Part shown: one piece after another, positions 1 to 64,000 of the stretch
How the letters are laid out: each line of letters starts with the position of its first letter
How positions within the stretch are numbered: the first letter of the stretch is position 1
From: Bombyx mori
Lineage: Eukaryota > Arthropoda > Insecta > Lepidoptera > Bombycidae
Assembly: GCF_030269925.1 (NCBI RefSeq)
Contig: NC_085112.1
Coordinates: 8,805,501 to 8,869,500, forward strand
Length of the DNA stretch: 64,000 nt
Reading direction: 5' to 3'
Notes under the pieces: model-generated
Seen by the model: the letters and a program-made list of their open reading frames with translations, nothing else
Databases searched by the model: none
What the model was told of the DNA's origin: nothing
Program-made: the position numbers and the translations under genes

Positions 1-2
1 CG

Positions 3-887
3 GAACACTTTAATAGATTTGATTCAAATAATGATGGAGAGTTAAGTATAGATGAAATCAAAGTTGTTAATGTATTTGATAGGAACAAGGATGGCCAAGT
101 TGATGATGATGAAGTAAAGATGTTCTTGGGTGGTGATGAAAAAGTAGATAAAGATGCATTCTTGTCCACAACTTGGCCTATCTTAAAACCACTTTTGATG
201 ATGGAGCAAGGTATGTTTAAACCAGAGGATGCTAAAACAGATACCACGGAGACAGAAGCTGAAGAAAACCATGAAGAATTGGATGCTGATTTTGAAGGAA
301 ATGAAGAAGATAATAGCGATTTAGATTTACAAGAAGAACATGAAGAAGATGAGACTGTGTCAGAGCAGTCAAAATCATATAATGATGAGACTCAAAAAAT
401 TGTTGATCAGGCTTCAGAAGCTCGCAGGCAATACACAGATGCTGAGCGAACTGTTAGAGAAATAGAGTCTAACATTAGAAACATAAAACAGAACTTAGAA
501 AAGGATTATGGTCTAGAACAGGAATTTGCTTCCTTGGATGGTGATTGCTTTGAATATGAAGACAAAGAATATGTATACAAACTGTGTATGTTCCAGAAGG
601 TAACACAAAAATCCAAGAATGGTGGTATGGAGGTAGGTCTTGGTAATTGGGGAGAATGGGCAGGTCCTGAAAACAATAAATACTCTGTGATGAAATACAC
701 AAATGGAATTGCTTGCTGGAATGGTCCAAGTCGAACAACAACTGTTAATGTCAACTGTGACTTGGAAACAAAGATCACATCAGTAACTGAACCTTTCCGT
801 TGTGAATACAAAATGGAATTAAGCACTCCTGCTGCATGTGATGATTCTAGCACATCACAAGAGCATACATCACATGATGAACTTTAA
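3..887 (+). CDS. Glucosidase II beta subunit, C-terminal part (5' partial)
   Basis: The reading frame is open from base 3, so the gene starts upstream of the window; 294 residues are present. This subunit retains the catalytic alpha subunit of glucosidase II in the ER lumen and presents mannose-trimmed N-glycans to it during glycoprotein quality control. Seen in the sequence: two EF-hand loops near the left edge (DSNNDGELSIDE and DRNKDGQVDDDE), a long Glu/Asp-rich stretch, a short coiled-coil-like segment rich in R, E and K, then an MRH lectin-like domain (about residues 165-280) with the expected cysteines and NGIACWNGPSR. The protein ends in HDEL, the ER retrieval signal. The stop is TAA at 885-887, with an AATAAA signal at 1278-1283. 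Identity is firm; upstream exons are not visible. Confidence 0.93.
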   Translation, partial: EHFNRFDSNNDGELSIDEIKVVNVFDRNKDGQVDDDEVKMFLGGDEKVDKDAFLSTTWPILKPLLMMEQGMFKPEDAKTDTTETEAEENHEELDADFEGNEEDNSDLDLQEEHEEDETVSEQSKSYNDETQKIVDQASEARRQYTDAERTVREIESNIRNIKQNLEKDYGLEQEFASLDGDCFEYEDKEYVYKLCMFQKVTQKSKNGGMEVGLGNWGEWAGPENNKYSVMKYTNGIACWNGPSRTTTVNVNCDLETKITSVTEPFRCEYKMELSTPAACDDSSTSQEHTSHDEL

Positions 888-2159
888 TTTATTATTAAAT
901 AGTTTATATGTTTTCAGTGCATTTCTCACTTTTTTTTGTGTTTAACACGGAATATTTGTGAAAAGTTGTAATTTTCATTAGGTGAAATGTTAACTGGCAT
1001 TACAATTAATTATGAATGTTTTCTTTTCATTTTGATCAAAAGAAACTAGAGTAACTCAAGTAGTTTAAGTAGAAAAAAATTATTAAAAAGAAAATCATAT
1101 TTTAATGTTCTAAATGTTGTAATCATTTTCACAATCTACATAGTTATACCTAAGTTAAAGATTTTGGGAGTCAAGACTCCGGTGTATAAATCATTATTTT
1201 TACATTCCTCAAATGCAAGGCTGTTTTAGTTTCAAATAATATAATGGCATAATGAACATAATGTGATCACTATTTCAATAAATTTATTGTTTTGGTGTGT
1301 TTATATATTGTTTTTAAATTAATGGCAGGCTACTATTCAAAAGATAAAAGTATAACATTTTGCTTTACTCTCAATTAAGGCCGATAAAAATAGATAACAC
1401 CACAGTGTCAATGTCATTACCTAGAATTGAACAAATATAAAGTTGCTTGCTTCAATTTGGCTACTATCTTAACCATCAAAATTGAACAACCACTTGCTTA
1501 TTTAATGGAATTGAACCTTAAACAGTAAATGTATTCTCTGTAGTGGATGTGTTAAAAAGCTCAGTCCGCCTAATAGTGGTTAATTAAAAAAAAAAATTTT
1601 AATGTGGCAACTAACTAGCATGAACTGAATGTTGGAATAGTATTGTAATAAAGCTGCCCTAGCCATCAGACATCGTAGTAGTAGCTAGAGATTGGTAGTT
1701 CTTGTTGCATCATGAGTGGCCATACACTTTTACAGTAAGATCTTTTAATCTAAATAGCAGGTATTTTCGCAACAGAGGGCGCTGGTGATATCTGATCTAT
1801 TATTGGTACTTTTAGTATTTATGCCCTATTAAAATTGATTACGGTTAACGGCATGCGCTGCCTTTCAGTTACTAAAATCTTATTGGCTAGTACACAGTAT
1901 ATTTTCTCACATTCTTCACGAAAAGCGTAGTAAATCAGTATATAGGATATATACATAAAGGTTAGTATTATTAATATAGGTATTAATATGCAATTTAAAG
2001 CGAAAGCCACTGGTAGTCGCTCTTTCATTCCCAAAAAACCGTTGTTTCCCATAACCAGTCGTTAATTGTTAAATTGCGACCAATGCAAAAACATTAAAAA
2101 AATTAAATTTTAATATTTTTAGTGTCACATTGACTGACTCTTTGATGCATTTGCTAGTG
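888..2159. other. 3' UTR and AT-rich intergenic DNA
   Basis: The left part to about 1300 is probably the 3' UTR of the glucosidase II beta gene (AATAAA at 1278). A 77-codon minus-strand frame at 1819-2052 has one hydrophobic stretch but no recognisable family, so it is not called. I recognise nothing else here. Confidence 0.5.
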
Positions 2160-2600
2160 CTCCTCAACCTGAGGGGGTCGTGACTGCGCCGCACATTAGC
2201 ACCAATGGCAACGCCAGTGAGAATGTCGTTGTTGGTCGTTGACGACCCGTCGGTCGGGCGTCCTCGGGGTGGCGCCGCGAGTCTAGTTATAGTGTTGACT
2301 GCGGGAAGCGGAGATAGGACGTCGGGTCAGAGAGTGCAAGAGGATTCGTTTCTTAGGTATGGTCCTAAAAACATCTTTGGGCCCGCGATTTGCTCCCAAC
2401 ATCAGCAGATAGTCAAGTTCCATGTATCCCGCGTGCCCCCTAGACGCGGATACATAATATGAGGTGCCCTGCTCGAATTTCTTTTTAATTATAGTAGTTA
2501 GCCCAGCTGACTGCAACCTGACACCACCACACTTCCCATATCCCACAACAGGTTGATCTCGTGAGCTCACCTAGCGATCTCCGCAAAGTTGGCTATCAAC
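2160..2600. repeat. GC-richer repeat-like block, probably a LINE remnant
   Basis: This block is much richer in G+C than its flanks. It contains the phrase gtgagctcaccta, which recurs in poly(A)-ended LINE tails at 26.6 kb and 49.8 kb. No long open frame or clear ends were found, so the class is inferred. Confidence 0.35.
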
Positions 2601-2637
2601 GATGAGGTAAAGAAACAAAAAAAAGGATAATATATGT

Positions 2638-2812
2638 GTGTTTAGTGCGAGTTTTTGAACATTCTCGGTAGCTTATATGTTAATGTAAAATTGTATGGAG
2701 TTGGAATGTTTGCTTATGCTTGTAGCTAGTTAGCTAGGGGCGCTGTTCCAACTGCATACAAATTTGAGTTATATTGCTATTGAGAACGTTCAAAAGTCGC
2801 ATTAAGCACACT
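2638..2812. repeat. MITE with about 36-bp terminal inverted repeats
   Basis: The left end reads gtgtttagtgcgagtttttg and the right end, reverse complemented, reads gtgtgcttaatgcgactttt. Homology of the two arms continues through the gttctc..tagc segment. A second, shorter member of the family is at 42243-42373. No coding capacity. Target duplication not resolved. Confidence 0.65.
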
Positions 2813-3044
2813 GGTTCCAATAGTACAGGGAATCCTAGATTGGAGTACTAATCGTGAGTGATTTTTCGGTCAGAAATCAGCAGTACTGCTATTAAAGCTT
2901 TAGACTTTACGTTAGTATTATACCACCTGGCAGTCACAGTTTCCGGGAGCCGTTGCAGCACACTCTGTAGAAGCACACTTACACTGACAAATAAACTTTA
3001 AGTAGGTACTTGTACATATAAAGCTACCTGCTCCATAGGCCGCC

Positions 3045-3281
3045 TTTTTTTTTTATTTATTGATTAGATGGCTGGACGAGCTGGTGTTAAGCGGTTACTG
3101 GAGCCCATAGACATCTACAACGTAAATGCGCCACCCACCTTGAGATATAAGTTCTAAGGTCTCAGTGTTACAACGGCTGCCCTACCCTTCAAACCGAAAC
3201 GCATTACTGCTTCACGGCAGAAATAGGCAGGGCGGTGGTACCTACCCGCGCGGACTCACAAGAGGTCCTACCACCAGTAAT
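3045..3281 (-). repeat. Bm1-type SINE, 5' truncated
   Basis: It is inverted: a T-run at the left (the SINE's A-rich 3' end), then the typical body with cccatagacatctacaacg, ending at ccaccagtaat. The tRNA-like head is absent. It lies about 240 bp upstream of the first helicase start codon. Confidence 0.85.
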
Positions 3282-3524
3282 AAATGATTTAAAGACTTAG
3301 TTTCGTACAATAGCATTCAAAATGGTATGATAGGTCCTATGGATCTATTCTAGTTTACCATCTATGATATAGTGTAAACCATAGATTATCACTAATATAT
3401 TTTAAGAAAAAATATAGGTTACTTTACATTATTTTACAAATTCGATGTCTAAAATCGACATAAATATTGTTTTGTTACTTAATACATAAATTAAAATTCA
3501 GCAACAATTGTTAATTGAAAAAAA

Positions 3525-6500
3525 ATGAGCGCTAACGATATTTATCCTAAGTGTACATTTTCCATGCTCAAAGGTAAAATCGACTGTAGAATTCTTTCTA
3601 CGTTAAGACAAATGGGGTTTCAAAGACCTACACGTATCCAAGCTCAGGCAATGCCCTATTTATTACAACAGAAGGACCTTATAGGTGCAGCTAAAACAGG
3701 AAGTGGAAAAACATTAGCTTTCTTAATACCTGCTGTAGATCAACTTATTAAACTTGGATTTACACTAAAACATGGTAAGTGGAATTATATTTAATCAATA
3801 GTTATTTGGGAAGGTATTTCGGAAGGTAGATAAAGCTTATGATAAAAGTACTATTTTACCTTTCCTGGGCCTGGGGATGAAAAGGATTTTGTTACTTCCC
3901 TCTCATTCATATGTAGTAGTAGTATCCTTCATCCTTTCATTTACTGTTTCATTTGCATTTGCATTTTATTATTAATGTCTTTATGTAGTACTAGATATGC
4001 CCAGTAGTATATAGCAAACCAGTAAATAATATGTTCATATTTATTACAGCAGAAATACCCACTGTTGCTTTGGTCATATTATTTACCATGATAAATAGTA
4101 TCCATGTTATTATAACACAGGTTATAAACTATCCTTACAAGGTGGACGGCGCATTTACGTTGTGAATGTCTATGGGCTCCAGTAACCACTTAACACCAGA
4201 TGGGCTGGGAGCTCGTCCACTCATCTATGCAATAAAAAAAAAACTAGCTAAATTTTATCCAATTTTGTTTAGTCTTTTTAAGTGATTAGGTAACAGACAT
4301 CGAAATATATAAACTTACATTTTATAATGTTAGTACTATAATATTTACATTTTTTTTTTGTTATGCATCAATTCTTTTTTACTACTTGCTATGTATAATT
4401 TGATTATCCTTGGTATCTTCTTAGCTATATACAATCTTTAAACATAACTATGGATAGCTAATGGTTTTCTTGAAAACAAAAATAATAAGTAAAATAAAAT
4501 CCAAACCTCATTTTCATGACTACAATTTTACATTTTGAATACTAACAACTGTGAGCCTATTCGGCTATTATTTGATGAGAAAATAAACAATAGTTCAGAA
4601 AGGAGATGCTTGGTGCTAATGCTGTTGTCACTATTTACTTAAATTAAAAAGTGTAAAAGAATCCCATAGCATATTAAACTTCATCGGCTAAGTGAATTTT
4701 AGGTACAGGTTGCATCATTCTATCTCCAACAAGAGAATTAGCTCTGCAGACATTTGAAGTACTAAAGAGACTCTTGACAGATATTGATATTTCACATTGC
4801 TTGATTGTTGGAGGTGAGAAAAAAAATAAGGATGTGTCCAAGCTACAAAAAGGTGTGTAAAGATTTCTTATTTCTAGAATAATAGAAATACATGAAAAAG
4901 TCGTTCAGATGTAAAATAAGTATATTGGTTGACATTTTTAATATTTTTCAATATGAGCTGAGCTATTAGTCCACCCTATGTTATGAATCTATTAAAGTCA
5001 TACACGAAAATGTCAACTGATAATTACTCAGAACATTAATGCAAAAGCATTAACCCTTAAATGCTTTAAAATAAAAGATGTAGACAAATAATGAACAATG
5101 TAACCATTCCATATTACATAACGTAGTAAACAAATTCTGTTTTAAAGGATAAGATACCAAACCTATATCGAATGATGCAACCATGCAAATGAGGAAATGT
5201 CTGTTTTGAAATTCTGCAGGCAGGTATATTATAGGTATATTATATAGGTAAATTCTGCAGTCATACCAATTTTTCTAATAAAAACGCACATACAAGTGTC
5301 CAAAATGCTTCTCTCAATTTTTATTTTATTTTAGGCATGAATATTGTAGTGAGTACTCCTGGAAGACTTCTTGATCATTTACAAACCACAAACACATTTA
5401 ATTGCAAAAATCTGAAATGTCTTATAATTGATGAAGCTGATAAACTGTTAGAATCTGGCTTTGAAAAGCATGTAAATGGAATACTGGAAAAACTTCCAAG
5501 TAAGTACATGTTTTTTGTATATTTCATCAGCCTATTTTTACCTCATAGAAACTATGTTAGTCATAGAAAGGTGGTTGGTAGGTATAGTAATATATATTAT
5601 TATGCTCAAATGCACCTAAAGAGCTTGAGCTCTCCATCCCAGAAAAACGAACCTATTCACTGGTATAGTCATAAGCTTCGATCAACAATAGTAACTAGAT
5701 TTCGGGTCGGTGCATAAAATCCGTCTCGTCAAATAACAGCGCACTTGAAATGTGAGCTCTTATTTTGTTTAGTTCACTTCAAACACAGCCAATGTCTACC
5801 CGTCTCACAATACCGCAGTGTGTTCAAAAGTTGCAAAAATAAGGCCCGAAAAAGCAATTTAACGGCCGGAATATCTTACTTTCGGTAAGTACATGAAGTA
5901 TAAACTATATTGTAAGCTTTAAACTTATAAATAATATTAAACTTTGAACAAAATTACCGATTTTTAACCACCGCTACAAATGTTGGCCAAGGCTCGGCCA
6001 ACACATGGACAAACTTTTGCTTAACAGAACAATAAATGCATGGAGTAGATTTGTGTTGTAATAATTTTTTTAAATTTGTTAGCAGCACTTCAAAATTAGT
6101 TGGTTAAAATTGGTTAATGCTGCTTTTGTGTCTGTTTGTTGGACTCTCATTAGATACTTAGCTTTGCATTTTTATTTTAGCTTTCCTAGCAATCACGTGT
6201 GCAGAATGGATCTCGATTGTCGCCAGAGAAACAAGAGATGACTTTTATAAGCCAGCTAATATCTCCGTTTATTGACACTGGACATCTTTGCCTTCCGTGC
6301 TCACGGCTACTGAAACGTGGCCGAAACATTGTAATAAAAATACCACGCTTGAAACCGTTTAAACGTTGTTTTATTATGTGCACTGGTCGCGAAAACTTAA
6401 AAATATATATTACACAAAAACGTAACGCTAATAAAATAATAAGTAATGTATAGATACTAACAAACATACATTTCCAAAACATAAAAAGTAAACAACTAAA

Positions 6501-9500
6501 CTTTTACTTTAATTCAATAATAAATTATTTTAGTGTTAAGCGCGACTCCCTTACCTCCTGTAGTAAATAGAAATCGGCATTTCAAGAAGCAAAAATAAAT
6601 AAAGCAAAACGATGTTAGTTCTCAGAGCAATTAAGGGAAAATTTACTTTATTTGTTGCCTGTTAAGATTGATTTAACATTAAAAGTTGTTTAAAATATGT
6701 ATTTTTATTGGTAAGTGACAGAAGTAATTTATTGCTTTGCTCGTTTTATGTGACGAATGATCGTAAGTATTAGATAATGTTTTGGAGATTTGTGACTTTA
6801 GTACTAGGTGCCATAGTTGTTATTAGTTTGAACGTAAAAGTGTTTCAAAACTTTTTTCTCCGTTTGTTAGTAAACGAATGTAGCTATATAAGTATATATT
6901 CACGCGGACAGTTTTTGCTTTAATTTTGTACGTATCCCTTTATCTAGTTACTATTATTGATCGAAGGTCATAAGGGTCAATTTCCAAATACGCCCGGAGG
7001 GGAAAAACGAACATAATCGTGTTCTAAAAGTGTGTCCTTGATAAGTTCAGTTCAAATAAGAGGAGACCCCACAGGATAGCACACTGCCGTATGTGCCTTT
7101 ACATTAATAAAAAGTTAATATTTATGAAAGTTTAGGCAGATTGCTCATCACATGCTATTAATGATAAAATTGTTATTCAGATGATAATGAAATCAGTGAA
7201 CGACCATAAACACTCATCCTAAAGTACATTAAAAGTATGATATCTCGAACCTACGACCTTTGAGAGCGTGATAAATAAACAAGTAAAAACACACATTTGT
7301 TTACTCTTCGATAATGTGTGTTTATACTTAAACGATTCTTGCAAAAAATCCCGAATAGGTTAGAGGTGTCAACTTACACACATTAATAACCTCGCTGATA
7401 GTTTATAACTAGTCTGGCCATAAATACTGTTACCTACATAAAAACTTTTCTCTTTTTCAACTTTCTAATTACATATTTTGAATTTGGAACACGTATATTA
7501 TTTTAAAAACTTCTTTCGATTTTGCGCCATTTTTCATATTTTTTCGTTTGCATTATCAAATTACAATATGGAATGGGGTGTTATAGAAAATAGGATTGCA
7601 GTGATCGCCTTGCACAAAGTGGGTTTTTTTATTGCCTTTGTAGGCAGACGAGCATACGGCCCACCTGATGGAAAGTGGTCACCGTCGCTCATGGACGTCA
7701 GCAACGCCAAGGGCAGAGCCAAGCCGCTGTCTACCTGCTTGATACAACAGCACCGTTCCGGACTTTATAAGAGCTGAAGACTGGCCCTCATCTAGCCCAG
7801 ACCTCAACCCTTTAGACTTCAAATTATGGTCAGTTTTAGAGGACATAGCCTGCTCTAAACGACACGGCGACATTGAGCTCTCAAGGCTATCAGCTTAGGT
7901 AGGGAAAAAAATGAGTCTCTTAAAAAATCTTTGGAGCAAGCAGTGGCGAAATTTCCCTTGGAAACAGTGCGTAAATCCATAGATTCTTGACCAAATAGAT
8001 TAAAGACCTGTTAAACCAAAGGTGGCCATTTCGAATAGAATTTTTTAATTTTTGCTGAGACTTTAATAAATATGTAGGCAGTGGCGTACCTAGAACTTTT
8101 GCCGCCCGGGGCGATCTCCAGTCTGCCGCTCTTTCTATTATAAGTCAATCAAATAGTGGTTTTTATAAATTAATACACATAAATAAATTATTAAGTTATT
8201 TAATAAATATTAATTAATACACAGAGTAAATTTTTTAGACTTATGCACGTATGCACTCGTAATGCACTCGTAAACATATTTATATAATATCTACTCTTCT
8301 AGCTTTCATACTAGAAAAATCGTGTATAATGCCAAGTCCATGTCAACTGGTAGTTTACACGGGCATATGAGCGGTGCAATTTATCAATCCAAATACAATT
8401 CTTCAAAACGGACTGAGAATATTTATCTACAATTTCAGAACTCGCAAATGAGTTCGTCAGTATTTTTGTTTTGTCTCGTTTAGATTTTGTTGTTTGAAAA
8501 AGATAGTTCTTATGCCGGCGCCCTAATGCTTTGCAGACCTAGCAGACCGCCTTCCGCCGGCCCTGCTTTTCAAAAGAAAAATCGATGAATAAAAAAATAT
8601 TGATATATTACTTCAAAGTAATCATATAAACTTTTCAAAAGAAATGACATTTATAAACTGATATTAAAAAAATTTAGTTAGGAAAAATTGCCGAACAAAA
8701 TCGAAAAGATACTTTTACGAATTCAAAGAATTTTAATGAATACAATAAAATCAAATTATTACCTTGTTCTTGAATTCAAAATTTAAACTAAGTAATATGC
8801 ATTTATATACACCGATGAATAATATTCGAAATCATATAGTTAATCATAATTTATATAAATCAAATATTAAACTTATAATAATCATTTATTATTCAAGAAA
8901 GAAAATAAATATGAAATGAATAAATTGCTTTATACAACTAAAAGTAAATGCTAAAATGCCGCCCCAGGGTAAGTGCCGCCCGATGCGGACCGCACCCACC
9001 GCCCCCCCTTAGGTACGCCACTGTATCAAAACCAGCTCCGGGGGTCCAAGCTCTCCTCCCCCTTCACTCGTTGAAGGGTGGTCCTCCTGGAGATGCGTGG
9101 GCCTCCACCTTTTATTCTTTTCCTTTTGATTATTTCGTTAATTTATTTACTGTCTTTTTGTTATCTTCATTTGTTTTATTTATATTTTGATTTGTAATCT
9201 GTAACTTTCTTCGTTTTACTGTTTGGTTTATCATTTTGTGTTATTCTCTATCCTGTCTTTCTTCGCCTTTGGTTTTTATTTTTGGTTTTATTAGTTTTAT
9301 TTTCTTCTTCTTTTCATTTCAATCCTAATCCTAAGCTTTGACACCCGGTGAGAGGATGCATGGCCGGTGGGCGACCGGTCGCTAGGGTGTCCCAGGGGAC
9401 CGCACCCCGGGCAAAAAAAACAAAGGGAAACCAATGAAGATGTCCAGTTTGCAAAGAGTAATACCCCAGGAGGGTACCCGCCAAGCGGGAGAATCCCTCC

Positions 9501-12500
9501 GTACTACCGACTCGTCGGTAGTGCGCAGCCCCTCGTATTCTGGGGGGGGCACAAACTGCACTGAGATAAGGTCCGGGAAGGACGGCGTCAAAAAAGGAGC
9601 AGGGTCCTTGAAGGACATAAGTAGGAAGAACGAGTCCGCGAAGGACGTAGTAGCTATAGGGTCCGTTAAGGACAGTGAAGGGAGATCGTCCGGAACCGCT
9701 CTCGTGTCGGACGATAGTATGGCCACAGCTGGGTCGGCCCATTCGTCGGCCCGCTCTTCGCCGACACGCAGACAGCGAAAAAGAGTACTGACGATCAGTA
9801 GTGACGAGCTTGGAAGCAGTTCCGGCTCTGACGGAGCAGCCTCTACTGGCAAAGGTGGTGTCATGCCGCAATCAAAGAGAGGGCGTGGTCGTCTGCCGAC
9901 CACTGGTCTGACTGTGGACAAACAGACGTGTCTTAAAACTCAGCGCTCTGAGATAAAGGCCACCGGTAGCATGAGTAGTATGCGCGAAGTAAGAAGCGCA
10001 AAAGCCACGGAAGGGAGCTCTAAAAAGGATCCTGAGTGTCGTCTGAAGGAGAGTGCTGCGATGGCCCTGAAGGTATGCAGTAAGCCCGGCAACCTGAAGA
10101 GTACGTATCAACGTGCCCTAAAGGAATTGGCGGTGACAATAATGGAGGTCACAGAAGAGCTGGCGAACCGTCCCGCGGCCCAAGAGACGGAAAGGCTGCG
10201 AGCGGTAAACGCCGGTCAGCAGGAGGAGATTTTACAGCTCCGACAGGAGCTGCAGGAGGTACGCAAGGAGCTGGCGCGCATCTCACGGGCTTTGACGTTG
10301 TCCAACCCAGTCGAAACCCCAGCCCCAGCTTCAAGCAACACGACAGAGGACCAGGAGGAGCTACGTGTCCAACGCATTATGCGTGCCGTCGGCACCATGG
10401 TTGACGCTCGCTTTGCGAGTCTGGAGATGCGGCTGCCCCCGGAGCCTCGCATCAGGCCACCCTTGGCGGCGGATAGACGGAAGACCTGTGAGAAATCGCC
10501 AGACCCTCCTCTCATCGTTGATGCTACGCTGGAATCAACATCGGTACAAGCAGCATTGCCGCCCTCCGCGAATAAGAAGACACAAGGCCCTAGACGTAAG
10601 ACCACGGTGCTAGCACCCCTGTCCGAACTGGGTGCCTTCCCTCCGGCTCCAGTTGTTTTAACCGAAAGCTGGTCCACGGTCACCCGTAGGGGTGCTAAGT
10701 CAAGGGGGAAGGTCGTGAAAACAGCCGCAGCTGTTCCACCGGAGGAGAAAGCACCGTCTTCAAAGAAGAGGACGAAGAAGCGGCTTCGAGCTCCGCGTTC
10801 TCAGGCTGTGGTATTAAAACTACAGCCAGAAGCCGCAAGCCGCGGCCTTACATATCGGTCCGTCCTTGCGGAAGCGAGGGCAAAGATCGACCTAGAATCG
10901 TTAGGCATCCCGGTCCAGAGGATTCGGTCCTCTTTAACTGGTGCCAAGGTCCTGGTGGTAGATGGAGACGATCAAGTGGAGAAGGCTGATCTCCTGGCGA
11001 ATAGGCTGAAAGAAATTCTGCCCGCGGAGGGCGTCGAAATCTCCAGGCCATCGGTGACTGCAGCGATGCGCATCAGTGGCCTCGACGACTCGGTGTCGCG
11101 TGAGGAGATCACCGATGAGCTCGCCAAAATCGGGGGGTGCCCGTCTGAGAGTATCAAGGTCGGGGAAATAAAGTCCGGTCCAGGCGGGATGGGCCAAGTC
11201 TTAGTTCGATGCCCGGTCTCAACAGCTGCGAAAATCGCAGCAGTCCCCAAGCTGAGGATTGGCTGGAGCGTACTCCGCGCTCATTTGTTGGAGGCCAGGA
11301 GGCTGCAGTGCTTTCGGTGCCACGAGCTGGGCCACGTGAGCGCACGTTGCCCGTCGTCAGTTGACCGCAGCCGGGATTGCTACCGGTGCGGCCAGGCCGG
11401 TCACGTGGCCTCTGGCTGCTCGTTGGCGCCGCACTGCACCGTTTGTGTCTCTGCTGGCAGACCGGCGGACCACGTCTCCGGGGGCAAGGCTTGCGCCAAG
11501 CCCCCGAGACAGAGACAACGACGGCAGGATTTCGCCACGCTTGAGAGCGCGCGGAGTCGGCCCGGTATGGCCTCGGCGACACCGATGGACGCCCAGTCAT
11601 GACAGACGTCCTTCGTGTTCTCCAGGGGAATCTCAATCACTCCGCCAGGGCTCAAGACCTTTTGTTTCAGAGCATGGTGGAGGGATTGACCCACCTTGCG
11701 GTGGTTGCAGAGCCATACCGGGTCCTTACGGGTCCCGATTGGGCAGCTGACCTTGACGGCCGGGTTGCCATTATCCGTCGTGGTTGTGTGGGCGCTCCGC
11801 CCGAGTTCGCCGTCGTTGAGAGGGGTCGCAGCTTCGTCGCCGTCCTCTGGGCCGAGATGATCGTGGTGGGAGTATACTTCTCCCCCAACAGGACACTTGC
11901 TGAGTTTGAAGGCCTCCTCCTTGAGCTCAGCCGCGTCACTGGGAGGTCGCACTCCCGGCAGTTGCTTGTTCTCGGAGACCTCAATGCCAAATCATCGGCT
12001 TGGGGTTCCTCGAGGACGTGCCCCAGAGGAAGGGCGGTGGAGGAGTGGCTGGTCGAAAGCGGTCTCGTCATACTCAACCGCGGCACGGAATTCACATGCG
12101 TGAGACGTTTAGGCGGGTCCGTGGTGGATGTCACGTTCGCATCGCCGGACGTCGCGTGTCGCATCCGCGGTTGGGCGGTGATGGTTGGTGAGGAGACGCT
12201 TTCCGACCACCGCTACATCCGTTTCAGCATCGTTGTGACCCCAGGAGCGGTGTCAACGTCTTCATTCTTCGGTGGAGGCGCGGAGGGTCCTCGTTGGGCC
12301 CAGAAGCGCCTAGATGTCGAGCGGCTGCACGAGGCGGCTGTCGTCCAGGCGTGGCGCCTCGACTCACTTGGCGAGCCGATGGACGTACGCGTGGGGGCGG
12401 AACGTATGCGCGAGGCCATGTCGCGGGTGTGTGATGCCGCCATGCCCCGCATCAGAGCTCTCGCCCCTAAGCGCCGCGTACATTGGTGGACTGAGGAAAT

Positions 12501-15236
12501 CGCCAACCTGCGCCAGTCGTGCAACGTCAGTCGTCGTGCGTACCAACGGAGCCGACGTCGAAGGACGCATCGAGACCCGGAGGAGCAAGACCGCCTTTAC
12601 GTAGTGTACAGGACAGCGGTGAGGGCCCTTTGCGTGGCCATCGGAATGGCAAAGGAAGCCGCCTGGAACGATCTACTCGCCTCGCTCGATCGCGATCCAT
12701 GGGGGCGGCCCTACAGGCTGGCGCGCAATGCGCTTCGACCTTGGGCTCCCCCTACGACCAGCACACTGCCACCCGAGACTTTGCACCGGGTGGTCGGGGG
12801 TCTATTTCCGGACTCATCCGGAACGGCTTTCGTCCCTCCTGTAATGGCAACGGTGCAGGTCGCTGACGGCGGAGAGCTGGAAGGTGTGTCCCAGGCGGAA
12901 TTCAAGGCGGTGGTGGCGAAGATGCGCTCGAAGCGCACGGCGCCCGGCCCCGACGGTCTGTCGAGCAAGGCATGGGCTCTCGCCCTAACTGAAGATGGTT
13001 TGGGACCTGCACTTCGAAGGCTTTTTAGCAAGTGCCTCCGAGAGGGCAGGTTCCCGGAGCCGTGGCGTACGGGCCGGCTGGTGCTCATCCCGAAGGACGG
13101 TCGCCCTAGAGATGAGCCCTCCGGGTATCGCCCGATAGTCGTGTTGGACGAGGCCGGTAAGCTCCTTGAGCGTATCGTTGCCGGGCGTCTTGTTCAGCAC
13201 CTGGAGAATATTGGGCCGAATCTAGCGTCCAACCAATTTGGCTTCCGGAGAGGTCGGTCGACCGTGGACGCGGTCTTGCGCGTCCGTGACCTCACCGACC
13301 AGGCGTGCTCTGGGGGGGGCGTGCTATTGGCTGTGTCAATCGATATAGCCAACGCCTTCAACACGATCCCCTGGAGTACGATCATGGAGTCATTACGATT
13401 TCACCGCGTGCCTACCGGTCTCCGCAATCTGATCGAAGATTATCTCTCAGGGCGGGCTGTAGTCTTCCCCGAGCGGAGTGGGTGGGGACGGAAAACAGTG
13501 TCGCGGGGGGTTCCACAGGGGTCGGTACTGGGTCCGCTCCTGTGGGATATAGGCTTCGACTGGGTCCTCCGTGGGGCTAACCTGCGTGGCGTCGAAGTGG
13601 TTTGCTACGCTGACGACACGCTGGTGACGGCCCGCGGAGACGACTACCGGTCAGCAGCCATCCTGGCTGTAGCAGGTGTAGCGACTGTGGTGAGTCGAAT
13701 AAAGAGACTCGGCCTCGAGGTGGCCCTTCATAAATCCGAAGCAGTGTGCTTCCACTCGGCTCGGGAGGGGCCGCCTCAAGGCGCGAATCTCGTAGTCGGT
13801 GGTGTCACCATTGCTGTCCAGCCGAAGCTCAAGTATTTGGGCCTTGTGTTGGACAGCAAATGGAGATTCGACCACCATTTCAAAATGCTGGTTCCAAGGC
13901 TGATGGGGACGGCGGGTGCGCTGACCCGTCTTCTTCCCAACACCGGTGGATGCAGCGCCGGTATCCGGCGACTGTACCTGGGGGTGGTGCGTAGTATGGC
14001 CCTGTACGGTGCTCCCGTGTGGTCGCCCGCACTTACCGCGCGAAACGCGGCTCTGCTGCTCAGAGCTCAGCGGGCGCTCGCGGTGAGGGTCATCAGGGGG
14101 TACCGTACCATCTCTCAGGATGTGGCCTGTGCCCTCGCCGGATCCTTACCGTGGGACCTCGAGGCCGAAATCTTGGCCGCGACATACCGACGGAGAAGAC
14201 AGTCCTCGACTCGGGAACAGACACCCGGCCCGTCGGTTGTCGATCGATGGAGGCATGCTGCGCGTGGTCTGGCGTATGCCAAATGGAGAGAGCGCTTGTT
14301 GGAGGAGCTCGGCCGAACTTCGGCCACTCGTCAGCGCACGCTCGAGGCACTGGTGCCTGTGCTGGAGGCATGGTCGGACCGGCGACATGGTGAGCTCTCC
14401 TTTCGCCTCACCCAGGTCCTTTCGGGGCATGGATGCTTCGGGAGGTATCTGTGGAGAGTCTGCAGAAGGGAGCCACATCCGGGCTGCCACCAGTGCGGGC
14501 ACCCGAACGATGACGCTCAGCACGCGCTAGAAGCGTGCCCACGGTGGGAGCACCCGCGGCGAAACCTCGTCGCGGTGTTGGGGCAGGACCTCTCTTTGAG
14601 GGCTATCGTCGCCCGTATGGTAGAGGACCGGAGTTCGTGGGAGGCCATGGCTGGGTTCTGTGACTTGGTCATGGCGCTTCGTGAGGCTGAGGAGCGCGAA
14701 AGGGAATGGGATCCCTCTTCGGCTCCTCAGCGCAGAAGGCGGGGTGGACGGCGCGTGCGAGAGGCCGCCGCTCAGCCCTCGTAGGGACTATCGAGTCTAG
14801 TCGAGTGCCGGGTGCGGGAGCCCCCGCACCCGGCACTCGACTGTTGGTCCGGTGGTGAAGCGGTGCAAGGTGGCTCCTGTGCGCCGCTCACGGTGTGTCG
14901 CCCGAGACGAGGTTCTACGGGATTTTCCCGGGGATGAAATCCCGTCTTAACATTGGTACGGGTACCGCCTAAGGCGAGACTTTCGGCGCGCATCGCGGTA
15001 CCGTAAGTTTCGTGTAGTCGGTGTGGTGGAGCTCGATGGGGTTTAGTCGGTAGTCGTTCTGCGGGGCAAGTGCTTCGCGCGCCTTTTTCAAGGCGTAGTC
15101 TCCTGTGAGAAATTGGGGGAGGTGAAGGACCTCGGCCCTTCTCTTCTCCCCTTCTTCCTCTCAGGAGGCGCCGGAGTCCGACATAACCCGGTTCGTTACC
15201 CCCCTCGACCGGGTATCCGTAGATGGATTCCCCAGC

Positions 15237-15315
<79 letters not shown>

Positions 15316-18300
15316 TACGCCACTGTATGTAGGTATAATTTTTAATAATATTACATTACTTTTTACTTTATTAATATTACTTTTACGGATGTTCCGTTAT
15401 AACTACTGAACCATGCATCCGATTGACTTGAAACTTGGTATCCATTTAGAAAATTACTTGTATTTAATGGATAGGCTAATATTTATATGAGTTTTGGATT
15501 CCCTAATAATAATGTTAATTTTAAATGCGCAGCGAAGCGGGCAAGTACGGCTAGTCGTATAATAAAAATAACACCCGCAAAATTCATCATTTACGTACGA
15601 CCTACTCAGGGTAAAGCGTATTTTGATCGGATCGGGTACCATAATCCTGCCAATATCCAAGGGCGGATCCAGGGGGGGGGTCATGGTGTCATGACCCCCC
15701 CCCCTGAGCTGGTCCCTAGGTGGACCACATATTGAACATAATGATTTTAGGACACACTATATTGTTGCTCCTTATATTGCTCCTTAATTGAAAAATTTGA
15801 ATTTTACCGCGCCACACTCGCGCGCGCTTGTCGACTACGTAACGTCTAGGTCTTTCTCTACGTTGCGCAGACTTAAATCGTGGCTAAGATCTTCAATGGT
15901 TGAAGATCGCCTAACCGGACTGGCACTTCTCCACGTTCATAAAAACGTACCCGTTGACGTAAATGACGTAATAACGCGTTTCGGGAGAAGACTTAAAAGA
16001 AAAATTGATTTTGTTATTTAAATATATGTATTTTGTCTGTTTGTATTTTGTTTGTTGGAAACCCTTGTCGTACCACTTTTGCGGAGTTTTGCGTCATACC
16101 CCTCGACATACCTCTAGCTGTTATGACAAACCATTCACCACGGTTATGGAATATAAATAAGCTGCCTCATTCCGGGCGTGATAGTGCTTCTCTGGATGTC
16201 TTCTAGAGAAGATGACAATATGTACGTGTATATGTACAAGTTATTATGTGTTAAGTTTTTCAAGTGTACAACAAAGAATAAATATTTTTAAGTACAGTAC
16301 TTACGTACATTAATAACATACCTACTTTTTACTTGTATCTATTGTTGTCAAAATTAAATTATAAGCTCTTGACTTGACCATGACTATGTGACCCCCTCCT
16401 GGCACCAAAGCTGGATTCGCCCTTGCCAATATCTGCTGCGAATCAATAATGAGTTCCGGATTAATAGATTTAATAGGTCGGACATCGGTTCTGGAATAAA
16501 ATTGAGACGTCAATCTCCTGTACCAATGCGGGTGGTAGCGGATTATAAGTTCGTTGAAATTATGAATTTTGTTAAAATATCAATAGTAATTTTTTATTAT
16601 TAAAATGTTGGTGAGATTGCTTCTAAACTTCTAAAAAAATTGTTTTGTGTAGTGTGGCAAAATAATCTTTGTTATCTTATATTTTATCACCGTTCATTCT
16701 AACGGCGGAATCCCGCCCCTTACGTTTTAGAACTTATCCGAGTTAAGAATATTTTTATTAAAATATCAAATATCGATCGAAATATCGATTTCTAAATTAT
16801 TATAGTTCTAAAACTAATAAAACGCTTTAATATAATCTCTATATATAAAAATGAATTGCTGTTCGTTAGTCTCGCTAAAACTCGAGAACGGCTGAACCGA
16901 TTTGGCTAATTTTGGTCTTGAATTATTTGTGGAAGTCCAGAGAAGGTTTAAAAGGTAGATAAATAATATGAAAATGCTCGGAATTAAATAAAAATAACAA
17001 TTTTGTTTTACCTTTGATGTGTCCCCCGTCGGTCTTTTATTTATCGATTGAGGCACTACGAAGTCTGCCGGGTCAGATAGTTTAATATAAAAATTGGTCT
17101 TACTGATCCTAGTCACGATATTAGGTCAATGTAATACAACGTATTGCACATTACGTTATTGCATACATATTTACTTACATCGACCTTGATGCGGGAGCAA
17201 AATTCTCTGCCTATTTCTGCCGTGAAGCAGTAATGCGTTTCGGTTTGAAGGGTGGGGCAGCCGTTGTAACTATACTTGAGACATTAGAACTTATATCTCA
17301 AGGTGGGTGGCGCATTTACGTTGTGGATGTCTGTGGGCTCCAGTAGCCACTTAACACCAGGTGGACTGTAAGCTCGTCCACCTATCTAAGCGATAAAAAA
17401 AAATCAACTTTATGGGAATTCTTGAAGCTCATCAAGTCAGAGTCAATTAATAAAATTTGTGTTAAAAACATAACTTTTTACTCATATATAATTCTTTCCT
17501 TCCCTATTGAAATATACCCCATGTGTATTATATCTAAACACATGCAAAATATCCACGTCATAATCTAACAGCATCTTTCAAGTAACCAAAGCATGATTTG
17601 GACCATATCTATGTCAGAGATTATTCTCTTAGATAGTATTTTCAGATAGTATATGTAGTTAATCTTAAATTTTTTACCAGTAGATATAAAATCATTGTAC
17701 GAGTGTTTGTAATAAAATACAAATAACTATATGAATCTTAACTAACGTCTGTAGTCTGTTTATGTGGTGCTAAATACTGTATTCCATGGATCCATTCTGA
17801 CGGGACTCATAACGATTTTTTAAGTAATAAATTAGGATCATAAACATACCGTAGAAGGACAGCCATTTTTCCACGGCCAATGAGATTGATCTAATTTATC
17901 TTTAGGAGACAACAAATAAAATATTATTACATTTATGATGTTGTCAGAGGAATTAAAATCGTTGATGTCTGATTAAACAGGAACTTTATTCATTCACATA
18001 ACAAATTATACAAAAAAACGGATACGTGAATATATATATTTTTTCTTTTTAATTGCTTAGATGGGTGGACGAGCTCACAGCCCACCTGAAATTAAGTGGT
18101 TACTGGAGCCCATAGACATCTACAACATAAATGCGCCACCCACCTTAAAATATTTAGGTAAACCTACAAATATCTAAGCCTAGTTCTTAGAACGGGGTGC
18201 GGGGCTACCGCTCAGATCATGCTTGGGCAAACGAGTGGACTGCGAAGCTATCGCACTCATTGACGGCTATCGAATCCTATCCTATAATACTGTTGGAATT

Positions 18301-21300
18301 CACAAAAGTAGGCAGAGATTATATGACCTTTATCATGAAAAATCCTATAATCATAATAAGTCATTTCATGAGTATGTCTGTAAATATTCCAAGCTTTTTA
18401 AAAAAGTCTGTACATTGGCCAAGTCATTGCACTTAGGCAAACTTATAAAAAATGCACCTGACAAAATTAAAATGACTTGGAATATCATTAATAGGGAGAC
18501 TGGGAATGTCAGAAACAGCAATGCTGAATCAATTTTGAAAATCAATGATCAAATAATAACTTCTCATCAAGAAGTGGCCAGTGCTTTTGAGCGCTACTTT
18601 GCTGATATCCCAGCTTCTACTACAAAATCTTTAATTTCATCTCCTACCGTCGCCGAATCATTACTGCAAGATCATGTTGATGAATGCAGTGTTAACTTTA
18701 AGTTCACAAATATTGCTATAAAGGACATAATTGATAATTTCAAGACCATTAATATTAAAAAAACTGGTGATTTATGGGGAATATCAATTAAGGTTATAAA
18801 ATCCATTATTGATATAATCGCACCTTACCTTGCTACAATATTTAATGACTGTATTTATAATGGTGTGTTTCCTGATCTAATGAAATATAGTAAAATAATA
18901 CCTCTGTTTAAATCTGGTAGTACTTTTGACCCCACTAACTTTAGACCCATTTCAGTACTACCTACATTGAGTAAAATTTTTGAAAAAATTATTTTGGAAC
19001 AGCTTTTGAACCATTTCTATTCCAATAACCTGCTTCATAACAAACAATATGGATTCACTAGAGGTCGTTCGACTATTGATGCAGGTGTAGATCTTATTAA
19101 AAATATTTTTCAGGCTTGGGAGGAATCGCATAATGCCCTTGGGGTATTCTGCGACTTATCTAAAGCTTTTGATTGTGTTGAGCATAATACATTGTTGAGG
19201 AAATTACACCATTATGGTATTAGGGGCGTTTCATTAGAACTTATTAAATCTTATTTATCCGGAAGAATCCAAAAGGTAGACGTTAAAGGAAAGAGATCTT
19301 CCGGTGTCTTACTTAATATGGGTGTTCCTCAGGGTTCCATATTGGGTCCCTTCTTATTTCTTGTGTATATCAATGATTTACCAAAGTTTATTGAAACCCG
19401 TCACGAGGTCGTATTATTCGCTGATGATACATCCTTATTGTTTAAAATTAAACGACAATTGGAAGATTATGACGATGTGAATGATGCTATCTCGCGCGTG
19501 GTACATTGGTTTAGTGTTAATAATCTGTTATTAAATAACAAAAAAACAAAATGTATAAAATTTACCACACCCAATGTTAGACAAGTAGACACTAATATCA
19601 TTGTAAGTGGAGAGACACTGGAGCTTGTTGATTCGACAGTTTTTCTTGGTATAACAGTTGATTCCAGGCTGCAGTGGGGTCCTCACATATGCAAGTTAGC
19701 GAATAGACTTAGTTCTGCAGCGTTTGCGGTAAAAAAAATACGAACGTATACTGATGAAGATACGGCACGTCTAGTTTATTTCAGTTATTTTCATAGTGTT
19801 ATGTCCTATGGCATTTTGCTGTGGGGCAATGCTGCCGATGTCGAAACGATTTTCATCCTGCAGAAGAGGGCTATTCGTGCTATTTATAATATGCACCCGA
19901 GGGAATCCTTGAGGGACAAGTTTAAGGAAATCAAAATTCTAACTTTAGCGTCCCAATACATTTTTGAAAATTTATTGTACGTGCGTAAAAACATTGTAGA
20001 ATTCCCCAGAGTCTGCGATTTGCATAATGTGAACACTAGGAACAAACATAGGCTTGCGTTACCGGCGGCTCGAATTAAGAAAATAAGCAACTCTTTCAGG
20101 GGGCTGGGTGTACAACTTTTCAACAAGATCCCACAAAACGTTCAACTACTACCTGTTCATAGATTTAAGAAAACTGTCAAGGAACGTTTGTGCAACAAGG
20201 CCTATTATAAAGTTAAGGATTTTTTACTAGATGGCACTACGTGGGAATGAGGCGTTCGCTCCTGGCCTTTTCATTTTTCATTATTATTATTATTTATTTG
20301 AATTGTATTTTTTTGACTTGTCTTTTTGTATACTGTAAATATGTTATCATGTTTAAAAAAAAAAAAAGAAGAAAATAGTTGAGAAAATACATAAAAAAGC
20401 CCGCTGAGTTTGTTTCGCCGGTTCTTCTCAGGACTGTGGCTTTTTTGGAACCGGTGGTAGAGTTAACATTTTCTTTTACATTTTGACATTCAACAAGTGT
20501 GTTTTTGATGACATCCAAGTTGAAATAAATGATTTTGAATTTGAATTTGAATATCACTGTTTTTTTTTAATTCTACCTATTATAGTAACTTCGAAGGGTT
20601 ATATTAGATTCTCCGGGCGAGTAGGTGAGCTTACGGGACTCTAACCTGAAGACGTTGCTAGCACTAGCCCTAGCAAGAGCCGTGCTTTGTCGAATCTAAC
20701 ACCGGATCGGAAACGCAACCCACTGAAAAGATCCGACGAGAAACTAAGTGGGCTTTGTCTGTGGGTTAATTTACTCGCCGAACCGGACAAGCGACGGCTT
20801 CGGCGAGAACAGTGACCGGTGTTCGAGGTACTTAAAAGCACCGTTAGTGGATCGGGAGGATCCGAAATGACGTATTTAGGGCCCCATAACTGGCGAGATG
20901 CGTCCTCTTATATAGTGATCGTTGACGTCATAGTGTGCTGGAGAGGCGTAAATTACTCATGGTTATCGTTAAGTATGTCAGCGCATTACAATGCAGCGTT
21001 GTGCATTGATATACTTTTTACAAAATGTAGCATTGATATACTTTTTTTTTTCCTAACTGTTCTAGTGACCTCGAGGGGTCATGCTAGATTCACCAAACGG
21101 GAATAACAAGGACAACAAATGGCAGTAGTCAGTAATATCGTCATATTATTTTCTTATATAAATTTCGCCTAGATTTCATTCTATTGTAGCGTGCTGTTTG
21201 GTACCACAGCTGCACCTATTTCTGCATTCAAAATACCCTCTTCTCAGTCGGACACTCTTGTCAGAGTGGTCGTGGTTGCGCTGACGCTGTATGTGCAGTA

Positions 21301-24300
21301 GGACCTGTTAGGTCGCCCATGCTCCCGACGACCGCCCTCCAAGCAATGCGCTTCCGGGTCTGGCCAAAATACCCAGGGCAGTTGAAACTTCGACTTTCCA
21401 TAAGCGACATTTCATTTATCGTCATCAGTAGCGAAACTTTACACGTGTGTGATATTTGAAACAGTCTACACCTAAACAAAGCAGACTAGAAATTAAGCGT
21501 GCAGTCCGAAACTGTTGCGAGGCTTTGTGAAATTGAATGTTCATATTTTTTTAGATGATAAACAAACCGTTCTTTTTAGTGCAACGATTGATGATAGAGT
21601 TAAGAATCTAGCTAGACTGGCGTTGAGGAGCGATCCGATCTGGATAACTGTTGATGATGACGCAAAGCGGTCCACTGTCTCTGGATTGCAACAGGGGTAA
21701 CCTCTTTTTTATTTTTCATGTAAAAAGCTTTTTGTTTACGACGTTGATAGTTTACTTATCATCATCTAATGTTCAGTCAGCGGTAATCAGAGCCGGTTAA
21801 ATTTACTTGGGATAAGTTTTATCCCATAAACCGTAATTGCATTGATGCGTGATCGAGCTCCCAAGCGATTAGGTTTCAATTGGGTACCGGAGTTCATAGG
21901 CGTCACAACGTAAATGCCGCCATCCAACTTGTGGCTCACGTCGTATCATGATCCTCGTGGTCAAAGTTTTCATTAAATATAACGATTGTCCGACCTTTCA
22001 AACCAGAATGCACGACAGTTTGGCGGCAAAGATATGCTGTCAGGGCCGCGCCGCCCCTGTGTGCGAAGTGTGCACACAGACGCCAAGACAATAAGCCGCT
22101 ACTGAAATTATTTATGTTACACTTACACAACCACAAATTCTTTGTAGTGGAGTAAGTAAGTAGGTAAAATAGGCACAACATATAACTTGTAAATAACAAA
22201 ACATATCATGCATTTATAGTACAAGCATGTAGGTATGCGGTAGGCAGCGGCTTGGCTCTGCCTCTGGCATTGCTGAAGTCCATGGGCGACGGTAACCACT
22301 CCCCATCAGGGGGGCCGTATGCTCGTCTGCCTACAAGGACAATAAAAAAATAAAAAATAAAAAACCTGCATCCCAAGATTTACGTCAATAATTATGTCAA
22401 AATTAACAAATAATAAAAAAAAAAACATTGAAAAATTAAGATTCGTAAAAATAGGAGGCGCTTCATGGGTTTCGCACACAGGTACTGCCGGGGGTAGGCG
22501 CGGCCCTGTATGCTGTCTGCACATGCTGACTTACCAATACCCTCTACCTCGAGTGATTAAACAAATCACTGACCTGTTTTTAATATCAGGATAACTATAC
22601 AAATTGTCTTTCGGTTACGAAGATTGATTCGTTGATGAGTAATATTTTCTAAAGTAATAAGTCCTAGAGACAATTAAATCTAATTTACGGCTTAATCTCG
22701 ATTGTATTATTTGATGTTATTTCTAAAGTTTACATACTTCAATTGTCAGTAATCACGGATACTGTGTAGTATCAGTGATTACTCTTTCTACCGTGTATTA
22801 TTCTTCACTGGTGGTAGGACCTCTTGTGAGTCCGCACGGGTAGGTACCACCATCCTGCCTATTTCTGCCGTGAAGTATGCCGTGAAGTATGTAATGAAGT
22901 AGTAATGCGTTTTTGGTTTGAAGGGTGGGGCCGCCGTTGTAACTATACTGAGATCTTAGAACTTATATCTCAAGGTGGGTGGCGCATTTAAAGGCGTAGT
23001 CTCCGTGGACCAATTGGTTGAGGGCGCGGACCTCGGTTCGCGACTTCTTCCTCTTTGTTCCACCGGAGGCGCGGAGTCCGACATAACCCGGTCCGACCCC
23101 CGTCGGCAGGGTATCCGTAAAGACTAGGATTCCCCATCGATACCAAAAAAAAAAAAAAAAAGGTGGGTGGCGCATTTACGTTGTAGATGTCTATGGGCTC
23201 CAGTAACCACTTAACACCAGGTGGACTGTGAGCTCGTCCACCCATCTAAGCAATAAAAAAAATTTACAAATAATGAAATTTACAAATAATAAACGCAAGA
23301 TTAAACCGTAAAAACAGTTTTAATAATAATAATACTTTTTATTTATTTAAAGAATCCGAAAAATGATTCAAATATGTCAGGGCAGTACCAGAACACTAGT
23401 GTCTATGTTTTAGGTACTACATTTGCCCAGTAGAAAAAAGAATGGCTTGGTTGTACAAGATGTTGAAGAAGTGCAAGAAACTGAAAGTCATGGTGTTTTT
23501 CTCATCGTGTAAATCGGTCGATTTTCATTATGAATTCTTTAGAGTGAATTGTAAGGCAATCGTCTCTAGTATACACGTAAGTAACACGGGACAGTCCTAC
23601 TGTTGTTTATCTTGTTAATCTAATTTTTTTATCTACAGTGTTCATTGTAATAGGATTACATGTTGTATTAATGATATTTTCGTAGTAATTCAAACGTAAA
23701 AAAAATTTTGGGTATTGTTCTTTTAAAGGTTTCGTATCTATCACTGTTTTATACTATTTACTTTGTACTTACTGTGTTATATCTTTTACCTATATTTGTA
23801 GATAAATAGATAATTACGTTTGACGATTTGAAATCGATAAAAAAAAATATTGAATTATTATTGGAATTGATAATTACAATAAAACGTCCGTGGCCTTAAT
23901 TGGTGCGCGCGGATACGACCTCGAAGGGGTTACCGTTTCGAAGTAATAATGTATTTAACACGTGTTTACCAATTCCTTGATGCAAATAAAACCTTTATAG
24001 CTTAATTTACGTTGGAATTTTCAGCTCAATACCATTTTTTTGCAGCCATTTCTATAACGAAATAGTAATGCATTTCATTCTGAAGTGTAGGGTAGTCGCT
24101 AATCGTTTATAGTTCAGAATTCGACCTCATATCTCAAAATTCATATTATCATGTCAACCTTTCAAAACGTAATGAGTTGTGAAGCGTGTAGTCTCATGGA
24201 GTTGTAATACAAAATAAATTAGTTTTAAAAAACTAACAAAATACGCTTTTATATAAAATTCAACAAAAAAATAGAAAATAAATTTTAATGAATTTCAATT

Positions 24301-27300
24301 AAAAATAGTACAAGAAAAAATGATTTTTTGTAAAAAAAGCGTGGGGTGCATGGTAACAGTAGTTATAAATATTTTATGAACAGATATGAGTAGAAGGGTT
24401 ATTTCTTATACTATTTTTAATTCAAATTTATTAAAATTTATTTTCTATTTTTTAGTTGGATTTTCTATAAAAGCATATTTTGTTAGTTTTTTTAAATTAT
24501 TATTTATTTTTCACTTTTTAGTTGAAGTTATTTTTTTTTCAATTATTTTTTTTATATTGAATAGTCATCGGTCCTTAATAAGTATACCAAATTTCGAGTT
24601 AATCCGACGTTTTGAAGGGGGTCAAAATCATGTTCAAAGAGTCCGTTACAAACATACATACGTCTGAAACTAATAAAAGCATATGAATTAATGAATAAGT
24701 ACTTTTTTTATTGAGTTGTAATACAAAATGTATACTTTTTGTTCTATTTACAAACTCGTGTCGCTGCAGGGCAGACAAAGCCAGGCCAAAAGAAAAGAAG
24801 CCTATCACGGTTTCGTGGAAGCACAAAACGGTGCGTTGTTCTGTACCGATGTCGCCGCGAGAGGACTGGACATACCGAGCGTCGATTGGATTGTCCAATA
24901 CGACCCTCCCACTGACCCTAAGGTGAGATATCATGAAAAAATTTTTGAATGTTCACGATTCACTTCCACGGTGAAGGAATAACATCGTGCAATAAAAATC
25001 AAACCCGCAAAATTATAATTTGCGTAATTACTGGTGGTAGGACCTCTTGTGAGTCCCCGCGGGTGGGTACCACCACCCTGCCTATTTCTGTCGTGAAGCA
25101 GTAATACGTTTCGGTTTGAAGGATGGGGGCAGCCGTTGTAACTATACTTGAGACCTTAGAACTTATATCTCAAGGTGGGTGGCGCATTTACGTTGTAAAT
25201 GTCTATGGCCTCCAGTAACCACTTAACACCAGGTGGCCTGTGAGCTCGTCCAGCCATCTAAGCAATAGAAAAAATACACGAAGTACACGAATAATCGTGG
25301 AGGCAATGGGATACCAATAAGAATTGTTTGCTACCATTTGGGGTATCAAGTATAGACTTGACTTTTTTTTAGGAGTACATACATAGAGTTGGACGTACCG
25401 CCCGAGGTATGAACAGCAAAGGCAATGCAGTGATATTACTTAGACCAGAGGAAGAGGAATTCGTGAAGTTCTTAGAGAACGAAAAAGTTTATTTAGATAA
25501 ATACACTTTTGGCGATCCCCCGGCAGACATACAAGAATTTGTAAGTTAATGGATTAATGAATTGTCGGTGTATATGTTACGGTAAATGTACACTCTTGGG
25601 AAATGTACACTTTTACCGGTAAATGTGCAAATTTGCCAAAAAGTTAGGTATATGTGAACTGAATATAATGTATATGTACATTTCCCGGCAAATGTGTACT
25701 CTTGCCTTCATGTTTTAAGAAAAGTTAGAATACAAATTTATTTATATAAACATAAAACAAAAGACTTTAATAACGAAAATTATTTTAATTAAAAAATTAA
25801 AACGACAAACAAAACATACTTTTCTTTGCATATTATATAATATGTCGTAGGTTAGGTTGTAATAACTAACTATGTAACGTATTTTGTATACCATGCTCAC
25901 ATTTACCAAAACGACATGGTCATTGTGAATTCAATGTACATTTAATTACCTTTCTCGAAATTGTAAATGAGTCGTCTATTATCAAAGGTGGCAATCTGTG
26001 CATTTGGACAAAAAAAAATTATTGATATGTCAATACAGATTGATTTGAATATAATCGTCTCCTTCAAAGAATACGGTTCAAAACTTGCGTTAAATAAAGG
26101 TTAATAGTTAACCTGTTTTCTATCTAAGATGTCGTTCCGAAGAGTTTTGTGACTGCCAATGGAATACAAAGTCAATAATTCGTTTTTCTGATTTACCAAT
26201 CATTGTCCAAAAGTCAGATTGCCGGCTTTGATAATAGTCGACTCAAATGTTAGTTGAATGCACATTACCCAAACGAGGAGACAAATGTGTACGTTTGCCG
26301 CAATATCTACTTTTACCGTAACATATACATATTACTATGTATCTATATGGCAGTAAACATTCGTACGGCCTTACAATACGCGCTATCACCAAAAATTTAT
26401 ATGTAATGAAGTATGCAGGGTGGTGTTAACCTCAAGCACCGGTCACCGTCGCTTGCGACGAAGGGCTCGGCGAGGAAATTAACCCACTGAGTTTCTCGCC
26501 GGATCTTCTCAGTGGGTCGCGTTTCCGATCCGGTGGTAGATTCTGCGAAGCACTGCTCTTGCTAGGGCTAGTGTTAGCAACACACCCAGTTTGAGCCCCG
26601 TGAGCTCACCTACAGACGTCAAGGAGAAGCTGAAATAGCCTCTCAAGGCTATCAGCATAGGTAGAAAAAAAAGGGTGCTACTAAGCCGGGCAGTAATCAA
26701 ATAATTATCGCTTAGTACAGGATAAAACGTTTCAGATTAGTATTAATTTGTTTGCCACGTGGAACTTTTTAATATTTCATATTTCTTATCAGTTCATTAA
26801 TATAGTTTAATAATTTCGATATAGATGTTGTTAACCCTTTAATTAAAAATACTATCTCATGAAAACTATTTGAATTAAACAATTTAGCAGAAACATATTA
26901 AATTTCAAATGTATATTAAAAATTGGCTGGAATAAACGAAATGATAGACAGAATAATGGGTTTGTTGAGAAGCCCTGAGAATCTCTTTTTAAATTGACAT
27001 AAAGGCAGTAAACGTTTTTTTACATACTAAGTTGTTTTTGCAACACATTCATGATGGGCAAAGTATCACAGGTGAGCTCAGGTATACTAACGTCTAATCA
27101 AAGTCATAATTCTTAACAATCTCGAACCTGCACCTAACTGATGCAAGCTCGATACCACTGGACGAAGAGCGTATAACGATAACGCGTTTGAAACAAAACA
27201 ACTTAAATATTTTGTTATTTTTCAGCTTCAAAAACTAATAAAAGAGAACGGAGTTATGAAAGTTTTGGCGAGAAAAGCTTTTCTTTCGTTTTTACGTTGT

Positions 27301-27630
27301 TATAAAAATCATCCACTGAAGAGTATTTTTAATATCAAAAATCTGAATCTACAGTTGGCATCAAAAGCCTTTGGATTTGATGAAACGCCTCATGTCGATT
27401 TCTGTATCCTTTTTTGGCATTTACCTACCTTGGGTTGATAGAAGTTATAAAATAAAGTTGTTTTACCAAATTGAGTGTTAGAAGATTAACATAAAATACA
27501 TAGTTATCGGAAGATTACAATAAACTTAAAATGCTAATTGCCTTTTAAAGTATTTTCATAGTATTATATTTTTAAAATTTTCTTGTTAAACAGTAATTCC
27601 TTACATATTATTTCAGTACGTTCTAAATGA
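3525..27630 (+). CDS. Diverged DDX18-family DEAD-box RNA helicase, paralogue A
   Basis: Nine exons: 3525-3774, 4703-4852, 5335-5499, 21555-21696, 23414-23576, 24770-24922, 25373-25540, 27226-27403, 27617-27630 (1383 nt, 460 aa). All introns are GT-AG and every phase matches. An in-frame TGA at 3516 sits just upstream of the ATG, so the long N-terminus of DDX18 is absent. Helicase motifs are complete: Q motif (Q39), AAKTGSGKT (56-63), [17 protein letters not shown] (166-169), SAT (197-199), ARGLDIP and HRVGRTARG (345-353), followed by the DDX18-type C-terminal alpha-helical region. DDX18/Has1 proteins are ATP-dependent helicases of 60S ribosome biogenesis in the nucleolus; whether this copy kept that role is unknown. 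Intron 3 is 16,055 bp of transposons. AATAAA at 27699. It looks functional, with no stop codon or frameshift. Confidence 0.88.
4139..4243 (+). repeat. Bm1-type SINE, 3' fragment in intron 1
   Basis: It carries the last ~100 bp of the family, from ggtggacggcgcatttacg to gagctcgtccac and an A-rich end. Strongly 5' truncated. Confidence 0.8.
5500..7623 (+). other. Start of the 16-kb intron 3, no recognised content
   Basis: AT-rich intronic DNA. Frames of 84-98 codons overlap on both strands at 6186-6482 but show no family signature. I see no clear repeat boundaries here. Confidence 0.4.
7624..7735 (-). repeat. ~110-bp poly(A)-ended interspersed repeat
   Basis: Inverted copy: a T-run then gtaggcagacgagcatacgg, through to aagccgctgtctacc. 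Other copies are at 22238, 43341 and 52493. It has cut a mariner transposase remnant. Confidence 0.75.
7738..8065 (+). pseudogene. Tc1/mariner (maT-like) transposase remnant
   Basis: Translation gives the transposase C-terminal block [20 protein letters not shown] (from about 7785), followed after a small insertion by a [20 protein letters not shown] C-terminus and a stop. A frame change lies just upstream, near 7755-7780. The gene is broken by the repeat at 7624-7735, by that frameshift and by a 32-bp LINE tail near 7880-7912. The [12 protein letters not shown] signature is typical of the catalytic third motif region of this superfamily; the maT assignment is inferred. Confidence 0.75.
7880..7912 (+). 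repeat. 32-bp LINE 3' tail inserted in the mariner remnant
   Basis: The phrase ctctcaaggctatcag plus cttaggta and an A-run matches the extreme 3' end of the LINE tail at 26408-26671. The mariner frame reads through on both sides of it, and a short tgag flanks the piece on each side. Confidence 0.6.
9434..11602 (+). CDS. R1-clade ORF1 (Gag-like nucleic-acid-binding protein)
   Basis: 722 codons. The N-terminal half is Ser/Lys/Glu-rich and low in complexity. A helical, Glu/Leu-rich segment of coiled-coil type lies around residues 225-285. The C-terminal part has two clear CCHC zinc knuckles ([14 protein letters not shown] and [14 protein letters not shown]) and a third Cys/His cluster. In R1-clade elements ORF1 binds the element RNA and helps form the ribonucleoprotein. 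The stop TGA at 11600-11602 overlaps the ORF2 start ATG. An upstream start is not excluded, but this ATG opens the longest frame. Confidence 0.88.
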   Translation: MKMSSLQRVIPQEGTRQAGESLRTTDSSVVRSPSYSGGGTNCTEIRSGKDGVKKGAGSLKDISRKNESAKDVVAIGSVKDSEGRSSGTALVSDDSMATAGSAHSSARSSPTRRQRKRVLTISSDELGSSSGSDGAASTGKGGVMPQSKRGRGRLPTTGLTVDKQTCLKTQRSEIKATGSMSSMREVRSAKATEGSSKKDPECRLKESAAMALKVCSKPGNLKSTYQRALKELAVTIMEVTEELANRPAAQETERLRAVNAGQQEEILQLRQELQEVRKELARISRALTLSNPVETPAPASSNTTEDQEELRVQRIMRAVGTMVDARFASLEMRLPPEPRIRPPLAADRRKTCEKSPDPPLIVDATLESTSVQAALPPSANKKTQGPRRKTTVLAPLSELGAFPPAPVVLTESWSTVTRRGAKSRGKVVKTAAAVPPEEKAPSSKKRTKKRLRAPRSQAVVLKLQPEAASRGLTYRSVLAEARAKIDLESLGIPVQRIRSSLTGAKVLVVDGDDQVEKADLLANRLKEILPAEGVEISRPSVTAAMRISGLDDSVSREEITDELAKIGGCPSESIKVGEIKSGPGGMGQVLVRCPVSTAAKIAAVPKLRIGWSVLRAHLLEARRLQCFRCHELGHVSARCPSSVDRSRDCYRCGQAGHVASGCSLAPHCTVCVSAGRPADHVSGGKACAKPPRQRQRRQDFATLESARSRPGMASATPMDAQS
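11599..14784 (+). CDS. R1-clade ORF2 (endonuclease / reverse transcriptase)
   Basis: 1061 codons. Residues about 1-225 form an APE-like endonuclease: the QGNLNHS start, [17 protein letters not shown] and SDHRY carry the Asn, Glu, Asp and His active-site positions. Reverse transcriptase follows (about 430-720): [35 protein letters not shown] and the catalytic YADD near residue 670. The C-terminus has a Cys/His finger ([18 protein letters not shown]). The enzyme nicks the target and primes cDNA synthesis from the nick. The frame is unbroken, so the copy could be competent. ORF2 begins inside the ORF1 stop (ATGA), which suggests translation by termination-reinitiation. Confidence 0.92.
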   Translation: MTDVLRVLQGNLNHSARAQDLLFQSMVEGLTHLAVVAEPYRVLTGPDWAADLDGRVAIIRRGCVGAPPEFAVVERGRSFVAVLWAEMIVVGVYFSPNRTLAEFEGLLLELSRVTGRSHSRQLLVLGDLNAKSSAWGSSRTCPRGRAVEEWLVESGLVILNRGTEFTCVRRLGGSVVDVTFASPDVACRIRGWAVMVGEETLSDHRYIRFSIVVTPGAVSTSSFFGGGAEGPRWAQKRLDVERLHEAAVVQAWRLDSLGEPMDVRVGAERMREAMSRVCDAAMPRIRALAPKRRVHWWTEEIANLRQSCNVSRRAYQRSRRRRTHRDPEEQDRLYVVYRTAVRALCVAIGMAKEAAWNDLLASLDRDPWGRPYRLARNALRPWAPPTTSTLPPETLHRVVGGLFPDSSGTAFVPPVMATVQVADGGELEGVSQAEFKAVVAKMRSKRTAPGPDGLSSKAWALALTEDGLGPALRRLFSKCLREGRFPEPWRTGRLVLIPKDGRPRDEPSGYRPIVVLDEAGKLLERIVAGRLVQHLENIGPNLASNQFGFRRGRSTVDAVLRVRDLTDQACSGGGVLLAVSIDIANAFNTIPWSTIMESLRFHRVPTGLRNLIEDYLSGRAVVFPERSGWGRKTVSRGVPQGSVLGPLLWDIGFDWVLRGANLRGVEVVCYADDTLVTARGDDYRSAAILAVAGVATVVSRIKRLGLEVALHKSEAVCFHSAREGPPQGANLVVGGVTIAVQPKLKYLGLVLDSKWRFDHHFKMLVPRLMGTAGALTRLLPNTGGCSAGIRRLYLGVVRSMALYGAPVWSPALTARNAALLLRAQRALAVRVIRGYRTISQDVACALAGSLPWDLEAEILAATYRRRRQSSTREQTPGPSVVDRWRHAARGLAYAKWRERLLEELGRTSATRQRTLEALVPVLEAWSDRRHGELSFRLTQVLSGHGCFGRYLWRVCRREPHPGCHQCGHPNDDAQHALEACPRWEHPRRNLVAVLGQDLSLRAIVARMVEDRSSWEAMAGFCDLVMALREAEEREREWDPSSAPQRRRRGGRRVREAAAQPS
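14799..14842 (+). promoter_or_regulatory. Perfect 20-bp hairpin just after ORF2
   Basis: Arms 14799-14818 and 14823-14842 are exact reverse complements around the loop agcc, starting 15 nt after the ORF2 stop. The stem is GC-rich and should be very stable in RNA. Its role is inferred: a 3' UTR structure for template recognition, or for translation or stability. Confidence 0.8.
15370..15554 (+). repeat. Helitron-like 3' fragment
   Basis: It ends gcgggcaagtacggctag followed by T, resembling the CTAG-T terminus and preceding short hairpin of lepidopteran Helitrons. The 5' boundary is unclear. Class assigned from memory of family ends. Confidence 0.45.
15658..16425. mobile_element. hAT deletion derivative (caagggcggatccag family), 768 bp
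   Basis: The termini are caagggcggatccag and, inverted at the right, ctggattcgcccttg. A perfect 8-bp duplication ccaatatc flanks it (15650-15657, 16426-16433). It retains a fragment of transposase coding sequence. Two shorter relatives are at 43767 and 50761. Confidence 0.9.
15788..16021 (+). pseudogene. hAT transposase C-terminal (dimerisation) remnant
   Basis: A 77-codon frame containing [29 protein letters not shown] and a basic tail. This is the conserved hAT C-terminal dimerisation block seen in many hAT and zinc-finger MYM-like proteins. The catalytic part is gone. It lies entirely within the hAT derivative 15658-16425, which confirms that element's superfamily. Confidence 0.75.
16836..17080 (+). 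mobile_element. Short Helitron-like element
   Basis: It begins tctctatatataaaaatg after an A and ends gccgggtcagatag before a T, with the internal phrase gaacggctgaaccgatttgg. This matches the layout of small non-autonomous lepidopteran Helitrons (5' TC, 3' CTAG-like, insertion between A and T). The last four bases are ATAG, not CTAG. Confidence 0.6.
17205..17404 (+). repeat. Bm1-type SINE, 5' truncated
   Basis: Typical body from cctatttctgccgtgaagc to gagctcgtccacc, ending in an A-run. It lies in intron 3 of helicase A. Confidence 0.85.
18041..18148 (-). repeat. Bm1-type SINE 3' fragment
   Basis: Inverted 3' end of the family, immediately before the CR1/Rex-like LINE. Confidence 0.8.
18192..20557 (+). 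mobile_element. 5'-truncated CR1/Rex-like LINE
   Basis: An RT-bearing frame is followed by a 300-bp 3' UTR that ends in ttgaat repeats (gattttgaatttgaatttga) in place of a simple poly(A). Such short-repeat tails are usual in the CR1 group. The 3' UTR carries the cgccgg hairpin motif also seen in other LINE tails of this window. The endonuclease region is missing. The left boundary is approximate and no target duplication was found. Confidence 0.75.
18223..20250 (+). CDS. LINE reverse transcriptase ORF2, endonuclease missing
   Basis: 675 codons open to TGA. It starts in the linker between endonuclease and RT, so the ATG is probably an internal methionine. RT motifs: [67 protein letters not shown] and catalytic FADD near residues 399-402, then the thumb/C-terminal region. 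No frameshift or premature stop in the RT. Because the endonuclease is lost, the copy cannot be autonomous. The Jockey/CR1 superfamily is clear; the exact clade is inferred. Confidence 0.85.
   Translation: MGKRVDCEAIALIDGYRILSYNTVGIHKSRQRLYDLYHEKSYNHNKSFHEYVCKYSKLFKKVCTLAKSLHLGKLIKNAPDKIKMTWNIINRETGNVRNSNAESILKINDQIITSHQEVASAFERYFADIPASTTKSLISSPTVAESLLQDHVDECSVNFKFTNIAIKDIIDNFKTINIKKTGDLWGISIKVIKSIIDIIAPYLATIFNDCIYNGVFPDLMKYSKIIPLFKSGSTFDPTNFRPISVLPTLSKIFEKIILEQLLNHFYSNNLLHNKQYGFTRGRSTIDAGVDLIKNIFQAWEESHNALGVFCDLSKAFDCVEHNTLLRKLHHYGIRGVSLELIKSYLSGRIQKVDVKGKRSSGVLLNMGVPQGSILGPFLFLVYINDLPKFIETRHEVVLFADDTSLLFKIKRQLEDYDDVNDAISRVVHWFSVNNLLLNNKKTKCIKFTTPNVRQVDTNIIVSGETLELVDSTVFLGITVDSRLQWGPHICKLANRLSSAAFAVKKIRTYTDEDTARLVYFSYFHSVMSYGILLWGNAADVETIFILQKRAIRAIYNMHPRESLRDKFKEIKILTLASQYIFENLLYVRKNIVEFPRVCDLHNVNTRNKHRLALPAARIKKISNSFRGLGVQLFNKIPQNVQLLPVHRFKKTVKERLCNKAYYKVKDFLLDGTTWE
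20558..20870 (-). repeat. LINE 3' tail, inverted
   Basis: A T-run at the left, then GC-rich sequence with acccactgaaaagatccgac and agtgggct, the reverse of the hairpin in the tail at 26483-26516. No coding sequence recognised. Confidence 0.6.
21043..21105 (-). repeat. Short second copy of the same LINE tail
   Basis: A T-run then agtgacctcgaggggtcatg, closely matching the start of the tail at 20558. It ends after about 60 bp. Confidence 0.5.
21845..22040 (-). repeat. Degenerate Bm1-like SINE
   Basis: Diverged match to the inverted Bm1 body: acaacgtaaatgccgccat and cctttcaaaccagaatgc. An old copy. Confidence 0.5.
22238..22355 (+). repeat. ~110-bp poly(A)-ended interspersed repeat
   Basis: From ggtaggcagcggcttggctc to ctgcctacaaggacaata and an A-run. 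Same family as the copies at 7624, 43341 and 52493. Confidence 0.75.
22806..23264 (+). repeat. Bm1-type SINE interrupted by an R1-clade tail
   Basis: The SINE body 22806-22990 resumes at 23162 and runs to the A-rich end at about 23264. The break carries a 17-bp duplication ggtgggtggcgcattta at 22974-22990 and 23162-23178. Confidence 0.88.
22991..23161 (+). mobile_element. 5'-truncated R1-clade retrotransposon 3' end
   Basis: About 150 bp of 3' UTR with ggagtccgacataacccgg and gggtatccgta, homologous to 15080-15239 of the full-length R1-clade element but clearly diverged, plus a poly(A) run. A 17-bp target duplication in the host SINE flanks it. It is probably a sister family. Confidence 0.85.
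24053..24150 (+). repeat. Degenerate Bm1-like SINE
   Basis: Diverged body: agtaatgcatttcattctga, then cctcatatctcaaaat. An old copy in intron 5 of helicase A. Confidence 0.4.
24946..25269 (+). repeat. Bm1-type SINE, lacking only the tRNA-like head
   Basis: It starts at gttcacgattcacttccacg and runs through the whole body to the A-rich end. It begins about 25 bp after the exon 6 donor of helicase A. Confidence 0.87.
25570..26329. repeat. ~760-bp element with terminal inverted repeats, class unknown
   Basis: The left end gtatatgttacggtaaa is the exact inverse of the right end tttaccgtaacatatac. Near the ends are several direct copies of a ~17-bp unit of the type aaatgtacactcttgcc. No coding sequence. 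It lies in intron 7 of helicase A. Confidence 0.6.
26408..26671 (+). repeat. LINE 3' tail with poly(A)
   Basis: A GC-rich, non-coding block containing a 9-bp hairpin (26483-26491 with 26508-26516), gtgagctcacctac, ctctcaaggctatcagcata and a terminal A-run. It is probably a 5'-truncated LINE copy. Its final 30 bp recur at 7880. Confidence 0.65.
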
Positions 27631-27842
27631 AGGTATCGGAGCGGCAATACAGGTCTATGACTTTGAGAATCTGTGATATGTGATGTATTTTATTGGGAAA
27701 TAAAATGTCTTTAAGAATAAAGTATAGCTGTTTCAATTCAATACTTGTAATGCTCATTCATAATTTAATTTAGTTAAACACAGAACGACGGTATTGAAGT
27801 AGAAAACTCGTTTGGAGTAATCGTAATGCAATTTATATTACA

Positions 27843-28195
27843 TCATCATCATTCTCCTGCCCTTCTCCCAGTCACCCGGGGTCGGCGCAACATGTTTTCT
27901 CCTTCCATACTCTTCTATCATATAACATTTCTTCGCTCACTCCCCTCTTACACATATCTTCTTTCACGCAATCCATCCATTTCTTCTTAGGTCTAACTTC
28001 CTCCATATCCTTCCACATTTATAGGTAACACTCTCTTACCAACCTCATTTTAATTTCGTCTCATCACATGTCCATACCATCCCAAATGCGCACTTCTCGG
28101 ATTCTCTGTCACAGGTGCCACTTTCAGACTTCCTTGAACATATTCATTCCGTATTCTATCCATTCTCGTTACACCACACATCCATCTCAACATTC
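27843..28195 (-). mobile_element. RTE-clade LINE 3' end, degenerate
   Basis: On the minus strand it encodes remnants of the RT C-terminus: RMLRWMCGVTRMDRIRNEYV, GSLKVAPVTEKIRE, RPKKKWMDCVKEDMC and [10 protein letters not shown]. It contains stops and ends in an atg microsatellite typical of RTE tails. A 15-bp duplication with one mismatch (27828-27842, 28196-28210; gcaatttatattaca) flanks it. It lies between the convergent 3' ends of helicase A and pitchoune. Confidence 0.8.
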
Positions 28196-28690
28196 GCAAT
28201 TCATATTACAATACAAACATAATAGTCTGCATTTAGAGCCTTCTAGAATACTATAAGAAAAGTTAAAACGTTCCACATTTATCTAGGGGGTTTGTTTTGG
28301 CGTAGGCACCGATTTGTTGAAGACGAGAACTAATATACCTACCCAGATTCCGAATGCAAATTAGATTTTACAAATATATTGACAGACCAATGACTCCCCG
28401 AAAGTGGTCAGTAACCAATGCAAGAACAGAATAATCACAGAACATTAGCAAACTGATTAGACCTTAAAATGAAATAGTCTGGTAGACACATTCGTGGTTA
28501 AATTCTAATCATTACACAGTATGCAGCAGCAGCAGCTTGACTGCCTATAATTTGCATGTACACATACAAACTGAACGAGATATTCAGGTTCTATGCCATA
28601 CATTTTAGTGTTTTGGGGAAAAGGAAAGATGAAGAATATTTTTTCAATACATTATATTAATTAGAGAACAATGGATGAAAGATTTAAACA

Positions 28691-31600
28691 TCAACTGATC
28701 GTTTTCTTATTGTTCCCCTTTTGTCTGTATATTTTCGTTTTATCTGTCTTCCTTTTGAAATCGGATGGAGCGTTTAAGGACTTGAAGTATCCATAACCAC
28801 CACCTCCCTTTCTTTTCTGTGGAGGTCCTTTGTTTGCGACTTTTAGTTCTACAGCGGGCGGTACATTGAAACCAAATGATTTCGATGCCTTAGCTAAATC
28901 GATTGTATCAATGTCAAAAATCGTTTTCAAGTGATGAGAATCATAGGCTCTCAGGTAACTTTTGAAGGCTTCTTTTGCAGATTGATTCAGGAAATAGTTT
29001 CGAGAGATAAGTTTTTCTAGCTGTAATATCAAATTCAATTATTTGATAAATCAAGATTAATTAATTATTTGACAAATAACACAAATATCAGCGACTTATG
29101 TCAAGACTTTTATCTTTATATTAATTCAGCAATAAGTAATTAAAATGATAACATTTTAAATTAAAATTTGCAGTTATCATGGCATAAAGAATACACCCTG
29201 TGCACACTTATCGAACGATGCTACTATGGCCATTTTCAAGCTGATACAAATTTATTTTTGTTCTCAAGAGCACAGAATGAGCTGTGAGCATGTTTTAATA
29301 CATTAAAATAAGAACACACATAAAAATAAGACAGACCTGTAGTTGTATATCTGCAACTTTATTCCATGAGAATTCAAATTCGTTTAGGGTAACTCTCGAC
29401 TGCTTTAAGTATCGTAAGAATCCAAGCTCTTCTGGACGTAAGAATAACAAAGCGTGTCCACTAGTTCCTAGACCCCTCGCAGTTCTTCCAACCCGATGGA
29501 TGTATTCCTACACACAGATAACAAGTACAATAAATAAATGGCATTATATTTTTAAAACTGTGAAAACATTTTGTAAAAGGCTTTAATAAAAGAAAAGTTA
29601 CTAGTCCGCAAACAATAGATCAATATGGTATTTTTGGTTTGATGGAATGACTGAAACAAAAATAAAATGGTACGTAGTGATAAATGTACCATCATATCAA
29701 GGGATGAATGGTATATGGTTTAAACGACATTTTTGCAATTTTACAGGAGAACCATTTAAAGTTTAAAATTTGGAAAAAATACCATTATAAATTATTATTT
29801 TTCAGCTATTTGAATGGAGTAAACTTAATTGATGTTCAATTAAAAACATCGAACTGGTGGTAGGACCTCTTGTGAGTTCGCGCGTGTAGGTACCACCACC
29901 CTGCCTATTTCTGCCGTGAAGTAGTAATGCGTTTCGGTTTGAAGGGTGGGGCAGCTGTTGTAACTATACTGAGACCTCAGAACTCATATCTCAAAGTGGG
30001 TGGCGGCATTAACGTTGTAGATGTCTATGGGCTCCGGTAACCACTTAACTCCGGGTGGGCCGTGGGTTTGTCCACTCATCAATGCAATACAAAATAAAAA
30101 CAAAAATAAATAAAGCGGACCTTTAATTACAAAGATAAATGTTGCATATTAAGTGAAATGTCGCTTAAACCAAATATTCGGTCACCCCTCTATATTATGA
30201 ATCGTACAAGTGGGTATCATCTTACTGCCTATTTCTACAGTAGAACAATCATGTCTTATGGGTAGGACACTCGTTTTGAAATACAATAAAGATTTTGGAT
30301 CCCGTGTCTTAAAGTAGGGATGGTGGCATTCACATTATGTCGTTGGTCCTGAAGCTCTGTTGACTTTTAAATACAAGCACAAAGTAAACACAAGAATGTT
30401 GAATGATATATTTGTTCTTTCGACTCTTTAAGTAAATTTAAATGGTACTAATATTTAGATTATAAATAAATATAAAGGCTAATTTATATAATATTTAGGT
30501 TTTTAAGACGATGTAGCTTTAATTAATAAACACAAATTTGAAGACAAATCTTAAATGCATTTTTTTTATTGCTTAGATTGGTAGACGAGCACACAGCCCA
30601 CCTGGTGTTAAGTGGTTACTGGAGCTTATAGACATCTACGACGTAAATGCGCCGCGCACCTTGAGATATAAGTTCTAAGGTCTCAAGTATAGTTAAACGG
30701 CTGCCCCACCCTTCAAACCGAAACACATAACTGCTTCACGGTAGAAATAGGCAGGGTGGTGGTGCCTACCCGCGCGAACTCGAGGTTCTACCACCTCACC
30801 TTTGGATCCTTACCTTTGGATCATCTGGAGGATCATACTGTACAATCCAATCAACGGCCGGAATGTCCAGACCACGCGCCGCGACATCAGTACAAAGTAG
30901 TATACCAGATTCAGCATTGCAAAACTGGAAGAATGTTGTTGTACGCTTCGTTTGTTGTTGTTTTCCCTACATGAAGAAAAAATTAAACATAATTATATAT
31001 TAAACATAATTATATAATAATATATATAGACGCGTATTCAACACTATTGTCTTTGTTTGTGGAAACATACAAAGATACACTGAGAGATGAACACATTTTT
31101 AATTAAAGTATAAAATTATTATTGCATTTAATTTATCGGGTGATAAATCTGCCTTAGCCAGTTTTGGTAAACCAACTAAGACTAACAATTTCTATTTTAT
31201 AGATTGGTATCTTTAGTGAGATTATTGATAGTTTGGCAACACAATAAAATGTAGCTTAGGTGAAGTACTCACATGTATGGACATCACAGGAAGGTCAATA
31301 TAATTGAAAAGTTCATGGTGGTATTTGACAGACATACAGGTTGAAAAGAATACCATAACCTTCTTTTTTCTATTCTTCTTAAGGAATGTGAATAAAACCA
31401 TCATACGTTTCTCTGATGGGCATACGATATATCTGAAATAATATTCCAAACTTTAGTTTTAAAAAACATACTATTTAAATGATTATAAATGATTAATAAA
31501 TAATTGTTTGAATTACACAAACACTAGAAATCGGAATACCAAGGTTCCATAAACTTCATTTGTTGATTGCATCTAAAATATTTTATTTTTATATTTTATG

Positions 31601-34600
31601 TTTATCATGATGATTATTTACCCCTGTTCTAAACTATCAACAGTTGCCTGTTCTCTGTGGTCATCAACCCCAACATACACGGGTTCATGCTTCAATGCCA
31701 AAGCAGTTAGTGCTTCAGTCTTCTTTGTTTGTGTAGCACTGAATAACATAGTTTGCCGGCGTTCTGTAAATATTTGCAAATGCATAGTAAACTTTCGTTT
31801 TTATTTATTTTATAAACAAACTAATCACGAGTACGTATCAGAGTCAAAAAGGATCTTTAGCATAATAAGAGTATGTTCCTTTAAGTGTCAGAGTAATTTG
31901 AAAAATGTGAAGAGTCCTTTACACCAATCAAATAAATTGCTAAGCAGCCTCTTATTTTATAATCAAATAGTTTCATCTAATTAACATCAACCGTAAAGGG
32001 GATTGCCCACTCTCCATAGTGTGCTAGGCCCAAGATGGACATCAAATATTACTATAAAAATGTACTGATTCAAATTCTTAAATGTATTGGATATCTAAAA
32101 ACTATATTGAAATTGACGCCACTATTATAAAAAATAGAATAAAAATAAAAACTCGTTTTGAGGTTAATTTTCTATATAAATAAGTGTCGGATTGTGAGAT
32201 ACTTCAAGAACTTTTCTTTTCTTAATGTTTAAGATGTTCCTAATGTATTTTTATCCAATAGGGTATAAAAACACACTTAATTCTTTAAATATCTATATTT
32301 TCTTCATCTTCATACACAATTAGTATCATCTTAAAATAGCAAAGGAGAGCATAGTTTTATGCTGAGAGAGCACGGTTTTAAATCTCGGTCAGGGTAAAAC
32401 CACAATTCACACAATGTTTTTTAGTCGTAGTATGAAACGTTATTGATAAAAGTATAATAAAATACGAAGAAAAATCAAAACACATCCATTTTGTACGCAA
32501 GCACAACACCACAAGCAGCAAGCGAAGTGTCAGTCAGTCAGATTAAATTCAGTGTTGTCAGTATTAAGAAAAATAATTACATGAAATTCATATATCGATT
32601 ATTTTTTTAAATAACCGATAATTGATTTATATCTTAATCTTTTTTTTACGAGTACACATTATTTTTTATGTTTTTGTTTTAGTTGTACATATTTAAATAA
32701 TAATACTAGTAAAGTTTTTTTTATTGCTTAGATGGGTGGGCGAGCACACAGCCACCCTGGTGTTGCTAAGTGGTTACTCGAGCCCACATACATCTACAAC
32801 GTAAATGCGCCACCCACCTTGAGATATAAGTTCTAAGGTCTCAAGTATAGTTACAAGTTAAAGTCCAATGGGTATGTCTTTGATGTTATTTTATGTGCAT
32901 AAAATCCATTAAAGTCGTTTGATTAATGATAATACTTAAAATGATTTATTTATATGTTTTATTTATATACTCAAAATATTTACTTCATACGTAAAAGGAT
33001 TTGAAGCTGGTAATATTTTTCCCGCAAAAATAAAAATCCTTGTTTTTTCAATAGAGTTACTTTTTTTAAACTACTTATTGTAAACTATAGTGGCGCTTAT
33101 TTGCAAGAAAGTAAATGCATATTTATTTATGACAAAATTAATGCACTAAGTATTTTTTCTATAATCTAATGTCCACTTTGGGCCTAAAATGGGCCATCCC
33201 CTTTCATACTTCAATTTAGCAATTTTGAAATGAATATTTTTTTTTCTCTAGCTGTCAGCTGGTAGTCTAAGGGGCTATTTCAGCTACACCCAGATGGGTA
33301 GGTCAAGGGTTCAACCTAAGACACTTTGCTAACATTATCCTTAGCAAGAGCAGTGCTTCCCAAAATCTAACACTGGATTGAAATTGAGACCCATTGAAAA
33401 GATCTGTCAAGAAACGCAATGGGCTGTATCTACACTGTGCAATAATTATCACACCATAGAGAAGAAGATTTAATAGTAAATCTTACTTGGCAGCAATTTT
33501 ATGATCTGTTTAACTTCTTCTTCAAATCCAATTTCCAATATCCTGTCAGCCTCATCAATAACTAAGCACTGAAGGTTCTTATACAAGAAGTCTGGTGTAT
33601 TTTGCAAGTGATCCAGTAAACGTCCAGGAGTAGCAACTAAAATGTTGATACCTGTAGGCAAAATGTTTAATAACGATTTTTATTTATAGCTTTATTCAAC
33701 AAATACTGGAACAATATCATCTTAGAGATCCTATTTGATAGTTTATCAAGACAGCAGTATTAACTGTAACTATAATTGAGACCTTCGAACTTATATCTCA
33801 AGGTGGATGGCGCATTTACATTGTAGATGTCTATGGGCTCCAGTAACCATTTAACACCATGTGGGCTGTGAGCTCGGCCATCCATCTAAGCAATAAAAAA
33901 AAACACCTTAGAATTTCAATGAATTTTTAAGGGAAATTTAAAATATATGCATATTTATTCTTAATTGCTTTGTTGAGTCATGAGCTCTTTTATATATTTT
34001 TTCTATTACTATTTTTTGTTGTTTCTGTTATGTAAATAAATATGTATAAAAATTACAGAAGTTTGCAAATAATCTATCTTTTACCTTTAGAGAGTTTCTG
34101 AGCTTCAGTACTTCTGTTTGCACCACCCATTACCAGACCATATGTATGGTGGTGGTATTTCATCAATTCCATGAGAACGCCAAATGTTTGCATTGATAAC
34201 TCTCTTGTGGGTGACAAAATGATGACTCCAGTACCTAAAAATATCTAGTTTTTTATGCAACCCCACAAATGCTTACTTTGGTTTTCTTTGTAAGATATTT
34301 TCAGATATCCATTCTCTGTTCATGTACTGACTCAACACATACTCACAGTGTTAGTACTTAATTAAAAATAAATGTGCCTCGACAGTTTGCACCAGAGACT
34401 CAATTTATCTTTAAATGCATACAAACACCTTTGAAGTCTGTGGTTGTCAAACATTCATATTCGCCTTTTTATCATCATTATATAGCATGTTGAAGACTAC
34501 ATGTAATTTTTTAATGGAATTGATTATTTAAATTTTAAAATTATGAATAACTCAATAAATCACACCAGAGATATAAACATTTTTGAACTTAAATACAAAT

Positions 34601-36075
34601 ACCTACCATTTCTTGGTTTAAATTTTAATTTGTATATAAGGTCTATAGCCGGTATTAAGAATGCTAGTGTTTTTCCAGAGCCAGTTTTGGCAGCACCCAC
34701 AAGATCCCTGCCTTCCAACAAAGGAGGTATAGCTTTAGCTTGAATCTCTGTCATCGTTATAAAGCCCATATCTTTAATTCCTAAAAGAGTTGGTTCGCAC
34801 ACTGTGCCTTCCAGTGCAGTGAATTTTTGATCTGATAGTATACCTAAGCAGAGGCTTGATCCAGGTACTGAAAAATAGTTTATTGTTAACATTTGTTATT
34901 GCTTCTATGAAACTATGCATCCATATAAAAACTACAATTTCGTTTAAAGTTTATTATCCAGAAAACCATAAGTCAATTAATTATATCGATGCTTGAAAGG
35001 CAAACGTGACTAAGCGACAATAACTGCTTTATATATAAATGATAGGCAATAACCATATTTGATGCGAAAAAAATATATATTTCTAGGTCTATTAAAATCA
35101 TTTTAATCCTACAGCTAGATTTGTAAAAATATAAACTTTTTCAGGTATTTCAACTTTAAATTAGTCTACTGTAAAGTTCACGCATTGTCTCTTAGTCACG
35201 TTTGCCTTTCAAGCATCTATATGCTGGATGGTTTATTTATATGACACATGATGTTTTGAAATGTTTTTAATTTAACATATTACAATTGCAATTAGCTCTT
35301 ATTATAACAATTGACTGTCAAGTAATTGTCTTTTTATAGGAGTAGCATTTAAGTAATTAAATATTCTACATAAATGTTGTTTCTAGGTAGGCATTTAGTA
35401 GGGCTATAGCATATTTAGAGCTTACTCGGGGAGATGCCCAGCTGTGAGCACAACCACGTTATCCATTACCACTGCGAAGCTGACACTAGTTCCGATTACG
35501 ACAGTTATTTGAAAAGAAAATGATTATGCAGTACTTACAATCGTTGTTCGATTTTTTTTCCGAATCATCTTCTTTAGTGTCTTGCTCATCTTGAGAGTCA
35601 TCACTAGATTCTTCCTCAGATTTTACTTCAACTGGTTCTTCTTTTAACTCTTCTTTAACCTTTTTCAATTTTTCTGAACACAAGTAAATTGTTATTAAAT
35701 TATAAAATTGGCGTTATTCAATTTTAAAACTCAATTTAATCTGTCTGTCTAACTTACTTTTGGGAACTTTTCCATTTGTGTCACCGTCTTGTACAACTCT
35801 CTTCTTAGCTTCTTTTTCATTATTTAATGCTTCAATATCTATGAATGAGAAATTGAAGAATAACTAAATATATTTCGAATAGGTCAAATTAGGTACTTTA
35901 GCTTTAAAAAACTACGATTAAGATAAGATGTTGACAAACGCTTTTAGTCGTATACGTTATATTCGTTACCTTTTTCTGGTTCAGGATTTGAATCAGTTTT
36001 TTGAGATGTAAGTTTCAGTTTTCGTTTTTCTCGTTTTCTTATTTTTCTGAGAAGTATTTTATCTGGTGTCGGCAT
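28691..36075 (-). CDS. pit: DDX18 / pitchoune (Has1) ATP-dependent RNA helicase
   Basis: Eleven exons on the minus strand: 36075-35970, 35838-35758, 35673-35539, 34867-34607, 34234-34085, 33651-33487, 31763-31622, 31432-31273, 30966-30814, 29507-29337, 29020-28691 (1854 nt, 617 aa). All splice phases agree. The N-terminus is Lys/Arg-rich, then very acidic (residues ~65-105). The core has the Q motif (TEIQAKAIP), AAKTGSGKT (167-174), [27 protein letters not shown] and HRVGRTARG, then the DDX18 C-terminal domain and a Gly/Lys-rich tail ([10 protein letters not shown]). Length and close similarity throughout fit the human DDX18 / yeast Has1 family. That family unwinds RNA in 60S and 40S precursor processing in the nucleolus. 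It is convergent with paralogue A and divergent from paralogue B. Confidence 0.95.
29853..30091 (+). repeat. Bm1-type SINE, headless
   Basis: From actggtggtaggacctcttg to the A-rich end, antisense within an intron of pitchoune. Confidence 0.85.
30200..30335 (+). repeat. Degenerate Bm1-like SINE
   Basis: Old, diverged body copy: tactgcctatttctacagta, then cgtgtcttaaagtaggg. Confidence 0.4.
30561..30795 (-). repeat. Bm1-type SINE abutting a pitchoune exon
   Basis: Inverted copy: a T-run then the body to gaactcgaggttctaccac. It is on the same strand as pitchoune and ends about 18 bp from the exon at 30814-30966, next to a tandem 14-bp duplication across the splice donor. Confidence 0.85.
32715..32859 (-). 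repeat. Bm1-type SINE 3' half
   Basis: Inverted; a T-run then the body as far as ggtctcaagtatagttac. Intron of pitchoune. Confidence 0.82.
33240..33440 (-). repeat. Old LINE tail, inverted
   Basis: Diverged relative of the tail at 20558-20870: tagcaagagcagtgcttccc and a cccattg/caatggg hairpin (33390-33396, 33417-33423) in which one stem pair has changed on both sides. Confidence 0.5.
33764..33904 (+). repeat. Bm1-type SINE 3' half
   Basis: From taactataattgagacc to the A-run; intron of pitchoune. Confidence 0.82.
34988..35217. repeat. MITE, 230 bp, ~33-bp inverted repeats
   Basis: The left end gatgcttgaaaggcaaacgt is the inverse of the right end acgtttgcctttcaagcatc. The arms continue through gactaagcgacaat with one mismatch. 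TATAT is present on both sides. It lies in the pitchoune intron at 34868-35538. Confidence 0.75.
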
Positions 36076-36129
36076 GGTAGCTTTACTTTTTTACCTATAT
36101 AAAACAGCACTTCGAACACATGTACAGAA

Positions 36130-36640
36130 ACCATAGACCTTTTTTTGGTACAATTTTTCCTTATTAGGAAAGGCAAGGGGATCTAAGCCCATACAACCAA
36201 AAAACCATAGACCTTTATTACTTTAGTGATAGAAATTGACAGTAGTAGTAGATGTATTTTTCTAATTGGAAAGGCAAAGATGTCATACCATACAGTCTAA
36301 TTTTTCCAGATGTCTACTATGCCGAACTCCGAACAATGATAGCAAAACTTGCAGTGAAACAGCTCATGAATCGACTTTGACTATTATTGCTCCATGATAA
36401 CACGAGACCTCATACAGCACAAGAAACCGTTTAAACTTTACAGGAACTGCAACAAGAAACCATTCGTCACCCTCCGTATTCGCCAGACCTTGCTCCAACG
36501 GACTACCATGTCTTTCGTGATTTGGACAATTTTCTGTGATAGAAAGTTTTCTTCCCAGGAGGCAATATAAACGCTTTCACACAGTTTGTAGAATCTAGGT
36601 CACCAGAGTTCTATCGCAAAGACATAAACGACATTTTTCT
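36130..36640 (+). pseudogene. mariner (DD34D-type) transposase remnant
   Basis: Translation shows LLHDNTRPHTAQETV, then HPPYSPDLAPTDYHVFRDLD and SRSPEFYRKDIN, the C-terminal half of a mariner transposase including the third catalytic Asp block. Stop codons break it near 36434 and 36539. The caaccatagacc-like sequence repeated near 36129 and 36203 may belong to its terminal repeats. It lies about 50 bp upstream of the pitchoune start codon. Confidence 0.75.
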
Positions 36641-37039
36641 TCTCTCGTCTTCTCTCGTCTCATCCAACACCTAAGATCCTTTATCTAATTTAATCCGATG
36701 GCAATACATTCATCTTACTTCACATTATTCCAAAGTTAATTTTATTCCCTTCCATTTTACTTTTCGTACAACAGACTTGGCTTCGGCATTTGTTTTAAAA
36801 GATTTCGGTGGATATAAATCATAGACCGTTTATAAAACGATTTTATGACAATGATGATCTATGACAGTGTTTAATGACTCCAAATGTATTATCTATGCTC
36901 TGGTGGGACTTTTTGGCGTAAATGCGAGGAGCAAAGTTGTGTGAATTGTTTTATTTTATCTCGACTGTAATAAGAGAAAACCTTTAACGAATATAAGGTT
37001 TTAATAAGCTAAAATCTGTTAAAATTTGTTTTGGTTACA

Positions 37040-38016
37040 TTAAAGGTCTATGCAGTAAATGCATTGACAAAAACACTAATAAAACAGATTGACAATGGCA
37101 TCAACTTATGACTGATAGTTTCAAGTAAGAAGTTTACATCAGCGACAATCCGAATGGCCCTCTTCTGTAGAGTGTTAAATGGAAGTAGCTGGTATTTGAG
37201 AGCTCCGGCCCATAGGTGGGAGCAGTACTCCATGCGAGGCCGGACTTGTGCTTTATAAAGCAAAAGTCTTTGTCTAGGCGTGAAGTATCGCTTCGCTCTG
37301 TTGAGGACTCCCAGCATTTTGGACGCCAACTTGGCTTTGCCATCCAAATGACACCGAAACTGGACATCTCTTGAAATGTCGACCCTAAGTAATATCCCGA
37401 TACTCGTAGGTTGTAGGGATACTCCTTGTAATTGCGGCACCATGACAAAGGGGTCCTTCTTCATAGTGAACGCGCAAACTTGTGTCTTTAACGGGTTGAA
37501 TTGAACTAAGTTTGATTCACCCCACTCGGAGACACGCCTCAGAGAGTTCTCCACTTCAGACACAAGCTTAGATCGTCTCTCTTGCACCACGCTTCGAAAA
37601 TGACTCTGATGGCCAATATGTCGCGCATCTCCCGTGCTATCATCTGGATAGCAATGCATACCATCATTAGATAGCATGTTATTGATATAGGTACAGGATG
37701 AAAAGCGTGGGGAAGAGCACCAAACCTTGTGGAATGCCAGCGTTAATGGTCATTATATCTGAGTAGTCACCGTCTAGAACTACCGTGATGCACCGTCCAT
37801 CAAAAGTCTAGCGATCCACTTGCAGAGTCCCTCGATGATTCCGTAAGATGTTAGCTTCGACAAAAGTGCCCTATGCCAGACCCTGTTGAAGGTCTTCGCG
37901 ATATCAAGGCTCACAGCGAGAGCCCTTGCTCTCCAAGGCTTCAGCCCACCTGTGAGTAAGGCATACAAGAAGATCGCTGGCTGAGCGACTGTGAGTGAAA
38001 CCGTACTGTCGGTCAC
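37040..38016 (-). pseudogene. Broken Jockey-type reverse transcriptase fragment
   Basis: The minus strand carries SLDIAKTFNRVWHRALLSKL (from 38016 down), then GIPQG near 37725, a frameshift/stop near 37680, and then CYPDDSTGDA, SLRRVSEWGESNLVQFNP and YKAQVRPRMEYCSHLWAGA. It resembles abundant lepidopteran Jockey elements. The endonuclease is absent, the frame is broken, and the catalytic YADD reads YPDD. It fills most of the space between the divergent pitchoune and paralogue B genes. Confidence 0.85.
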
Positions 38017-38295
38017 TGATCAGCTGACAATCCTCAAGATATCGGCTATATGAGCAATGTTTTCTTTGCCTGTACAATGAACGAATTAAAAATGATGTTT
38101 TTTTAGGTTATGAATTGCTGAATTCTGATGAAGTGATATGAATTTAGAAATAAATAAAGTTTTAAATTCCAGGGATGAACATAAATTTCTGTTTTTATTT
38201 AGCTTAATTTATAGATAATACACTTAATTATAACTGTAGCATACCTTCTTCTTCATGATATATGAAATAAATTTAACGGAAAGAAAAAAAAAATT

Positions 38296-41200
38296 ATGGA
38301 ATCTAAAAAACTTCCCAAATTTAAAGAACTTAAAGAGCAACTCTCTGCAGCTACTTTAAATGCAATCAGAGAGATGGGATTCAAAAGGATGACTGAAATA
38401 CAGGCAGAGGTCCTACCATCAGCGCTGGATGGTAACGATATAGTGGCGACAGCAAAAACAGGCTCAGGAAAAACATTAGCATTTCTAATACCTGTAATCG
38501 AAGTGGTTGCTAAAAACATAGAAAAAGCTATGCACGGTAATGTTTCTTTCTTAATACTTTATTAAATGTTTACAATTTTAAGCTTGCTTCCCAGTTTGTT
38601 ATGCACAACCATCTGCTCTGTAAAATACTCACACCTGATTAATTTCATTTTGATTAATTTCATGGTTTTTCATTGCTGTTCTATATACTCCCTGTTTCTG
38701 AGTGTACCCTATTTAATTGTTTTATTGAGTACTGTACATAATGTAATAATAATCAATTTGTAGTTAACACAAGGCTCCAGCTCTTGGTTTTCTTCCTTAA
38801 TCATTACTAATAGCTGTGGATAATGCTAGGGATACAGCCTGATCTCTGCCTAATTACCTCAATTTTATATATGATTGATTGGATATTATAGGTGGGGCAT
38901 TCACCCATCTATATTGCTCTATACCTATGCACCTATACTGTACTAGGTCTTAAGTGTTGAAACTCATAGATATTACAATATGAACTAGCCACCCTATTGA
39001 TTAATTCATACTAAGAACACCCTATACATGCCTGTGCTGTGGAAAGTGTGTTCGGATTGCCTAATTTGATATCATGTGTAAACCAAAATAAAAGTTAAAA
39101 AATCTACTCTAGGTACGTTTTCCATCATAATTGCACCAACAAGGGAACTGGCAATACAAACATATTCAGTCTTACAGGAGTTGATCAATCATCATAATAA
39201 AATCACATCAACTTTAGTGATTGGTGGAGAGAGCAGAAAAAAACAGAGCTCTGATCTTGTTCAAGGCAGGTAACAAATAAAAAATTTAACTTGATATAAG
39301 AAAGAAATTATTGACAGTTTCAACTTTGAAATACTTTTTTTAATAAAGACAGACTAAAAAACAAGTAAACATCTTTTGAAATGTTACTTAGAATGTGTTG
39401 ACATGTATTTAAATAATAGAAAAATTTTAGGTATGCATATTGTTGTAGCCACACCAGGTAGATTATTTGATCACATGAGAACTAAAGAGTTTGATTACAA
39501 ATGTGTCAAATGTCTTGTACTGGATGAAGCTGATAAAATATTTCAATATGGTTTTGAAGAAGATCTAAAACAGATAATTAATCGGTTACCAAGTAAGTTA
39601 AATTTTTATTGATTTCCTGTAAATATTAAATACTGTAACTGTGTATCTTTACTTTATTTTACTTTTTTATTGTTTACACGTGCAGCATTTTATCTATACT
39701 TACCTACCTAACATCTGTTGCACCTAAATATAACTCTTTATTACAGGTGGGCTGGTATTCTTCTCCATTAGGCCTGAAGTGCAGTACAGATAATGTTTTT
39801 ATTTCTCTAATTCTACAGAAATCACAGCCCACCTGATGTTAAGCAATTGTGGGTGCTAATAGACAACACAATTGAATGCCACCCAATATGTCTTGTAAAT
39901 GTGAGGTCAGTTTCATTTGTACCTATAATTATTGTTCCAATCCAGAACGAACATCTGCCTAAGAACAAAAATTTCCTAATACTACAGAGGTTGATGTTTG
40001 CAGTAACTACTAGTTTATGTAATTCCATCTGTGTTAAAAAATAAAATGGGTACTGAAATCGCATCATTCATATTTCAGAGGATAGGCAAACAATGCTTTT
40101 CAGCGCAACACTTTCTGAGAGAACTGATGCTCTAGTGGAGTCTGCCATGAAAAAAGACAAGATACAACATATCAATACTGATCAGGATGACCTGTGTGCT
40201 ACAGTGGAAGGTTTAAAACAGGGGTTAGTAAACAGTAATTTTGAGTGCAGTTAGTAGAATTCTAATAGTACATGTCTGTTGTATACTGCATATACCTCCC
40301 ATTTGAGCGTTTTAAAACAAGTTTATGTGTGTACTATTGTGCCGTCCATATCTATGACAAATGAAAAACTATATCTAACATGAATAATTGTGTTTAGTAG
40401 TGATTATGTTTGGCAACATTTATATTAATATATTTTATTAAATTTGTAATGTCCTTAATTAGTTAGTTTGAGGGTCCACAAAAAAGGCTTTTTATATGAA
40501 TTTTATATATAAATAATATTCATTTTTATGTTTGTAGTAAGCTTTAAAATAATTTGTTTTCTCCTTTGTAGATATGCTGTGTGTCAAACCCAGTATAGAT
40601 TGTGGTGGTTACATAAGGTGCTGAAGAAAACAAAACAATTCAAAGTTATGGTATTTTTTTCGAGTTGTAAATCTGTTGTGTTCCATTACGAATTCTTTCA
40701 GAAATACTGTCAAATGAACGTTTTGTGTATCCATGTGAGTATTGGAAACATTTTTGCTACCAGTAACCAACTAACTCCCTTTTTTTTTGGGCCGCGGCCT
40801 TACCCCCTACGAGGTCCCCGCGCCTAGGGGGCCCGCGGGCGGGGTATGTGGGACTGGTCCGCGACTGCGAAACCGCGGGCCCAAGAATGTTTTCCGGACC
40901 CTACCCACTAAACATGCGGTGTCGTATGTCTCAATTGTATAGAAATTACTAAATTATAATTTTTACGGGGCTGAGTTTTTATTACATGGAGTTATTATGG
41001 AAGTAATTTGTGTCAGTGGGATATTAACACTAGCATAGTCGCATCGCTCCGTCTGTACATGCTAGGCATCTTATCTTTTAGGTTATAATGTCTTCTCTGA
41101 TCAAGATAATTCGTTTTTGCCCCTTAAAGGTGCTAGCTCTCATCGTCTCTCCAATGATCAGTATCTTGGATGACAGAAAATATAAAAAAACAGTATAATT

Positions 41201-44139
41201 TGTTAAAATTCATTAAATGAACTTCTTACATACTTACTCTTCTTTTTATTTAAAATTATAAATTAAAATGTAGGTCACTTATAACTAATTTTGACGCAGT
41301 TTTTTTTACCATAATCATACCTTTTTGTTTGTCGTTTATTTCATTAACCGGTTATTAAAATATTCCTATTAATGTCGAAACGATTTCTGATATTCTTGAT
41401 ACGTTTAGCCATTGCAGTGTAATATTTGCTTTCAGGGTAAAATGAACCAAACCGATAGAACAGCAACCATCAATATATTCTATGAAACAGAAAATATAGC
41501 GTTATTCTGTACAGATGTTGCGGCAAGAGGATTGGATATACCGGCTGTAGATTGGATAGTCCAGTTCGATCCACCTGGTGATGCAAATGTTAGAGGTTTT
41601 ACTTCAGTCTAAATGCAGTACCTATATCATACATAGTCATAGTCTTCTACTAGAAGCTAACTAATATACACCAATTTATATTAGATAGTTACCACCATTA
41701 TGTAAAAATTGAAACGCTTTATAAAAATAGATGTGTAAGAATAGATAAGGGTGGAGCAGCTGTTGTAACTATACTTGAGACCTTAGAACTTATATCTCTA
41801 AGTGGGTGGCTCATTTACCTTAGGGATGTTTATGGGCTCCAGTAACCCCTTAACATCAGGTGGGCTGTGAGCTCGTCCACCTATCTAAGCAATACGAAAA
41901 AAAAGAAAATAAACTTAATATCTATAAAATAGGATAGAAGTAGTAATACATTTTGAACACAGCAAACAAGGCTGCTCCAAGCCAAAATAACGCGCTGAAC
42001 AACACACCAGAATCCATGTTTAGGCCAGTGGGCCGCGGCGGACATCCCGTGACCACCAAATAGGTCGAGCTGCCATTTGACGTCTCTCGGAAAGTAATGA
42101 ATTGGTAGTCACTGTTGCCGCAAGTCACACATTATTTTTGAGTTATGGCAATATTTACGAAACAACACCTCAACGGGGGTGGAGGCGAAAATATGCCGTG
42201 AACACGTGATGTCCCTCATGGTGTTTAGCGTGTTAAAGATTTTCAGTGTGCTTAATGCGAGTTTTTTTAACGTTCTCGGTAGCGTAAAAGTTAACTCCAA
42301 ATTTGTATGGAGTAGGAACAGCGCGTCTAGCGGCAGACGTTAGGCAAAACTCACACTAAGCACACTGTTTTCAATTTGGTTAGCGGCAATTATTGTTCGC
42401 AGTATTTAAATTTATGAAATAAATTTTTAGGAATACATTCACAGAGTGGGCAGAACGGCGAGAGGTTTGGGTGCTGATGGTAATGCAGTTTTACTTCTAA
42501 GACCTGAGGAAGTGGGTTTTGTGGATTACCTGAAGGAATCTAAAATATATGTAGATAAATACGAAAGCTGGGATTCTTATTATAATTTACAAAAAAAGGT
42601 ATTAAAAAAATACTAAGTACGCATGTTAAAATCTTGTATGAAGTGTGAATAATTAATGACGTTAAAAAAAACAATTTAAAGTCATAATAAAACATATGTA
42701 ATTGTATAAAAAAACAGGTTGCCTTCGAATTTATAGCTAATTCGTTTTCAAAAGTTTTCAATGTAATGATTATTAACATATTTTTAAATCTAAGATCGAA
42801 TCGATTTGTGGTAAACTTGCTTATTGGATCATCATCATCATTCTCCTGCCCTTCTCCCAGTCACCTCGGGTCGGCGCAACATGTTTTCTCCTTCCGTACT
42901 CCTCTATCATATACCATTTCTTTGCTCACTCCCCTCTTACACATATAGTTTTTCACACAACCTTACTTATTGGATGTGAATGTTTATTTTATTTATATTA
43001 TTCTAGTTGGATACGGCAATGTCTGATTCTAATTTCGTAAACTTAGCGATTGAAGCATTTGAGGGATATGTTAGAGCGCTGGAAGTCAGAAAGCTAAAAC
43101 AGATATTTAATTTGTTGACAATGGATCTAGACGTTTTAGCAAGATCTTTTGGTTTAAAAGAAAAGCCTGATGTTGATATACGTAAGTGTCTAAAATTTGT
43201 ATTTATTGTTGTCTAAAATTACCATGTTAAGCTAATCAGGTGATACTATAGCCCTGCTTATCCACTGCTAACTTTATTTCTTTTAATGCTTACCTCCTTC
43301 CTTAATCACTATTGTTTGATTTAATTAAAAACTGGGTTTACGGTAGGCAGTGGCTTGGCTCTGCCCCTGGCATTGCTGAAGTCCATGGGCGACGGTAACC
43401 ACTCACCATCCGGTGGGCCGTATGCTCGTTTGCCTACAAGGGCAACAAAAAAAAAACTGGGTACTCATTTAACTTAGTTGGCGGCAGAAAATCTTTTGAA
43501 ATAATATCCAAATGCCCCTAAAGTTAAACTTTCTTTGTTTACACTACTTAATTCGAGATGCTATTTTGAATAATATATTTGTCATAGACTTTTAACGATT
43601 AGTATCAGGACGATTTTTTCTTTGAATCTGCTCTTCTATTCACGATTTCATCAAGATTAAAAACTATTTGGGTATGTTATTTTTAAAGTGAGCTAATGTT
43701 AATGCTCACTGTAATCTTTTTATTTATTCAATTAACTCATATATTTCATTAAAATCTCCCAGTAGGCAACGGCGGATCCAGGGGGGGTCATGACCCCCCC
43801 CCCCCCCCGTGCTAGTTCCAGGACTTGAACTAACTTGGACTAATTGAAGAACATCATGATTTATTTATTATCTATTGTTATCAAAATTAAATTATAAGTT
43901 CTTAACTTGCCCACGACTATGTGACCCCCTCCTGGCGCCAAAGCTGGATCCGCCCTTGCCAGTAGGATATTTATTTGTACGATTTATTGAATTTTTTTTT
44001 ACTACACATTTACTATTTGACTGGTTATAAATTTTTTTAAATATTTTCAGGCATAGGGTTTAGTAAAAAACATCGACCAAGGAAAAGAATGGCAGCGATT
44101 TTAGCTTCCCAAAGTGACACAAAGAAAGCTAAATCATGA
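38296..44139 (+). CDS. Diverged DDX18-family DEAD-box RNA helicase, paralogue B
   Basis: Nine exons: 38296-38536, 39113-39265, 39431-39592, 40079-40223, 40572-40734, 41436-41588, 42431-42598, 43007-43181, 44051-44139 (1449 nt, 482 aa). An in-frame TGA at 38263 precedes the ATG, so the DDX18 N-terminal extension is missing. Motifs: Q36 of the Q motif, [13 protein letters not shown] motif I at 53-60 (AKTGSGKT), [27 protein letters not shown] and HRVGRTARG, then the DDX18-type C-terminal region and a basic tail ([10 protein letters not shown]). Intron 2 appears to be GC-AG; the others are GT-AG. AATAAA at 44159. Function probably involves RNA remodelling; a role in ribosome assembly is inferred from family only. 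It converges on the BTB gene 250 bp away. Confidence 0.88.
40781..40930 (-). repeat. GC-rich LINE tail, inverted
   Basis: A T-run then very GC-rich sequence. On the minus strand it carries cataccccgcccgc, also present in the tail at 54018. Intron 5 of paralogue B. Confidence 0.55.
41748..41906 (+). repeat. Bm1-type SINE 3' half
   Basis: From gggtggagcagctgttgtaa to the A-rich end. Intron 6 of paralogue B. Confidence 0.82.
41922..42128 (-). CDS. Small membrane-protein-like ORF in an intron, hypothetical
   Basis: 68 codons on the opposite strand to the host intron. A polar N-terminal half with one Cys-Pro-Pro segment is followed by a hydrophobic helix at about residues 43-62 ([20 protein letters not shown]), like a tail-anchored protein. 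The surrounding 300 bp are richer in G+C than the intron. I do not recognise the family. It may be a chance frame, an insertion remnant or a small nested gene. Confidence 0.22.
   Translation of the reverse strand: MTCGNSDYQFITFRETSNGSSTYLVVTGCPPRPTGLNMDSGVLFSALFWLGAALFAVFKMYYYFYPIL
42243..42373. repeat. MITE, short member of the 2638 family
   Basis: It begins cagtgtgcttaatgcgag and ends ctcacactaagcacactg, its near-perfect inverse. Intron 6 of paralogue B, just before exon 7. Confidence 0.7.
42830..42965 (-). mobile_element. RTE-clade LINE tail
   Basis: The same 3' end as 27843-28195: an atg microsatellite tail and the C-terminal KTCCADP region. It is 135 bp long. A 10-bp duplication cttattggat (42820-42829, 42966-42975) flanks it. 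It ends 42 bp before exon 8 of paralogue B. Confidence 0.8.
43341..43451 (+). repeat. ~110-bp poly(A)-ended interspersed repeat
   Basis: From cggtaggcagtggcttggct to tgcctacaagggcaac and an A-run. The flanking direct repeat aaaactgggt shows insertion by retrotransposition. Confidence 0.78.
43767..43958. mobile_element. hAT deletion derivative (caagggcggatccag family), 192 bp
   Basis: The termini are caacggcggatccag and ctggatccgcccttg. A perfect 8-bp duplication ccagtagg (43759-43766, 43959-43966). Last intron of paralogue B. Confidence 0.9.
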
Positions 44140-44388
44140 TGCGATGGCATAAGAAGCAAATAAAACAATTTTTCAATTATTGGTGTTTTTTTATATTAAT
44201 CATATATTTACTTATTTTTAAGATATTATATAATGAATATTATTTTTAATTTAGGTGTTTTCTGACTAGATGAACCTAAAGGTTACGTACAAAAACTATT
44301 GTAATTAGCTGAATTAATTAATACATTCGACAAATTATATTTCATAGGAACTTTACATTTATCTTAACTTAGTACTATGTACAGAGAT

Positions 44389-47300
44389 TCATTCTTGTTT
44401 TGGCGAAACATTCATTTCATAAACATTGTTTCTAGATAGTTTCTCGATGCAGTCCTCATGATTATGTTGATGGTTCACCGCATATATCATAGAATCTATA
44501 GTTTCCACCGTAGCGGGACACCTATTTAATGAGAAGTACTGAACGCATCGCCACGAAGTTTTTCCATGTGTCGTAGAATGTTTCGTATATACAAAGTTCA
44601 TATGCACCAATTGTTTGTGACCTTTCCTACTGTAAATGTATTTATACCGCACAGGTAACAGTTGGTTTTCACTAGATCCGTTCACGACCAATGACAGGGC
44701 ACCTGCAATCAAATTTTTTTAAGAATAAATAGACCGTTTATTTTACCTATGTTCCGATTATTTATGAATGAGTTACAGTTTTTGTACTTTAATAAGTTTA
44801 TTTGTCGTATTCTCTGTTCAAATAAAAGCAGGCTATTCATTCGTTAAACACGTTTATTTTAATTCAAATATGGATATAAAAAAATACATTCAGTTGCAGT
44901 AAAACACGCTTAAGTAACATCACACATTTCAATTTAATATCAATTTAATGTCTTTTAGAGTACTAAATTACAAAAAAGATCACTCAAATTTTATAGGAAT
45001 GTAAATCTCATTTTTAAATCACCCAAATTATCAATCCTTAAACTCTTATAGAGATCAATTACAAATAAGTCAAATCGTGATAATAGTATAAAGCACACTG
45101 GAACATACACAGTAAAAGCTTACAATAAATAGACTAGAATATGAGCAATAAAGTGTTCATAAACGATATGGCAGTAAAACTCATGGCACTAGTCAAATGA
45201 GGAAAATTTTCAACATTTTGATTTATGAACTTTTTAAAAATATTTTTTTTCATGTAATTGGCACTTGAGAGCAGTCCTTATCACAGTGGATTACTTTTTA
45301 TTGTGCAACATGATACCTTTATTACTCCTTCATTTATATGTGATATTTTGTATACTAATCCTAAAGTAAACCTAATGTAGCAAAATATGTAACTCATAAA
45401 TTTTGATCTTGCCCTTTTGGTCCCAATACTGGTATTGAATCTATGATTCAAAATTTAATTCGAATTTGCCCGCAAATATCTTATAAACCTGTCTGGCCTC
45501 TTTAGAGGAATTATAGTTGCTAACAAACTCTAAACTAAGTAGCATAATAGTCTCCTTGCAACTGAGATACTTTGAGTACATCATTAAAATGTATTTCAAA
45601 ACATGGTGACTTGCAAAATGGTAATTCGCAAGCTCCACACATAAAACGCGTATCCCTTCGTTTTCCAATTTTCCAACAAAGACGGCAAGATCTTTGTGGA
45701 TATTTCTTTTTGCCATCCTCTTTCTGTGGTATTGTGACAAGACGATGTTCCACAGTCAAATTTCTTGGATATTCTTCACTTACACCACTTCTCAACATAT
45801 TAGTCACCTTTCCATTCACTAAATTTTTAAGATCCATGAACAACGAACTTAAACCCGTATCTGAAATCACGATGGGCATTTTCAATTCAATGATAATAGA
45901 TTGTAAAAAGAAACATTAAATATAAGATTCAATAATGTTGAAAATGCCATCGTGTTTTCATAGAAACCAATGCAAAAGAAAAAAGTGCCTTATGAAAACT
46001 AATAAAATGATTGCATTTTCAACACAATCTCTGTCTTATTTTATTTCATGAAACACAACCGCTGTACACAGGATTAAGTAAATTAAGTAGACACAGTCTA
46101 AATTACAAGTCCAGTTCAGTGAAACTGCTGCTAACATTTCTTTTAACTCTCAACGTAGAATTACGTTAAATCCATATTTTAATTTCTGCCAACAAATTCT
46201 GTTAATTTTAGATTTTTATGAAGTTTATACTAACTAAAAACAAAATCTTTGAAAAATGAAAATTACTCAAGATATAAGCTTTAGGCTAATTAATTAACTT
46301 AACCAAAAGTTTTAGAGCCTGGATAGTAATAATATTCGGGACACAAGATTTGGTCCAAATATACCTACTACTAGTAAGCTAGTATGCTACTCACTGATAT
46401 CACTTTATACAGATTTATAGTATATCTATTTTTAGGGTAGTAGTTATATAAGAAAACTAATACAATTGTATTATATGAAGAAATGCCTATGGAATACCAG
46501 TCTAAACTATAGCCAACTGTTTATTTTTTCATGTTTTTACTTTCGTTATAGCCAACAAATAGGCTTTAAATCATGGTCTGTTCTAGCTTGTAACTTTGAA
46601 AAACTAACCCCACATATCCTAGGAATAGGTAAGAATGGGTCAACCATTTAGGTTTATTTGAAAACTACTTACTGTCTTGTGGTGATGGATAGTCTATTGG
46701 CACCGTATCTTTAGACATATCTCTGGCAACATCATAATTTTTTGGAGTTGTACAAGCTGCTGGATCAGTCACAACTATGTCTCCATCGTCACATTCAGTT
46801 TTCAATTCTAACCTATGTTCAGGTGAAAGTTGTTCCTTAATTTTTTCATTTATCTCATTATTATTCTTCTGAACATGAGTATTATAAGAAGTTGTGATAT
46901 CAACTGGATTTTCATCATAAATATTTTTTATTTTATCAAAATTGTTACTATGTAACGCTGTATGGTTATGTTTATTGTAAGTTTTCTCTTTTATTTTTGG
47001 CCTCTTTTCAGAGTTAGCAACGTCAAAATAATTATTTTGTAGGTAATCTTCAGATTTCCTTTTCAAGTTACTTAGTCTTTGCAATTTTTCTATAAACTGT
47101 CTTTGTTTGAGCAGAATAAGTTCACTGTTAGTTGTTTCATCAGAATGATCATAGTTTTCTGTATTGTGTGAGTCAGTTTCTAGAATATTTTGAGCCTCCA
47201 ATGTTTGTTTGGATAAATTTTGTTCCTTTTCAATCTCTTCTTCTTCAGTCTAAAATAAAGATATCGAAAAATTATAGGGAAAACCAATTACTTCTTACAG

Positions 47301-48537
47301 ATTGTACACATGGAATATTTATTGAAATGATTTAAGGTCTGTTTGTGGAAAATCATTTAAGGTGCTATAATAGTTAATATTTGTCAAAAAAATGTTTCTC
47401 CAATGTAACTCAATAGATTGATTGTTCGTTTTATCATTCCAGTTCAAGGTATCCTTGATTTTATGTTTAGAATTCCTATATTTAAACGCAGTAAGAATAA
47501 ATAAATAATTAAATTGTTATTTCTTATATGTGTGGATGAGCTCAGGGCCCACTTGGTATATGCCACCACTCACCTAGAGATATAAGTTCTAAGGTCTCAG
47601 AATAGTTACAACGGCTGCCCCACCTTTCAAACCGAAACGCATTACTGCTTCACGGCAAAAATGTGCAGGGTGGTGGTACCTACCTGTGTGGACTCACAAG
47701 ATGCCCTACCACCAGTAACTAGATGGTTATTAATTGCCATTGCTATATTAATACACATTGGTGTTTACCATTACCCTAAACACTGATCATAGAACTTTTT
47801 TCACCAGTATTGAACAACAGAATGCCATTGACCACAATATCCATTATTTTTGAAACCATTCTAATGCACCTTACTTAATTGCCTAAGTAGCTGAACAAGC
47901 TGTGAGCCACACAGTGGTCACTAGTGTTCAGATTTTTAGTATCTAAGAAAAATAGATGAGATGGAATCAATGTTTTTTTTTTTTTAATTCTGATTTAACT
48001 ATACCTCTTTGTTTGTTAATCCTTTGATCTGCAAAACCTCTGCTGTACCTATAAAACTAGTGAGATCTTCTCTTTTTACGCTAACTTCACCATGGTACAT
48101 AAATTGTAGTAAATCTCTCATTGCTTTGTGAGTGACATCTCTTAAAACAACTAAAAAGAAAATATAATATACAAAAATTATACGAACATTAGAATGTTTT
48201 AAAATTACAAGTTGTGTTTTTTGGGCTAAAATGTTTAGGTTTTTAATGTCTCCAGAAATACTGAAAGCTATTTTATTAGCTGTATGAATCATTTTTGTAT
48301 TTTCTGGTTTTTTTGTTTAGAAAAATACTCACTTATTGGATGTTGACACGGATTCATTAGGAACATTTTCTTGAAATACGGCGAACATATTGATAATATC
48401 ACTTTATGGGCTTGTAGTAAATGCCCTTCAACTGCTATTGTAACATCGACGAACTCGCTGTTGCCCAATAAGCCGGCGAATCCCTTCGTTAAGTTTCCGT
48501 GAAAATTGTTCCAAGACAATGAGAACTGTTGGTCCAT
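44389..48537 (-). CDS. BTB-domain protein, FLYWCH isoform (mod(mdg4)/lola-like)
   Basis: Exons on the minus strand: 48537-48333, 48150-48005, 47249-46673 and the terminal exon 44702-44389 (1242 nt, 413 aa); phases 1, 0 and 1 agree. Residues ~1-115 are a BTB/POZ domain of the insect TTK type ([41 protein letters not shown]). The middle exon is a polar, Lys/Asn/Glu-rich linker. The last exon encodes a FLYWCH-type zinc finger ([14 protein letters not shown] then HNH). Such proteins dimerise through BTB and bind DNA or chromatin through alternative C-termini. A second terminal exon at 45860-45535 accepts the same donor. The exact orthologue (mod(mdg4) or a relative) is not settled. 5' UTR exons probably lie upstream. 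Confidence 0.85.
45535..45860 (-). CDS. Alternative 3' exon with a piggyBac-like cysteine-rich domain
   Basis: An acceptor (tttcag at 45866-45861) precedes an open frame of 326 nt ending in TAG. Spliced to the donor at 46673 it keeps frame and gives a 417-aa isoform. Its C-terminal half has [20 protein letters not shown], then [13 protein letters not shown], matching the C-x2-C..C-x2-C..C..C-F layout of the cysteine-rich C-terminal domain of piggyBac transposases. No transposase catalytic domain or terminal repeats are nearby. So it looks like an exapted domain serving as a DNA-binding C-terminus for the BTB protein. The alternative is a decayed piggyBac remnant in the intron. Confidence 0.6.
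47515..47719 (-). repeat. Bm1-type SINE, headless
   Basis: Inverted, diverged; from gtgtggatgagctcagggcc to ccctaccaccagtaac. It lies in the same orientation as the BTB gene, in its second intron. Confidence 0.78.
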
Positions 48538-49241
48538 GTCTGACGCTTGTTACATTGCGCCTTGAAAACAAAGATGAATGACGATATAATCATGCGTTTA
48601 TTGTTATAGTTACAATTGAACTAAATCAAATAATTATCTTCTTACGGTACAAAACCCGCAAGTTGACAAAATTGTAATTTAATAAATAAATATGACAGCT
48701 GGTGCGGACTGCGCGTCGCTTAGCAGTGCTGCCGGTAGTCAAACAAGAAAAAGTACTAAACTTAAAAAATGTATAGCTCAAAATAGCTGTGGTGCTGTAA
48801 TGTCCCATTAATAAACAATTGTTTCTCAAATACGAATAATGGGACTGATTAGTAAATATAAAAATCGCTTTTCAATCATGCTTACAAGTGCAGAAGAGTA
48901 TTAATATATAAGTAGTTACATTTCGAGCTCAAAGACCATTTTTTGAATATAAACTAAAAACTAACCTGGTCTGGTAGTATTCGGATGGTATTGTACAATA
49001 GTAATTTACAGTACCTACATTTAGAAATGAGATGTAAAGGACCTAAAATGAAATGGATACGGAGAAAATGAGGATTATCGCAAAATTACTCGAAAGTCAT
49101 CGTAAATAGTAAAATATTCTAAACTATTAAATTTCTCGAAATCAGATTAAATTCTAGCTCTGGTAACTTTTATCCGTTTCTTCCATTGATAATTCGACCT
49201 TGTAGCTCATCATTGTGATTTTAGTAAATAACAAATAACAG
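48538..49241. other. Upstream region of the BTB gene
   Basis: Probably 5' UTR and promoter of the minus-strand BTB gene. I recognise no TATA box, further exon or repeat. Confidence 0.35.
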
Positions 49242-49673
49242 AAATCGTTGTGGCCTAACGGATAAGAAGTCCGATGCATTCGTATCTAGCGATGCGTCGG
49301 GGTTCGAATCCCGCAGGCGGGTACCAATTTTTCTAATGAAATACGTACTTAACAAATGTTCACGATTTACTTCCACGGTGAAGGAATAACATCGTGTAAT
49401 AAAAATCAAACCCGCAAAATTATAATTTGCGTAATCACTTGTGGTAGGACCTCTTGTGAGTCCGCACGGGTAGGTATTTCTGCCGTGAAGCAGTAATGCG
49501 TTTCGGTTTAAAGGGTGGGGCAGCCGTTGTAACTATACTGAGACCTTAGAACTTATTACTCAGGGTGTGTGGCGCATTTACGTTGTAGATGTCTATGGGT
49601 TCAAGTAACCACTTAACACCAGGTGAGATGTGAGCTTGTCCAAACATCTAGGCAATAAAAAAAATAAAAAAAA
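49242..49673 (+). repeat. Bm1 SINE with tRNA-like head, near full length
   Basis: A tRNA-like head (gttgtggcctaacggataag to gttcgaatcccgcaggcggg) is followed by the complete Bm1 body and an A-rich end. A short internal deletion removes the accaccaccctgcc segment usually present before tatttctgcc. It is the best-preserved head in the window. Confidence 0.9.
49251..49311 (+). promoter_or_regulatory. RNA polymerase III A and B boxes of the Bm1 head
   Basis: The A box tggcctaacgg (49251-49261) and B box ggttcgaatcc (49301-49311) match the internal promoter of tRNA genes with 39 bp between them. Confidence 0.8.
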
Positions 49674-49699
49674 GTGGTTTGCAATTCCAAACTGTTGAT

Positions 49700-49795
49700 T
49701 CAATTGACGCCAATTCAGCGAAGCGCTACTCTTGCTAGGGCCAGTGTTAGCAATTCTTTCAGGTTAAGCCCGTGAGCTCACCTACCAGTCCAGGC
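49700..49795 (+). repeat. Fragment of a LINE tail
   Basis: Contains gctactcttgctagggccag and gtgagctcacctacc, as in the tail at 26408-26671. Confidence 0.5.
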
Positions 49796-50458
49796 TTTTT
49801 CAATTATTCATGTTACAGGCTTCTTCTCCAGTAGTGTAATAGCGATCAGAGACAGAAGCCCTATAAATCCCACAATATGAAGTCACTGACTTTGAGTCAA
49901 ACTGACCGCTATCCTAACCTTGAAATTACAACTTACAATTAGGTACTGTGCTGCAGAAACAAGAAAGTGGTTGTTAACCATGCGGGCTTGTAACATGATC
50001 TATCCTAATTCCTACCATCTGTGTGAATAACGCTTAAATTATTTCATGATCTAGTGTGAAATCTATTTGCTTTTAGTGCAATATAACGATATACTATAAT
50101 AGTAACAGCAAAGTCACGCATCAGATAGGATTGTATCACTATATAACGGAATTTATTTTGTGGTAAAAAACAAAAGTCGACTTCTTTATTAAGAATTAGA
50201 TTATTTAATTTAACTTTAAACACCTTATCATTTATGTATATAAATTGTATATTTCAACATTGTTCAACTGTACAAAATATCCTAAAAAGTGTGTTCAAGG
50301 AATCTTCATTAAATTAAATATTACCATTTTTATATAGGTATAGATGTGTGAGCAAACTCGACTCATTCTGTTTCATACGTACATAGTGAGTACAATTTAG
50401 TAGGCCGTTAGCTTGCTTGTTCCTCCATCTACGCTGTGAATAATTAAAAACCACTTTG

Positions 50459-50545
50459 AGACCTGAGATCGAAATTGCAATTGTATTACATAACGGCGGT
50501 TCAGAACCGGAATGCACGACTGCTTCGCGGCAGAAATACCTGCTC
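50459..50545 (-). repeat. Degenerate Bm1-like fragment
   Basis: Diverged inverted body: aaccggaatgcacgactgct and cggcagaaatacctgc. Confidence 0.4.
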
Positions 50546-50760
50546 GTATACTTACTATACGCCCAATAAATACCTGATACCAGTAAATACGTCAATTTAC
50601 AAATGAAGCGGGCTTTATTTTATTGCTTGACATTATTCCTTCATCGTGGAAGTCGTCGGCGAAAACGTCTAATTTGCATAATATTAATATAGAACAATTA
50701 TTGTCTCTTGCACTCTTTACAGGCTTACTCGATGTATGTCTTACGCTTTGGTCTCTGTAG

Positions 50761-51023
50761 CAATGGCGGATCCAGGGGGGGGGTCATGGGGGTCATGACC
50801 ACCCCCTGAGCTGGTTCCAGGACTTAGGTGAACCACTAATTGAATATAATGACTTAATTTATATATTTTGTCACCATACAGATTTTATGTAACTACATAC
50901 CTTCAATATTTAATTAATTTAATATAATATAATAACTTTGTATAATGGCAAACGTTTGGGAACGAACGCATCTAAATTTGACTATGTGACCCCCTCCTGG
51001 CGCCAAAGCTGGATCCGCCCTTG
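50761..51023. mobile_element. hAT deletion derivative (caagggcggatccag family), 263 bp
   Basis: The termini are caatggcggatccag and ctggatccgcccttg. A perfect 8-bp duplication ctctgtag (50753-50760, 51024-51031). Confidence 0.9.
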
Positions 51024-51031
51024 CTCTGTAG

Positions 51032-52381
51032 AATAAATTTCGCGTTCAAGCTTTTGTTGTGCTTGTTTATGCTAGGTAGTTCATGGCTTTGGCATCACGA
51101 GGAGAGGATCACGAGATGTAGTTTTCTGGTTTTGTTTATTAATAGAGAGAGACAACCAGTACTATTATTCAATAAATAAATTTTATATACATACTTTAAC
51201 GAGTGTCTTCTCATCTTCATCACGGTTTTCGATTCAGAGTTTAGACGCCTGTGACGCCGCTTCGTTGAGATTCAATAAATTCTCTTTGAAGGCGTAGGAA
51301 TTCCAAAGATGGTTCACTAATAACATAATTTTAAATTTGGAACTCATAGAACCAATTCAAATTCCCGCTTCTGTACGTGCAATACGCAACGTTATCTAAA
51401 AGTAATTAAAATCAAACTCAAATAAATCTAAGATTCGTTTATTTTTTTCGCTATCAAATACCATATTCGAACTTTCAATTAACACTGTGAAGTTATTGAC
51501 GTCGTATTTCGTCGGCAAAAAACCACTGGAAAATAATTTTGGCCACTTGGAGCATCAATCAGGTGAGGCATGATTTTTATTATAGTATTCTTTGATTTAA
51601 GCCAAAAAGTATCAAAAAGTACCACCACATTGCTTTTAACTATTTTCTAACTTTTTTTTGAACTATATACCACCGCCGAGTGGGCGAAAATTTTTGATTG
51701 ATATTTTTTCTTGTAAGGGTGAGCGAAAACAACTGTGACAAATTTTTTGTATGAATAGCTACTAAATAATTATAAAAAAGGTGGAAAAACAAAGGAAAAC
51801 CAGGAGACGATGTTGTCGAAGTGTATTGTCTGTCAATGTTTTTGAAGTGAAAACTTCTTTAGAATCGTTGTGATTTCAAACCGGATGCAACGGAAAAAAC
51901 GACAGGTAGGAGACACAAATACAAAAATGTGTAGGATGAAGCCAGCAAAGAATGAGACAGAAATATACATACTATTTATTTAATACAGCGCCATCTGTGA
52001 GATTTTTTAATACTAACGTGTGTATGAAAGCTCTTGTAGTGAATTTTAATTTAGGATTATACGTGAAATTAAAATATCAATTCACAGAGGGCGCTACCTT
52101 ACAATTATTTACTAATGACAAAATTTTACATATACTTGAGACGTTTAGGATAATTGTATTTTAATTTTGGAAGGTTTCACTTCTACCACGTGTGAATTGC
52201 ACACATGTTTTCTTTTTTTTTATAATAACATAGTTCTGTATTATTAATTTATAGGTATATATATTTTCGGCATTGAACTATGAGCCACTTGATATTGATA
52301 GAACTGGTTATCGAAGTTCATCGACATAGCAATGTAATAGTGTTCAACATAAGATATTAGGCCGAAGCCTCGAATATATCG
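51032..52381. other. No recognised gene
   Basis: AT-rich sequence; only short frames without family signatures. No clear repeat ends. Confidence 0.4.
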
Positions 52382-52947
52382 TGGGAAATCCTCGTGGCCT
52401 AAATGATAAGACGTCCGGTGCATTCATCTCTTGCGATGCAACGGTGTTAGAATCCCGCAGGCAAGAACTAATTTTTCTAATGAAATACGTACTTTTTTTT
52501 TATTGCCCTTGTAGACAGACGAGCATACGGCCCATCTGATGGTGAGTGGTTACCGTCGCCCATGGACTTCAGCAATGCCAGGGGCAGAGCCAAGCTGCTG
52601 TCTACCGCTAACCTGCCTAACAAATGTTCAAAGATTGACTTCCAAGGTGAAGGAATAACATAGTGTAATAATAATGAACCCGCAAAATTATAATTTACGT
52701 AATTACTGGTGGTAGAATGTTTTGTGAGTCCGCACGGGTAAGTACCACCACCCTGTCTATTTCTGTCGTGAAGCAGTAATGCGTTTCGGTTAGAAGGGTA
52801 AGGTAGCCGTTGTACTGTAGAAACTGAGACCTTAGAACTCATATCTTAAGGTAAGTCGCAGCATTTACGTTGTACATGTCTATGGGCTCTGGTAACCACT
52901 TAGCATCAATCAGGTGGGCCGTCCATCCATGTAAGCAATAAAAAAAA
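52382..52947 (+). repeat. Bm1 SINE with head, split by a younger repeat
   Basis: It begins gtggcctaaatgataagacg (a decayed A box) and runs through gttagaatcccgcag. It is broken after gaaatacgtact, resumes at taacaaatgttc and continues to the A-rich end. The internal promoter boxes carry mutations. Confidence 0.85.
52493..52617 (-). repeat. ~110-bp repeat nested in Bm1
   Basis: A T-run then cttgtagacagacgagcata through to aagctgctgtctaccgct. Inverted copy of the family at 7624, 22238 and 43341. Confidence 0.8.
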
Positions 52948-54017
52948 GGATATGTTAGTAGTGAATATTTAAGAAAATTCACGAATGTTTCAAATTTATT
53001 CCAATGTAAGTACACAGTATATAGCACTTGATTATTAGCGTGACATTTATCAACATTATTGGAACGAGCGTGAAAGCCACGCTTCTCGTAAATGTATCGA
53101 TTTAATGTCACTCACAGTGGTGAGGGGGCGCAGCACCCGCTTTTACATCTCAGGACCTGTCTACAGAAGTCATTTGAGCAACGCACTTTACTTTGTTTAT
53201 TTCGTAAATTTTATATGTATCTACAATAGGCTTATACTACGATGTCGGTCGATTTGCTTTTTCAGTAATTTACATATCTATTTTTGTCGAGTTGGAAAAG
53301 AGCGTTAAGCTAAGTGCTTTCTCATTGGTATTGAAACATAATTTTTTTTGTCTAATTATTTAACTATGATGTATTAACTTGGATGAGAATTTCTATAAAT
53401 TTAAGGTTTTTACAAAAGCTGGTAGTTATCTAACAGAGGATAATTATGAGGTTAAAAACAAGAACAACAATTTTATTAGTGAAATGTTCTGTGATAAAAT
53501 CAAATTAAGATTACTGTATGTCATTCCTAAAAATTAAAAAAATGAATTATTTTCAAAATAATAAACAGTTTTGCACAATCAGTTTACGAGTATAACTAAT
53601 CTATCATTTTGCTAGTTCAGACACTTGAAGGTTTAAGAGCCAATTAATTAAGTTAGCAGAAGCATAGTCACCCTATTTTCTGAGATAGCCCAACCATGAC
53701 TTCGCACTTTTAATTTTCTTGTGTCACGGGTTGTAGCGATAAAGCTATCCTTGCTTCTTACCCATTTTCCCACTAAAGGAAAGTACGCGATGAATGGGTC
53801 TCTCTTATTAAAAGTAGAAAAGTTTCGTTAAGACAAAGTTCCCCTATTGTACTGTTAACACGGTAATAATAAAATTCTTCGAGAATTTTTAGCGTCACAT
53901 TCGCAACGTTCGAAGTGAGTATTCATAATTCGGAATTGCTCGGTTATAAAATTTATCAAGTATTAAATAATTGCCTTAACAATAAGTATGTTATTAAAAC
54001 TACTAAAGTACAATCTT
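52948..54017. other. No recognised gene
   Basis: AT-rich; no repeat ends or coding signatures seen. Confidence 0.4.
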
Positions 54018-54425
54018 TTTTTTTTTTGGTCAGGAGGAAATCGCCAGACTACCACCCTGCACTGGGGATGGCGGGCGGGGTATGTCCGAGTCGAACCGAC
54101 TAAAACCTCCTGTCGCTCAACAACCCACGTCCGAGCCTCTCATGAGACAGAACTCATGAAAAGGCAAAGGGGGGAGAGTGAAGCGTTTAGTGCGGAGCAC
54201 ATCTCTCCTATCACCCTCACCCTCGGAATGCCGGACCGGCGGTCGTCGGCGCCACGACCACCAGCCCTCTCGGTCGGCAGGCTGTCCGAAGCCCGCCTAG
54301 ATGGCGCCGGTTAGAGTTAGTTATCCTACGGAATACCCCGCTGGGCTAGAACCAGCGTGGGTCGAGGATAGCCGGCCTTCCATCACCCGGATGCTCTTGC
54401 GTAAAACGCGTGCAGAACAGCTTGC
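54018..54425 (-). mobile_element. GC-rich LINE 3' end, inverted
   Basis: A T-run at the left, then about 400 bp of GC-rich non-coding DNA. The near-identical direct repeats aaagtacaatct (left) and aaagtaaaatct (right) look like an aged target duplication. On the minus strand it carries cataccccgcccgc close to its poly(A) end, as in the tail at 40781. Probably a 5'-truncated R1-like element. Confidence 0.6.
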
Positions 54426-56835
54426 AAAAGTAAAATCTAGCACTTTTTTATTGTCAGTATATTATTTCCGACGTTTTTAATACTTTATGGTATCCGTGGT
54501 TACATACGACTAGAACTGAAAAAAACGAGAATTGTAGCACTAGAACTAGAAATGCAAGATTATATCGTAAAAATTTAATTCCTTACGATCGTGAAAACCG
54601 AAGGAAATACTAAGCAGTATGTATATACTTGAATTTCAGCTGGGGTTTTTTCAGATAAATGTAGTGGTTAAAGAAAGGCCTGGAAGACGTTTCCGAATAA
54701 TATCGGTGTAATACTGTAGTAAATGTAATAGGTATAGAAGCAGGACGGTCTCGGACCGACGGCGCGGTCACTCGGTTCTGGGCTGCCATTGACAGGTAAT
54801 CGATGCGGTTTGCTAGTTTATTTGGCTATCGGTTCCGTTCCCAGCATGTGTATCTACTCGTTATAATCGGTATACGCCCGGCTTAATACGGTTATGAATC
54901 AGAGCGTACTTCGATTACCTACATAGAATTTTTCCAAATAGAAAAAGTAAACTATGTTTTTGTTCGTTGTTTCATAGATGCGACTTTAAATGTTTTAAGT
55001 AAAGAAGTATTTCGTTTCTTTGTTCACATAAATCTAATTTGCTTTTCGCTAAGACGAGAATTAATTTTTTTTCAGAACAATAATTATCACGCGTTATTAA
55101 GATTGATTTATTAAGATTTTATTTTATTCTTTTTTAGATTTTAAGTGTCGATTCACGTTCGGAATTACTGTCTTTGATCAAGATATTTTGCATTCAGAGT
55201 CTGGGTGTGCATTATAATGAATTTTTTTTATAGCGTTTTATTATGAGTTCACACGAGTAGTTTCCACCATAGCTTTTTTTTCTGCCGTACAACAATTATG
55301 CTTTCTGTTTTGAAGGGTACAATAGTGATTACGTTATTACAATTCAATTGGGACTTCTACCGCTGCGGTAATCTCCCAACACCAAGCTTCTCGCGAGCTC
55401 CTGTGTTGAATTAAAGCTATAGGATATTTTTATTTCAAAATACATAAAAAACGAAAAATCACGAATTCGCATTAAATCTAAATCAAACTGGAAGTATTTG
55501 GAAACTCGGAAGTGAGAGAGAACGTGCCTCTCAGAAGGTCTTGGAAGTTGCCGCCGCGTGATTGGACTCATTGTGAACCTTCTATAGACTATCTCAGGAC
55601 CGTTCCGAATGTTCCATGCTTCATTCCGCGTCTCCGGATGTGGGTCTGATCAATTCAAGAACGTTTTGAAACAGTGCAGTTGAATACAACCGTAGTATTG
55701 TATATCAAATAGTAATCAATTTAAGGTGAATTAATTTAATTATTTTCTATTAAGCATTTATAAAACTACTTTGTTATAAATTTTGTTCTAATTTACATTT
55801 ATGAATACTTATTATTTTGATACCTACCTTTGCGGCCAATCTTGTTATCGGCGCGCAAATTATTATTTTATCGGTCGAATTTTTGTTACTAATATTCAGA
55901 CGTTAACTGCTGAAATCTTCTATCTAGGTTTTTTTTTCAATTAACTAGCGACAAGGCTGTCAAAAACTGTAATTACATCCACAATAACAGAAAGAAGTTC
56001 GATCATGCCGCCGGCTGCTAACCGTTTACCAATATCTCAGTTGAATGGACCTCAATTAAGCCTTCCCGACTGACCTAGAATAAATCTTTCTCCCTAAAAA
56101 TTTAATCCCTTACAATAATACTGATGACAGTAATTCAGATGTAGATTATTCTGCCTTGGATGGATCTTTATTTTATTTAACGCAATTCGGCGAACAGTTC
56201 GTATGCATACGGATCGGATTTAGAAAGCTAAGAAATTAAAGTTTTTGTACAAATAGTGTTAATGAGAATAGTACGATAATAAATAAGCGTAATAAGTTAG
56301 AGCATGTTTAATAAATAAATACATTTTCAAAAAACAAACCGGAAATTGTCGAGAAAAGACCAAATAACAAAATCGTCCGGTTTTGTATTGTAATACAAAG
56401 GCTGTATGTCTTTAGTGTTTTCAATGGTCGTCATCAACGTCTAGTGGCTTTTTGTCTTTATATTGGTCGTTTTGTTAGTTATTTGGGAAAGATCCAAAGA
56501 GACAATGGCCGGCTTTTACGGAAATGACTGGGAAACGGTTTTTACTAGTAACGTATTGTTGACCAACCGGACAATAACTTGAATAGGCAACTAGTACTTC
56601 CGATTTCAAAATAATTTGTTTTAGCCGCTCGTTTTATTTTAAATAATTTATAAGTGTTGACATTAACCAATGCCATTTTGTCTCGAGAGAGCTCACGGGA
56701 AATTAAAAAAAAATCTTGTATTTTCTGCAGATTTGCTAAAAGCTTTTCTAGGAAGACTATTATCGTTTGATAAGGTATTTATTAGAAAAGGCTATGTGGT
56801 GTCAGCCTAGAATAGCACGATCCCAACCCAAATCG
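54426..56835. other. No recognised gene
   Basis: Mixed-composition intergenic DNA. A minus-strand frame of 75 codons at 55344-55571 has no family signature. A degenerate Bm1-like body is at about 55226-55335. Confidence 0.4.
55226..55335 (+). repeat. Degenerate Bm1-like SINE
   Basis: Old diverged body: gagttcacacgagtagtttc, then tttctgccgtacaacaatta and tttgaagggtac. Confidence 0.35.
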
Positions 56836-57085
56836 TTTTTTTTTTTTTTTTTTTTTTATGATTGAGATATTACTGGTGGCCCGGAGGCCTTTCCAGCTTC
56901 ACCAGGACAGGTGGGCGAGCAAAGGCTCAGCCAAGACGGGTGGGATTTGCTAACAACTGCCCGAGCGCCTCCGAAGGAGACCTAACAACTCAAGAGCAGT
57001 TGCTTCGCGAATGAATCTACTACCGGATCGGAATCGCGACCCACTGAGAAGATCCGGCGAGAAACTCAGCGGGCTGATGCATGGG

Positions 57086-59968
57086 TTAGGCTGCACGTCG
57101 ACCTCTTTGTCGAGTTCGACGAGTACGGTTACCGGGGCTCCTCAGCCTGCTCCTAGTGTTAGAGCTGAAGGTATCTAATGCAAGAGTTATTGGATCTGAT
57201 GGATCCGTAAGGACGTGTCTAGGGCGACGACGGTGACTTGCTCCTGCGTGATCAGGATTCGGGGAGTAGTCAGCGGCGGCAACGATAAGGCGATTATCAT
57301 GACGCATAGCCTTATCGAAGTAACGTTCCGACACTGACTTCATGTGTTTGCGGATCGATTCGAGGCCCAGGTCGTCGTGTAGGTCGACGTTCCTCACGAA
57401 CCACGGAGCCCCGACGGCTAACCTGCAAAAGCGGGATTGTAGGGATTGGAGGGTGTCTATGTGTGTGCGGGCCGCGTGAGCGAACACCACACTCGCGTAA
57501 GTCATGACGGGCCTTATGCAAGTTTTGTAAAGTGTCACCTTGTTCCGAAGGGACATTTTACTCCGCTTACAGATCATGGGATAGAGTCTGCCGAGAATAA
57601 ATGCGGCACGATCGCGGACTGTTTTTATATGCGGGCGGAATGTCATGGATGCATCCAGGGTGACTCCCAGGTACTTGACCTTCCTAGCCCAAGGTATAGG
57701 TAGGCCGAAGAGGGTGATCGGGGGTGTGATATTTCTCCTCCTAATGCGGGAGGAAATAAGCGGTGAGTTTCCCCTTTGAAATAACACTGCTGTGCTTTTC
57801 GCTGGGTTGATGTCTATGCGCCATTTTCGGAACCACTGTCCGAGGGTTAACGCTGCATTCTGGAGCTTACTCGCGATTAGGGACTTGTTTCTACTTGAGT
57901 AGTAAACGGTTGTGTCGTCAGCGAATAAGGCTAGCTGGGTCGGCGGCGACCGGGGAATATCGTTAATAAATAAACTAAATAGGAGCGGAGAGAGAACGGA
58001 GCCTTGCGGGACTCCAGCCGTGAGTGGTCGCGGGGAGGAGCGGGTTCCCTCTACTCGATATCGAAAAGAGCGGTTAGACAAGAAGTCTCGTATGATGAGC
58101 ACGAGACTGTCCGGTACGCCCATGTTGAAAAGTTTGAAAATCAAACCGTTGTGCCAGACTTTGTCGAACGCTTTTGCGACGTCGAAGAAGAGGGCTCCCG
58201 TGTAGATCGGTTTTGGTCGGTTAAGTCCTACAAGAATGTGCTCCGTGAGGCGGTGCACCTGTTGTACGCATGAGTGATTTGCACGGAATCCGAATTGTTC
58301 ATCGATGAGAATGCCCTTTGCTGAGACGAAGTCTTTGAGGCGTTTGTAGAGCAGACGCTCATACAGTTTGCCCAGAGACATGAGGAGGCTAATCGGGCGG
58401 TAACTCGTCGGATTATTTTTTGGTTTACCGGGTTTATGTATGCCGATAACGTCCGCTTCTTTCCACACCGCGGGAAAGATACAGTTCGCCATAGCGGCAT
58501 TGAAAATAGATGCCAACATCACGATGAGTTGGATGGGTAGAAGTTTAATAACGCGGTTAGATATACCGTCGGAACCGGGAGCCTTGCGAGGACGTAGGTC
58601 TTTGATCAGGTCTTTAACTTCCATTGGGGTGACGGGTGGTAACGCATCCGAGGGTGGCAAGGAGGCTCTGCGTTCTACCTCACTGTCTACTAATTCTACA
58701 TGAACAGGGTCCACGGATTGAGTGCTGGGCGTGCACTGGGTTTGCAATGTATCGGCCAGCAGCTCTGCTTTTTCGTCATCATCGAACGCCGCGAGTCGGC
58801 CTGAGGGGCCTACGAGGGGGGGCATAGTTACTACCGTATCCGATTTGAGAGTACGAGCTAAGCGGTAGTAAGACCTTTGGGAGGGCGCGAGTCCTTCTAA
58901 GAAATCAGACCATCTGGCATCTCGGACTTCGGCGATGCGAGACTTTACGTCGCGTTGTAGGGCACGCATTCGAATACGATTTTCCGCGGTAGGATACCTG
59001 TCGTAGGCGCGTATCGAGGCGTTCTTAGCTCTAAGGAGTTCCCTAATATCGTCGGACAATTTGAAGCGGTGAAGGAAGTCCTCCGCTACAACTTGTTTCG
59101 ATGACCTATCTAATGTCGAGGTGATGTGTGACGTTAAGATGTCTATGGCTTCAGCGGTATCCTGAGGAGACGGGGTAGAGTCCGGGCTAAACGGGAGCGA
59201 TGGTGGATCAGATTCAGCCAGGCTGATGTCCAGCGTGTGCCAATCCACCACAGTCCTCGTGACGGGAACGGAATCGGGAGAGCGACCGAGCTTCATAACG
59301 ACGGGACGGTGGTCTGAATCTAACTCTGAAACTACTTCGATCGAGTGTAAGCGCAGAGTTACGTTTTTTAATAACGCTATGTCGAGTATATCCGGCCGAT
59401 GCGCGATATTTAGCGGGTAGTGAGTCGGGGTTAGCGGAGCGATGATATCGAAGGCGAGATCATCGACTAACGCGTCGAGCCGCCTGCCATTAGGGGTTGT
59501 GGTGTGAGAGTTCCACCTGATGTGTTTACAATTTAGGTCGCCCGCCAGAATGACAGAGCTTCCCATGCTGAGCAGCGCCTCGATATCACTGCTTAGAACA
59601 ATCTTATCCGGTGGAAGATAAACGGACGCGATAACGATCGGCGCGTGTCCCGTCAGTGAGATTCGGCACACTGATGCTTCGATGTTAACGAGCGCGGGGG
59701 GATCGAGCGGGATGCAGTGCAAGGCTCTTCTGTAGTAGATGACGGTACCACCACCACGAGCAGTGAGCCTGTCGTTCCTAACCATGTTATAGTTCGCGAT
59801 TTTAGGGTCGCGGCGCGCGGGCTTAAGTAGAGTCTCCTGTACTAAAAATATGTCAATTTGATGGTCACGCAAAAAATCACAAACCTGATCACGTTGATTT
59901 GCGAGACCGTATGCGTTAAAAAATCCTATCGTTACGGATAGGGGTTTCAACCTACTTTTGTACGCCAT
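57086..59968 (-). CDS. Jockey-clade ORF2 (endonuclease / reverse transcriptase)
   Basis: 960 codons, starting three bases after the ORF1 stop. The N-terminal APE-like endonuclease has FFNAYGL, LVQETLL, AGDLNCKHIRWNSH and SDHRPV. RT motifs are [65 protein letters not shown] and catalytic FADDTT near residue 682. The C-terminal region shows the usual Arg-rich tail (RRTRQRGRRAA). No stop or frameshift. Confidence 0.9.
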   Translation of the reverse strand: MAYKSRLKPLSVTIGFFNAYGLANQRDQVCDFLRDHQIDIFLVQETLLKPARRDPKIANYNMVRNDRLTARGGGTVIYYRRALHCIPLDPPALVNIEASVCRISLTGHAPIVIASVYLPPDKIVLSSDIEALLSMGSSVILAGDLNCKHIRWNSHTTTPNGRRLDALVDDLAFDIIAPLTPTHYPLNIAHRPDILDIALLKNVTLRLHSIEVVSELDSDHRPVVMKLGRSPDSVPVTRTVVDWHTLDISLAESDPPSLPFSPDSTPSPQDTAEAIDILTSHITSTLDRSSKQVVAEDFLHRFKLSDDIRELLRAKNASIRAYDRYPTAENRIRMRALQRDVKSRIAEVRDARWSDFLEGLAPSQRSYYRLARTLKSDTVVTMPPLVGPSGRLAAFDDDEKAELLADTLQTQCTPSTQSVDPVHVELVDSEVERRASLPPSDALPPVTPMEVKDLIKDLRPRKAPGSDGISNRVIKLLPIQLIVMLASIFNAAMANCIFPAVWKEADVIGIHKPGKPKNNPTSYRPISLLMSLGKLYERLLYKRLKDFVSAKGILIDEQFGFRANHSCVQQVHRLTEHILVGLNRPKPIYTGALFFDVAKAFDKVWHNGLIFKLFNMGVPDSLVLIIRDFLSNRSFRYRVEGTRSSPRPLTAGVPQGSVLSPLLFSLFINDIPRSPPTQLALFADDTTVYYSSRNKSLIASKLQNAALTLGQWFRKWRIDINPAKSTAVLFQRGNSPLISSRIRRRNITPPITLFGLPIPWARKVKYLGVTLDASMTFRPHIKTVRDRAAFILGRLYPMICKRSKMSLRNKVTLYKTCIRPVMTYASVVFAHAARTHIDTLQSLQSRFCRLAVGAPWFVRNVDLHDDLGLESIRKHMKSVSERYFDKAMRHDNRLIVAAADYSPNPDHAGASHRRRPRHVLTDPSDPITLALDTFSSNTRSRLRSPGNRTRRTRQRGRRAA

Positions 59969-59971
59969 TGA

Positions 59972-61654
59972 TTACCGGCGGAGTGAGGGGAGGACGTACG
60001 TATTTAACGACGCGTATACGTCGGCGTATTCTTGCACAACGGCGATGAAGTGCTGTGCAGTGGAGGCGGCGCGGATGGCGTCACCTAAAGCGTTAACGCG
60101 CTCAAAGTTAATCGATTGAAAGAAGTCGATCGCTAGAGCGAGATTGTCGGACGCTGTCGGAGGGCAATTCGCGGGGGAGGGGCGTATCGCGGGGGCGGGA
60201 CGAGTCGCGGGGGCGGGACGAATCGCGGAGGAGGGAGTTGTAGCCGTGTTCGTGTACGGCAGCGGTTTCACCCAGGCCGAACCACTGGGCACCGGCGCCG
60301 GAACGAACGCTGGCTTAGCCTGCGACACAGAGGGTGCCGAGGCTTTGATGTCTGGGTGAGAAGCTCGGAGGCGGTTTTGGCGGGCGACGCGGCGATTTAT
60401 TTTCGGGGCTCGGGGGCATCCGCGGTAATTTGCGGGGTGACCCTGTGTTCGACACAGGACGCAGCTAGGCGGTTCCGTCGCGGTTTTTTGATCGCGAGTG
60501 CATAGGGCCGTAGCGTGATCGCCTAAACACTTGACGCATCGGGGGCGCGCGTGACAGTTACGGGAAGAGTGCCCGTACAGTTGACAGTTATGGCACTGGC
60601 TAGGAGTGCCTTTTTTATGGGGGGCTTCGACGGCGATACCGGAGAGCCTACAGACGGTCCGTATGTTAAAAATTTGCTTACCCTCGGGGGTAGGCTGGAG
60701 GGCGACTAGAACCATATTATATGGCTCCCTACCGCGGCCGGTGTGCATGCGGTGCACTGAATTTACTGGTAGGCCTTGTTCCAGAAGGTCGGCCTTGACG
60801 AGTTCGGCATCCAACTCTTTAGGGATGCCACGTATGACGGCACGAAGTTCGCGCTCCTCCTGGAGCGTATACGTATGGAAACTTATACGCTCCTTACGGA
60901 GGTAATAAGAGAGGGCCCTATGGTCGTCGGGTGTTTGAACCTTAATTTGAATGCCGTTCGCGAGGTTACGGGCATTCGTGAAATTAATATTTTTGGCCTT
61001 AAGGGCCAGGGAAACTCGTTCCCAGGCTGCCTTCTCTTGAAGGATTACCGGGGGAGGGGTTTGGATTTTCTTTTGTACTACCGGACGCGGCGACGGTGTA
61101 GCACGGGCAGGGGGAGCAACGGGGGTCGGTGGACGGAGGCGCGACGCGTTCGTGGCTCTGCTTACTTTGGCGGCCGCGGGAGCTCGGGCTTCCGCAGCGC
61201 GCCTCTTACCTTTTTGGACTACTGTGAATCCATCAGTCGAGGGGGCGGGGGAAGGATCGACCTCCATGTCCGACTCCGAGTCGGATGAAGAGGAGGACGC
61301 GGGCGACTCGCAGGCGGGCGTTTTAGAGGGCGCGGGGTTGACGGTCGCGACGGAGGCCACGGACAATCGCTCGGGGGCAGAGGACGGCGCGGGCGCGACG
61401 GAGGCCGCGGATGAACGCGTGGACGCGACGTGTGCTGCGGATGAGTGCAGGGCTGGAACCGAGACCGCAGCGATCGACGCGGGAGCTTTGCTCGCGAGTA
61501 TTGGAGACACGGGAGCGGCGGGCGCGACGGAGACCGCTTCTGAGTTCGCGGCGTGATTGGCCTTAAATTCAAAAAATTCGGCCGATAATGTCGGGTACCT
61601 CAGACGGAGGAATTCCGCGAACAGATCGATCGTGGAGTCCATTGTAACTATCAC
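59972..61654 (-). CDS. Jockey-clade ORF1 (Gag-like, three zinc knuckles)
   Basis: 560 codons. The N-terminal half is Ala/Pro/Ser-rich with an acidic SSSSDSESDMEVD stretch. A central RNA-binding-type region follows (about residues 205-330). Three zinc knuckles come next: CHNCQLYGHSSRNC, CVKCLGDHATALC and CVLCRTQGHPANYRGC. The C-terminal tail is Pro/Ala-rich. The protein packages element RNA and directs nuclear or target entry in Jockey-type elements. The start shown is the first ATG; a second Met lies four codons on. Confidence 0.88.
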   Translation of the reverse strand: MIVTMDSTIDLFAEFLRLRYPTLSAEFFEFKANHAANSEAVSVAPAAPVSPILASKAPASIAAVSVPALHSSAAHVASTRSSAASVAPAPSSAPERLSVASVATVNPAPSKTPACESPASSSSSDSESDMEVDPSPAPSTDGFTVVQKGKRRAAEARAPAAAKVSRATNASRLRPPTPVAPPARATPSPRPVVQKKIQTPPPVILQEKAAWERVSLALKAKNINFTNARNLANGIQIKVQTPDDHRALSYYLRKERISFHTYTLQEERELRAVIRGIPKELDAELVKADLLEQGLPVNSVHRMHTGRGREPYNMVLVALQPTPEGKQIFNIRTVCRLSGIAVEAPHKKGTPSQCHNCQLYGHSSRNCHARPRCVKCLGDHATALCTRDQKTATEPPSCVLCRTQGHPANYRGCPRAPKINRRVARQNRLRASHPDIKASAPSVSQAKPAFVPAPVPSGSAWVKPLPYTNTATTPSSAIRPAPATRPAPAIRPSPANCPPTASDNLALAIDFFQSINFERVNALGDAIRAASTAQHFIAVVQEYADVYASLNTYVLPSLRR

Positions 61655-62044
61655 GTGCCCAGGGGGGGCTACCCCGGGACTTTAAACACACTCGCCTTAC
61701 GGCGAGGCCCCAATATTGTAATAATCACGATTAATTACGGCACACAACCGTCCGCTTACAAACGGGCCACTAAGTTGCCGAACGAATTCCAGGAATTTAG
61801 GGGTCCGCCCGTTCACAAACGGCGGTGCGACGCAATTAGCACAGGTAGTAACTTCCGAGAAAACACTTGGACGCCAGATGTGCCACGAACCGAGGTCGGG
61901 CGATCGAACGAACAATGAGCACGTCAGCACGCGGCGAGTGCTTGGATCGGAATCGCCCAAATCGTGAAAGGCTTCGAAAACACACACAAAAAACTAACCA
62001 TACCAGCATACAACATACCAATTTACCTTTTACCATACTTTTCT

Positions 62045-62210
62045 GTTGGGGCGTATTGTTAGCTCGCACGGGTAGATCCTGGCTATTTTATGCACCTACT
62101 CAAGCGTTCCAACTTTCAGATTGTCTGCTATACAATTTAGACTTCGATTCTATATCTTAAAATGGGATGCCGTTAACATTTATTCTGTAGGGTTTATGAG
62201 CTCCTTCATC
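62045..62210 (+). repeat. Degenerate Bm1-like SINE
   Basis: Diverged body: ttagctcgcacgggtagatc, then tctatatcttaaaatggga and gtttatgagctcc. Confidence 0.4.
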
Positions 62211-62742
62211 CGCCAGGCTAATTGTGACGTCGTCTGAAAATCTATGATAGAGATGAAAGAACTCATGTTCATTACGATGCTAACGTTGAATAGACAAATA
62301 AGTATTGTCTATTTATTTGGTGTTTAAACATCTTCTGTGAAACCGTTGATATGACTACCGCTTGACGACAATATAATATCATACAACAAATCTGGATCGA
62401 AAATGTGATCCAGTAGCGATTTTTGCAATACATGTAATATGACACTATTATAAATCTTCTTGAGAGCGGAGTCCATGATCTCGTGCGACACGGAAGGACT
62501 TCAGTAGTTACCTTTCCTTAAGTTGCGATTTCAAAAAATTTAAACTTTATAGAACGACAAGTAAGCACGACATCCACTAAAATATACTAGGGTGAATAGA
62601 AAAATGAGTGAGTTACACTGCTTTAATATTATATACTAATTTTATCATGTGGAAGTTTATTTGTTTGGATGTTTGATACTCAATTAGCCAAAAATGACGA
62701 AACGGATTTTGAAAACATTTCGCACAAATATACTTTATAACC

Positions 62743-63003
62743 TTTTTTTTTTTTTTTTTTTTTTTATTGCTTAGATGTGTGGACGAGCTCACAGCCCACC
62801 TGATGTTAAGTGATTACTGGAGCCCATAGACATCTACAACGTAAATGCGCCACACACCTTGAGATATAGTTCTAAGGTCTCAGTATAGTCACAACGGCTG
62901 CCCCACCCTTCAAACCGAAACGCATTACTGCTTCACGGCAGAAATAGGCGGGGCGGTGGTACCTACCCGTGCGGACTCATAAGAGGTCCTACCACCAGTA
63001 ATA
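62743..63003 (-). repeat. Bm1-type SINE, headless
   Basis: Inverted: a 23-T run, then the full body to gtcctaccaccagtaat. Well preserved. Confidence 0.88.
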
Positions 63004-64000
63004 AAACCTTGATTAGCACATACGATGCTTTCATTATAGTAAATGACATGATCCGGGCCACGTCAGGTATATCTGCAATAATAAAAGCGACAGTGTGTGC
63101 GCTACTTCGAGATATTTTTTAATAAACAAAATTGTAGATTACAAATCGATTTGTAGTTTATGGATGAGAGAGTGACACAAACGAATCCTTTTCTCGCGAA
63201 AATAAAATGTACTTCATTTTTTCTGAACAAAAAATTAACGTCGTAAAGTAAGGCACGCCTAGTACTATCTAGATTAATACTTAGTATTACCTAGTTTTTT
63301 TTTTAATAATATTAAACCGGGAATCTTTATTAATTGACTTGACTTGATCTGCAATGAAAGAGAACAAAAGGCGAAATCGAAAATATCTCCATCGCAAATT
63401 TGATGTTACTTGAGTCGCGAGTCACGAAATCTCTTGAAAACGTGAACACTTGCAACACAATGCAGGTGCTTATCCGTAGTCGGGCGCTGGTCTCCCTGGT
63501 AGGATAATGCCTCTTCAGTGAGAGGATTATGCTGCGAAACGACGCTGCTTATCGTCGCCTGCCGTCTCTGAAACAGCGGTACCGTATCCGATTTCTTTTA
63601 AAACAGATTAGTTTGTTTTCATTTTATTTTTATTATTTTGACTAAATATTTCAAAAATCATAGTGAATTGCATTTCAGTGCTTATATATGATCAGTTTGT
63701 TTTTTCACTAAACAATTGTTTGTGACAAAATAACTGTTGAAATTCAAACTGGTTTAGTTTAAAATAGATTTAAAAGAATGCATTCAAATGAGCTTATTTA
63801 AGGAGATAAAGTGTCGCTGTAAGAGCGCGATGCAACACGATGGCAGCGACGGGCGGCGCTAATGCTTCTCCTAGTGCGGATTACTCCATGGAATGGTCGC
63901 GCTTAGCGGCACTCCGCCGTGAAAGCCGCCCGCCGATCTGTTTGCTGCCTCACTCTCGGCGATAAAATCGACTCCCGGACTAGTTTCAGAACCGTTTTTT
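63004..64000. other. No recognised gene; last 220 bp GC-rich
   Basis: AT-rich to about 63780. The final stretch (63800-63960) is richer in CpG and could be a promoter or first exon of a gene beyond the window, but no splice or coding signal settles it. Confidence 0.3.

Follow-up and report, generated by a model that had tools for sequence, protein, structure and literature searches.

Organisation of the locus

The window analysed here is a stretch of 64,000 nucleotides (contig 6, 8805501-8869500) of the 461.7 Mb Bombyx mori assembly, in which a motif scan detected three sets of DEAD-box motifs. The spliced models of the three genes, called A, B and C, were made with splice sites chosen by eye. 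Gene B, on the minus strand (36075..28691), is pitchoune/DDX18 and encodes a protein of 617 amino acids in 11 exons, equal to the Bombyx mori pitchoune record P0234 at 617/617 residues. Two diverged paralogues, encoded on the opposite (plus) strand, flank it; both are shorter than pitchoune and both have orthologues in other species. Gene A (3525..27630) encodes 460 amino acids in nine exons: 3525-3774, 4703-4852, 5335-5499, 21555-21696, 23414-23576, 24770-24922, 25373-25540, 27226-27403 and 27617-27630. Gene C (38296..44139) encodes 482 amino acids with a conserved basic tail, also in nine exons: 38296-38536, 39113-39265, 39431-39592, 40079-40223, 40572-40734, 41436-41588, 42431-42598, 43007-43181 and 44051-44139. 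A and B are convergent, with 1060 bases from stop codon to stop codon, and B and C are divergent, with 2220 bases from start codon to start codon.

The third intron of A (5500..21554, plus strand) measures 16 kb and is enlarged by retrotransposon sequence. It contains a retrotransposon at 9386-14784 (plus strand) with frames of 738 aa (zinc knuckle) and 1079 aa (endonuclease, reverse transcriptase), and, at 18184-20250 (plus strand), a further frame for reverse transcriptase with 688 aa. Another retrotransposon, at 57086-61681 on the minus strand, has a first frame with PRE_C2HC (569 aa) followed by an endonuclease/reverse-transcriptase frame (961 aa). With regard to a role as snoRNA host, the Rfam search gave no snoRNA match; its two matches belong to microRNA families, mir-2807 at 2680-2771 and mir-2822 at 57510-57576, both on the plus strand. 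Since the latter lies antisense within a retrotransposon frame, it is doubtful that it is a true microRNA gene.

Both flanking genes are transcribed. Gene A agrees with P0001 at 454/460 residues (6 differ) and gene C with P0121 at 479/482 (3 differ). The source contigs of these records (1451 nt and 1594 nt, respectively) are too short for the introns, so that both were taken as spliced transcripts, and their source tag lgn suggests assembled sequencing reads. P0121 fixes the last exon of C and also the unusual donor of its second intron (39266..39430, plus strand), a GC-AG intron with donor gcaggt at 39266 and acceptor ttttag, across which P0121 and P0122 both read DLVQGMH. P0122, a further Bombyx mori record of C, is without 28 residues around motif IV. 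Exon 5 of C (40572-40734, plus strand) has an internal GT after KVM, and the residues missing in P0122 come right after it; an isoform of C without part of motif IV may therefore exist. A lack of transcripts, named beforehand as an argument against a local family of three DDX18 genes, was thus not what we found.

Introns and mode of duplication

Seven core introns are found in identical columns of the A/B/C alignment (194, 245, 300, 348, 403, 454 and 511) in all three genes, with phases 1, 1, 1, 2, 0, 0 and 0 in each of them. This bears out the conserved intron architecture of the original prediction. An eighth intron, C-terminal and of phase 1, follows VDF or VDI in A (27404..27616, plus strand) and, equivalently, in C (43182-44050), and is absent from B. 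That position and phase are common to A, B and C speaks for copying at the level of genomic DNA, and retroposition is excluded.

Comparison of the three gene regions at DNA level gave 31 matches, six of them from exon to exon and 25 due to non-exonic repeats. Among the latter, 24 have at least three copies in the window and one has two copies, which lie at non-equivalent places. As only repeats match outside the exons, the duplication must be old. The segmental duplication that had been proposed consequently holds for the copying of intron-bearing DNA; beyond the exons, no similarity survives except for the repeats. A, B and C each carry a copy of one repeat in corresponding introns (A 25033-25278, B 30556-30795, C 41747-41904), which might have been left over from the duplication. 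This idea was rejected, as the repeat family has 16-17 copies in the window, and the three copies are probably independent insertions.

Family membership and phylogeny

DEAD, Helicase_C and CTE_SPB4 (former DUF4217) domains were detected above the curated cut-off in all three genes, C being scanned minus its last 29 amino acids. Against sequences in the PDB, A scores 501 bits with DDX18/Has1 versus 220 with the next family, and C 456 versus 198; the best PDB match of B is human DDX18 (core only). Identity of A and C to B, and between A and C, is 49-53%. In a tree that included seven further DEAD-box frames of Bombyx, the 20 DDX18-type rows stood together on one side (support 93/87, not starred). 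Within that tree A, C and canonical DDX18 formed an open fork, canonical DDX18 being set apart at 94/99. Both the PDB scores and this tree place the flanking genes in the DDX18 family, as originally predicted, and a position within other DEAD-box families did not appear.

DDX18 is, to our knowledge, otherwise single-copy. A genome search with C alone as query, in which the best candidates were scored, gave as top match outside the window a helicase frame on contig 23 with 38% identity. This frame was rejected as a fourth copy: it is DDX10-like, scores 322 bits over 219 residues with the solved DDX10 domain and is placed outside DDX18 by the tree. Judged from the best candidates of this search with C, a further DDX18 copy in the Bombyx genome is unlikely.

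In a tree of 110 rows (31 A, 29 C, 23 B and 27 others, truncated rows and isoforms having been removed by hand) A, C and B each formed one group, with a support for A of just 66. This tree placed within A the record P0046, a relative of A of 459 amino acids that lies outside the species named here. In a later tree P0046 was sister to all A on a long branch, with support of 84/81 for A alone and 100/100 for A plus P0046. A more careful tree of 56 rows, from which it was omitted, gave support of 100/100 for A, 100/100 for C, 100/99 for B and 100/99 for A plus C, and long branches meet in this tree. AU tests on the placement of A plus C gave p values of 0.185 for A+B+C, 0.49 for A with B and 0.09 for C with B. 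Taking these and the leave-out runs together, the junction of A and C with the rest of the tree stays unsettled. That A and C lie next to B and have introns in common with it speaks for pitchoune as their ancestor; a more ancient DDX18 branch that survived solely in this group may also be the source of the two genes.

Orthologues in other Lepidoptera

The original prediction could be followed into other Lepidoptera, where the cluster is present and A and C form a pair of Lepidoptera-wide clades. Among the best 120 of 7990 matches of A, rows from Lepidoptera come first, about forty of them and ranging from Plutella to the butterflies, followed by canonical DDX18; C shows the same pattern among its best 120 of 7992. 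In eleven species (Pectinophora, Amyelois, Dendrolimus, Chilo, Epargyreus, Galleria, Maniola hyperantus, Bicyclus, Danaus chrysippus, Battus and Plodia) A, B and C are on contigs of equal printed size, a count made by eye and limited by the use of cluster representatives and by differing assemblies. Short contigs carry A and B together in Operophtera (113,664 bases) and Leptidea (239,275), and B and C together in Danaus plexippus (263,047) and Helicoverpa (434,193). Locus tags are consecutive in Dendrolimus (006708 for A, 006709 for B and 006710 for C), as well as in Loxostege, Tuta, Helicoverpa and Plutella. There are, however, counter-cases: C of Achroia is on a contig apart from A and B, and A of Plutella apart from B and C. 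The printed contigs of cluster genes also differ in Manduca, Papilio machaon, Pararge, Tuta and Leptidea, often across assemblies. As judged from these sequences, A and C have orthologues across the ditrysian Lepidoptera and are retained next to pitchoune. This lepidopteran expansion is real and conserved; in the literature outside subscription papers no title describing the three-gene DDX18 cluster was found, so that it appears to be undescribed.

Conservation of the paralogues

The first three exons of B are absent from A and C, and so is its N-terminal charged extension. The glycine/basic tail of pitchoune is present in B and absent from the two paralogues; both extension and tail were taken as typical of DDX18/Has1, not as defining. 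Median lengths are 463 for A, 484 for C and 617 for B. C carries a tail of its own, GFSKKHR[PQ]RKR, which recurs in all 14 printed C rows, and with this conserved stretch of 11 residues C is predicted to be nuclear.

Between species the median amino-acid difference is 27.0% for A, 26.0% for C and 3.2% for B (18 species each), which means that A and C change about eightfold faster than B. This change is unevenly distributed. Motif sites invariant in canonical DDX18 are kept at 59/60 in A and 58/60 in C, whereas the other canonical-invariant sites of the core are kept at only 97/156 and 95/156 (Fisher p 4e-9 and 1e-8 against the motif sites). After the core, 31/52 and 28/52 canonical-invariant sites are kept. 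A set of 15 residues, plus GG, is invariant in 31/31 A rows and 29/29 C rows; motif I, Ia or Ib is varied in a few A rows. Canonical sites changed in both A and C number 59 against 26.2 expected, an excess that can be explained by shared ancestry alone. For the Bombyx A/B/C pairs, synonymous sites are saturated and dN/dS values are uninformative. The predicted structures are confident (mean pLDDT 84.2 and 82.0) and have an ordinary fold. In a Foldseek search with the predicted model of A, sorted by E-value, the top matches were DDX18/Has1 chains, human and fungal, from pre-60S particles.

Possible functions of A and C

Yeast Has1, as described in two papers (PMC9196750, PMC6846684), has two separable activities: its catalytic activity is used at 90S/18S sites, and on the pre-60S particle its part is mainly docking and largely ATP-independent. 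Intact motifs together with a relaxed remainder would fit a protein that kept the first activity and partly lost the second. Going by gene structure, transcripts and motifs, A and C belong to the DDX18/Has1 family, are old and transcribed, are catalytically complete as far as their motifs tell, and were born as intron-bearing copies beside pitchoune. The reading that we prefer, tentatively and with a probability of roughly 45%, joins these points: A and C would be old transcribed copies of DDX18 which kept the ATP-driven activity and lost part of the pre-60S docking. B would retain the entire canonical DDX18 job. A and C, whose intact motifs are proposed to mean that the ATP-driven RNA-clamp cycle is retained, would have been freed from much of the constraint of docking to the pre-60S and would now remodel other or fewer RNPs. 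They would thus be working ATPases with RNA remodelling retained and 60S scaffolding lost. Against a loss of docking it can be said that relaxed change outside the motifs is expected for any fast-evolving DEAD-box protein. The resemblance of the A model to DDX18/Has1 chains of pre-60S particles also means that a 60S role may be possible.

A different role for at least one paralogue is suggested by an RNAi screen in Sf21 cells (PMC4247154). According to Table 1 of that paper, knock-down of a helicase of the "DDX18/HAS1 subfamily" relieved siRNA silencing of gfp with 61.54% reversion; the identities reported for this factor are 74% to Bombyx, 53% to Tribolium and 52% to Drosophila. We computed the same three identities for Spodoptera litura and obtained 73.5, 51.7 and 51.8% for A and 76.0, 52.8 and 52.9% for C. 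For B of two noctuids, Helicoverpa and Mythimna, they are 88.2 and 86.1% to Bombyx, 72.7 and 71.7% to Tribolium, and 64.6 and 64.0% to Drosophila, D. mojavensis serving in this comparison as a stand-in for D. melanogaster. The reported values match A or C and widely exclude noctuid B, and we propose that the screened helicase is a paralogue rather than pitchoune. Database names point the same way, several A orthologues being called DDX18, while most C and B orthologues are called pitchoune. That A (or C) is a cofactor of small-RNA silencing is nevertheless doubtful. In that screen 42 of 80 candidates scored as factors, a high hit rate, and the best of three siRNAs was reported per gene. Competition between siRNAs on co-transfection, or general sickness of the cells, could also relieve silencing; a scrambled siRNA control is mentioned in the paper. 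A silencing function of A or C is consequently a lead and not a result.

The original prediction had proposed tissue- or germline-specific ribosome assembly, with A and C as DDX18 isoenzymes for demanding tissues. Paralogues of house-keeping genes are frequently tissue-restricted, and membership of the DDX18 family with an intact enzyme core agrees with such a role. We regard it as unlikely, as a like-for-like isoenzyme would not predict an eightfold faster change. A brain microarray lists a "DDX18" gene at the pupal stage, the available text not stating which copy (PMC3032748). Less probable again, and speculative, is a split of DDX18 into one conserved gene for ribosome assembly and two fast-evolving helicases with catalytic activity, of which one or both would have come to serve in small-RNA silencing or defence; if true, this would account both for the speed of change and for the result of the Sf21 screen. 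That the two paralogues are in decay or could be dispensed with, as their fast change, the GC donor in C and the P0122 isoform might suggest, is very improbable given open frames and near-complete motifs in 31 A and 29 C rows and the Bombyx transcripts of both genes.

If the preferred reading of retained catalysis and reduced docking is correct, one or two duplications of an essential helicase of ribosome assembly took place in an ancestor of the moths and butterflies, and pitchoune has since kept two catalytic offshoots at its side. The two jobs of Has1 are difficult to separate in one gene, and such a natural split would allow their dissection. Lepidopteran annotations of "DDX18" and "pitchoune" would then mix three proteins and a published RNAi factor may be assigned to the wrong one. 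How well RNAi works in Lepidoptera is a matter of practical interest.

Comparison with known helicases

A and C resemble DDX18/pitchoune/Has1 in carrying DEAD, Helicase_C and CTE_SPB4, their closest PDB sequences being DDX18 and then Has1. They differ from it by the missing N-terminal extension and canonical tail, and in being an extra pair beside B. DDX10/Dbp4 is represented by the contig 23 frame, the nearest helicase elsewhere in the Bombyx genome and one with a similar C-terminal extension (38% to C); unlike A and C, it is a single open frame. The Sf21 RNAi factor agrees with A or C in its reported identities. The paper (PMC4247154), in the part available, treats it as a homologue of pitchoune/DDX18 and mentions no paralogues.
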